From NCBI GenBank assembly GCA_002189035.1, contig NEEC01000010.1:1116001-1180000 (forward strand): a stretch of 64,000 nt of DNA, written 5' to 3'. The position numbers and the translations under genes were made by a program. The notes under the pieces were generated by a model. The model was given only the letters and a program-made list of their open reading frames with translations, was not told the origin of the DNA and made no database searches. Source of the DNA: Utricularia gibba (Eukaryota > Streptophyta > Magnoliopsida > Lamiales > Lentibulariaceae). Below, one piece after another: positions 1 to 64,000 of the stretch; positions within the stretch are counted from its first letter, which is position 1, and the number at the start of each line of letters is the position of its first letter.

Positions 1-869
1 GTCATTGCAATCTTGATGCAGCGCCTGGTCCTTGTTGATAACAAGGTCAGGACTGACAAGACATATCCTGCAGGATTCATGGGTACGATCCAAATTCTCA
101 TAAAATACCCGTTTTAGACTGGTGTTCCCCGGTTACTCCGTTTGTCTAATGTCTGTGTACCTTAATTCCTCTTTACTACATGTTTGTTGTTTGTCTGGCT
201 ATTCATTGAATTTCTCTTGATTGGGAACCTCCTCCATCTTAGATGTTGTCTCTATTCCGAAGACCAATGAAAATTTCCGCCTTCTGTATGACACCAAGGG
301 CCGCTTCCGTCTCCATTCTATCAGAGATGAGGAGGCAAAGGTATTTCTGAAGCTCATGGATATCTCACATCTTCATCACTGTTGGAAAAATCTACAGTTC
401 ACTTGATATAACATGCGTCCATTATTTCTGCCTGCAGTTTAAGCTTTGCAAAGTGAGGTCAGTCCAGTTTGGAAAGAAGGGTATTCCATACCTGAACACC
501 TACGATGGCAGGACTATCCGCTACCCTGATCCATTGATCAAGGCCAACGACACCATAAAGCTGGACTTGGAGGAGAACAAAATCGTTGATTTCATCAAAT
601 TCGATGTGGGGAATGTCGTTATGGTCACTGGTGGAAGAAACAGAGGCCGTGTTGGTGTGATCAGAAACAGGGAGAAACACAAGGGAACCTTCGAGACAAT
701 CCACGTCGAGGACGCCACCGGACATGCTTTCGCCACTCGTCTGAGCAATGTCTTCACTATTGGCAAGGGCACAAAGCCCTGGGTGTCACTCCCCAAAGGT
801 AAAGGCATCAAGTTGTCCGTCATCGAAGAGTCCAGGAAAAGGCTCGCAGCTCAAGCCGCCACCTCTTAG
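1..869 (+). CDS. RPS4: 40S ribosomal protein S4 (eS4), 3' part
   Basis: Structural protein of the small cytosolic ribosomal subunit. The window opens inside an exon in frame 1, so the N-terminal half lies outside. Three exons are visible: 1-82, 243-340 and 438-869, with GT-AG introns whose phases agree (phase 1, then 0). The product contains family landmarks such as [52 protein letters not shown] and the KOW-type stretch [18 protein letters not shown], and ends LAAQAATS before TAG at 867-869. Conservation with plant eS4 proteins is very high and no frame break is seen. About 600 bases separate its stop from the PYL gene; the first part of that spacer is presumably its 3' UTR. Identification is essentially certain; only the missing 5' end limits the annotation. 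Confidence 0.97.
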
Positions 870-1470
870 GCTGAAATTGGTGGTGTATCTCTCTCTTTTC
901 CTGCGCTCTGCTAAACTCCTCCTTTCAAGGCTTTTTATTCCATGACTTGTTCTTTTCATTCACCAGACTTGTGCATTGCACCTCCACTGTTGTCATGACC
1001 TCGATCTTCTTCTGGTTTTGATGGGCGCTCGCATAGAGGCTTGTGATGAACTGTCAAACTTGTTGTCTACATGTTCTAATGCTTTGTACAGGCTGATGAA
1101 TCACGACAGAGATGGAGAGAAACAACACTGAACTTTGCAGGATTCTTAAATAAGAATTAAAAGGGATGGAATCTGGGCCATGTAAGCACAGGGATCGTAT
1201 GAACCAAAATGAAAGTGCTGCCGACAGGCTGCTTGTCTCCTCCACTCCATTTGCAATAAACCTCCGAGCAAATGAGAATCTCAGCCTGTCCTGCAACCTC
1301 CTCAACTCCTTGCCCGTTTTACCCTTTTCAGAATCCGGATGGATCGGATCCAACCCGGGATCAGTGGCATGGATGATCGAGGGGTGTGATGGTCAAATTG
1401 GGGGAGTAGTGTAGTGGGCGGTTTAGGATGATTACTTATTAACAACTTGGGGGTGTTTACGTCATTTCCG

Positions 1471-2160
1471 ATGACACAACTTGCGCAGCTCCCTTTAAGT
1501 GATTCGTACGACGGAGTTGCTCGGGACTACGAAGAGACTTGCGATATGCCTGCGGATGCTCCCAATTCATCGGTGGTTCTCGAGAGGATCAGCGACTCGC
1601 CGCCTTGCGGAGGAGGTGGAGGGTGTAAGCAAGTGTATCGGCAACCCGCGGCGGCGCAGGTGCCGGAGCACGTGCTCCGGTACCACACCCACTCCGCGGG
1701 GACGAATCAGTGCTGCTCCGCCGTGACCCAGTTCATCGCCGCTCCAATCTCCACAGTCTGGTCGGTCGTCCGCCGCTTCGACAACCCCCAGGCGTACAAA
1801 AACTTCGTCAAGAGCTGCCATCTAGTGATCGGGACCGGCGACGTGGGCACCGTGCGTGAGATTCAGGTGATCTCCGGCTTGCCGGCGGTGAGTAGCACCG
1901 AGCGCCTCGAGATTCTGGACGACGAGCGCCACATCATCAGCTTCCGGGTCGTCGGAGGCGACCACCGTTTGGTTAATTACCGGTCAGTGACGACCCTCCA
2001 CGAGGCGGAGAACGGCGGCGGCACGGTGGTTGTCGAATCGTACGTTGTGGATGTTCCTCAAGGAAACACCAAAGAAGAAACCTGCGTTTTCGTAGACACC
2101 ATCGTGAGATGCAATCTCCAGTCCTTGGCTCGGATCGCCGAAAACACCCGTCGCGTCTGA
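1471..2160 (+). CDS. PYL: PYR/PYL/RCAR abscisic acid receptor, PYL4-6 type
   Basis: Intronless 229-residue START-fold receptor that binds abscisic acid and then inhibits clade A PP2C phosphatases in cytosol and nucleus. Seen directly: the gate loop SGLPA at about residues 135-139, the latch HRL at 165-167, the ABA-carboxylate lysine in YKNFVKSC (about K114), and the STERLEILDDE strand. The N-terminal extension carrying HTHSAGTNQCCSAV just before the core is characteristic of the monomeric PYL4/5/6 subfamily, which also lacks introns. I chose the ATG at 1471; the open frame extends a few codons upstream but contains no earlier ATG. The coding region is clearly more GC-rich than the flanks, as is usual for intronless PYL genes. 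No key residue is missing, so the gene looks functional. Exact orthology (PYL4, 5 or 6) is not assigned. Confidence 0.96.
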   Translation: MTQLAQLPLSDSYDGVARDYEETCDMPADAPNSSVVLERISDSPPCGGGGGCKQVYRQPAAAQVPEHVLRYHTHSAGTNQCCSAVTQFIAAPISTVWSVVRRFDNPQAYKNFVKSCHLVIGTGDVGTVREIQVISGLPAVSSTERLEILDDERHIISFRVVGGDHRLVNYRSVTTLHEAENGGGTVVVESYVVDVPQGNTKEETCVFVDTIVRCNLQSLARIAENTRRV

Positions 2161-5100
2161 ATCCCCATCTCCCTGCGAACACAAACCGGATAGAAAGTGT
2201 AAATTTGATGGTTTTCGGGGTGGAAAGTTTGCAATTTGACGAGTTTGTAGGGATTGGAATTTGATTAAGTGAGAAGAAAGCGATGAACGGTAGAGATTGG
2301 ATTGAGTTGATCGAACGCCTGTGGAATAAAGATGCCCAACTTTATCTTGCAACTCGGTGTTTGTCTACTTGTTTTCCATATGTCCCTGTCCTAACTACAA
2401 TAAAAGACCCACTTGTTTGCATGGTAAAATCAAACACCACTTTTTTTTTCTCAAAAAAACATAAAAAATATTTTTACCACTAATTTATTTAATATTCAAA
2501 TATTATTTTCCTTATTTTAAAATGAACACTACAGAAACCTTCATTATTTGAGTGGAGCTTTAATTTAATAATAGAAATTCAACATCACATGTATTGGATG
2601 ATATAGCTTTGGATGAATTCAATACTTGAATAAATACATAAATAATTATGTTAATTTTAAATATGAATGTATATAATTCTGAATTTGGGTTTAATAATTT
2701 TATTTTTCTGAATGAATTAATGCTAAATATTGTTGGAATAATTTGCATTGGTTGAATTTGGACTATCATATCTGTTTTTAATGTTTGGGCATTGATTAAC
2801 TCTCAACCGTACAAATCTATTTGGAAGTTTAATAAAAATACTAGATTAATGGTTTTTTATAAATAAATTCTATCCTAAAAATAAAAAAAATAGAAATACT
2901 TTTTATTTTAAAAAAGTTATAGATCCTCGTTTTCTAATTTATTATGCTATGTTTGCTATCCTTGCAAAAAAACAGTTTTTGAAAATCCATTTTAATAAAA
3001 TAGAATTTGTGGTTTGGTAGCTTCTTGAAAATAAATAAATAAATTTATGTTATTCTTAGAGCAAAAGTTGCGTATGTTTTCCTAACAAACCTTCTTCAAG
3101 TAAAACAAAAACAAAATAATTCTAAAGGAGTAGTTCCCAACTTATGTATAAAATAACTAGATAGTGTGTTTCTAAGGTTTTAGAAATATAAAATGAGAAA
3201 CTAGTCAAAATCCATGACTTAATGGAAAAATTAAAAAAAAAACAAAGATATAATAAAGTTGTTTTCTCAATAACATTAATATAAACTATTAAAAGTCAAA
3301 CCACTTTACATGAAAGTGTATGAAACCACTTTACTACTACAAAATATGGTTTCAATCAGACTTAAAATAATTTATACAAAAGACATAATCTTTAGATCAC
3401 CTAGACAACTCAATGACAATAGTATATTTACATAATTAATCACTTGTTCTTTAAGTTGATAAGAGGATCTTTACTCCACCCTTTCCTCTTCTGCAATAAA
3501 ATAGAAATAGAGTATTGACATTATTGGATTAAAAGAAGATAATTAATAAGTAAAATTATGAAATATATCAAAATATATTTCAAAGAAAAATAAATAAATA
3601 TATTGGGAGTTCATTATTCTATTCTCTCTGATTTCCTACAATTCTTTGACTTTGATTTCACCATTAGATTATAACAAATGAGGTTTGATGTCTCTATTCA
3701 TGAAATTAGACCAAAAGTACTATCAACTAATTGAAATTTGATAGACTTAAGCTATAAACTTGTAATATTTGCCTTGCTAGCAACAACCTTACTTGATAGT
3801 CATTCTTGAAGTATCATCAGCATCAAATATGTCTAATATCATGTTAGTCTTGCTTCCCATGGCTAAGCTTGAGGCCAAGTATACTCCATACAAAGCATAT
3901 TTGATAGGCATGTAAGAGACAAGATTTCTGTAATCAAGATATATGTCTAAATATTTGAAATGTATATCTATCTTCTAAATATGATAATATTCAAATGTAT
4001 CAATAGCATATCTGAATCTTATCTGATAATGAATCTATCTTCAAAATTCAAAGGAACACCTATTTATAGAGGTACATTCCATATTTGGAGGAATAATATT
4101 CCAAAGAAAGTTGATAGTGCATATTTAAAAACTTGATATATGCATAGAGGATTTCCAAGGAAACTTTTCATGGGAGATTCTTTGGAGTTAGGAAGAGAAC
4201 TTCATCTATTTGTTTATATATGATTCATATCTACAACTTACAACATCGTGTTTTGTTATACGATATTGTATTGATTATCTTGTTGCATTAATTCATCTCG
4301 TTCTAATGAAATGGTATATTGAGCACCCCTTCTTTTTCCTCTGGGTTACCGAAGTTTATATTTTTGTCTTTCGATCAATCCTAATAAAGCTACGTTATCA
4401 GGTATGAGCATACAATCTCACGTATTTTGTAATTATTACATAAACTTCATATTTAGAATATTTTGAAAAATGTTGGGATAACTCCATCTATTTGTTATTG
4501 ACATCAGGCCTCATCTAAAAGCTAATAGAGGTAGTTTTCAAAAATAAAAAAGAAATGTGTAAAAAGAATCTCTTTGCATAAAAATGTGAATTTTTCATTG
4601 GGACTCAAAACAATTGCCAAGGTTTGAAAAAAACAATTTGTACCATATATAATGCGAAATTCATAATCTCAACCCTTCAAGAGTATTCAATTGATTCTAA
4701 AAGATAAAGAAACTAGATTATAAAGCAAAAAAATTTCATAAATATAAATGAAATAACAAGTCATTTGGTAATAAAATTGAATATATAAGAAAAATAGTTT
4801 TTCTGTATTAATAACTATTCTTGTATACTAGTTGAGATAATTATTAACATTCATCCCACTAACTATGATTTTTACACTTCATTACACCTTTTCTATATTT
4901 GAGAACTTCTTATATAATAATTTATTTCAATTATCAGTATACACTATAAATTAGAATTTCCAATTACTATCTTTCTGTATTCTCTAGTTTTTTTGTGCAT
5001 TACTTAAACTTCTCCCTCTTATGGTTCTTTTAGAACTCGAAAAATGAAATTTACAATGATAACCCTCATGTTAATTCATTTTCTTATAAAGCTAAATAGA

Positions 5101-6009
5101 CTGATAACACTTGAGAACTTATCAATGATTGTCCATTGTCCTTTTTCTTATTTCCCCTTTTATTTGACATAACGATTAATCATGTTTCATTAGCTAACTT
5201 TCCACTTATACTAAAAATCTTTGTTTGTTACTATGACAATGCTTACTTAGACTTCCTAAATACCAATGTAAATCTAACTTGATTTGAAAAATTTGAAAAA
5301 AATAATGAAATATACTTTTCTAAGTCATTACATTCTTTACAATGATGAGTTATGGATATTCTGCAAGAATGTTATTTTTCACTTTCCATATCCCTTCTTC
5401 CTCTCCATACTTGATCCATTGCTCTTTCTCCTTAGCTTTTCCTCTTTGGTCAAAATTCTCATGTGAAGGCCTTGTTAGTAAATTGTTAATATATCTTTTG
5501 TTATTTAGAATTAATAAATTGGCGGTCAAATTAATGTGATAAAAAAGTGTTATTATTGTAATTTGCATAATCTTTTTGATTTAATGATGATCATTAGAGC
5601 ACCGATTTGTTACTACAAATGTTGCAGCAAATAAGTGAACATAAAAGTAGCACGTGCTTGCTATATTTCTTCCAAAAAAAGAACCCAATGGTTATCGCAA
5701 CTATTTATTTTAAAAATGAATATAATTCATTTTTTGATTTAATCAGTATTTTGAGTTAAATTCTTTTTATAAATAATTGAAATAAATTTATTAATTTTTA
5801 ATTATATTTATCATAAAAATTTAAGAATATTAGAAAAAATGAAATAACTAATTCTAAAATTATAATTTTTAGATTTTTTTAATTTTTTTTACAACAAATT
5901 ATTAGATGGAACTTTAAAAAAAAAAAAGAAAAACTATGCATTGCAATTGAAACCCATCATTTTAAATCAGTGTTTACAACGCAAAACCCATCATCATGGT
6001 GGAGTGATC
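2161..6009. other. AT-rich intergenic spacer, no gene seen
   Basis: After the PYL 3' UTR, 3.7 kb of A/T-rich DNA holds only short chance open frames with no recognisable protein. The segment around 3840-4410 looks retroelement-like: a TATA-like CTATTTATAGAGG near 4070, an AATAAA near 4384, and a final TATCAGG/GAGCAT stretch reminiscent of a tRNA-Met primer site. No internal coding region follows, so this is at most a solo-LTR relic. The last part is presumed promoter of the TBL gene. Confidence 0.5.
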
Positions 6010-7455
6010 ATGTTCCCAGAACCCGCCGTACCATCATCGAATCTCTTGGCCTCGCAGCGCTCTTCATCGTTCTAGCCACGGTTGCGCTTTTCGCTAACGA
6101 CGGTGATCTCAATCAAAGAGCGCTTACTGGAGTTGCATCCAGGAGGAATGGTTCCGGCGGCGACCTCTTCTCCGGAAGATGGATTTTTGACGAGCGGTAT
6201 CGTCCGATGTACGACGAGAAGAGATGCTCCTTCATGGAGGCTACGTTCGCTTGTGAAACCTACGGGAGGAAGGATTTGAAGTATCAGCGATGGAGATGGG
6301 AGCCTCTTTCAAGCCATCTCCCAAGGTTAGTTTTCCGGTGTTCCGAACTTAGGAATTAGGATATGGGGTTCTTTAAATTATAAACTTTCTTAAAACTAGA
6401 AAGAAACAGAAACATATACCTGGTTTTCGGATCGAATCAATCGTGTATTGGAGCAGGTTCGATGGGGGCGCACTTTTGGAAAGACTGAGGGGGAAGAAGC
6501 TTCTCTTCGTGGGGGATTCAGTGAATAGGAATCAATGGGTTTCTTTGCTCTGTATGATGGAGTCCTCTCTTCCTGCGTCATCCAACAAAACAGTAGTTTC
6601 CGATGGGAGTCTGTACTCGTTCCATGACATGGTAGGCGAATTCAAGAGCTTCCTGCACCACATTTTTAGTACCTGCCTATGGATCTCGCTTTTCTCACGA
6701 AGGAGTACAAGACGACGATCGGATTCTACTGGTCACCGTTCCTCCTGGAATCCAACTGCGACGTCATGCGGAAGCATCGCCCCGAAGGGTGCGTGATCAG
6801 ATTCGGATCCATTGAGAAGCACGCAAGGCACTGGAACGATGCCGATTTCCTCATCTTCAACTCCCACACCTGGTGGCTTAGTCCATCCCTAACCTTCATG
6901 TACCACTACTACTACCAGGCACTCTTCTTGAAGGCCGCTTAGGCTTCTGAAATCATTTTCCTCCATTGGGTGCAGGTGGGGTTCTTTTGGAAGCCCCGAT
7001 GCGACGTACAAGCCGTTGAAGATGAAACGCCGTCGTTACGAGATGGCCCTGAACGCTTGGGCGACGTGGCTGGAGATCAACGTGAACAGAACCAAAACCA
7101 GACTCTTCTTCATGAGCCTCTCGCCATTTCTATTTACTAAGGATCCCAGGAGACACTGTTACAACAAAAGCAAGCCTCTCTTCGTCCCGGGCCAGCTGGG
7201 GAACCAGAGCATGATGCTTGCTGCGGGCGAGGCGATCAAGCAGCTTAGGGAGAGAGGCGTCCACGTCGAGTTTCTGCGGATAACGGAGATGTCCGAGTGC
7301 AGAGTGGATGCCCATCCGTCCGTTTTCCGGTATTTTTATCAGCCGTTGCCCGCTTCGAGGACCCGCTGCTGTACTCCGATTGCCTGCATTGGTGTCTCCC
7401 CGGAGTTCCGGATGTTTGGAATCAAATCCTCTACGCGTACATCATGAAGCCGTGA
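6010..7455 (+). CDS. TBL: Trichome birefringence-like (TBL) protein, two apparent 1-base deletions
   Basis: Member of the PMR5/Cas1p TBL family, Golgi type II membrane O-acetyltransferases acting on cell-wall polysaccharides such as xylan. Exons inferred: 6010-6325, 6457-6631, 6703-6872, 6976-7455; the second intron is only 71 bp. Seen: an N-terminal membrane segment ([20 protein letters not shown]), the TBL-domain start FSGRWIFDE, the esterase GDS motif in [24 protein letters not shown], and the C-terminal DxxH motif in [15 protein letters not shown]. The resemblance is to the TBL33/34/35 group. The reading frame has no ATG unless one base is added in CCC at 6022-6024, and the DxxH motif is reached only if one is added near CCC at 7349-7351. 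The usual SPTH..W stretch is replaced by SPFLFTKDP, so genuine decay cannot be excluded. About 380 residues if repaired. Confidence 0.85.
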
Positions 7456-7718
7456 TCAAAATGTAAGTGAGAGTGGACGGATTCCTGTTTTTGATACCGG
7501 CGACTTGGAATTTCGACGACGGCGGGGCTGGTTTCTGGTTTTTGATAGTGCTACCATGACTGTAATATTTCCGTGAGTTTCTGAAGTAAATTAGAATTTA
7601 AAAATATTTTTATCGTAGTTATTCACTTGAATAGGATTAGCTCGAGTGCTTCCGGCTCCGTCTTTTCTGTTGAACCCTACCGTCGCCCTGGCGGGCGGCG
7701 CGGCGCGGCGCTGACATC

Positions 7719-10700
7719 ATGGAGCAACGCCTCCTCTCTGAAATTGTCGGTTCGATCGATCGAAAAACGTTGCTCTCTTTGAACTCCAACGACGCAGTTC
7801 TTGCTCTAATCAGTAACCCATCCACTTCCGATTCAACTCTTTCGTCTCTGTTAGAAATCCTGGTACGCCACCTCCGAAACCCGGAATCTGATCACCAAAC
7901 TGTGGTTTCTTTGCTCTCTGCTCTCTGTAATTGTCATCCGGATCTTCGCCGTCGTGTCGTTGCCGTGGCCCTTGAATTCATTCGCCTCCCATGGTTACCG
8001 ATTCCCTTACTGCCCCATGTGCTCTCCCTTCTTGACCCGGCCGAATCTTCTGACTTTGACCCGTTTTCCGACGAGTCCCTGTTTCTCTCGCTCTGCTTCT
8101 GCCTCTCTGTGAAAACTAGAAGATGGGCTCTTACTAATATGAGTAGGTTCCGCATCAGGCAGTCTGTGTTTCTCACTGTGCTGTTGGGCTTTACTAAGGA
8201 TCCGTATCCGTCTATTAGGAAGTCGGCGTTAGATGCCTTGGTGAAGCTGAGAAACGATCTTGTCGTGGAGGACAGAAATTTGATCCAAGGTGGATATTTT
8301 CGTGCAGTTGAGCTTCTTTTTGATGCCGAAAAGTCTGTACGATGTTCAGCTGTTCATGTGGTTTGTGTTCTACATTTTGTTTCCCGAAAGAGTTGATATT
8401 AATCTTGCTAAGCCTTCTTCGTCTATGTGGGAAGGTGAATATCCCAATAACTGGTTATGCTTTCTTTTTTATCTTCAGGTTGGTGAGCTAGGAAGATTGG
8501 CTTACTCGCTGAGTCCTGAAGACAGTAAGGGAGAATGGTCTGATGCGTTGTTTCTACAGGTTTAATCTGATTCTTTTGCGAATAGTGTGGCACATATGGC
8601 CAGTCTCTTGATAATAGTTACCCGTTAGCCAGTTCAACTTTTTTTAGCATTGTTATTATCCATCTGCAGCTGAGTTTAATGGTAAGAGACATGGAAATGG
8701 AGATTAGGGTTGCTGCTTTTTGTGAACTAGGGAAGACTCCAACTGTGTCCAATGACATCCTTATGCAAACCTTGTCGAAGAGGTGCCTACCAGAGATTAA
8801 AGATAGAAGTTTTCATGGTCAATACACTGACAAGTTGTTTAAGATACCCGCTAGTGCTGCTGCGTACACGTTCGTTCATGGATTTGAGGACGAATTTCAT
8901 GAGGTAATTGCTGACTGTTACGTCTTAATGTCATTTCGATGATGAGATGTGATAAATAAGATCATCTTCTCATAAGGTCAGGAAATCTGCTTGCCATGCT
9001 ATGCAAATGCTAAGTGTTTCATCTGCTGAATTTGCTGCGCAAGCAGTGGATATAATGATGGATATGCTGAATGATGAATCGTTTGATGTACGTTCACAAT
9101 GTTTGGCAACTCTGCGTCATATTAATTTGCATAACCACTTCAAAATGAAAGAAGCCCACATAGAAATGGTATGCTTCTGATCCTGTGTAAGTTATGCAAT
9201 AATCTATGTGCAATTTTTTTCACTTTGTTAATTTGCTGCAGCTGTGTGTCACACTGGTTGATAACAATATGCTAGTGAGGTCTTCTGTCAGAGAAGTTCT
9301 CCGATTAAGTAGGCTTCCAAAGCTGGAAATGTTTAAAACATGTATTAACTCCTTCGTGGAGAACTTGGAACATTATCCGCAGGTACGTTTGCTTTGCAAG
9401 CCACTTATTGCTTATGTATGTGCAGATTTACTCATGGAAGTTCTTTACAAGGGAAAATGCAGGATGAAGCTGATATATTCAACACATTGTATAAAATGGG
9501 TTGTAACCATGGAAGATTTGTTTCCAAAATCATCCGAGAATTTTCTGAAGAGGTCAGTTTCACATATATCGCAGCATATGTTTTTTTCAGTGGTGCCTGT
9601 GTTGTAGGATTAGGTATGACATATCTTTGTTGAATCCACATGTTTGCAGCCGTGAAAAGTTTATTTCTTCATTGGGTAGAAGTTATCTTTAAAATATTGT
9701 CCAATTTTATATGGATGCAGCTAGAGCCTTCTTTTGATGGAACACTGCACTTGACTAAACCAAGAACAGTTTCATTATTAGTACTAGCGATATCAGCACC
9801 CGTGTCCTTGGATCGAAGGCTTAGCAGTATTCCTCCACAATTATTCTCATATGCTGTCACATTACTGGATAGAATATCCAATGGCCTTCGTGATGTTGCT
9901 GAGGAAACTAGCATTCTAGCATATCTGTCTCATTGTAGCAAATTCAATCTCGCCTCTGCTTCTGAAAATTTTGAAAGAGATGCAGTGTGTTTACCACTGG
10001 ATGGAAAATATGCTGACTCCAGTGACAGAGGTCGTGATCTCTATGGGCCAAATGAATTGGCAAAAGCAATGATCAAACCTGGCCATGATCATGCAGATTT
10101 GTGGATTGAAACTGCAAGCTGCACAGATTTTATTCTACAAAAAGCCGCTAGTTTATGGAAATTACTTAAACTTGGACTTGCTGAAGAAGTTCTTCAAACA
10201 TTAAGGTATCCTTCTATTGCTACAAAAACTGCACTTGAAATTTCATACTCCATATACAATTTCTGATGCATGCTTATATTTAGACATAATCCCAATCACT
10301 GGATGAATCTTCTAGATACTGGTCCATGTTGCGAAATGATAAACTGTTAGTTACATGAGCTGGAGGCATCCAGTTGTTACTGAAGTGATGGAAATTTGTT
10401 CCATGTGCAGGCTCTTTAAGGAAGAGCTGAGGAATACTTCTCGTGGTCCACACCACTCTGCTGCCGTTATCTTCACACTAAACATCTTATGTGTCATGAA
10501 GTTGCTGGCAAAGGGATCATCTGGATTGCAATTTTTTCGGTTTGATTCCAAAGCTGCTGGGACTCCAAGTGCCTTGTTGAAAGCGGAAATAAAACTGGAA
10601 GAGATGTTACATAGGTTTTCCGGGCTGCGGAAAGCTGAAAATCTGCATCTGGTGGAGCTAATGCTTGTGACTTGTGTACTGAGATTGTCTCACGGAGGGA

Positions 10701-11341
10701 ACTGTTCCTTGAGTGGCAGCATGAAAAAATTGAAGTCCCAATTGCACCGTGCAGAAGATCTGAGCGAAGGATCAGTTGGGCTTCCAAAGTTTGTGATTGA
10801 GCTTCGAAATATACTGTGGGATATTGACAACAACGATGAAGACATAATCATCGACAAGCTCCCTCAGCTTCGAAACTCTCTAGACCTCTTCTGGCTGAAA
10901 CCTTTTGCCATAACTGAAGAACTCAAATACCTGAGTGTAGAAGTCGATATTGTTGAAAATGAATACCATCGCCCTCTTCCTTTCGTTCCAGGCCTCCCTG
11001 TGGGCATTCCACTGGATATCACGCTGTGGAATATCCCTCCCGGAGCAAGATTATGGGTCTCTGCTTCTCTCGGAAGCAGACCAAGACAGTTAATTTTTCT
11101 GGATTTGGATGACTTCAAAGAATGCAGTGAAGCAAGGAAGTGTGTCTTCAATGCTCCATTCTTCTGCACACCTGATGTTAAGCGCTTCTCCTTGAAGGTG
11201 TCGATCGGCATGGAAGGGTCCTCTGAAGCTCCAGAAATGAGCAGCTTCTGCTCTGGACCCGAGCGGAAGCTCGTGTATCTTTGCAAGGAGAAGGAAGTGT
11301 TTTTGTCCAGAGCGAGGGATGAATGTAGTGCTAGTAAATAA
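7719..11341 (+). CDS. SIEL: SIEL / Integrator subunit 4-like ARM-repeat protein
   Basis: Homologue of Arabidopsis SIEL, an ARM/HEAT-repeat protein reported to bind SHORT-ROOT and related to metazoan Integrator subunit 4. Eight exons fit in frame: 7719-8360, 8479-8559, 8670-8903, 8977-9168, 9242-9382, 9463-9552, 9721-10205 and 10411-11341, giving 931 residues, close to the roughly 930-residue Arabidopsis protein. The first five introns are phase 0 and the last is phase 2. Helical repeats run through the middle, for example FTKDPYPSIRKSALDALVKL and VRKSACHAMQMLS. The C-terminal INTS4-type domain follows, with LPFVPGLPVGIPLDITLWN and RQLIFLDLDDF. The ATG at 7719 opens the first long exon. The frame is intact throughout, in contrast to the TBL gene 260 bases upstream. 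Assigned from family knowledge; nuclear and endosomal roles are inferred from the homologue. Confidence 0.9.
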
Positions 11342-14215
11342 TCCATATTCAAAATCTCGAGTGTTTTTTTTTTCCAGATGTAGGATTACAGTGGATTAGT
11401 GGGGTGCTTGGAGAATGATTAGCAGATGATCCTGGCAACCATTCGATCGATGGGTTGGTGTTCATTCTCCCGTGCTCCAGAAAATGCACGTGGCTGCATG
11501 ATCGAAAGTACATCAACTGCCATTTTTCGAGCACATTATCAGTAAAAGCAGCCGCCGGGAGCAACACAACCAGCGAAGCTGTGAGTGTGTGATGACCTGT
11601 GGAATGTGGAACAGTCAACACCAACTAAAACTTGTGTTTTTCTTTCTACGAACTGACATAATAAAAGTTTTCAATTAAGTTTGGGAGAATTAGAATAAAA
11701 AAATTATTTAATTCATTTGAATTTAAATAAATATAATATAAATCAATTATTTTTAAATCTTGAATTTATTTAAACTATAAATAAGATTAATATTAGATAC
11801 ATTTTTTAATATTTTTAACTTATGAAAATACTGTATTTTCTAATTAGGGGTTTTATTGCAAGTTATCAATGTTTTAATAATTTTACTAGTATTTATATTT
11901 TTATATCTAAAATTAGACAAAATAAATTGATAATTTCCTACATCTTAACAGCAAATATTTCCAACTTATCAAATCAATTTTTACAAGCAAATATTAAATG
12001 CAACACAAATTGGAGGGTATTGCGACTATAACAAAATCCATGAGTACCTTATAAAATATGGACGACTTCACCGTTGAGTCTGCGTGAAGGGAATTACATT
12101 TTCTCATTTAAGGGTCTTCTACTTTTTCCTTTTATACTTCCTAATGAACGAACCAACATATTTCCTTCCCAATAAATCAACTAAAGGAGGAGGTGATGGG
12201 TGCCCAAATGATTACGATTACAAAAAAAGATCTACATTTTTGGGAAACTCTTGCTCTACGTAAGAATGCGAGACTTTAATACTTTAAGAGTAATTGGTAT
12301 GAGTAGGAATATATCAGGTATTAAAATACATAATGGTAATCAATATAAATTTTTCTTGATACATTTTTTTCTCTTATTATAAATATGTCACCTCTTCTTA
12401 AATTTATTTTGATATTATGGATAAATTTATACCGATATAATGCATACATGTATTGTTACCAAGCACTGCTTAAAAGAAAACAAAAATACAGAAATTTAAT
12501 ATATTACTTGTGTCATAATTTTTTTTTTCAAAATATATGTTCCTTTTTTGGTTCATCAAAATATCTGTAATTTATTTTTTTTATTTTGAAAATACGTTAT
12601 TTTGAAATTAATATTTTGTACTTATTTTTTTTGTTGAAATGTATGCTATTGTATATTAAGATACATAATTAGTTTACTTGAAAATTATTGTTAATCAAAA
12701 AATTATTTTTACATATTAATTTTAGTAAAAAAGAAAAGAATAATAATTAAAAAAAACCTAAAATTATAATCTACACCATGAATTGGGATGAATAATAAAG
12801 ATTTGTCAATCTAAACCGGATCATATTTGTACTCACGGAGTATCAAAGAGCAAAAACTCGGATTATATTTTGAAAAGATAAAAGTTAGTGTGGCAAAATT
12901 GATTTAAACTCAAAACTCTTAATAAATCAAAATATTATCAAACCAAGTAGCAAACTAAGCTACTATAATACAACAATTATCAAGATATGAATGTTGTTTA
13001 CATATATGGTGTTGTTGTATACTGTTAACAATAAACTATGTAGACACAAAAAGATAGAATATAATTCATGTAATATATTTTTCAAAATAATAATTAAATC
13101 ATGAATATTCATTGAATCATTCAATTTAATTTTAATCATAAGTATTGTTGATTTTTCAGTATATGATCTAAAATGAGTCAAAATTTAATTAATCATGGTT
13201 TTTCATAATTATTTTTTAGTATTACAATTTATATGGGTATATTTTTTTTACATACATTTTCATTAATAGACAAACAAACATATATAAAATACATAATTTT
13301 AGTATTTGGTATCATTTTTAAATTTTTATGAATTAATATAAAAATAAATTACAACTGTTTTAAATTTATTTTCAGTTAAAATAATTCAATTTTCAAAGAA
13401 AAAACTACAGATATTTACTAATAATAAATCATGTAAAAAAAATACAAATATTTTAATAAGAATATAAGGTAATACAGGTATTTTTATAATAATAAAATAT
13501 TAACATGTAATTTGATAAAATAAATCTTTGACATAATCATTTGGATAAAAATGTCAGCAAAGGGATGTAATGATTGTTATTAAACATACTAAAAACAACT
13601 ACAAGAAACCTTTTTATAAGACATGATCACTTAGGTTTCAAAGTATGGAAACAAGATATTGTCTCAACCCATTTTATAAGACATGATCACTATGGATAAC
13701 CGATAGGCTTTGATCAAAGTAACCTGATGGGATTAATTATACTTATAACAACATATTGTTTCTCCTCACTTCCCAACACTATTACCTCAAAAACGATAAA
13801 GGTGCTATTCTTATTCCAAACTAACTACATGTCATGTGGGAATTATTGGAGTAATTTAGCAAACTCTTTTTCTTTTTTGTTTTTTGAGGAGGGTATTGAC
13901 CCATTATGACCCCCTTTTTTTGTTACGTTGATAGATATTTGTGTTATGTTCAAAAACAAAGATGTTACAATTTTTTATAAGGAAATTACTAAACATATGA
14001 CATCCAATCAGCAAATCTAGAAGTGATGTAACATAAGGTAGAAAAAGGGGGAGGGTCAGTGTGTTCTTTTTTCTTTTAATTATTTTTTTAGTTATTAATT
14101 TTTTTAACTTCAGACAAGATCACGTTTCCTCAACACTAATTTAACGAGTAAACAAATGTTTCAAATAAACACAATGACGTCACTGATTGTACAAAATATT
14201 CACCATCTCATCACA

Positions 14216-14437
14216 CTAATTATTCCATTCATTATTGGGTTCCAAGGCTGTAACAAAATCATTGTCCTTGGTCTCGACTTCTTCTTCATTCTCTATATTT
14301 TGTAGCATATCATCCAGGATGCATGGCTCAGGGTTCACATGCGCCGGAATAAAATACTGCAATAATGCACATGTTAGCATCATGTGGGTCTGCCTTTTCA
14401 GAGGAAGAAGCATGGTGACTAAAGGGCTCTTTTTCAT
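14216..14437 (-). mobile_element. PIF/Harbinger transposase C-terminal relic
   Basis: The minus strand reads a 73-residue fragment with PLKRQTHMMLTCALLQYFI followed by an acidic linker and ALEPNNEWNN. In PIF/Harbinger transposases (HARBI1 type) the C-terminus has the pattern PLKTQ..I..ACALLHNFI, then an acidic stretch and an EPSNEW motif, so order and spacing fit. The upstream catalytic region is not readable in any frame, so this is a dead fragment. No terminal inverted repeats were identified around it. Confidence 0.45.
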
Positions 14438-16137
14438 GACATTTCATGTTCTCTCAATAATTTTCTTACAAACTCTTGCCCGAGTCCATTAGTAGCCACG
14501 ACAAGTTTCGTCTTAAAATTCCAGATGACTTCGACAATATGTAATAATACGCATTCCAAGTGTGTGTTTTGGAACTAACACGAGGTGTTGCTCAAATATC
14601 TGAACGAGGGTACAACTTTTGCACCCAAGATTGCAAATCCATTTTTGTATTTCTAATAATCGGTAATAATTTATTTGAATATGGAAATCAAACATCTTTT
14701 TTCACTAGGAGTCCACCAAAAACATATATATATATTGCGTGCACAGAAAGCGTTTTTTGTTCCATAATAGGGTGGGAGCCAATCCAAACTGAACCCTGTC
14801 CAATGTAGGTTACAAAAAGGTTGATTGACAAAACCGAGACCATATTTTAAAATAAATAAATATCACACACTGAATTTTCAGCCACTAATAATTAAATTTA
14901 TAATAAAAAATATTGATTGAAAAATTATTTGTGGGATGGAGTTTGATGTTTTAAAATTATGTTATAAATCTCTCAATTTTTTTTAAACAATTTGTCTTTG
15001 AAATTATGAAATTATATATTTAACTCTTCATGTTATCAAAACTAATTAATTTTGATTCTAATACCATTATAACGGTGCATCATATGAGATGCAATATAAC
15101 CATCATCATTTTGAATTTTGAATCATATGAGACATGAATATAATATAACCATCATCATTTTGAATTATACAAGATACAAATACGATATAATCTTAATAGG
15201 AGTATCATTCGATTAATTGAACCTTAGACATGAATGTAAAAAGATCTAGTACGAAATTTTTTTGGGTTTGAAAACAAAGTTGAATATCTGAACTGATTCA
15301 TTTTTAAAAAATTTTGAAAACCGTTTGGATCTTTGTTGCATAGTTTTAACAATTTAAAAAGTCTTTTTTTGCAATTTTGAAACATAAGGATTAGATTGAT
15401 TGGAAGTGTTGCTCTTAGAATTTCTTATTATTTGTGCAATTTTGTCTTTAATATTATGGGCAATTGAGATTGTGAAAACCCGGTCTAGACACACGCTTTG
15501 GTGGATTCATGGAAAACCGACTTCCATAACAACGCTGCGACGCACTCTGGATGCTCATTTCTTGCAAGCTTCAGCTTCGGACATGGTGAGACTTGTAAGT
15601 GTTTGTGTTGTTATTGAAGCGTGCCAAAGTTTGGTGCCATACGACTAGTCACGGAGAGGAGAGGAGCATGTGGGATGCTTGGCTTCTTGCATCCTCTGTG
15701 AAGAAACTGCTTGGCTGGTCCGAATGCCTCCACGCCAAGACTGTGTCCTGGTCCACGCACTGGCTACCTCCAAAGATATGCGTAAATATCATTATTCCCG
15801 CGATATTGCGGGCGGGGCCCACTCCCCTTCCAACCAAAACTATATGTCATTTTTTAATTCTGCGTTTCTTGGAGGAATTTTAAACTTTCAAATTTTAAAT
15901 GAGTAACGTGAGCTGTAGTAGTTGTTGTGCTCGAGGTGTCCCATACGGCATGCAACTTGCTTCAAACTGTTGGTTCAAGTTCTTCAGTACAAAACAGGTA
16001 ACACACCTGCTACCCCTGTAGGCCTGGATTTGCATTGCCCCTACCTTTGGGATTATCATTTGTTTAAACTTAAATTTGCATTAGTTCAAGAAGGAGATGG
16101 GCATGTGAAACATTATATTATTCAATTTTAATGTGTT

Positions 16138-16310
16138 TTAAAAATACATTTATATTATAATATTAAATTGTATAATAATTTAATATATTAAACTTACAGT
16201 ATATATTTTATTTTGTTAAATATTATATTAAAATTTTATGTTATTTCATAAAACAGTTTTACAATCTAAAACTAATTATATTCTATATAATCTAAAACAC
16301 AACTTTTGAT
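16138..16310 (+). repeat. Copy A of an AT-rich dispersed repeat
   Basis: Contains a block beginning AAAAATACATTTATATTATA, a TTAAATTGTATAATAATTTA core, and later AACAGTTTTACAATCTAAAA. The same order of blocks recurs at 63345-63556 (same orientation) and, reverse-complemented, at 46750-46915, at roughly 85-90 percent identity over the first 50 bases by eye. Confidence 0.55.
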
Positions 16311-16656
16311 AATATCAATTAGGGTTTGCAAAAACATGTAAGCGGCTAACCGCGTTCACTTTATTGGGTAATGGCCACTGTAAGTATAGCATTAACAGCC
16401 TAATAATGCAGGAGGGAGAAGGTTAAGGACAAAAAGATTCCCTTAATAATGCTAATGACCATCCACCGAGTTGACTTACACACGCTTACCGTGAAATTGG
16501 TGGCCCTTGGAGCAAGAGACAAAAAATGAAATAAGAAATTGGGAAAAATCTGAGCAGAATCCTCTTGTCTTTATAAACCAAAGTTCAATCATGTTCTCAC
16601 TGAGTTTTTTTTTTTTTTTTGTTATTTTTTTTGTTTATGATTCCTTGAAAACTCCG

Positions 16657-17622
16657 ATGGCGGCGAGAGAGGGGGACGGTAAGGCGGCGAAACTCAGCAG
16701 GAAGCTGCAGCAGCTTCGCTCGGCAACCCACTCCTCTGCTGTGAGATAAATGGACCTTTTTTTTTACTAATGATGTTTATATACGGAATTCATTCAGTAT
16801 GATCGGAATGGAATGATTCGCAGGTCACCGAAGAGTCGGTACTGAGAGACGCTTCTGCATACATACGAGAGCTGAAGGAGAGAGTCGAGAAGCTCAAGGA
16901 AGATGTGGGGGTTCCCAGGGGTCGACCCGACAAGATCCACTGCCCCGGGTATGTTAACAAACGATTACCACTCTTCAATCCCCAATCTGGTTTACGAGAT
17001 TAGAGTTATCCATTTATTCAAGTAAAAATCCCTTTTCAAAAAGTGACATAATAGAAATTAACTGCTTGGATGAGAAGAGACAGAGAGAGAGAGAGTGAGG
17101 GGGTTGTCCGTTGCCTGAGGCAAATCTCATTGAAATCATTCAGCACTTCCTCTCTTCATGACCGTTCATTTCCTATGTTCTTGCCAAGCAACGATGCTTG
17201 CCACACACACACACCAGTTAATGGGAGTACCGTTTTTGGGATGGCGTTTCTGGTACACGTTTGCATTTACAGTTTGGTCATCTGTAGGTTGAAGTAAAAA
17301 CCCTAGAGAAAGGGCTGATGGTAAAAGCGTTCGCGGGGAGCTGCAACCCGGGGCTTCTGGTGGCCGTGCTCCAAGCTTTTGATGAGATGGGGCTGGAGGT
17401 TGTCGACGCCAGGGTCTCAACCACAAGCACTTTCCTCCTGGAAGCCATTGTTGCGGTAATAGCCTCGATAAGTCAACGCCCCGTTTCCCCTCTTTTGTAG
17501 TTTTTGAGTTCTAAATTTTGCGTACACAGTGCGAAGGTGGCTCGGGGCGCGCAGATGAAAAAGCCGTCGAACGCGCGATGGCGCAGGCGATATGGAAATG
17601 GAAGCAGCAGCAGCAGGAGTGA
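16657..17622 (+). CDS. Atypical HLH protein with ACT-like domain (At3g56220/At2g40435 type)
   Basis: Small transcription regulator of about 157 residues, matching the Arabidopsis At3g56220/At2g40435 family. Exons: 16657-16740, 16824-16952, 17288-17455, 17530-17622. The N-terminus (SRKLQQLRSATHSSAV, then SVLRDASAYIRELKERVEKL) is a helix-loop-helix lacking most of the basic DNA-contact region. It is followed by an ACT-like domain (VEVKTLEKGLMVKAFAG, NPGLLVAVLQAFDEMGLEVVDARVS) and a C-terminal helix ending WKWKQQQQE. Absence of a full basic region suggests it acts by dimerising with other bHLH proteins. The start is the first ATG before the homologous region. The exon 2 boundary is odd: the consensus donor GTATGT at 16949 is out of phase, and only GTTAAC at 16953 keeps the frame. 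A missing G in the CCCCGGG run would explain this. A CT-rich stretch lies in intron 2. Confidence 0.85.
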
Positions 17623-18690
17623 CTCATGATGATTATGTGCTGTGCATGCAACGAAATGCTGCTGCAAGGGAACTTTCAATAGCTCGCGAGTCTAAAGGCC
17701 ATATAAAAGTTAATAATCGCCTTCGTCGCTAATGCATTAATTCCATAAGAAGATAGTCTTATTTATCCATTCTCTCTTCTGCAGTATCTCCCAGAAAAAA
17801 AAAAAAAAAAAACTGAAAAAAGATTATCATGCGAAACACTCCTTTATCGGAGTTAATTTGAAAAATATATATTGTGTTTGACTGTGTTTAGAAATATACC
17901 CACCATATGTGTATTTTTTTATGATTAATGTGTACGATATAAATGGACACTGGATACCTTTCAACTTTATCGTCCGGTCTCTTTTTCTAAACTGGCAAAA
18001 AAGGAAATAAAAACGATGGGGTTTTACTAATTTAGAAGGAAAAAACAGGTATCTCTGGACGGGTAGTGGCCACATGCCTATACACTGTGACGCGGAGTAT
18101 GCAATGCAAAGATGTGGCTGAGAGCGCGATGCCGTGAATGTTGAACAGCGTCGGTCGGGCCACCCTGAGAGGCGCATGTTCGCTCCATTATGGAGGAAGC
18201 AGACACAGCAGAGGCGATGCGTCCTTCCATCGACAGTTTTGGATCGCCGGTTTTGTGATTACAACGATGATGCCTGTGCACGACCGACGGACACGAGAGA
18301 AATGGATGGGATGTGTTAGAATACTTAAAAACTGACACCCCACTGCCGCTGTGGGTCGCATGTCAGGCTTGTTTGAGAGGAAGTACTTCCGGGTTTCAAA
18401 TGTAAAAACTGAAATGAAGGATTTTAAATTTTTATGTGTAAATTTCATGTCAAACTTTTTCACAAATTTTGAGAGAAATGTACTAAAAATTGTTATTCAT
18501 ATTTTTTATGTAGTATTATCTTTTATTTCATAATATACTTGAATAAATTACATTTTAAGAATCATTTCTGATTTTGTCACATTCACAACTTTTACACCTC
18601 ACACCCTTGCAAAAGCAGGTACAAAACGTGTTTACACAAGTATCTTCAATTGATTTTTTTACTATTAAATATGTTGATTCAATGTAAGAT
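17623..18690. other. Intergenic, with an unexplained GC-balanced island
   Basis: The 3' UTR of the HLH gene is followed by AT-rich sequence. From about 18040 to 18340 the composition becomes markedly more balanced, with several overlapping open frames of 60-90 codons on both strands. None has a recognisable motif. It may be an exon relic of a lost gene or an unannotated transcript. Confidence 0.4.
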
Positions 18691-18699
18691 TTTTTCATT

Positions 18700-20630
18700 T
18701 ATCCTATTCAGGATTTGTGATTATAAAACTAAGGAATTGTGCTTGTAGCTTGTCATTAAGGAAGGTTGACTTTACATCCATTTAATTATCTTCAATTTTT
18801 TTAAGCTATGACTATCCTAGTGTCAAATCTCTCTACCACAGTAGTTGATTCTATACTCTTTAGAATAGCCCTTGCCTACTATCTTGCCTTGTATATACTT
18901 GAAGGATTCTATCTATATAAGTTTTGATATTGAGCATCCATTTTAGGTCTATAATATTTGCTACAGCCAATGAATGAACAAGGATCCCAATATCATGTTT
19001 ATGATCATTCTAAATTCTTCCTCCATGGCTTCTTTTCAATAAGTTTGGTAAAGCGTTTTTCCAACTGATTGAGGCTCAGATGTAGCAATGGACACATTTT
19101 CATGCTCATAAATATCAAAGAGTGACGTTATTCTATGTAGTGAGGATCCTAATGATTCTGGTTCAGCCTTTTCATAAATCTCTGGTGACTTCCTAAACTT
19201 GGAAGGACCCTTTTCACTTGATAATTCTGATTGGGAGAATCATCCTCATGTTGCATGGCTGGTATTGGATAGACATTTTCATCAATGTTACCATGTAAGG
19301 AAATCATCCGATGTGTAATATGTAGCTTTAGATGTTGAGCCTGATATATGTGATGTTGGTATGTTGCGATCCCAATCTCATAGGTCATTCTCATCAATCC
19401 ACCAGCTTCTATCAATGCTTAACCTTTTGAGTTGTTGATTCGGTAATCTTTTGTATCTTCTGAGTATCCGATGAAAGATTTTACAAGTGAATGGTTATCA
19501 TATTTTGATATGGTCTCAATTGGGACAAAGGTGTAAGCGATTCAACTAAACACTCTTAGATGATCTGCTTTGGGTGTTTTCCCATATTAGGCTTCATATG
19601 TTGTTTGTCTATTAAGGATACTTATGAATATTTTATTATGGATGTAAACAATAGGTGTCATAGTTTCACTCTAGAACTGCTGTGATAGTTTTTTTTTTTC
19701 TCCAATCAATAAACACTATATTATTACTCCATTTCTCTTTTCCACCATGCCATTGTATGAGACTGATGATTGAGTCTCATATCTTTTCAAGATATCATTG
19801 TTGATTGAAGTATGAGCATTGTGCATCTGGCCTTTAGAGGCAATAATGTTAAAAATATAAATTTTGTTTATAGTGTTTGTAAGGGGGGAATATTCCGTTA
19901 TCCTTCCTTTTACTCCCTTTGTCTCTACTTGTTTTATATTTCTTATCAGTAGCTATTGGTTACTTTGTTTCAAGTTTGCTGAGAGTCAGACAGTTAAAAC
20001 TCTTTAATAGTACCTCGCATTTAAGACATAAATAACTTAATAAAAGTGAGATTGGGATATTTAAATGTTCCACTCTAGAAATGAGATTTTTGGCTCAAAG
20101 CAAGGCAGCATCGTATGTGTAATCTTCTTTGTTACGGTAAACTCACTCTTTGTGACGCATAGCATTTATAGCTGTGTCACTACTTTCATAAAGCGATCAA
20201 CTTAGGTTTTGATGGTTTTAGAGAGCAACATTCACATGCTTTGATTCTCCATGTCACGATTGGCAATCCCCATTTCTTTGAAGTGAGCAACTTCTTCAAA
20301 CTTTGTTTTGAGTTTGTCTCAAATTTCTTTAGCAATTTCGCAGTTTAAAGTCCTTGTTGAATGGACATATCCCTTGTTGAATAAAGAATATTTTTTTCTG
20401 GTTTTCTCTAGTTTGGAAATCCTCTTATCTTTTAACTCCTTTCAAAGAGGTATTAACCAGAAGAACCTCAAGTTACACATAAGTGCTACCAGTTTTCCAT
20501 AGTTTCACGATCTGTCAATAAGCATCCATTTAAACAACTCATCTTTCACAATCCTCATCATTGAATAGCATCCATGTTAACCATGCTCCAAAATCACTTG
20601 ACAATAAGTAGTGGAATTTACTCTTGGATA
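18700..20630 (-). mobile_element. Degenerate Ty1-copia retrotransposon
   Basis: Reading the minus strand, gag-pol landmarks occur in the correct order despite many stops and frame breaks. The gag motif AKEI*DKL (usual Trp turned to stop) is near 20330. Integrase core remnants follow (RYETQSSVSYNGMVEKRNGV near 19740-19800, TTYEA*YGKTPKADHLRVF near 19560-19610, and a GYSEDTKDYRI-like tail near 19460). Reverse transcriptase pieces come last: YKAR.VGKGYSKEYRIN near 18860-18900 and MDVKSTFLND near 18750-18785. RNase H and both LTRs were not found, so the element is truncated as well as rotted. Family assignment to Ty1-copia rests on domain order (integrase before reverse transcriptase) and on these motifs. 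Confidence 0.85.
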
Positions 20631-22784
20631 TTGCTGTTATTTTGAGCATACACAAGGGCAAGGAACAGAATAAATAAAACCAAGTAAAGGCAATTGATGT
20701 GATTTTATTCATGAACAGAAAAGCTTATCTAAATGGATACAGCATTATAGCACTTAAATAATGTGCAACAGCTAATAACGAGAATTATGGCCAACTAAGA
20801 TTCCACGACGCACATGTAACGTAGAATATCAGGAACATGCTTTGTGTAGAAACATATATTCCGAAAACATATAAAGTGGCAAAAGAGTGGATCCTTGACT
20901 CCCATGCATATGATCACCTTGGTTGTTAGGAAAAGCAGCCGTTTTTCTGGACAAACATGACATCTTATTGGTTAAGAGTAATAGAATAATGTTTGATGAT
21001 CTAGAAGTTACTTTGAAACAGTTGTACTCACAGATTTGTTATAAACCAATAGATTGGAAAAGCTTTTTAAATAAAAGAAGTTCAGGGGAATGGTAAAGTG
21101 TTTTGGAGAAAAAGAGAGAAGGTATTCAAAGTAACTTGCTTCGAAGTATACATCAAAATACTATTTTTTTCCCTCTTTTGATTATCTTTAATCCTCATTT
21201 TACATGCAGTGTGATGTTTTTTCTTTAATCCCTTTTGAGGATCCTCTATGGTTTCAAAAGGGTTAGAACTATCACAAGTTTAACTTTATTGTTATTAATA
21301 ACCTTTTAAATTTTTAAAGATGAAATAGTTAGACATATCTAACTATAGACACAATATGTAATTATCTTATCTTATACAATTTTATAAATCATTTAATACA
21401 TTGATATTTTGATGACCTTTGATGGTGTAAATGTATAATTAGTCCATTAACTCCCATCAAATATTTGCCTTTCTGGTACTTGAATCTATTAATAGCTCAT
21501 AAATACAATTTTTCAAATAACTATAATTATGAGCATCCAAAATGCTTGAAGCGTTTGTTATTCATTCCATTTATGGTTTATTTATTCCACAGTGCAACTT
21601 ACTAGTTGATGATTCTTCCTTCTTGCATTCAAACAAAGTATACCGAACTGATTCCACACATTCATAGCCATGCCGAAGTTCTTCATTTCATCCATACATG
21701 CATTTTTGAAAAAAAAAGTATGCATTTCTTCTTTGATAGCCATGGCATGTCAAATCAGATTTTTTTTTCGTCTCTCACCTTCACTAAAGTATGAAAATAC
21801 ATCCTTTTTCTTTTTTATTTCTCTCATATCCCTTTATATGTCTTTTAGTTTAACTTGCTGAGAGAATATATATCTGATATTTCACCAATCTTCATGCATT
21901 TCTTTAACTGCCCATCTTTAATTGTTGTTCATTCTCATATGAATCTCTTTCTTCATCACAAGTCAACTTGTAATAGTGTTTGGTACTTAGCTCATTTTTT
22001 AAGAAAATTTACTAGTCTTTTTTAGAAATACCCCTTGTAGTTTCTTATGATCATTCAAAATTTTACCAAGAATTTAAATCAAAATATGTTTAAATGCACA
22101 TAATCAGATTCAAACAACAACAAGACTCTTAAGAGAAAAACTAATAAAGCACTCTCCCTAATGCTTGTGATAAAATATCTATATCTGCATAGCTTTTATT
22201 CCATTTTTTTAAAAATAGTCAAATATATACACTTTTTTAAATTTGAATTTTGATGTTGGGTTATATTTTGGATTCAATAATTCATACTCTTGAACCACTA
22301 ATTGGACTCGAATTCATGCATTTTTTACCATCTCAATTATTGACTTTGATTTCTCCCCGAAATGAATCACAAACTATTCTGAAAATATATTTTCCCCCTT
22401 AAAAATTAAAGTAGTGTAAAATATTTAGAATTATTGAAAGACAATGAGAAAAATTGTGTGAAAAATAGATAAAATTAATCCAAAATCATTAGAAAAAACT
22501 TTATTTGTTTTCATCCTAAAATCGTCAATCACTCTGTCGGCCGGTCCACTCTCACAAGGAATAAGAATGAATGTATATGCTTGGGAGCTCGTGGGAGAAT
22601 AATGTTATCTTTTAATATTATATTATGTTTGAATAATTAGGTCAGATTGGTCCAAATTATGAGTCATCAATTGGGGAAAGTGGAAACCCTAGTTCTTTGT
22701 CTTCATTACACGAGTCAATGCATGACACCTGGAAACATTATCTTAAAACACGTTTTCCCTTTGTCAACTCTAGTCGTTTCGCCG
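20631..22784. other. AT-rich intergenic spacer before the peroxidase gene
   Basis: No gene is recognisable. Short open frames around 21606-21861 are A/T-rich chance frames. The segment beyond 20630 could include the remains of the 5' LTR of the neighbouring copia element, but no terminal repeat was found to delimit it. The last few hundred bases are presumed peroxidase promoter. Confidence 0.5.
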
Positions 22785-22793
22785 CTATAAATA
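22785..22793 (+). promoter_or_regulatory. TATA box of the peroxidase gene
   Basis: CTATAAATA lies about 80 bases upstream of the peroxidase ATG, a normal distance for a plant TATA box plus a short leader. The flanking sequence is less AT-rich than the upstream spacer, so the match stands out. Confidence 0.7.
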
Positions 22794-22868
22794 TCTCAGA
22801 GCACTCTTCCTTCACTATCAACGAGCCATAAGCGAACACGTCCCCCAAACAGAAAGTTTCGTGCAGCA

Positions 22869-24142
<1,274 letters not shown>

Positions 24143-24993
24143 GATGAAGCCTAAGATACTTGAGCTACGATGTGCGTGTTGTTCTGTATGGTGATACCTT
24201 TCAAAATTATTGATAAGGCTTTTGGTTAAAAATTTTGGATTCAAGATATTATTTTAAGACTAATTGGATTTGTAATAATAACAGGGACACAATTAATGCC
24301 AATATTTTATAATGTGAATCATGAAAACAACTATCTATATTATTATTCCCACAAAACTCCAGTTAACATCCATCTTAATAATCTATAATATTATATTTTT
24401 TATTTTTTATTTATATTTGAACATATTATTTAAAAATTAATAAAATCCAAATCTTGTTATTGAAAACAACTATTCATATTTAAGTTTTTATATTCAAAAA
24501 AAATATATTAAATCATTTTAAGGATATGATATATTTACATTAAATTGATTTTATTTAATTTTTTTTAAAGATCCGATGGTAAATTTTAAAATTATTTCAT
24601 TTTTTTTTAATGATTAAATAAGAGATTAATTAAAAAATTATATTATTTAATTATTAACATTAAATTATATCATAATTCTATTATACATAATCTGAAAAAT
24701 AGATTCAAAATACAAAATAGACTCTAAGTTAAATTAAAAAAAAAATCTATTTGAACGCGATTGAACCGAACCGTTTTGAGTTAAGTTCACGGTTTTATGG
24801 CTACTCAAAGCACACTTTTTTTTTTTTTTTGAAGAATTTCACTTGCCTTGTTTGGGGGTTTCCTGGGTCCAAATGAAATCCGTTCGGCCCACTATGATGG
24901 CTCCGAATACATACGGACTCCGATTACAAATTGATCTCGGTTTTATGTTCGTTTCCTTATCCAAGGCTGGTTGGTATCTTCTCGTAATCGGCC
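24143..24993. other. Intergenic and EF-P leader
   Basis: Peroxidase 3' UTR, then AT-rich DNA. A weak partial match to the AT-rich dispersed repeat lies near 24610-24725. From about 24840 the composition becomes balanced and is probably the promoter and leader of the EF-P gene. No other coding region is seen. Confidence 0.5.
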
Positions 24994-26278
24994 ATGGCTG
25001 TCGGAGCATCGTCTTTCAAGTTCCCTTGCAGTTGCTCTCTTTCTTCATCTCTTTCCTACGGCGCTAACCGCCTCCTTCCCCGGCAGATCAAGATCGCGTT
25101 CCGCCAGCCCACATTGTTCAGTAAGCGGATTTTTTGTTCTTTCGCCTAATTGATTGATGTGATTTCTCGTCGCTTTATTTTACTTTGCTCTCGAATTCGT
25201 TTTAGAAATATATGCAATTACCAGCAATGATATCAAGGTGGGACTCAACATCGAAGTAGATGGAAGTCCTTGGAGGGTTCTTGGTAAGTTGTTCCTGCTC
25301 TTTTGGTAGCCCGCGAAACTGGAACTGTTACAAAGGAAAATGTGATAACTGATATGGGTTTTTCCATTTTCTGGGATTTTATTTAGAGTTCCTCCACGTG
25401 AAACCTGGAAAGGGGGCTGCGTTTGTTAGGACAACCCTGAAGAATTATGTGACCGGAAATCAGGTTGAGAAAACATTCAGAGCTGGAAGTAAGGTAAATA
25501 TTCCAATTTTTCTGGTTTTAGGGCACATATTTAGCTATATGATTTTACAGCACAGAATTCCCTTGATTTTTTTTGCCATATAAGTAGTTTTGGTGCTACC
25601 TGAGGTTCCAGAGTACTTTTGACAGATAGAAGAGGCTGATATATTTAAGGAGACTAAGCAATTTACATACAAAGATGGTGCACAGTATGTCTTCATGGAC
25701 TTGGTTAGTAGTGATTACTTTTCCATATTTTTTCGAACTGTTTACAGTAAGAATACGATTACCTGTGGTTCAGACTTCATACGAAGAATATCGACTCAAT
25801 GAGGCTGATGTTGGGGATAAATCCAAGTGGTTGAAAGAAGGCATGGACTGCAACTTGCTATTTTGGAAGAGGAAGGTTACCACTCCTAAAGCTTCTGCAA
25901 TTGAGTAATCTTTTTTCATGGCCTAATTCTGGAACTGCGGCGTTAAGTCTAAATGTTCACATTGAAAACAGGTCATCGACTTTGAACTCCCCATCGTTGT
26001 GAAGTTAAAAGTGGTTGGAGTTGATCCTGGTCTAAGGGGTGACACTGCTCAAGGTAACAATTGTGTTGCTAGAGGAAAATCTCAGCAGGGAACAGGATTT
26101 GAGAACAATTTCACGAATGTTTACCATGGCTTTCATTCAACTGCTTGTTTTCATACGCAGGGGGTCTAAGCCGGCGACACTCGACACCGGAGCGGTAGTC
26201 ACAGTCCCACTGTTCATAGAGAATGGGGAAGAAGTTTTGGTTGATACTAGAACTGGTCAGTACATGAGCCGTGCATAG
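24994..26278 (+). CDS. EFP: Plastid translation elongation factor P with a 1-base deficit
   Basis: EF-P eases ribosome stalling at proline stretches; this copy is nuclear-encoded and plastid-targeted. Exons: 24994-25120, 25206-25283, 25387-25493, 25626-25703, 25774-25875, 25972-26053, 26161-26278. The N-terminus ([20 protein letters not shown]...) is a Ser-rich transit peptide of about 40 residues. The mature part has [11 protein letters not shown], the loop lysine in [13 protein letters not shown], then the central and C-terminal OB-like domains ([54 protein letters not shown]). Exon lengths sum to 692 nt. The join of exon 6 (ending with one base of a Gly codon) to exon 7 needs five G after the acceptor AG, but four are present (26161-26164). 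One missing G restores GGSKPAT and gives 230 residues. All other junctions are in phase. Confidence 0.92.
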
Positions 26279-26607
26279 AGCTCCGCTACATGGCCGTGAT
26301 ATGAAGACAGAGGTGATCTGATACAATGCACAAGAAGCATGCCGTCGGTTTTATAGAATCACTGAAGAAGAATTCTGCTGTTATGGTGACATTTTTGAAG
26401 CTGCTTGCATTTTAGGTACTACGCCACTTTTGAGTGCCATGCCGTATAATCGTGGCTCCTGGAGATTCATTCATGATCCTTGTCGGCTCAAATTACCGAA
26501 CCACCCTTGAAATATAATTTATTACGTAACATTTGAGGGTCAATTTTGGTATTACACAACGGCTTTCTCAAAGCTCACACGCACACAAAAGCGCACACGA
26601 TTCATTC

Positions 26608-26880
26608 TTAAACCCTTGAAGATCTAGCGAACTGCTTAAGGCTCATCGCAGCGGCGTCTTTCGCCGGCACCTTGGTTTGGCAGAACAGTTTGCTCACCAA
26701 CCTCCGAAAGCTATGCATGCGCCGCCGCCTCTGGATTTCTCCGGCAACCGACGTGCTACGGCCGAGAACGGCCTGATTCAGACACGCCTCAAGCGAAAGT
26801 CGCTCGTACTCGTCGAGCAACGCGCTCTTCTCGTCTCCAAACGTCTTCTTCCACGCCGATTCCTCAATAACCGCTTCCAT
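26608..26880 (-). CDS. Small basic protein of unknown function
   Basis: A 90-codon open frame on the minus strand with ATG at 26880 and TAA at 26608. It opens MEAVIEESAWKKTFGDEKSA, continues with LLDEYERLSLEACLNQAVLGRS, and has an Arg-rich stretch (IQRRRRMHSFRRLVSKLF) in its second half. It may resemble small uncharacterised plant proteins with a DE(F/Y)ERLS...LN.A.LGRS pattern, but I cannot name the family. Base composition is coding-like and clearly richer in GC than the neighbouring spacer. It is convergent with EF-P, about 330 bases from its stop. No intron, signal peptide or membrane segment is seen. Confidence 0.55.
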   Translation of the reverse strand: MEAVIEESAWKKTFGDEKSALLDEYERLSLEACLNQAVLGRSTSVAGEIQRRRRMHSFRRLVSKLFCQTKVPAKDAAAMSLKQFARSSRV

Positions 26881-28138
26881 TTCCCGAGCCGATTGTGGAA
26901 TGAGTAGAGAGCGAATTTTTTAAGAATGTTATGGAGCAGAACCTGCTACTGAGCGCAGAAGCCATGACGCGAATTTCATGAACGTGTGCGCGAATCAAGA
27001 AAGATTACCAAGAGACGCAAAGCCCAAAGAACCCCCGACGTTCTAGATTATTCTTTTCCATTTGTTACCCGAGTTTGGCGAGAAAGGTATCCCTCATTTC
27101 CAATTTTCATTTGGAATTTATTTAATATCTTTTATTCTTCTTTTTTTTGGTCAAAAAATCTTTTTGTAGATTTAGAATATAATTACAAATGCTAAAAACT
27201 AATATAATATAATAATCACTTTCAATGACTTTTATATAGTAACTTTAGAATGATTGTTTTTTTATTAATACTATATCATCAAATTAAGTTTTTGTAGTCA
27301 CATATACTTATCTTTTTTCTGTTATGCAACATTCAAAAAGGAAATTGATATTCCATTGATTAATGAAGTAATGTTGAACACCTCAATATTCAGTGTCAAA
27401 GCACAGTCGACCTTGTCTTTATCGAATGAGAACGGATTTGGGTAACTATTGGAATTGCTGATTTATACTTACCAAAGGATATCTATACTTTCTCTACTCT
27501 TATTTAATAATATATTTTGCATTCTACTAAAAATTCGTGAAATAATTAATGAACATTTAATAACCAAAATATAATACATTCGTTTTTCCGCCAACCTGGC
27601 CAACTAGAGAATAATATAATAGTTCTCATTTTATTTTTATATTATTATAATACTAAAAAAAGTAAATTGTTAAAATTAATTAAATTGGTCAACTGTAAAA
27701 GATAAGCCCAAACATTATGGGCTTGGGCGCAGAAGAGTTGATGCTTCGTGGCCCAGGTTCTCATGTTCTTTTGGTGTTTTGGGGCGTCAACATGTTTAAT
27801 TTAACATCATCATCTCTGTTGCGATTTACGAAGTTCACAGGAGGTTTCGTTAATCTGCCGTTATTGACTTGCTCTGCATGTGTTCAAGCTTTGATTTTTC
27901 TTCGTTTTTTTTTCCCGAATTGCGCAAGCGATTTTTTCTTTGAGGGAATCGATGCCATTTGCTTTGTGCTTTTATCGATTTGCATTCGTGCGTGGTGTCC
28001 AAGCCTTTGGTTGAACTGTTGAAGGGTGTATCGGAATCCGAATAATTACTGAAAATGAGGCGAAGCTCTTCTGAAAGGTGATTTTAGGGAAAAAAAAATA
28101 GAGAGGAGGTTGGGCAGATCGCGATTCAGAAGCGTTTA
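26881..28138. other. Intergenic spacer and leader
   Basis: Balanced sequence to about 27110 may be promoter of the small minus-strand gene. AT-rich DNA follows to about 27710. From there to 28138 the composition resembles a transcribed leader of the next gene, with an upstream open frame at 27717-28022 that has no recognisable product. No further gene is seen. Confidence 0.45.
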
Positions 28139-29658
28139 ATGGATAAAAGCGGGGTTTTTGCTGCAATTTTACTTGTTCTTTTTGTTTCTGGCACCTGCGA
28201 CGCCTCCGGGCTTCATCGTCTTAGGAAACTAACTGCAGGTCAACAAAAAAATGACTCTGCAGTCCAACAGGTTTGCATGCCCCTTTGCTCGTTTAACGTT
28301 AGGTTGTGAATCTCATTCTGTAACTTCAATTCTAGGTTCCTCCGATTCAAAGTCCGGGTATTGAACACAATGATGCTGCCATGACTGAAGGCAAGTCGGA
28401 CTCTGGGACCAGCAGTGATATAAGTACCGGGAAATTGCCTGATGATTCTTCAGAATCGAAGAAAAACGAGACACTTACTGATGATTCTCGCCCTCTTTCT
28501 CCGACTAGAAACAATAATGATAGTTCCATTAATGAAAATGGAACCAAACCTGCAGCAGAAAGAAGTCCCTCTGATAAGGAAAGCAAAGAAACCTCCAGTT
28601 CAATAGGAAAAATAATGGGTAACGGAGGAGGTTGCAATGTATCCATGATTAGTTGCCAGGATCAAGGGCTGAGTGCTTGCATAGAAACCTTAAGAGACAG
28701 TGGTACTTCATTTACCTCGTGCTATTCTTTTTCGGTTCAAATTGACTGTTTTGCGAGGGTTTTAGCTTTTGATTTGTGAACTTTAGGAATAAACATATTG
28801 AAAAGTAGAACAATGAAATGCAAAGCTTATAGCCTAAAAAACTTTTACTGTTTGTGAGTTTGTTTGCTTAGATGAATAGAAGCTAAAATTTTCCAATTTC
28901 ATTTGCTAGTGTCCAAGAAATTGTTCCTCGTGGTAGATAATCAAAGGGAAAGCACCTTGAAAGTCAAGGTCACTATACCTGATCACATAATAGATGAACT
29001 CCTAGAACTGGAAGTTGCTGCGGGGGACACTGCAAAGGTACTTGAACTTTTTTATTGTCTTGGTACCTTAAGGCTACTGAAAGTTATATGGTGCACATAG
29101 GATGTTCTGTGTGGCTTACGTTGTTGTTTTTGTGTCTTGTGTCATAGGATAAGAAATTTGATTAAGTAGGACTATTCAAAATGTTGGACTAATTTTGCCT
29201 TCATTTGAGCTTGCTTTCAGATGGATGTTTCATCAACAGTAGCTAATAATAAGACGATAGTATTGACATCTGGAGATGCCAAGTGTGTGCTGCATTTGGC
29301 AAGTCCCTATTCTGCGTCGAGTTTGATGCAACAGCTTTCTTTCCGTTACATCCAAGCTACCCCAATATTTGTGGTTTACATTGTTGGTGTCATTGTTCTA
29401 CTACTTGGAGGTATAGTGGCTTTCTGCATGATAAAAAGGAGAAAGAAGCAGAATGAAATTCCTTACCAGGAGCTTGAAATGGGGTTGCCGGTTTCTTCTG
29501 ATAATGCCGCTGAAGGTTGGGATGATGAATGGGACAACGATGATTGGAATGAGTCCAATGCTGTACGATCACCTGTATCACAGAGCCAAGCTCCTGCCAA
29601 CGGCATAACCTCTAGGTCTTCTGCAAAAGAAGGGTGGGACAGTGACTGGGAAGATTAG
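28139..29658 (+). CDS. Type I membrane protein, probably DUF7356 family
   Basis: Predicted 354-residue single-pass membrane protein. Exons 28139-28270, 28336-28702, 28910-29037 and 29221-29658 join in phase (0, 1, 0). Seen: a signal peptide (about residues 1-22, FAAILLVLFVSGTCDA); a long Ser/Asn/Lys/Asp-rich low-complexity ectodomain (residues 45-145) with several N-glycosylation sequons; a Cys-containing segment (GGGCNVSMISCQDQGLSACI); a beta-rich region (KLFLVVDNQRESTLKVKVT); a transmembrane helix (IFVVYIVGVIVLLLGGIVAF); the stop-transfer basics KRRKKQ; and an acidic cytosolic tail with two Trp-acidic motifs (EGWDDEWDNDDW and EGWDSDWED). This architecture matches plant DUF7356 proteins as I recall them. 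Function is unknown. Frame intact. Tail-to-tail with the receptor kinase 600 bases downstream. Confidence 0.8.
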
Positions 29659-30266
29659 CTTTTCATATCAGATGTAAATAAACCAAGAACTTCAAAGCTA
29701 CACACAGTTTCAAGGAAGGGAAGCCTTAATATTATGCTGGTGAGCTCATGGTAGGCCATGACTGAGACTCTTGCAACGTTAGACGGTTTGCACTGCTCAA
29801 TGATACCTAGACATGTGTATTTTTCTTCATTGGTTCTCCAGTAACTACTATTTCAAATGGTAGATTCACATTTTTGCAGCCAGAGTAAAGGATATGTCTT
29901 TCATTTCAAACTTCAAATTCTTGATCATGCCATTCCAAAATCCTTTCATAACTGTATTGAACTAGCATAGTCTGCTTATTTTATACAATTACTCTGATGC
30001 AATTTACACGAGCATGGAATCCATTTGTCTTAACAGGACTTTGATGTAGGTTCTGTGATTGTGGGATGGAAGGATTGAGAATCCCATTTCATGAGTCCCC
30101 TGAGAAGAACAAAACGGTAGTTGGTGCAAAAAAGTGAATCAGGGCGTTTGCTGAAATGCAGGGAATCACCCTTTAAGCCGTAAATAGTGCAGTGCAAAAA
30201 CATTTACACTTTAAGCAAAACAAAAAGCACAAGGAAGACCAGTGGCCTGGAAGATGAGACCAGAAA
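29659..30266. other. Convergent 3' region
   Basis: 608 bases between two stops on opposite strands, presumably shared by the 3' UTRs of the DUF7356-type gene and the LRR receptor gene. No additional open frame or repeat stands out. Confidence 0.6.
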
Positions 30267-33200
30267 TTAGTCTGCTTCGGCCTTGCTGCCATGAGAACTG
30301 ATCAGCAGAATCCGTAAGACTTCTTCCATGTCGGGTCGGTTGGAGGGGACCTGAGAGGCACAAACCAGCCCAAGTTTGATCGTAGAAACCGCCTCATCGA
30401 TTGAATATTTCCCTTTAAGCTTCGTGTCAATGCATTCATGGAACCTCTCTTCATCAACAGCCTGCCTAACAACATCACACAGCACGATCACATCATCCTC
30501 CATGTACTCCATCGGTTTTTTACCGGAGACTACCTCCAGAATCAATATACCGAACGCATAGATATCACATTTTTCAGTAATTTTGACTGTTTGGCATGCG
30601 AATTCAGGTGCCATGTATCCCAGTGCACTCTGTATCTTGCTGCTCAGAAGGGAATGGTCCAATCCTGGTACTAATCTAGCCAGGCCGAAATCCCCCACCT
30701 TCGGCTCACCGGAGGATTCAAGCAAGACATTCTTTGACTTTATGTTGTAATGGATTACATTGATCTGGTGGAGATGAGAAAGTGCTTTGGCTGCACCAGT
30801 GAGTACCCGGAGTCTCTGTTGCCATGATAAGCAGCTACTGGAATCTGCATCGTGGAGATGTTGATATAAACTTCCACCAGGAACATATTCATTGATCAGC
30901 AACTGTAGAGAAGGAGTCCAGTAGTAGCCTTGAAGGGCCACAAGATTGGGGTGCCTAATTTTCCCAAGCTGCTTCACTTCCTGTTCAAAATATTGCTGGC
31001 TTTTCACCAGGCTTGCGGCATTAAGCTTCTTGATGGCAAGGGGTCCCCCTACCTGAAGCTCCGTCTTGTAAACAGAGCCGAAACCTCCATAACCCAGTTC
31101 ACAGTTCTTGTTGAGAAGCGACTGAGCTCCAGTATCGAATTCAGCTTCACCAGAGAACATGACCAGCTTGCCATAGTTAGCTTCTTGGTCAGGGGATGGA
31201 CTGAATTCATTACCGCCAAAGGAGGTGAAGGAAGCAGGTGATCGCAACAGAGAAGTTCGTGCATGCATATTAAGAACACAGATTAGGACGACACCAAGAG
31301 CAATGAACACAGCTGCCCCAATTGCTATAAGGGAAGAGATACTGAGCACTAGTTGCTTGTGGTTCAAATTTTGAGAAAGAGGCCCATGTCTGGAGGTCGA
31401 TGAATTTGGGTTAAGGACAAGGGGCTTGGGATGAACGGAGGGGCATGAATGCTTTACAATGGATCCACAAAGTGATGGATTACCAGTCACAGATGATGGC
31501 GGCATAGTGTTGAATATCCCACCCACAGGAAGCTCTCCTTCAAGGTGATTAAACGAGATGTTGAACAGGGAAAGCTGGGAAAGATTTGCCAATTCTTTTG
31601 GAAGATTTCCTGAGAAGTTATTGAATGACAGATCCAAGAGCTTGAGGTTGGAGAGGTTTGAGATCTCAACAGGAACAGCACCAGAAAGATTGTTATGAGA
31701 TAGAAGCCTACACATACACAAAACACAATAAACATTAAGCTAACAAGCTAAGCATGAATCAAGAGATCATCTAAAAGCAATTATTCAGTAACTTCACTGT
31801 CAACAGTTCAATCAAGTATTTGGTCCTTTATACAAAATTAAGACTTACAATGAGGTCAGAGAAGAGCAATTCCCAATGGTCACTGGAATTTCTCCATTCA
31901 GTGCATTATTTTCCAGTCTCAGTTCCTGCAGCGCTATCATTTCTCCAATCTCAACTGGAATGCTCCCACGTAATTCATTATGGCTTAGATCAAGAGTGGA
32001 AGCAGATGCAAGTTCACCAATAGTCATTGGGATTGAACCGGATAATGCATTCCTCGATACGTTCAACACCTGAATTCTGCTAAAATTCACAATAGTTGAT
32101 GGAATTCCACCGGAAAATGTATTGGATGACAGGTCTAGAACTTTAAGGCTCTCATAGGAAGGCAACCAAGTTGAAGGAAATGTAATGTTTCCACCAAATC
32201 TGTTCTCAGAAAGACGAAGAGTTTCCAGAGGCAACTTAAAAACCGATGAAGGAAGATTTCCAGCAAGCAAATTTTGACTGGCATCCAAAATCTTAAGATT
32301 CATGAGATTCTCTAAAGCCAAGGGCAAGCTTTCTGCAAATTGATTTCTTGACAGGTTCACTTCTTTCACGGATTGCAAATCACCTATGGCAGTTGAAATC
32401 CTACCAGAAAATCTATTGGATGAAATATCCAAAAACTCCAAACTTCTCAATCCCCCTATCCAATCAGGAAACTCCCCAGTCAAGAAGTTCCCTCTCAGAT
32501 CAAGATATCTACAGAAACCTAGTTTCTTTATTGATTTATGAAGGCCTCCCGTAAAGTAATTTCTACTCAGATCAACAGATCTCAGTTGCAAACATCTTCC
32601 TATATTATTTGGCAGTCGACCCACAAACTTGTTCCTGCTTAAATTAACTGCTTTCAACCTTTGCAAACTTTCGATCCCAGAAACAATCTCACCCTCCAAC
32701 AGATTATCAGATAAATCAAGTGAATGGAGTGAAGTCAAGGACCACAGTTCAGAAGGTAACTGACCTGAGAGACCATTAGAAGAGAAGTTGAGAATCTCCA
32801 AATTGAAACATGAGCTCAAGGAATGAGGTATGGGGCCGCTGAAACTGTTCCTAGCCAGCGAAATTGCTTTTAAGTTTCCACATTGTTGAAATAGCTCTTC
32901 AGGAATCACTCCAGAGAAGCCGTTGTCACTTAAGTCGAGTACTCTTAAGCTATGAATTTGACTGAGGATGGGATTTACGTTCCCTGTAAAGTTGTTTCTA
33001 GATAACTGAAGAACCGTGAGATTCTGCAATCTACCAAGGCTTTTTCCCATGTGCCCAGATAAAGAAAACCCATCAAGAATCAGCTCAGAAACACGACTAG
33101 TATTTTGATCGCATTTCACGCCAACCCAACTGCAAGCGGAGTCATCTTCTTCATTCCAAGAAGCAAGCCGCGAATGAGGATCTGCTAACCCAGCTTTGAA

Positions 33201-33308
33201 GACTATCAGCGCCAATGCGTCGTCATTTAAAGCTGCGCCGGCCGAGTAAACAGCTAGCACTGGAAGCAGAAACACAAGAACACTAACCACGTCTCTAACC
33301 GTCGCCAT
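30267..33308 (-). CDS. PXC2: LRR receptor-like pseudokinase, PXC2 (At5g01890) type
   Basis: Plasma-membrane leucine-rich-repeat receptor kinase homologue, 966 residues, close to the 967 of Arabidopsis At5g01890. Two exons: 31849-33308 and 30267-31707 (transcribed downwards), joined in phase 2. The intron falls inside an LRR, a usual place for this subfamily. Seen: a signal peptide, an LRRNT domain (NDDALALIVFKAGLADP and CSWVGVKCD), about twenty LRRs, the juxtamembrane VTGNPSLCGS and VHPKPLVLNPNSS, a transmembrane helix (VLSISSLIAIGAAVFIALGV), and a kinase-like domain with YGGFGSVYK, the lysine in AIKKL, DFGLARL and APEFACQTVKIT. The catalytic loop reads HYNIKSKNVL, so the HRD aspartate is Asn, as in Arabidopsis PXC2. 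It is therefore probably catalytically inactive, signalling as a scaffold. PXC2 relatives are linked to vascular development. Start ATG at 33308; the frame continues upstream without another ATG. Confidence 0.95.
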
Positions 33309-35503
33309 TTCGAACTGCTTGAAGCATAAACCCACAGAAAAGAAAGAAAAGAGGGAAACTTACGGTACAGGAGGTATGAGGGGGCGTCACAAAGCCATTA
33401 AAAGCAGAAAAGTAAAGAGAATGGCAGCGGGATTTTGAATAAAAGAGAAGGGGTTCATTTAAATACAAAAGGGTGGCACCACATGCATAAGAAAGCCGAA
33501 AAATAAAGACAACCCAGAAGCAGAGCGAGATCCAATCGCCGGAATTCAAGGAAAAGACCGGCAAAAGATTCTAACTGGCAGCAACTGATGCCGAAGTATC
33601 ATAGAAACGAGGACCAATAGAAAGTGTACATGGGAATCGAGGGGTAGGAATGAATTTAAAGAACTTAACAGACGAACCAGAGGAAGTAGTAGGAGCTGAA
33701 GCAGAAGCATTGATGATGGAGGGAGCATTAAAGCGGTGACAGAGAGCGTTGCAAGAGTGGCTTCAATAATCATTGCTGCTTCCTTTTCTTTTCTGGGGCA
33801 ACTGCTAAAATGTTAATCCATTCGCGACAAAATTGAACCTTTTCTTGCTTCGCTCAATCATTTATACTTGAAAAAGCAGGAAACAATGAACTCCGGCATG
33901 GAGTCTTGTCCTCTCCCCCCTACAAGCATGGCGACCAAGCAACCCATCATCATCTCTTTCTTCAAAGAACACGAAAATGAGTTCCAGTAACGTATCCCCT
34001 TGTCCCCGGCTGAACTCTACACTCAAAATATTCTCTTGTTTCTATTTGTTCACTAGAAACAAGATGTTCGTTGAGAACTTCAAACCAGGAGTTTTGTTCT
34101 TTTGTCTACGTCCACTGAATAATGGAAAATCAATTAAAAATTTGAATTCAAATTAATTATAATTCATTAAAATTTGGAAAATTCAATCCATATTCAATTT
34201 ATATTAGATAATTTTAATTCAATCTAACCTATAAACTTATTAAATATTAATAAAGTTGAAAGAGTAGCAAAAATGAAAATTCCTTATTGCACTTAAATAA
34301 ATTTGATGCTCATTTTCATTTTCGTAAATATTAATAATAACATTTTTTTCCATGTCATCAAGTACTGCACTATGAGCACATGCAACAAACATTTATTTAG
34401 ACAATGGTAACTTCCTTTCATTCTCCTATATATTTTATAAACCAAGTTATCATAATACAAACCATATGTTTAACATTAAATTATTTACGTATAATATTGT
34501 ATCTAAGGTTGCATTTGGAGTAAATTTGGATTATTTGAATATAAATTATTCAATAACATTCTAACTCACGTGAATTTATTAGATAAATGTATTTAGATCG
34601 AAATTATCCTAAAAAAATATAAAATATATTTTTCCTTCAAAAATATCAAATTTATAGAAAAAATATAAAATTTATCTAAGGATATGTAGAAATTGAAATA
34701 AAATAGATATAGAACCAATTAAAAGAGTTATAAAAAAACACAAATATAGATAACATAGAGTCAAATATCACTGCTAGATAAATGAATCAACGTTAGATAA
34801 TATTATATATAAAATGTCATTGAATATATTAAAAAATTGTATAAGATAATTACTATTGAAATTTTATACCCAAAGTTATATATATCAAGCTTTTGATTTT
34901 AAAAATTAGTAATAATTTTTTACTTATAAAAAAGATCTATGTAATTAAATCTAAAAAATAATCACAAAAGGACTTGTAATAAGATTTATTTGATATAATA
35001 TACATGTAAAAGGTTAATTACAAATCTAAAAGTGCCTTTTTGATATACATATAAACTTGCAGTTGATGTAATTGAATTGAGAATATACTCATTTCTTTTA
35101 AATGAGTTTATAGAAGATGAATATATTGTAAATAAACTTTTCAGAATTGACATCCCTCAAATATTGGTATAAAAATAGAGTTTTTTTGAAAACTAATCTT
35201 CAAAACATTCTCTTACATATACTAAAATCAAAATTTTACATATATAATGATTATTTTTTACATACGATAACATTAAGATAGTTACTTTTCAAAAATATGA
35301 TGATCTTTCAAAAAAAAAAGTTGAGATGATAGAATAAAGAAGATAGATAGACTTATAATTGATATAATTTACAATAGTTATATTTATAAATAAACCAAAT
35401 AAGGTGTCACAGCGTCAAAACTACGTGCACGATGTTGTCATTACACTATGTGGTAATGGAAACAGCAGAGCAGAGCAGAGACCGGGATTGCTGAAGGTGT
35501 GGG
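33309..35503. other. Intergenic: receptor-kinase promoter, then AT-rich DNA
   Basis: The first 600 bases, of mixed composition, are the likely leader and promoter of the minus-strand receptor gene. From about 34120 the sequence is strongly A/T-rich up to 35400, with no gene or clear transposon. The last 100 bases are the 3' UTR of the vacuolar sorting receptor. Confidence 0.5.
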
Positions 35504-38500
35504 TCACGCCACAGGCGCCTCGCTGTTGTTATCCAGTGGCATGTACTGCGACATGATGGCGCGGATCTCCGAGTCCATGTACATCTGCACACAACACCCA
35601 CATTAGTGAGGGGGCAGTGTGTGCGAGTGCCAACTCCACACAAAGAGTTGCGTTCCACTTCGAATCCAAAAGAGAGTAGCAGTTACATAGCTTGTGACCA
35701 TTAGGAAAATCAGTTTCAAGCAATGCAAAAGACCACTTCCGGTCGTCAAGTTCAACAAAAACTCTTGCTTGCTTCATGTTTCCCAGAATATCACAACGCA
35801 TCAGGTCACGAGATGGAAGGCTTACCCGGATTCGGTACTTGTAAAGGCCGTATCCCACAACTCCGGCCAGCATCAAAGACACTACCACCACCCAGAAAAA
35901 GCTCCATGCATTTACCGGCCTACCTTTACCTGTAACTTTCTCAAGATACAAGAGTAAGGAGGTGCAAGATGCTCACAGCTGGTTTTCTTAGTATGACTAA
36001 ACACAATTTTGCTAGCACCTGACAACAAAATCTCTGTATCTGACACTCATTTCCCTCAAAATCAGTCTAAAATGAATCATAGAAAAAGTCAAAACACATC
36101 TTTTTCCTAACCTGGAAATGGTTTTTAAGTCGATGAATTACCCCAGTGAGGATGAAAGGAATTTTTTGTGAGGAAAATGAATTTCGTAATTCTAATATAT
36201 TGTATCCATCACCCTTCTCGAAAGTAAGATGTGCTTACCAATACATGTGTCGTGTTCCTGTATGTACAGTAAGTTATTACTGCAACTGCAGTCATAACCT
36301 CCCCAAGTGTTCTTGCAGTTGCATTCTGGACACTGGCACGCCAGCTTCTCCTTGCATTCGTCGATGTCTGGACAGAAGAAAATCAAGTTATTGAAGCAAG
36401 TTACTCATGAATTCTTGAGTTGACACAGTGCATCTAATGCTTATGCTTACAATCCCATTGACTGAAACTTAGAATTATTCAGGGTTCTCAATGCTATATT
36501 TCATTTTCCAGTGGTAAGATGATTCACATGAGAGTTGATACCTTCACAGTTGTTCACTCCATCACCCTTGAACCCAGGGGGCACTGGCAGCCATTGGTAA
36601 CGGAATTCTGAAAACATTTGTGTCAGTGAACGAGCCAGGGGAGCACACTTTGTTTTTTCCCTTTTGCTAATATTGTGAGTACAAGAATTTCAATGCATTC
36701 CATCTCTTTTAACACAACTGTGGATAATCTGCCAATAAACCTCTCTATGAAACTTGAGAAAAGTAGGATAGTGCTTGCAACTTACATGACATGCAGAAAA
36801 GGTCCATCCACCCTTCGATCCAATCCAACAGCCTCCATTGTTGATTTCACATCTCAATACACCAGAAGCTACAGAAAAAAAAAGAGAGAGAGAACATTTT
36901 AGGATCTAAGAGAAAGGTTGACATATGTCTCATACAGGACTGGTTTTACATGTAGAGTACTGCTTTAATGCCAGTTTTAGCCATCTTACTAAAAAATTCT
37001 CCCATTCTTGACATTGTAACAGTTCGTTGATCGAACTAATTCATAAAAGCAATGGAGAAAACAAAGATCACCTTCACAGTGGGTGTAACCATCACCCACA
37101 AACTTCACACCATGCACAGTAGGACACTCGCACACCCTTCCTCGGAAGGTGTCCTAAAATGTCAATAGCTATAAGATAAAACTCAGTGGCCAAAGGGTAA
37201 CATGAATACAAAGTAAAAGAAATACCCTGCAAGCAGTAACATTATGAGAGGCATCTTGCCAACATCCACCGTTATTTTCCAAGCATTCGTTTGTTTCCAT
37301 GTCTGTACAGGATCAATGGGTAAAAAAGAACATGATGTAGGATCCTCTAATACGTTGTCACAGGGAAGTTGCACACACTTGTACGTATATGCGGCTTGAG
37401 AAAAATAAAAGGTACTCAGATTAAATTTACCACTAGTCAAACATACATCAGGTTCTGTTGACTCTTCGAAACCTGAGCATATAGCCCTGAGAACCGCTCC
37501 CTTGTCCAACTTTCCTGAGCAGATGAATACTGTTTACATCTATTTGTCTAGAAGAGAAGAATTTGATTTGATGAAAGTGTCTACCTCGGTACTGTCTGTT
37601 GTTTATCAGAAGGGTTGGCAACATAGTAACATCACCTCGTGATCCTTTCCCTACCTAAGTATACGAGAACTCCTCGTTCAGAATAGATTGCAGCCTAAAA
37701 GGGAAGCTCCAAGTCCCAAATCATGAATTTCAAAGTCATAGAACCTGTGATTCTTGTTCTTGCTTTAGAACTGGATTATCAGCATCCGCATCAGTGTCGC
37801 CTATGCATTCATCAATCTGCTTAACATCAAAACCTGAAGAAAAGCAAGAGCGAACAAGCATAAATGTCAGTAAAAAAAAAGAATTACATGTGGTGCAGAC
37901 AGAAAAATGGCTCCAAAACCAAATGCAAGCACCTATGGCCTAATAACTGAGGTGGTAAAAAGCATCACATAAGACAGCAACACCAAAATAAAATAACCCA
38001 CCAAGAGACCCAATTATTTCATCCGCACATTCCTTTGTATACTTCTTCTCCTTCATTCGGCATCGGATTGAGAAATCTGTCACATAGTCCCACCACTGCC
38101 AAGGTTTACCACTTTCATTTGCTATCTTAAAAAAGCAGGCTTGACGTAGATTTTGCACCACAACATCCTTCCCATCATATCCTTTATTGAAATCTTGCTC
38201 AGGGTCTGGTGCACAGTACCTTCCATGGTTGATGCACTGTGACTTACATTGTGTACTCAACAGAAATGACTCAGGACAATACCAAGTAATGTAATGAGGA
38301 GTAAACTGGGTGTAGCCCTTCTTCTCAAGTATCTGGGCAGCTCCTCTGAAACTATGGATGAAATCTAACTGGCTTTCGCATTTGGAACCACATTCATCGT
38401 TAGAATTTGTCCAAAATTCATATTCGACCCTCTCATCCGGATGTGGAAGTGATTCCTTCCAATCAAGACCAACATTGACGATTTCCCCATTAGAAAGTGC

Positions 38501-39339
38501 TTTTTTCATTTTGTCCCCAAGTTCCTTGGTTATCAGCACTGAAGGGATAGTAATGTCCTTCACGTAATCAGCCTTTGTATCCTCTTCCTCAGGCGTGTCC
38601 ATGGTAATAAGAAGCTCAAATTTATCATCAGCCACAAGAATGGCTGCAGCTCCGCCATTCTGAGCATTCCATGCCTTTAATGTAAAGTAACATTCTGCCA
38701 GACAATTAATCAACATGATAAGGTTATTACACTCAACAGTAACAAAAGTCCATTCTCATTCAAACAAGGCCATGAATCAAGAACCCACATTTATAGTTGT
38801 TACTAGTAAGTGTTTATTTCTTTTTTTCATCAAGAATCCACATTCCCAAATCCAGTACACAACACCTGCGGGAATAAAACCATCCATTTCTCTAGTAACA
38901 TTGCCATTGAATCATTCACCATGCCTAGTTTGAAATTATATACAATCTATAGTTATGTCAACAGTAGCACCCACGAGATTCTCCATTTTCTGCAAATTAG
39001 CCACCAAAAACAGGGTATGTGAACTAAGAAAGTGACACACTTACCCCCTCGATCAACAAGAAGGAAAATCGGGACCCCGGCACGTTTACCCTTGAAGGAA
39101 AAATTAGCATTTTGAAATTTTTGGCAACCCTTTTGATTTGATTTCGGGTAGTAGACTGACCCAACCATCGTTCCTCCATATTTAGGAACCCCAAAATTTC
39201 CAATTGATGCTTCAAACACGCCACTCACTGACTCTGGAGAAGTCACCTTCAAACTATTCTTCTCCACTACAAACCTTCCGAAACAAGCTCCAAACAGCAT
39301 AAACCATATAACGTTGAACCCTTTAAACCTCCGGCTCAT
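35504..39339 (-). CDS. VSR: Vacuolar sorting receptor with a 1-base deficit in an EGF exon
   Basis: Type I receptor that carries soluble cargo with NPIR-like signals to the vacuole via the trans-Golgi and prevacuolar compartment. Twelve exons, reading down: 39045-39339, 38002-38694, 37745-37833, 37585-37654, 37431-37514, 37226-37302, 37072-37153, 36786-36868, 36542-36607, 36239-36367, 35826-35929, 35504-35584. Seen: a signal peptide; [17 protein letters not shown]; the protease-associated domain ([19 protein letters not shown]); [42 protein letters not shown]-like repeats ([36 protein letters not shown]); a transmembrane helix; and a cytosolic tail with the tyrosine sorting motif YMPL. Exon lengths total 1853 nt, one short. 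Exon 9 needs six C but has five (plus-strand G run 36577-36581) to read [16 protein letters not shown]. About 617 residues when complete. Confidence 0.95.
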
Positions 39340-40653
39340 CTTGTTCACCGCGTTAAACTCCCCTACACAGTAAATGAATGATCGAAAACTAGAAAGCCAC
39401 ACAAGAAAAAAAGATAAACGGGGCCACCTAGCTTAGAGATGCAAGTCAACACTACAACACGACAAGAAAGAGGGATTCCGTGTACCCATAAAGGAGGAGA
39501 TAAATTAGATGATAAAGAAGTCACCCAAATCTTCTGTAGGATTTAAAGCTCTAGATGATGGAGCATGAGCAGAGACAACACCGAAGAACAAGCTAGAACC
39601 AAGAAGACTTTTCTCAGAAAGAAGACATGGGCGTGATTGTCGTTGATCAGAAAATGATCAAACACGTTCAAACCTTCCCGCAGGGACTGAAACTCCAGGA
39701 AAACGGCATGCGTCTTCTTAGAGAAGAAAGTCGTTTCGTGGGGACGAAGTGCAACCGCCGATGGGCCACCATATGATTTACATGTTCACATGATGGCTAC
39801 TTGGTTTAATTTTGTTTAATTATTAATCATTAAAATAAAATGCTGCAATGATTAATTGCTTAATGAGTTGGATTCTGTGCCTTTTGCATGTGGATGAACT
39901 TTTATTTTGGATTTATTTTTATATTTTTTAATATCGATGCGCTACTAATTTTTTATATTGTATGAAAAATATGTAAATATTCAAAAAAACATAATTTTAG
40001 ATTGAATGATAATAAAATCAAAAATATAATAAATTTTTAATTTTCGAGAATTGGTATTGATAACAAATATGACATAAACGTTATAATATTTTACAAATAT
40101 TTTTCGATGTGTATAGCATATTATTTTGAAGCTTGTTCTAAACTAATCATGTTAAACTATGAAAGATGGATCGTCCCATTAGGGCTTGATATTCGAATGA
40201 TGTGCACCAATGGTTTTGAGCTTTTTGGAAAGCTATTGGTTTTATGTTAAACTTCAAAGGACGTCTATAATTACAAATACTATAAAAATATTTTGATATC
40301 TTATAAAATGTCATGATTCTTAATATGCTGAATCTAAAATATTTATTATTGAATATTATGAAAAATAAATTGATAATGTTTTATTTTTTTAAAAAAGTGA
40401 CCATTATTCAAGGATACATAAAAAAAACAAAATAAAATTGATAATTTGAGGGAGAACGAGTATCGGCTGGGCCGCGCGTTGGGCGGGCCCAAGAGCTGAT
40501 AACGGTCTTCACTTCTGCAAATATGGTGTGCCACTCATCATGTGCCACGTGGCGTATGCTCTATTCTGCGAGATCGCGGTTAGGAGTTCCTCCGGATGTT
40601 CTAATAAAGATTCCCCCACCATTTTCCTTGACTATTTGCCATCTCTTTCCAAG
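39340..40653. other. Divergent promoter region between VSR and S6K
   Basis: 39340-39790 has mixed composition and is the leader and promoter of the receptor gene. 39790-40450 is AT-rich. From about 40450 a GC-richer block (GGGCCGCGCGTTGGGCGGGC) and the following sequence form the probable promoter and first non-coding exon of the S6 kinase gene, which ends at a GTACGC donor at 40654. Confidence 0.5.
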
Positions 40654-40964
40654 GTACGCTCGATTTCTCGTATTGCGCTTGCTGCTTCCGATTTCTTGTT
40701 TTGAGGATTTTCAAGTATTTTTAATATCGATGAAGCCTATGAAACTCGCTGATCGTTGCGGGTTTCCGAGGTTATTTAGGGTTTGACGGAAAGTAGGCGT
40801 GAAGAGGTGAATTGGGTCACAGGAGATCACTATCTTTCGCGTGAATGTGTTTCTTTATTTAGTTTTTGTATCTTGTCAACTGGATTGTTAAGATTATGCT
40901 GTTACAAAAGTTGTTCATTTGATTTCATAAAGAGTCGATATTTACTAATTTGTGTTGATTGCAG
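40654..40964 (+). other. Probable intron in the S6K 5' leader
   Basis: A good donor (CCAAG then GTACGC) and acceptor (TTGATTGCAG before ACCTGAG) bound a T-rich 311-bp segment upstream of the S6 kinase ATG. Leader introns are common in plant signalling genes. Inferred from splice signals only. Confidence 0.55.
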
Positions 40965-40983
40965 ACCTGAGATCCAGTGATTC

Positions 40984-41178
40984 ATGAATTCTAGAACTAC
41001 AGTCGCATCTAAGGTTTCCTGCAACGTAGGAAACAAGGGAAGTACCTTTGCACAGGGTGTTGTTTGCTTGCTGTCTGCTTACTTTAGAAATCCATCCGTG
41101 CACATTGTTATTTCTTTGGGACTATTGATCTCCTTGTTCTGTTGCAAGTTGGGGGAAGATTCGCATCTGTTGCCGTGA
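40984..41178 (+). promoter_or_regulatory. Upstream open reading frame in the S6K leader
   Basis: An ATG 232 bases ahead of the S6K start opens a 64-codon frame (begins MNSRTTVASKVSC) that terminates 38 bases before the S6K ATG and does not overlap it. If this part of the leader is retained after splicing, ribosomes would have to reinitiate to make S6K. No conserved peptide is recognised. Confidence 0.4.
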
Positions 41179-41215
41179 CTTAGTGGCACCGTTGACTCTT
41201 CTTTAGCATAAGACC

Positions 41216-43137
<1,922 letters not shown>

Positions 43138-43589
43138 AATGCCACCCATTTATACTCTGTTTCCAATACTTGAAGCTAAGATGGCTTTGCTTCTTGCTTT
43201 CATAATATGAACATCACTATGGTATTCTGCTTCGTATCAAGTTGTTGTGGTACACTTTTCTCATGTGAACCGCAGAAGTGTGTTGTATTATACTCCTCAC
43301 TCTGCTGATGTGGATGGATGTTGCTTTTTTTCGTTTTCTTTTTTTTTTTCAAAAAAAAAAATCAGTTGTGATGGGTGTTGTGGAAATGAAATCATGAGCA
43401 TTTCGATCTATTCTGTGTAGAAGCTGATATCGGTTTGAACCGGGGGTGTGTTGTTGGGTAGCTGAGGGATGTTTGTGTTACTATACACGCGAAATAAAAA
43501 TCTTTTCCTCACAATACATGCATTAGGTGACTCAACCTGAACATCCGAAACCACTCCAGAAAACGCTTTTTTAGTATTGCTTTATGTGG
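43138..43589. other. Convergent 3' UTR region
   Basis: 452 bases between the S6K stop and the stop of the minus-strand proline-rich gene. Contains a T-run followed by an A-run near 43345-43362 that could form a hairpin. No gene. Confidence 0.55.
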
Positions 43590-45964
43590 CTACAAAGGAC
43601 TGAAGGGCTCGGGAAGAGTTCCGAAACCAGTGTCAAACATGAGCTCTTGGTCAGGCATGTCATCGATGCTGTGAAGCCAGTTTGTGTTCTTGAGGTCCTC
43701 TTTCAGAAGAATCATATCATACCTGCAGCTTTCGTAGATGTCTGGATTTATCAGTTTCGCAGAAGCTAAGCAACTGCCTTCTTTACTCCCACTTTCTGAG
43801 TATCTGCGGGCCGTCACCTGCTCTCCACTGGCGCCGTTACTTGTTACAGCAGGCGTGCCGCTACTGACTGGAGATGTCCAGGAAGGGGTTTTCTCGCTGC
43901 TGGGCCGAATGCTCTGAGGGAATAGGTTTGTGGATGAAATTCTCCTGGTTCCGCTGCTTCCATTTCTAATTTCCTGTAACAGGAGGAGGATACGTTTGAA
44001 AACAAAAAATGGATAATGCAAGCAGAAGATGACTACCTTATTCCGTATAAAGCTGGTTGCAGCGTCTGGTGATAGCTTCACAGGTCTTCGTGTTGGCATT
44101 TCTCTGTGGATGTCGAATCCGCAAGGCAACTGCCCATTGGCAAGTGCACGATTTTTCAATGTGGGATCTGCTGCAGCTCTTCCCCTGGTGGCAACCGGCG
44201 AAGGCTGCCTCTTGGGAAGATTACCATTAGGAAGATCTTCTTGCCTTTTTGTAGCCGTGGGTCTGGACCTCCCAGCTGATAAAGGCCTATCTGGCAAGGA
44301 GGTGCGGAGGTTTGGTGGAGTTTCAAGTGAAAAATCAGGCAAAATGATGGGTTGTGGCGGAGGGCGAACACGCAGAGCAGGGGAACTTGGGCAAGAAACT
44401 GAACTGACACTTCGTCCGTTACTGAAGCTATGCCCAGCAGGGGTGGAATATCCAGAAGATGAGGAGGTGGTATTACGACGAACTGGGGTCGAGGGACGAG
44501 TGGGAGTTGAAGGCCTCGATGGAACTCTAGCAGGAGTACCATTCGAATTGGTTGAAGATTGAGACCGGGAAGTAGGAGTTGAAGGCCTGGAGCTGACGGA
44601 TGATCTTGGCCTATCCAACAAGGTGGGGTTAGCAACCGGACGAGGTTTTGAAGGTGTACTGGACCTGGATACCGAAGGACGGGCAGAAGAAGCAGGGTTT
44701 CTGGGTGAAGAGCGACTACTGGGAGTGGCTGGCCTGATATAAGATGAAACCGAAGCAGAGCTTGTGTTGAGCATGGCCGCTGATTTATTTGAGAGGGCGG
44801 TATGATGTGAAGCAGAGATGGAAGGTCTGGTCGCCGAGCTGCTCCGTGATGGCTTCGTTGCCTGAGTGTTCCCTGAATTAGACGTTGACAACTGGAAACC
44901 AAAAAAACCAGGATGATAGACAGAAAACAGCATAGAAAAAAATATTGAAATAACTTCAGCATTGCAAGGAACTATAACGCACAGTAGCAGTTGCAATGCT
45001 CAAACAAAACTGGTGTTGATTCATACCCGTGAGGCTTTTGTAGTGGATGATGATCTCGCTAAAGTGCCACTACGTCTTGGAGCCAGAATGGAAGCCTGAG
45101 ATTCATTCCCGTTGGAAAAAGGGGTTGCAGGAGGAGTAAGAAGCCTGTGAGAAGCAAATCATTGTTCATGTAATTAGAAAACATAGACATGTGATGATGC
45201 TGAGTTACTTGCTGTCTCCGCATTTCATCAAGCATGTTGACAGGAAAGTGTTCACACGATCATCTAGAATTTGAAAATTCTCTGTTTTACACGAACATGA
45301 GAAAGATTTAAATCCAAATTGGGAAAGATTAAGCATGGGATTTAGAAACTATGAGAAGAATGCAATCCGGCTCAAGTGGGTAACTAATGACAATCAAAGA
45401 GGAGTCAGTGGATTCGATTAATACGAGAACAAATGACAAGAGAGCAAGAACAGAGGGAAACGAATCACCAATCGTAGTCATGCTTTCCTGCATCAGGAGA
45501 CAAGAAACCATCGGATCCATTCTTCTCCAGCATCGCAGTTCCGATTGAGAGCCTTCCCAATCTCAAGGATACTGCAAAAGGTGGACCATTCCAAATCAGG
45601 GCACAGCGCATGAACACTTCGAAAACAGGGAAAAAAAAGCATGACAGAGACAACACATGAAGCAATGAATTAACGATGCACCGTCTGCTTTCTGTTTACC
45701 AACTGAGGACTTGTCGCAAACACTCGAAACACAAACAGTAACAGAAGAAAACGTGTTGTCACGCGGTAATCAGAAGCAACTACCATCGTACTCGTCGGCA
45801 GGGACGACGGAGAGACTCCAGCGTCCTTTAGAGAAGAGATCCAGTTTATCGTCGGCAGGATCCTTCATATTAGGACCTCCGGTGACGCTGCTGCCCCGGC
45901 GATGCAGCACCGCCGGAATACTGCGGCCACCGCCGATGAAAGAATCTCGCAATGTTCGGCTCAT
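43590..45964 (-). CDS. Basic Ser/Pro/Arg-rich protein (At2g40070/At3g09000-like, BPP family)
   Basis: Predicted 546-residue basic, largely disordered protein. Five exons reading down: 45784-45964, 45469-45571, 45027-45144, 44037-44891, 43590-43973; all phases agree. Seen: a conserved N-terminus (MSRTLRDSFIGGG, then DDKLDLFSKGRWSLSV), a central region dense in RPSTPT-type repeats, Ser and Arg (roughly residues 135-300), SPALRVRPPPQPIILPDFSLETPPNL, and a folded-looking C-terminus (CRYDMILLKEDLKNTNWLHSI and LMFDTGFGTLPEPF). This combination is typical of the plant proline-rich family around Arabidopsis At2g40070/At3g09000, described as basic proline-rich proteins that associate with microtubules; that role is from the family, not visible here. 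The repeat region creates long antisense and alternate open frames that are not genes. Confidence 0.85.
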
Positions 45965-46749
45965 CGGAAGGCCGTCACACCTCGGCGGCGCAAAGCACGG
46001 GAAGCTAAGCTAGCACATGCGCAGTGTCACATAACGCGTGAGCAGTCGGAAGCGACGGGAGACGGTGTCAGGAAGGAAAAACAAGTAGTATATGGGTCTC
46101 CGCGGGGAACCTGTGGAAGCCAATGCGCCGGTCAGAGAATAACAAAAATTAAAAAATGGACAAGCTACTAAACGACGTCGTTACTGGGGCCCGGCACTCA
46201 TGACGTGTCTCCGGATAAAAATCTGACCAATGAGGTGAACTGTCCCCAACAAAATATGTTTCACCACACTAAATCAGATTACATTTTTATTTCAATTTTA
46301 AAATAAAGAATTCATTTTCATTTTTTTTAAAAATTCACAAATTACCCGATAAGAGCGAGCAGCAAGTCAAAGTGGCATGAAGTAATCTCCCTCAGTAGCA
46401 GGTCGATGTGGTCAGGGCCCAGGGCCCACAGAATCTGGCGCTGAACATTTTAAGTAGATGAATGAATTAACTGTTCACCCCATTATTAATAGATGAAAGA
46501 TGAATTTCATCATGAATTATTTTGGATCATATGAAGAATTTGTGGAGGGAAATTTCATTATTTTTATTAGAAATATTATCACTCAAATAGATATTTAAAA
46601 AAAATTGATGATTGTAAGCTTTTTTACCCCAATTTTATTTAAAAAATGTTAATTATTTAAATGAATGATTTTTACTGTACCTGAGGGGCCTGGGGTCCAC
46701 TTTTTATCCTACTATTGTTCAGTCAATGGAGGGATTGTCAGATTGTAAA

Positions 46750-46915
46750 ACTGCCTAACGAAGTAATATTATATTATTTCATAAAAAATATAAATTTTAA
46801 TACATTAAATTACATATTGAAAAAATTAATAAATTAAATTATCGCATAGTTTAATACGATAATATAAATGTATTTTTGAAATATATAAGAGTTAATAGTT
46901 TAATTTTTCTAATTA
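46750..46915 (-). repeat. Copy B of the AT-rich dispersed repeat
   Basis: The reverse complement contains CAAAAATACATTTATATTAT followed by a TTAAACTATGCGATAATTTA core, lining up with copy A near 16138 and copy C near 63396 in the same order. The upstream AATTAGAAAAATTAA stretch is also shared with copy C. Confidence 0.5.
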
Positions 46916-48182
46916 ATAACTCAAACAAATATTTAGAAAATTCAATAATCATTTAAGTTAATATCAAATTTTAAATTTTAGTTTTCCTACAAAACAAGAT
47001 AAGATTGGAATTTACTAAAATTAAAGCGAATCATTCCAACATATTTAGTTTACAGAACATGTTATAAGCACTCAGCTTCACATTTAAGAAAAAGAAGCAT
47101 TTCCTTGCTTTTTGTTTACCTTTATTTATGTCCAAGATACCAACTGAAAGGCATGGATTTAGACATATAAAAAGATGCAACAAAATTAGAATAAAACAAG
47201 GGGATGAAAAAAAGAAGAAAACTTAATGAGGAGGAGTTGTGGGGAATGGCATGTGTGCATCTTAATTAAACAATTAAAAATTCTTAAATCACACAACTGA
47301 TCACTTTGTGGACGAAACTTTCAAATCAAACTTAAACAATCGCAAAATTGATTTAATTTAATAATAAAATCCAGGATGAAATGAGTTGTGAAATAAATAA
47401 ATAATGGGAAAATAATTAGTGTAATGAGTAGATGTTGTAATAATGGTTTGTTGCGATGTCTTATTCAATGTGTTAGGTTTTGCAATTAATTCCTGTTTAG
47501 CATCTCGTTAAGGCGAACCCCACGTCCCATTAAGAAACCATTCAGCATGACGTCGACGACCAACACCATTTACAATATAAAAATAAATAATAATAATAAT
47601 AATAATTTGACCCATAATTTGTATTTTAATAACATATATTCCCCATTTTTGTAATTTTTAGTTATTTTCCAAATTTATAAAAAAATACTGGAAAGACAGT
47701 CCTCGTGGCCGATCCCATGCATGGGTTTGGTGGAGTGAAGAGGAAATGACACGTAGGGGAAAGAAGAGTAAATGGAAGGGAAGAAGGGGTGGGTGATGGT
47801 TGAGAATGGAGCAACGTCGACATCAGGGCCCACCACCTATTCATACGCCCTCCACACACCTCTTTTAAAACCCGGGCCGCTGGAGTGGATCCCTTTAATT
47901 ATTATTATTCTTATTAATTAGTATTACATACTTCAAATAATTATTAAATTTCTGCATTACTAAACATAAAAAAAAAAAACCTTTCAAAAAACCATAAAAT
48001 AAATTTCACTAAAAGTGAATTTCGGTGTTACCACAAATTCTCCTTATTTACCTTTTTACCACATTTGGGAACTCCACAGTAAAAAAACAAGGCAGTAAAA
48101 TCCGGGGGTGAAATGGCAGGTAGTTGGCAGTTACCCCGCCCCTGCCTCAGAGGTTGGTAAGTGAGAGTAGTCCTGAAATAAA

Positions 48183-48300
48183 TTAAGGTTGGTGAATAAG
48201 TCATTGCATTCTGCAGACTCCAGTCTTGTGTTCGATCCAACCACCAGGATCACTTATTACCATCCTCTCTTTTTCAATACAAATTCTTTTTTTTTTCTTA
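48183..48300 (+). repeat. tRNA-like Pol III promoter, possible SINE
   Basis: TGGTGAATAAG at 48190-48200 matches the A-box consensus at 10 of 11 positions, and GTTCGATCC at 48230-48238 fits the B-box consensus perfectly, 40 bases apart. A long T-run (48287-48298) follows. The acceptor and T stems do not pair, so this is not a working tRNA gene; a degenerate tRNA-derived SINE head is the likeliest reading. Confidence 0.35.
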
Positions 48301-50081
48301 AAAAAAAAAGAAGATATTTGCGCAAGGCCAATGAATGAACGAACACCTTCAACCGTGCGCCACGTTTATAAAAGTGGTGCGTCAATTTTTTGTCAATTTT
48401 ATTACACACTAAAACTAGACTAACCAATTTTCTGATACATCCCACTCCTTGTACTTGAGAGTTTTATTTTCTGTTATTTGAATGTATGATGATTACAAAG
48501 AAATGCCAATGACATACAACTAAGATGGCCAATTCATTACATTCATTTTTTGGTGATGGGTAACAATTTCAAGTTATATTTCCATATTTTAAAATTTGAT
48601 ATAATTAAAAATGAATTCATATCATTGTGATGTCAAAATGATTAGTTATTTATAACACTTCTCATAATTGTCCACTTGATAGACTGATTCAAAAATGAGA
48701 GATTGCAATCATTAAATACTATGAAAACTGTTGTGTTTGAAAAATTCTTTAATGTACTTCTTCCAACAAAAAAATCAATTCAATGACGTTAGATATTTTG
48801 ATCCAAAAATCCAAGTTATAATTAAAAGTTGATATGGTGAATTAGATCGAGTAGGATACAAGCTGCATTGAGCATGACACCAAATAATCCATAACTTTTA
48901 CAATACTTTTTTTCTAAGAAATCCCACTAAATCTTTTACAATATGACTTTGAGTAGGTGCTACTTTGAAATGGTACGTTATTAGCATTAAATTCTTCTAT
49001 ATAATGCAACCTTTTAGAGTTTGAGACTCTGAATTCAATTTTTCTGTTACATTTGGAGTAATAGCAAATTGAACTAATAAGGATTCACATGTTGTGCTCA
49101 TTTTAACAAAATAATGAAGTTATTAAACAGGGTGAATGCTATTTTTAATCACAACTTAAAAACTCTTTTTATTTCATACAAAATAATGAGATATTAGAAA
49201 TTAAACAAGCGATAAATAGGATAAAGTTTACTATGAATCATTTTGTTTATTCCAATATACTCTATAAGCTTTTAAATATGCAAAAGTTTTACAAAATTCT
49301 TCCTAATATAACTTGAAGTTCATATCAATAAAGTATTAGTTGTTGTAATCATTAGTATTTTATAGTGCAATCATATCAGACATTCCAGATAAAATTTATG
49401 CATCTTCACTTAAATTTTTTCATTTATTTCTTAAAGCTTCAAACTTTCAAACCTTTCCATTGGTTCCATTAGTCTTGATTGCATCACAATAGAAAAAAAA
49501 TAATATTTTTTCAACAATACTCTACTTTCTAGAATTGCCAATGATTGTATCAATTAAAGTATTCAATCAAGTCAACATTAGAAACTTGACTTCTTTATCC
49601 ATCCATCTCGTTATGGAAATTATAATAGTCTAAGAAGAATACTTGTAAAAAAAATTAAATGATAAATATATTTTACATAAATAGTATAAAATCAAGTGAA
49701 ATATAATGAAATGATTAAAAAAAAATAAGAAAATTATTTTGAAACCACATACGATAAGGAGATTATAGAACATACTCGTGTTAGAAATATGGAATTACAT
49801 AACTCTACTATATGATAAATCAATTTATATGAATTAGTAATCCATTTTTATATTCGAACAATAGTAATCAAGTTACAAAATACTACGGATAACATGAAAA
49901 AATATTTAACTTTAATCAAATTTAAAAAATCAAATTTTCAAAAAATATAAATATGAATGACAAAATAAGAGTCAAGATGCCCCCATCCCTTGAATTTTCC
50001 TCTCCCTAGATACGCGTTGAATTTCCTTTCAAAATGTGACGTAATGGATGGAGTTATATTTCAACCATCATAATACTCTAT

Positions 50082-50461
50082 GGGTGTGTTCGGTTAGTGG
50101 GATAAGTTATCCCAAGATAAAATTAATTAGGATAGTGGGCTAGGATTAGATGAGATTGTATTTTGATGTGTTTGATTTGTGTTATAATAATTGGAATAAA
50201 ATAATTATTTGTACATTTAAAATAACGAAAATGTTCTTATTTTTCGGAATTGGGTTTTCTATAAAAAAAAAAAAAAAGACATTTATGATATTATTGGGGT
50301 ATTAAATAATACCACATAACAACCATGAATTATTTTATACTATTTTCGTGGTATAAGAAATACATACATTAAGGGATAACTAATTTCTTATTCGTAACCA
50401 AACATCGAATAATGATATATCATTTAGTTATCGCTCCTTATCCCACGAACCAAATACACCC
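50082..50461. mobile_element. MITE of about 380 bp with 25-bp terminal inverted repeats
   Basis: The left end starts GGGTGTGTTCGGTTAGTGGG and the right end, reverse-complemented, starts GGGTGTATTTGGTTCGTGGG; both continue ATAAG. The arms match at about 22 of 25 positions. The element is flanked on both sides by TAT, consistent with a 3-bp target duplication. The interior is AT-rich and non-coding. The terminal motif resembles Tourist/PIF-Harbinger and related plant MITEs, but superfamily is not certain because the usual duplication there is TTA/TAA. Confidence 0.85.
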
Positions 50462-53377
50462 TATGGTTATTGAGCTTAATGACCAAAATAATCATATAAA
50501 TATATCTCGTATAAGATGTATGATTTATACCTATCATACCTACAATTATATGAATGAAACACTTGAACACAGACATAAAAACATGACATAAGTTGATAAT
50601 TTTCAAATAAAAATGACATGTATACATTTTGTTTTTTTGTTTATGCATCAATTTTTAATTAGACAATAAAAGAGATTGGATGAGAAGGAAAATGACACAA
50701 AAAATACATACATACATTATTGGAGTGGTCCATGCTGAAAAGGCTTCATCATTGCACCCGCATCGATGACTCATCTGAACTCGTACAGGTGCAAATGTCA
50801 CATTTGGCTGCAATAAAAAAAGGATATTTATTTTTGAACCGAAAAATGATCACCGTTCCGAAAACTGGAAAACTAATTCTTACAGTTTCGCAACTAAATC
50901 TGGAAAACGTTCTTGTATTGATGAACATGAATTGATTTAGGGTTTCATTTGAGTGCATTTATTTATCTACTTTGAATTTTAATACAAGATTAGGCAGGCA
51001 GCAGGTCTACGACAGGACAGACCCAATGCCCTTAATTGACATGCCGCATGGGGTTGGTTTTGCACTTCACCCACCTCCAAACCCATCATCCCCTAACGCC
51101 TTTTTTTTTTTACTACAATAGTGCTCTATGCATGTTCCATAATTTTGAATGATCCAAAAGCGACAAAATTTTGGGACTTTCATTTCGCAAAAAATTTTAA
51201 ATCCAAAATTTCAAGAAATTTGTCTTTTTTTTTTTTTGTTTTATGTCAAGGGCCAGCGTCATTAATACAACATCATCGGCTTCTCTTTATGGGCCGATTA
51301 TTTCTCGCACAAGGCTCAATTTTGTTTGCAGTGTTGGTCAGAATTTTGGTGCAGAATCCGTTCAAGAGGAGAAAAATCACTTTTGAATAAGACGAATTAT
51401 AAAACGTTAAAAATATTTTTTCACAAATCAACCCATTATTGACGTACAATTTATTTAAATTAAATAAAAAATGATGCATCCCATTATTGAAAAAAATCTT
51501 ATTTTTATTTAAATAAAAATAATTACAAAAATCTCATTATATTGTAAATTTTTCAAAAATTATATTACTAAAAAAACTCAAACAATTAATATCAAATATG
51601 ACAAATGCAACTCATTTCTGTAAGAATTGATTAGTTACTCATATTAACTAAGGGTCGTTACAAAAAAGTGCAATTTGTGCACTCAATATAGAATCGATTT
51701 CATGGAACTGATAGTTCATAAACCATGGTTCAATTACCATTTTTGGTTCCAATTTCAACTCAAAACCGAAATCATAAACCTTAAAACGAACAAAAACAAA
51801 AACTAAATGGTATAGTTTCAGTTAGAATCGTAGTTTTAAATAAAATATTAAAAATATATTTATGAATTATTCTAATTTCTACATTGACTCTGGGTTTATA
51901 GTTATCTACATATATTTTCGATGACCGTTGTGAAATGCATTAGAATTGAGATGAATATAATTACACATGTGATGTTTTTTGAAAGGGATGATGCACTATT
52001 AAGGGTTGTCGTTGTTTCTTGATTTAGTAGTAAACACTTTATTTTCCAGGTTGTAGAGAATAGTCTTATTGGTTATTCTGTCATTTCAATATCAATAGAA
52101 GATTTGGTGCGAGATATGATACATACATTTGGTGCTAGATCAAAAGCGGATATGCCCCGAGATAACTTTTCCTTCTCCTACTTGACTTTCTTATGCAGCA
52201 GCTTATCGGGCATGATGACTTGCAGAGTTCGTTGGCCCATCAGATGTATTGGCACATTAGTTGTGTCATTCATCACTCCTACTTCTTCTTGGACATGCCT
52301 AGTTTGCCAAACCGACCTTGAAATCTATTGGCTACCTCATCGGATCAAGTATGAACAAGCACCAAACTAGTTGTGTTTGAAATTATGCTTCACTCTCTCG
52401 ACCATTCACCAATGGCTGTGATCCTGTTGATTTTAGTGACAATCCCTTTCAAATCCAGATATTGAGCCCGGTTACAACTATAAATTTCCTTACATCATAA
52501 GAAGAATTAATTAAAATAATCGAGGCTTATATATAACTGAGTATGATATATTGAGCTTTGTTGGTGATATACTTGTGTCATAATAATTACATTGATAAAA
52601 TACCTTAGTTTTGAAAATGATTCTTAATTTGCCTGAATTTTTATATATGTATTTCTAAAATACCTGAAGTTTGAAATAATTTACAAATCAATTTAATATT
52701 ACATTTAATATTTGTAATAAACATATTAATATTATACTTTTTAATGAAAATGAATCATTTAAAATTAAATAATTTATATTTTAGAACACTATAAAACACT
52801 ACGAAATATGCATTTCATTACTTTTTTTGAAATTGTAATTTAAATTATTTATATTTTAAAAAATTAATGATTTTTAAGCATATATAAAAATTATTTAATT
52901 AAGTTTGCTAATTTCCCCTGATATATTGGATATATGACTTGTGTGTGTGATGCAATTTGTCCAATTATGGTATTCTTTCTTATTAACTATTTTATCATTT
53001 CTTATTTTACAGCTACATACTAACACATAATATATTTTCTAAGTTTTGTTCTTTCAACTAGGGAGATCAATTGTTTTACAAAAAATTAAATATATTTTTC
53101 GATAAAAGAAATAAAATGGAAGACATAAATACCAAATGCTTACACAAATACAAGTATTAACTATTTTGTATTATTATTTATGAAATAGGATGAAATGGTT
53201 TTTTTTTATTAACAAATACCTTAGAAAATGAATGAGAAAAGTAATACAAAATACCCATACAATGTACGTTAGTTAAGCAATGCAAACCCTAATTGCACAA
53301 AGGGGAAGAAAAATTAACAAGCACTCCATTTATAACCTAACGTATCCTTTTTTACATCATTCATGGCGATCTTGGTT
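50462..53377. other. AT-rich gene-free spacer
   Basis: Mostly A/T-rich. A more balanced block at 50980-51110 has no gene attached. The stretch 52000-52380 contains an 88-codon open frame and sequences such as TTTGGTGCGAGA and TTTGGTGCTAGA that recall retroelement leaders, but no recognisable gag or pol. The last 200 bases are the 3' region of the calmodulin-like gene. Confidence 0.45.
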
Positions 53378-53914
53378 TCAGGAGGAACTAGCTGCTACGC
53401 TGCGCATCATATCCTTGAACTCCACGAAATCCACCCGCCCATCGTGATTCCTATCAACGGAAGAGATCATCATCTCCACCCGCTCCATCTCCCCTCCTTC
53501 GCTCAGCCCCAGCTTCTCCAGCACCGTCTGCAGCTCCCTCGCCGATATGAATCCATCCCCGTCCTCGTCAAACACCTTGAACGCCTCGCACAGATCGGAT
53601 TCATCCGCCTCGGAGTCACCCGCCACCGACGCCTCGAAGAACAACTCCCCCAACGACCGGTGCAGCGCCGCGAAATCCTCGTACGTCAGGCCCTCGTTCC
53701 CAGGGTGGATGTAGGTCACCACCATGGACTCCATCTCCGATGGGTTGGAGTCCAGGCCGAGGAGGCCGAGGGCTTGCCGGAGCTCGTCTATGCTGATCAC
53801 GTTGTCGTGGTTTCTGTCGAAGAGGTCGAAGATGCGGCGGAGGCGGACGGAGTTCAAGCTGGGGCTCCGGAGGCGGAAAGAAGCTCCGGTGGACATCTTG
53901 ATTTGCTGCTCCAT
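53378..53914 (-). CDS. CML: Calmodulin-like protein, CML42/43 type
   Basis: Intronless 178-residue EF-hand calcium sensor. After MEQQIKMSTGASFRLRSPSLNSVRL, a signature start of CML42/43, come EF-hand 1 (DLFDRNHDNVISIDEL), a degenerate second hand in the region of YIHPGNEGLTYEDF, EF-hand 3 (VFDEDGDGFISAREL) and EF-hand 4 (SVDRNHDGRVDFVEF). Three loops retain acidic residues at positions 1, 3, 5 and 12, so three calcium sites are expected. The ATG at 53914 is chosen because homology begins there; the same frame runs upstream to 54031 with other ATGs, but that extension looks unlike the family. Coding GC content is far above the flanks. A long GC-driven open frame on the opposite strand is a shadow. 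In Arabidopsis, CML42 is linked to trichome branching and herbivory signalling. Confidence 0.94.
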   Translation of the reverse strand: MEQQIKMSTGASFRLRSPSLNSVRLRRIFDLFDRNHDNVISIDELRQALGLLGLDSNPSEMESMVVTYIHPGNEGLTYEDFAALHRSLGELFFEASVAGDSEADESDLCEAFKVFDEDGDGFISARELQTVLEKLGLSEGGEMERVEMMISSVDRNHDGRVDFVEFKDMMRSVAASSS

Positions 53915-56900
53915 TGGCAACCAAGTGTTCGTCGGAACCTCATGGTTAAGAGGAAGGACACTAAATATAGACACGGCGGGTAATGCGCAGTCAATGACGC
54001 GTGGGAGGTGCATATTTCGTACGGTCAACATCTTTCATTAAAATACAAGTAAAAAATTACTAATTATTTATTCAAATGGTATCATATTTATCCATATTAT
54101 TCAAAATTCATGTAGAATCAATTACCAATTTTTGAAAAAAACCACAAAATCAAAGAGCCCAACACGTCATTTTCAAATGGTATAAATCAATTATAATAAC
54201 GTTAAAAACATTAAAGATTAATTTTATCGAATACATCAAACTTTAGAGACTAAACATGTTCGATTTACCTCAAAAGCAAGTGAAAGTTCAAGTATTATCC
54301 AATGGTTTGACACCATGTTCTATTGAGAATTTGATTTACATAACTTTAATACACCTACAAAATACCATAAAAAAGAAATCCTAACTTCACTCCTGGAAAG
54401 AAAAGTTTAAACCTTAAAAATTGTGTTATATAAAATTTTTGGGTTCTATTTTTATTTCTGTTTTTATCAAAAATAATTTTGCATAGAACAATTATTATTT
54501 ATGTTTTTTTTTTACAAAAAATAATTTTTGGATATAGTTAAAATGAGGTAAAATTAAAAATAAAAAAACAACTACTACTATTTCTTATTTATATTTTTTT
54601 CATCATATTCCCAAAAAAGAACATTCAAAAACTTCTACTTCTACAAGTTTTTTAAAAACATGTTATTTCTATTTTTAAGTTTTCAAAAAATGTCTACTTC
54701 TAATCTTATTTGTTAAAAGTAGAAACAAAATTAAAAAAAATTTTCAGAAAATTCTTTAAAAGCAAGTTTGCGCAATTGCGTTGTTTTGATTTTTTTTTTA
54801 CGCATTTAATCAGATTCATAGAATGCTTTTAAACTAGAACATAGTCAACGTTTTTTTAATATTTTTAAATGATAAATTTATTTCTATAATAAATTATTGT
54901 ATGTATTACAAGAATAATTAATTATCCACCGTCCCTGGAAAAGTATTCTGAAAGTAATTTTAAAAGAGATGTTCTAGAAGGATAGAATATTTAGTTAGAC
55001 AAAAGAATTTTGATTATAAGGTTTGGAATGAGTGGGTTGTCGCAACGCGCCTTGGTCAACTTTTTTTTTTTTCTTTTTCTCTGAGGTGCGAGGACCCGAC
55101 TCGGTCGGGTCCTGTCCGCCAATGGCCTCTCTCTCGGGGCGAAGACTGGACTTATTGGGACGGACCCACACTGACCCGAACCATTGTGGGCCCACAGGTC
55201 TAGATCCGGTTGACCCGATATTGTCACGGGTATTTGGTCATGTTCTGTATGTGATAAGCTTGCAAATTACATGTACTTTTTATAGGACCTGAGCAAGAAA
55301 TGTTGATGATGAAACATTCTCATTAGAGAAATTCTGAGTATAAATTGTTCATAAAAGTATCTCATTAAATAGACAATTTATTGACAATAAATTTCTTTGA
55401 AAAAGAAGATTTCTTTTTGCGAAAAAAAGTATAAAGTGCAAAGTATACAAGAAGGATTAATCGTGTAATAAGAACTGGAGAGTAAGCACCCTACAAGCAT
55501 TGTTAAGATAAAGAAGGACCGAACAGAAGGTGCTCGAATAAAATCTCACCTTGATGAGTGCCCAAAAAATAATCCCTAGGGTGTCGAAAATCTAGGGAAG
55601 ACTCTTAACATAAGATGAATTGAGGGAGAAAATATTCAGATTTGTAGGGTGATTAGAGTCAGGGTTAGTCTGGAGCCGATCAACACCTGTTTGCACAAGA
55701 CTCAAGAATAGGAGCTTGAACCCTAAGACTAAAGATATGATTGGAAAATCAATTCAAAATTGATTTTAATACTTAAATTACATATTTATTTATATTTAAT
55801 CATAATTATATTTTATAAATTTATAATTTGAAATTTTTTTTGTATATCATTTATCCTATAAAAATATTGTATGATTTTTAAATTATAATTTGTGCTATTA
55901 GTTTAATTTCAATATTTTTGTATTAAATTTATAATTTAGAAATTAAAGTAATTAAATTATTTATAATAGATCAATTATAATTATTTATAAAAAGTATGAT
56001 TGTAATTTTAATTTTAAAATCAATTTTTTGAAAATCAATTCTAATAGAGAATCAATTATTTCATACTATTTATATAAATAAAATAATTTTCAAAAATTAA
56101 TTCTCACATAATAGAATTCAATATGAAGCTAGAATCAAAATTGATTTTGAAATAGAATTAATTCTGATGATTTCCAACGTTATCTAAACCTTTGAGTATT
56201 AAAGAGTAATTAAGAAATCTATTCACTGTATAAATACCTTTTTAAAAATCTACCCATCCTTCAAAAATTTTTAGAAAAGTATTCATTTTCTTCTATTTTC
56301 TTAAATGTTTAATTGAAGACAAAAAAATTTTGATTCCCAAGGAATAGAACTGGAAATATCCTAAATTCATTTATAACATTTGATTCAATATATGAATGTA
56401 ATTTATTGATTTTAATATAATTTGAATAAAAATTCATTTTTCCCCTTAAATTAAATACTACTTTATGGTTTGAATTTTGAATTTCTTTTGTTCAATTCCT
56501 AACATATTGTATAGTTTAAATTACTATCAAATAAATCTATTCCTAAAAAAATATCCTAACTATCGCTATTTTATAGAGTCAGTTTGATTATACTAAAGTT
56601 CATACTTTATAAATATTTAAAATTATTTTAATCTAATTATATTATAAATTTTTAATAGCATGTAATTAAAAAAAATAAAATGGTTATGATTCTAAATGAT
56701 TGAAAAGGATGGGTAGTTGTTTAAGTAATTAAGAGGAATTGGTAAATTTCTAATTGAATGTTTGATTGATTACGATACATGAGTGTTTTATAAAATTATT
56801 GTAAAATACTATGAATTAAGTAATTCAAAACTCATTTTTTAGAGATAAGTTTTGCTAAAACACGCTATAAAAAGTTACTATAAATGTACCATGTAAGTTG

Positions 56901-57703
56901 ACTTTCCAAATATAAATAAATTTTAAAAAAATTGAATTTTATTTCATAAAATTCAACCAGAAAATCCAAGTAAAATATAAAATGATTTCAAATTATATAA
57001 ATTTATTGTTTACAAAATCTAACAAAATAAAAATCAAAGTTTTTGTAATTATCATGTATTTTTACAATAGCTTTTTTTTACATTAAACATAAATAAATAC
57101 AGTTTTTTCTTTAAGTTTGGATCTGTTTTTTTAAAAAAAAAATAAAGGTGAAATACATGCACATTGACGTTTTAACAAAAGTGCGTGTATTTTCAGAAGT
57201 TTTAAAAAATCACATGTATTTTCTAAATCTACAGCAATAATACATGTAGCGAATTTTTTAGTACGATACATCACACGCGCATGGCACAACTCGCTCACAT
57301 GACACGTATAAAGCACGCGCCTTCTCGCTTTCTCTCTGTCTCCTCAGTATACTTCCCAACCGTTGTTTCCACTCTCGCTCTCTCTGTTTCAGGATTCGTC
57401 CCAACGGTTGTTTTGTTTCCACTCTCTCTCTCTATCTCCTCGTCTTCTCCTTGTTGCTTCTCTGTTAAAATAAATACCGCGGCCCGCCCCTTCCTTATCG
57501 GTCCTACTTTTTCCTCTCCTCTGTTCTTCTCTCTGTTTTTCCATCAAACGGCGATCTGGGGGAAGACATGGAGAGGAGACGTTGACTGCGCTTGCCCCGC
57601 GTTTTGCTGTACGATAGAAAATTGGTTATCCAAGACGGAGGAAGGATTGCATTTCAAAGATTAGTGTTTTGTGTTGCTTTTTTGGACGTGGGATTTTCGG
57701 ATA
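53915..57703. other. AT-rich spacer, then leader of ceramide glucosyltransferase
   Basis: AT-rich, gene-free DNA to about 57260, broken by a GC-rich island at 55080-55240 with a perfect short palindrome (55092-55112). From 57260 a CT-rich promoter/leader of the downstream gene begins, with a 45-bp imperfect direct repeat (CCCAAC...TTTCCACTCTC at 57355 and 57400) and a TATA-like AAATAAATA near 57467. Confidence 0.5.
55092..55112. repeat. Perfect inverted repeat in a GC-rich island
   Basis: Arms GGACCCGAC and GTCGGGTCC, nine bases each, with loop TCG. It lies inside a roughly 160-bp GC-rich block surrounded by very AT-rich DNA. No gene is attached. It may be a relic of a transposon end or simply a stable hairpin. 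Confidence 0.5.
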
Positions 57704-60700
57704 ATGGAAATGTGGTCATTGGATTCGTTGGATGGGTTATTGTTTGCCGCTAGCAGAGTTTGTAGCAGTCCTCTCGCCTTATTCATTCAGATCCAGGTAT
57801 TTGCTCACGGTTGAACTGTGGAAATAGGGAATGCAGTAGCTGTAGGCTGGAGAAGTGGCTGGAATTGAATTTTACTGGCTGTCCGCTGAATTGACAGATT
57901 TGTTGCGTTGGATTGTATTCAGATTTGACATTAACTCAAAATAGGATGTAAAATTATTGTATTTGGTTTTTAGTGTACCGGTAGGGGGTTGCTTTAGGGT
58001 TTTTTGTGTGACTTGTCAACGAGTTGACGTTGTTTTCTGGTTTCAGGGTTTTGTAATTTGCTTGTTTCTAGCCCTTGGGTGGGCTTTGGCTTCTCATGTC
58101 AGGTGTCGAGCCTTTTTTCGTTTTCAGTTCATATGGTGGTAACAAATGTTGTTAGCCTTTATCAGTTACTTTGTGAAATGAACAGGAGTAAAGAGATACG
58201 AAGAATAAAAGAGAATATGAGAAGAGGCAATAGCTTTGCTTTTCTGTATCCTGATGTTAATGACCTCGAACACACTACACAGGCCAAATTGCCAATGGTG
58301 TCAGTTGTGATGCCCCTGAAAGGTTTCGGTGAACATAATCTTCATAACTGGAGAAGTCAGGTAGATTATCTATCATTTGTTTCCTCTGGAAGAATGAAAT
58401 GGGATTCATAAAGTTTATTCTTTGCAGTTGAGATCTAACTATTTGTTCGCTGCAGATTACCTCCTTATATGGTGGGTCCCTGGAGTTTCTTTTTGTTGTT
58501 GAGAGCAATGAAGACCCTGCTTACGTTGCAGTCTCTCGATTGTTGAAGGAATATGAGGTTTCCTTCCGCCGTCATATTTTTAAATCATATGATTGATAAG
58601 GATGTCAGCACAATCTCCTCTTGGCTTTTTGCATCTGCCGTCTCTGAATATAATCTATGGCTTTTGTTTAGAGATTACATCCAGTTTTTTGGTTATTTCT
58701 TGGAGTTTATAACCTGGGATTGATATTTTCTGTTAACTACTTTAATTTACGCAGGATACAGTTGATGCCAAAATTATAATTGCTGGCCTATCAACAACAT
58801 GTAGTCAAAAGATTCATAATCAGTTGGTATGATCTGGTTTCGAGCATTTTGTAAATGATAATGATTCAACACAATAATACATGAACGAATTTACATGATT
58901 ATTATATATTGGCTAGGTTGGCGTAGAGAAAATGCACAAGGATAGCAAGTATGTGTTATTTCTAGATGATGATGTCAGGCTGCATCCTGGATCTATTGGA
59001 GCTCTCACGGCTGAAATGATGAAGAACCCAGATGTAGGCTGTTATAATTTATTTTTATTGTGAGACGGCATTATTTTTCTTTTTTTTATGGAAAATTTCA
59101 TGATTGATGTGCTTGATGTTCTTTTCTGCACAAATTTCTGCAGATATTTATTCAAACAGGGTATCCTCTTGATTTACCTTCGGGGAGTTTAGGCAGTTAC
59201 TGCATATATGAGTATCATATGGTATGCCAATGCTGATCCCTCACCTAATAAGAATAAGATGGCCATACTCTCTGCAACACACGTTGAACTCTAAGCAGAT
59301 TGTCAAATGTTTCACTGAGAAAAAAACTTGCATTATATTAATTTGCTCCATTTATGTAGAAGTTTTTCAAGCTTTTGTGCTGTCGTGCCCATATTCTCGA
59401 TCTACATATATTTATGGTTAATGGTTTGCATTTTCTTGACCGTGTAGCCCTGTTCAATGGGATTCGCTACTGGTGGAAAAACATTCTTTTTATGGGGGGA
59501 TGCATGATGGTAAGCATTTGGTGCTGCTAGTAAGTCCGTTGCTTTTCAGACTTCCTTAATTTTGTCATTCCCTTTATTTCAGATGCATGCCGATGATTTT
59601 AGAACGGATCATCATGGTGTTGTCTCACAACTTCGAGATGGTGGTTATTCAGATGACATGACTCTTGCAGCGATTGCAAGTAATGTTTCAATCTCATGAT
59701 TCTGAGATCCATCAACAACTTGTGTTCCTGTTAGAGGACTCTCAATCGTGGCTGTGGATGAATTCATTTCTGATACTGTTCTTTACAGGCGCTCACAAGC
59801 GACTCATCACATCACCTCCAGTCGCTGTATTTCCTCACCCACTTGCCAGTGATCTTAGCTTTGGCAGGTTCTGTCTTTGTTGCCCAGTCTTTATCTTCAC
59901 TAGGCCATGAGATGTAATTTTTTATCACATGCCTTGGCATTCTGAACGGATTCTGTGAATGAAGGTACTGGAATTATTTAAGGAAGCAAACATTTGTTCT
60001 GGAATCGTACACATCAAAAGTTAACTGGATTATGAACCGAGCATTATTCTCTTCCCACTGCTACTTGTCATGGGGATTCTCCATGCCATACGTCATTTCT
60101 GCCATAAATGTTGCAGCAGCACTGAGACTTTACTACAAAGGCTACCCGTATGGTGAAGATGCAGCTTTGCGATGGCCTGGTTAGTTAGTCTATACAGTTT
60201 TTTTTCCTCCAAATACCCCCTTCTTCCATCATGCTTTGAATACTATGGACTCACTCTTAGTTATAACTTTGTGTTATAGAATAAAGTAGCAGACACAAAC
60301 ACCCTTAACAAGCCAAATTTCGGCCACTCTTCTTGGTCGCAGGTCTGTCAACAGCTGCTTGTCATTTAGTATGTACAGTAATCGAACTTCTTTCCATGTG
60401 GAATTTGACAAGAGTGGAGGTTCATCTCTGCAACTTGCTTTCCCCAGAAGCATCTCCACTATCTCTCGCTTCCTACAACTGGTGTCTTGTTAGTACATCC
60501 TTTTTATGTCTTCCTTCTGCAGACCTTTTGACTTCATAAAATTGTTATCCCATATTCTTTTTATTTATGAACAGGTGTTTATTGCCATGCTGGTTGACAA
60601 CTTCCTGTATCCAATATCAGCTTTTAGATCACATTTTTCTCAGTCCATCAATTGGTCCGGCATCAGGTATCATTTAAAGAACGGGAAAATCTACAAGGTA

Positions 60701-60967
60701 CAGTTTTTCCAAAATCTCCTGATGTTCCTTTACTTCGCTACAAGAAATAACAACATCAATAGTGACATCTCGAGCTTGCAATATAAGAATGAATCTCTTA
60801 TGATTTTTCGACAGATCGAAAGAAGCAAGGGTAAGGGTCCCAAGTTCACGGATCTGGGTGGTAAGCATCTGTATGGGAAGAAAGGTTCACCCAACCACTA
60901 TTCCTTTCTTAAATCTTTATCTAAAACCTTTGGCCAATGGCGGCAACCCAAGAAGTATGACGTATAG
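57704..60967 (+). CDS. GCS: Ceramide glucosyltransferase with a 1-base deficit
   Basis: Homologue of plant glucosylceramide synthase (Arabidopsis At2g19880, GT21-type), an ER membrane enzyme transferring glucose from UDP-glucose to ceramide. Fourteen exons: 57704-57796, 58047-58102, 58186-58360, 58456-58557, 58755-58826, 58917-59033, 59144-59221, 59448-59509, 59583-59679, 59789-59867, 59965-60179, 60343-60488, 60575-60697, 60815-60967. Seen: an N-terminal membrane helix (FVICLFLALGWALA), VVMPLKGFGEHNLHNWRSQ, FLDDDVRLHPGSIGALT with the metal-binding acidic residues, the MHADDF region, LRDGGYSDDMTLA, RYWNYLRKQTFVLES, C-terminal membrane segments and the tail WRQPKKYDV. Exons total 1568 nt, one short. 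Exon 8 has six G (59494-59499) where WGGCMM needs seven. Repaired length is 522 residues, against about 520 in Arabidopsis. Confidence 0.95.
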
Positions 60968-61480
60968 AGTCGGATTGTAGTAACCAGCACCAGCATCTTC
61001 ATACATTTTATGATTCTTTCTCCTCCCTGGGTTCGAACAATCGGTTGCAAGAACGCCAGGTCCTGACATTCTGTAGGGCCACTCTGGTCGGTGTGATCTG
61101 AGCTTCCTTTCATTCTTTTTCTGACTGTTGGTTGATTCCAAATAACTTCATCAGTTTGTTGGCTGATTCATCATGTATTTGTGTTGTTGTTTTGTAATCT
61201 TCTGGGGCTGTTTTGTTCATCTCAGATGCTCCTATGACTGCAGCCAGCTTGTCCAAGGTTAGTGCACTTGGTAATAATCTTACTTGCAAGAAGACTATAT
61301 GGTCTATGGCTGCCTGTCATTGGATCTTATTTCCCATGCTCATGATAATATGCATACATGAGGTGGTTGTCTGATGCATCTGTTTGATCTTATTAGTCAC
61401 GTTTGGAGTGATTGGTGGCCTTTTTTTTATTTACCACGTGAGGGTAATCAATTCGTAAACAATCAAGCAGTAGAATAGGA
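60968..61480. other. Convergent 3' region
   Basis: 513 bases between the stops of ceramide glucosyltransferase (+) and the DREB gene (-). Likely both 3' UTRs; no further gene is seen. Confidence 0.6.
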
Positions 61481-62090
61481 TTAGACAAGGTCAGGATCTT
61501 CGCTTAGGAAGTCACAAGCCACAAGCGGCGACTGATCGGAGTATTCCCATGCTTCGTCCATTGCTAGTTCAAACTCTTCCAGGCATCCTCCCAGCTTCGG
61601 CAGCTCGACTATCTCCTGAAGATCCTCCGGGGCCGCCGAGGACAATTCACAACTCAAAGAAGAGGAGGAAGAGGGTAACGGGGAACCCCGGCGAGGATTA
61701 TGTAACTGCTGATGATCCAGCATGGCAGCCTTCGCGGCGGCGGCCTGTACATCCTGCGGAAACTGCGTCGCGGGGCGGGGAGAAGGTCTGAGATTTGGGG
61801 GAAGTTGAGGACGGCGGCGCTGCCTTTCAGAGCCAGCGCCGCCACATCATGCGCACGCGCCGCCATCTCTGCGGTGGCGAAGGTCCCCAGCCAGATCCTT
61901 GATTTCTTCTTGGGCTCCCTGATTTCGGATACCCATTTGCCCCATGCCCGCATTCTGACACCTCGGTAGGCCACACCCTTCCACCGCCGTCCCCGCCTTT
62001 AGTAGATCTCTTCGATTTATTATTCCTCCACGCACCGCCGTCACTCTCTCTACGCCTCTTCTCGGAGCAGGAGCCCGGCGGCTCAGCCAT
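61481..62090 (-). CDS. AP2/ERF transcription factor, DREB subgroup III, with two 1-base deficits
   Basis: Intronless AP2/ERF nuclear factor of about 203 residues when repaired. Seen: a basic N-terminus ([15 protein letters not shown]), a complete AP2 domain ([54 protein letters not shown]) with the Val-14 typical of DREBs, a linker [14 protein letters not shown], and a C-terminal acidic region with [11 protein letters not shown], a motif of TINY/ERF034-044-like DREBs. The gene is read in three frames. The first break lies between the N-terminal Gly-rich stretch and the AP2 domain (about 61974-62000), the second at the G run 61777-61780, where one more base gives [14 protein letters not shown]. 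The span is 610 nt, exactly two short of a codon multiple. ATG 62090 is preferred to an in-frame ATG at 62156 because the TATA box lies only about 25 bases upstream of the latter. Confidence 0.9.
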
Positions 62091-62179
62091 GGCTTCAACA
62101 AAGACGGCGTCGATGAGTAGAATCAAAGAACCGAATGGAGGGAGTTCGTTATGCATGGGAATGTATTACGTGTTTCCTC

Positions 62180-62188
62180 ATATATAGA
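62180..62188 (-). promoter_or_regulatory. TATA box and ACGT element of the DREB gene
   Basis: On the minus strand CTATATATG is followed by GAGGAAACACGTAATAC; the CACGTA core is an ABRE/G-box-like bZIP site. The TATA box is about 90 bases from the chosen ATG. Confidence 0.5.
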
Positions 62189-63344
62189 ATGTGGTGTCGT
62201 CTTCCTAGCTGCTTTTTCAGTTAAAAAAAAAAAAAAAAACTCTTATGTCATGTTTTCTTATATTTAAATAATAAAAAAATAATTGGGAGCCTTGTTTAAA
62301 CATTCTGGAAGAACAGGACGTAGATAATCTGACCAATTCCTAAAATGTGTGCATGCACATGTTAAAAAGGAAATCATCGATGTTGGTATTTTTTTACACT
62401 TAGTTTGATAATTGAGTATTAATATATTTAAATATAGTATAATTGTATATAATCTTTAATATTTAAGAATATAAATCAAATTATATGAGTGATATAAATA
62501 TAATTAATCCATCTTCTATTTGTGTATATCACACACATACTCAAAATGAGTATGTAAGTAATATAGTTATACAAAACTAACATATATATATACTAGTTAA
62601 TTAAATAACGATTTATGTATAAATTTTTTATATTATACTATCAAACAATCTCTTAGAACTATGATAATCTATATATTATACTTGCAGATGATAAATAGAT
62701 CATACTTTGAAATCAGATTATACTTTTGTGTTGTGTGTTTGGCCCCCAATTCGGTTTGTAGAGTAGGGAATGAGATGGAAGGGAGGAGGAACGAAGGGCA
62801 AGAGCGTCACCCAATAAGAGATTAGGGGTAATTAAGCACAATAATTACCCGCTAATCCCCCTCAATAATGCTAGAGTTTATTTCAACGCCCCTCCTTCCA
62901 ACTAACTACAGCCTAATACTACTCTATTAGCCAATTAATCTCCACTTAAACACACACACCCCACATCTCCATTCTCTTTCAAGAAACAATCTTCACTTCC
63001 AGTTAAACCATCATATCTCGTGTGTATGATTGCGTGTTGACGTGGACTTCTTCACCCAACTCTAGGTTATGCTCATGGCATAACATAGAATCAATTATGT
63101 GTGTGCGTATGTGTGTGTATTTAATAAAATTCAAGTTATATTAAATTTAAATGATTCTAATTTTCAAATATTTTTTTAAAATGAATATATAGGGTATATT
63201 ATGTGTTAAGAATTTTAGGACATGATTTTATTTAATTTTTGATGATTTTAATTTTTAACTCTTATATATTAAAAGCAAGCATAAATTCAGATAATGTGAT
63301 TAACTTTATAAATTATTAAATTTCTTTAATATCTGTTTTACTAA

Positions 63345-63556
63345 TTAAATAAAATATTAATTAGAAAATTATATTATTAATTTTTTATTTATTCTAAAAA
63401 TACATCTATATCATAACATTAAATTATATAATAATCTAATATATTAAATTTTAAATTTTAAAATATAATTTTCCACTATTTTATAAAATAGTTTTACAAT
63501 CTCAAAACTGATTTTATTTATATAATTTTAAAATTGATTTTATTCTATATAATTTG
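63345..63556 (+). repeat. Copy C of the AT-rich dispersed repeat
   Basis: Shares with copy A the block AAAAATACATCTATATCATA, the TTAAATTATATAATAATCTA core and TAGTTTTACAATCTCAAAAC in the same order, with about a 25-base extra segment before the last block. Confidence 0.55.
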
Positions 63557-63876
63557 AAGTATACCTCTGAATTACAGAACCAGCTCATAATTATTTTATA
63601 ATTGATCTCTAAATGATGAAGATTGAAGAATCAGAAACAAAATATAATACAAAAAATATATGTATATATATTTATTTTGTTGACGTTTTAATTCCAGAAA
63701 TTCATCTTGTTGGATTTTTCGCATTAATGAGCTGATCTCTGCCGGTCCAGAAACCAGGCCCACAATCGGGGAGGGTTAATTGGGCTGCAGCCCAGCAGCA
63801 TTCAGACTCGTAGCCTAATCTAGTCCATTTATTGCACTTGGTCAACTTTTCATAGTTCATAAAATATTAGGCATAG

Positions 63877-63881
<5 letters not shown>

Positions 63882-63918
<37 letters not shown>
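63882..63918 (+). repeat. CT dinucleotide microsatellite
   Basis: About 18-19 uninterrupted CT units, followed by GCTCTCTGG. Pyrimidine-rich repeats of this kind are common in plant 5' leaders, but no coding start is visible before the window ends. Confidence 0.9.
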
Positions 63919-63921
<3 letters not shown>

Positions 63922-64000
63922 CTCTGGAGATCTTGATTTTTAAGAAAATAATATCGAAATTAATTTTCAGGATCGAATTTTCTATTCAAATATGTCAGGA

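Follow-up and report, generated by a model that had tools for sequence, protein, structure and literature searches.

Among the 64,000 nucleotides of contig C304 analysed here as the window (positions 1116001-1180000; assembly G000, 100.09 Mb in 516 contigs), six genes have broken reading frames, which raises the question of whether these genes are decaying in the plant or have been damaged in the assembly. The initial annotation had described each of them as one base short of a codon multiple, or two bases in the case of TBL and DREB. When the exons were rebuilt from the sequence and their lengths summed, the same remainders were obtained for all six gene models (Table 1): the sums are 956 for the peroxidase, 692 for EF-P, 1814 for the vacuolar sorting receptor (VSR) and 1472 for the glucosyltransferase (GCS), each 2 mod 3 and one base short, as well as 1168 for TBL and 610 for DREB, each 1 mod 3 and two bases short. 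All introns checked in EF-P, the peroxidase and the glucosyltransferase have GT-AG borders, and the VSR model begins at an internal in-frame ATG, further in-frame ATGs upstream leaving the remainder as it is. For the gene at 58133..60967, the detailed name ceramide glucosyltransferase is our assumption. Nine other genes had been listed as frame-intact, and the part of this claim covered by our check, i.e., RPS4, a Polyketide_cyc2 gene that we take to be PYL, an LRR kinase, a second kinase, an EF-hand gene and an INTS4-like gene, was borne out by open exons and Pfam matches.

Table 1. Broken genes of the window and the places of their frame switches, in window coordinates.
Feature	Position	Strand	Details
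TBL (PC-esterase/PMR5N)	6010..7455	+	exons 6010-6325, 6457-6631, 6703-6899, 6976-7455
TBL, putative switch near start codon	6013..6030	+	two C3 runs in interval; weakest site
TBL, exon 4 switch, C3	7349..7351	+	L014 alignment, flank scores 69 and 78
Class III peroxidase	22869..24142	+	4 exons; Pfam peroxidase and peanut peroxidase 1sch
Peroxidase switch	23855..23872	+	C4 run 23855-23858
EF-P, bacterial type	24994..26278	+	7 exons; EFP_N, EFP, Elong-fact-P_C
EF-P phase break, G5	26160..26164	+	on last splice acceptor
Vacuolar sorting receptor (VSR)	35504..39300	-	12 exons; VSR_TRX and PA strong
VSR switch, C5	36577..36581	-	inside EGF-like exon
Ceramide glucosyltransferase-like gene	58133..60967	+	12 exons; Glyco_transf_21 barely above cut-off
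Glucosyltransferase switch, G6	59494..59499	+	exon reading
AP2/DREB-type single-exon gene	61481..62090	-	610 bases; AP2 match in middle frame
DREB switch 1, Gly-rich stretch with G4	61974..61997	-	approximate location
DREB switch 2, two C4 runs	61772..61780	-	approximate location

In agreement with the initial annotation, no insertion is present in the window, eight of eight frame switches in the six genes being net -1, and each switch could be placed in a G/C run of three to six bases or in the glycine-rich stretch of DREB. All eight can be placed at G/C despite the fact that A/T runs of at least four bases are the commoner ones: in the coding sample of the window (13,709 bases), homopolymers of at least four make up 3.1% of coding bases for A/T and 2.0% for G/C. 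The claim that no A/T run is needed holds for the window and fails genome-wide, where one shift in the HSP90 gene L009 falls at a T4 run.

Seven of the window switches were located by eye in three-frame reading, supported by Pfam or PDB matches on at least one side, while the one at 7349 in TBL is the sole switch in the window located by scored alignment, with the paralogue L014. In the peroxidase, EF-P and TBL, family matches in different frames flank the break on both sides. Residues 1-202 of peanut peroxidase 1sch match the frame upstream of the peroxidase break and residues 206-294 the frame downstream of it, and in EF-P the EFP_N and EFP domains lie before the break and Elong-fact-P_C after it. 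Past the break in VSR, the EGF_CA and cEGF matches are below their cut-offs; in the glucosyltransferase, the Glyco_transf_21 match lies upstream of the break, just over the cut-off, and no Pfam match was found downstream of it. The two DREB switches are located only roughly because there is no close reference outside AP2. A weaker site is the switch near the TBL start codon, which is suggested by a downstream frame devoid of an ATG before the first helix and by the paralogue L042, which starts at the matching place. The frame also changes at the TBL introns 6632-6702 and 6900-6975, neither of which is a lesion; the possibility of a frameshift at the latter was ruled out, as this phase-2 intron recurs in the paralogue L014. 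Before the first TBL intron (6290-6325), a serine takes the place of the cysteine found in the motif WQPDSCDLPR of L014 and L042.

A cause lying in the consensus predicts that the lesion recurs in the best-conserved genes elsewhere in the assembly. The assembly was therefore searched with family profiles exon by exon, a frameshift showing up as two touching matches in different frames, and split matches were chosen by eye from the family-search tables. Three of seven places with long HSP70 exons are broken, namely those on C451, C496 and C304:2235823 (the latter counted once together with its near-identical copy on C241), and those on C98, C409, C4 and C304:2243138 are whole. Of the five long HSP90 places, two are broken, C451 once and C255 twice, and the remaining three, one on C321 and two on C1, are intact. 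In addition, one actin exon on C1 is broken. Inspection by eye of 33 histone matches and 40 GTP_EFTU matches revealed no such break. Altogether, the lesion affects HSP70, HSP90, actin, TBL and UGT genes as well as a single sugar transporter gene, spread over many contigs, and proved to be genome-wide and blind to gene function. Apart from the break, the broken exons proved complete when aligned to intact paralogues. Two of the broken HSP70 exons are identical to the intact paralogue in 525/546 and 514/546 residues, a further HSP70 exon in 188/190 and an HSP90 exon in 475/494; a third HSP70 type has 355/540 residues in common with the same reference and its intact neighbour 355/539.

These genes bear directly on the next best explanation, according to which the broken genes are real pseudogenes of recent origin, bases having been lost through slippage at G/C runs in a genome subject to deletion pressure. 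The small size of the genome would be in keeping with such a process, which we nevertheless regard as very unlikely: it would require five of 12 long HSP70/HSP90 places to be dead at once, and low dN and dN/dS on both sides indicate that coding constraint continues past the breaks. Relative to the intact paralogue, HSP70 L002 has a dN of 0.022 upstream and 0.012 downstream of the break; the corresponding values are 0.023 and 0.031 in HSP90 L008, 0.068 and 0 (24 codons) in the actin exon and 0.005 and 0 (25 codons) in L043. In HSP70 L003, dN is 0.026 before and 0.054 after the break, about twice the upstream value and a point against a consensus error; in the other loci the downstream value is lower or similar. 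HSP90 L009 is more diverged, its three segments having 0.128, 0.065 and 0.084. Where computable, dN/dS is 0-0.03, dS being saturated in several segments, and the broken exons of HSP70, HSP90 and actin have no stop codon along their alignment paths. Mixed indels and stop codons, which had been named in advance as the marks of random pseudogenisation, are thus not what HSP70, HSP90 and actin exhibit. The degenerate tubulin fragment L025 (C1:5059560-5059980), which has stops and a different frame change, may give an idea of how true pseudogenes appear in this genome.

On the other hand, one break is common to two near-identical HSP70 copies, as pseudogenes would allow. The 31-kb contig C241 (L004) duplicates part of the HSP70 cluster on C304 (L005, C304:2234801-2244800) at 99.5% identity, and the HSP70 copies on both contigs have a common frame break at G5. 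Judged from the sequences, this would be expected both from a repeated systematic error and from a real inherited deletion.

For the sign and run context of the shifts, loci were aligned to paralogues from the same genome as references, with gains and losses penalised equally. The aligned loci comprised HSP70, HSP90 and actin, relatives of TBL and UGT, a sugar transporter and 16 UGT loci whose open frames are short; they were chosen for split matches or short frames, a choice that leaves sign and context unaffected and affects the rate. The C304 site of the HSP70 cluster, repeated on C241, was counted once, and the tubulin fragment was kept outside the counts. The same applies to L022, which has a poor reference and gave a -1 at C5 by eye and two +1 steps by alignment. 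L012, L015 and L046 were left out, as were L075 and L076 (too short as references). Over all loci, 55 shifts were placed by alignment, of which 33 had flank scores of at least 10 on both sides and 21 scores of at least 20, one of the latter being the TBL site of the window. All 21 well-flanked shifts are net -1 (sign p 1e-6). At the looser threshold, 30 of 33 are net -1 and three net +1 (L021, L060, L062), and the 22 shifts dropped below it comprise 16 net -1 and six net +1, several of them beside introns or in divergent loops.

A G/C run of at least three bases is touched by 18 of the 21 well-flanked shifts, compared with 19.6% for random places in the same sequences (p 1e-10), and an A/T run of at least three by three of the 21 (null 24.7%); when the looser threshold is applied, G/C runs of this length are touched by 26 of the 30 net -1 shifts (null 23.6%). 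Given the T-run site in L009, the G/C bias is strong and not absolute. Both properties argue against real pseudogenes. Insertions are absent among the well-flanked sites, and in coding sequence A/T runs of at least four bases outnumber G/C runs (97 vs. 66 in the window sample and also 114 vs. 30), so that ordinary slippage should strike A/T runs too.

In the UGT survey, the best 16 of 26 matches with open frames of fewer than 280 residues were aligned to references that are 29-47% identical (one 62%). At the looser threshold, nine of these 16 loci have net -1 shifts, two have only +1 (L060, L062) and five have none. Stops occur on the aligned path in six of the 16 and reflect introns or real decay; they are a point in favour of pseudogenes, and real decay may be mixed in among the UGT loci concerned. 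Of the 138 candidates for PF00083, nine were scored and supplied one further case (L063).

Across the 12 long places of HSP70 and HSP90, which together hold roughly 19 kb of exon sequence, six sites were counted, giving a lesion rate of about 0.3 per kb. In the window, eight sites fall within 13.7 kb of sampled coding sequence, and as this sample contains all of the broken genes and only part of the intact ones, the true rate in the window is lower.

A consensus error predicts spread through the assembly to genes that can hardly be dead, a single sign, G/C runs and intact constraint. All four were found, the spread being genome-wide, and they support the systematic consensus error that the initial annotation had put forward. 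The eight lesions in the window are thus very probably consensus errors left behind in an assembly of noisy long reads, and the presence of the same lesion in the most conserved genes of the assembly makes consensus errors, not dead genes, almost certain. As far as can be judged from sequence comparison, the genes are most likely intact in the plant. Either most reads or the consensus model would call one base too few at short G/C homopolymers, and the undercalled bases would be left uncorrected by accurate short reads; the platform and the polishing step are those that we infer from the pattern.

Errors of this type have been described for PacBio data. In an assembly with a 2.9-Mb chromosome made with HGAP_3 and Quiver, 561 single-base homopolymer deletions were reported, about 0.2 per kb (PMC4888979), 1,046 one-base homopolymer indels were corrected in an E. 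coli genome after HGAP2 and Quiver (PMC6180223), and one-base indels in homopolymer tracts were likewise corrected in another study (PMC6602927). According to a review, U. gibba was assembled with HGAP at 88x (PMC5793159). As far as the relevant parts of these accounts go, the lesions described here resemble the PacBio HGAP/Quiver errors in being one-base losses in homopolymers (PMC4888979) or one-base indels (PMC6180223, PMC6602927), and their density is of the same order of magnitude. They differ in that no G/C preference is stated in those parts, whereas it is strong in the coding sequences of the present assembly, for which the same platform is presumed. The evidence therefore supports, indirectly, that the broken genes of the window represent an assembly artefact of an already known kind that extends genome-wide. 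Taken at face value, the assembly would make chaperone and actin genes appear dead, exaggerate gene loss and suggest a spurious deletion bias in a plant genome of small size, and claims of gene loss or deletion bias made from it need correction with short reads or HiFi data first.

Less likely still than real pseudogenes are real alleles, in which case the assembly would at some sites have taken a frameshift allele that is heterozygous or in the minority. This could apply to any single site, and near-identical copies with indels do exist, but a single sign and a G/C context over unrelated genes would be left unexplained. Restoration of the frames in the cell, by programmed frameshifting, transcriptional slippage or insertional RNA editing, is highly implausible: the lesions of the window are all of one sign and at or near runs, as it would have them, but the intact reference paralogues (L001, L006, L011, L045) read straight through the break places, the sites are not conserved, the near-identical copies on C241 and C304 with one break site common to both being the exception, and no common sequence signal beyond the run was noticed by eye. 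That the bases are truly absent and that the plant adds single G or C residues at runs post-transcriptionally, by insertional editing or slippage, is barely credible; such frame repair would make many nuclear housekeeping genes cryptic.

With regard to near-identical copies as replicates, no second copy of window positions 58900-62200, i.e., the glucosyltransferase and DREB region, was found in the assembly, which contains only partial DREB relatives at 73-79%, and neither the C142 pair nor C460/C304 gave an alignment of 300 bases at 97%. L030 (C127:26601-32500) and L031 (C112:1-6000), each on a contig about 35 kb long, duplicate L029 (C2:4879001-4889000) at 98-99% identity. As replicates they were rejected, since all four bases are involved in their indels, in either direction, and the polarity is indeterminable. 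The three comparisons with C2 are unusually indel-rich, with 36 gap openings to 55 mismatches, A/T included; C112 and C127 are perhaps low-coverage haplotigs, and their indels of all bases point to an error profile broader than G/C in some parts of the assembly. The inverted GTP_EFTU gene copies L034 and L035 (C304:2314001-2320600) agree over 1,624 bases without a mismatch and, being identical, were uninformative as replicates. Four EF1A-like gene copies of 98.6-99.9% identity are present in both orientations within 13 kb on C1 (L032, L033; C1:2665001-2678200).
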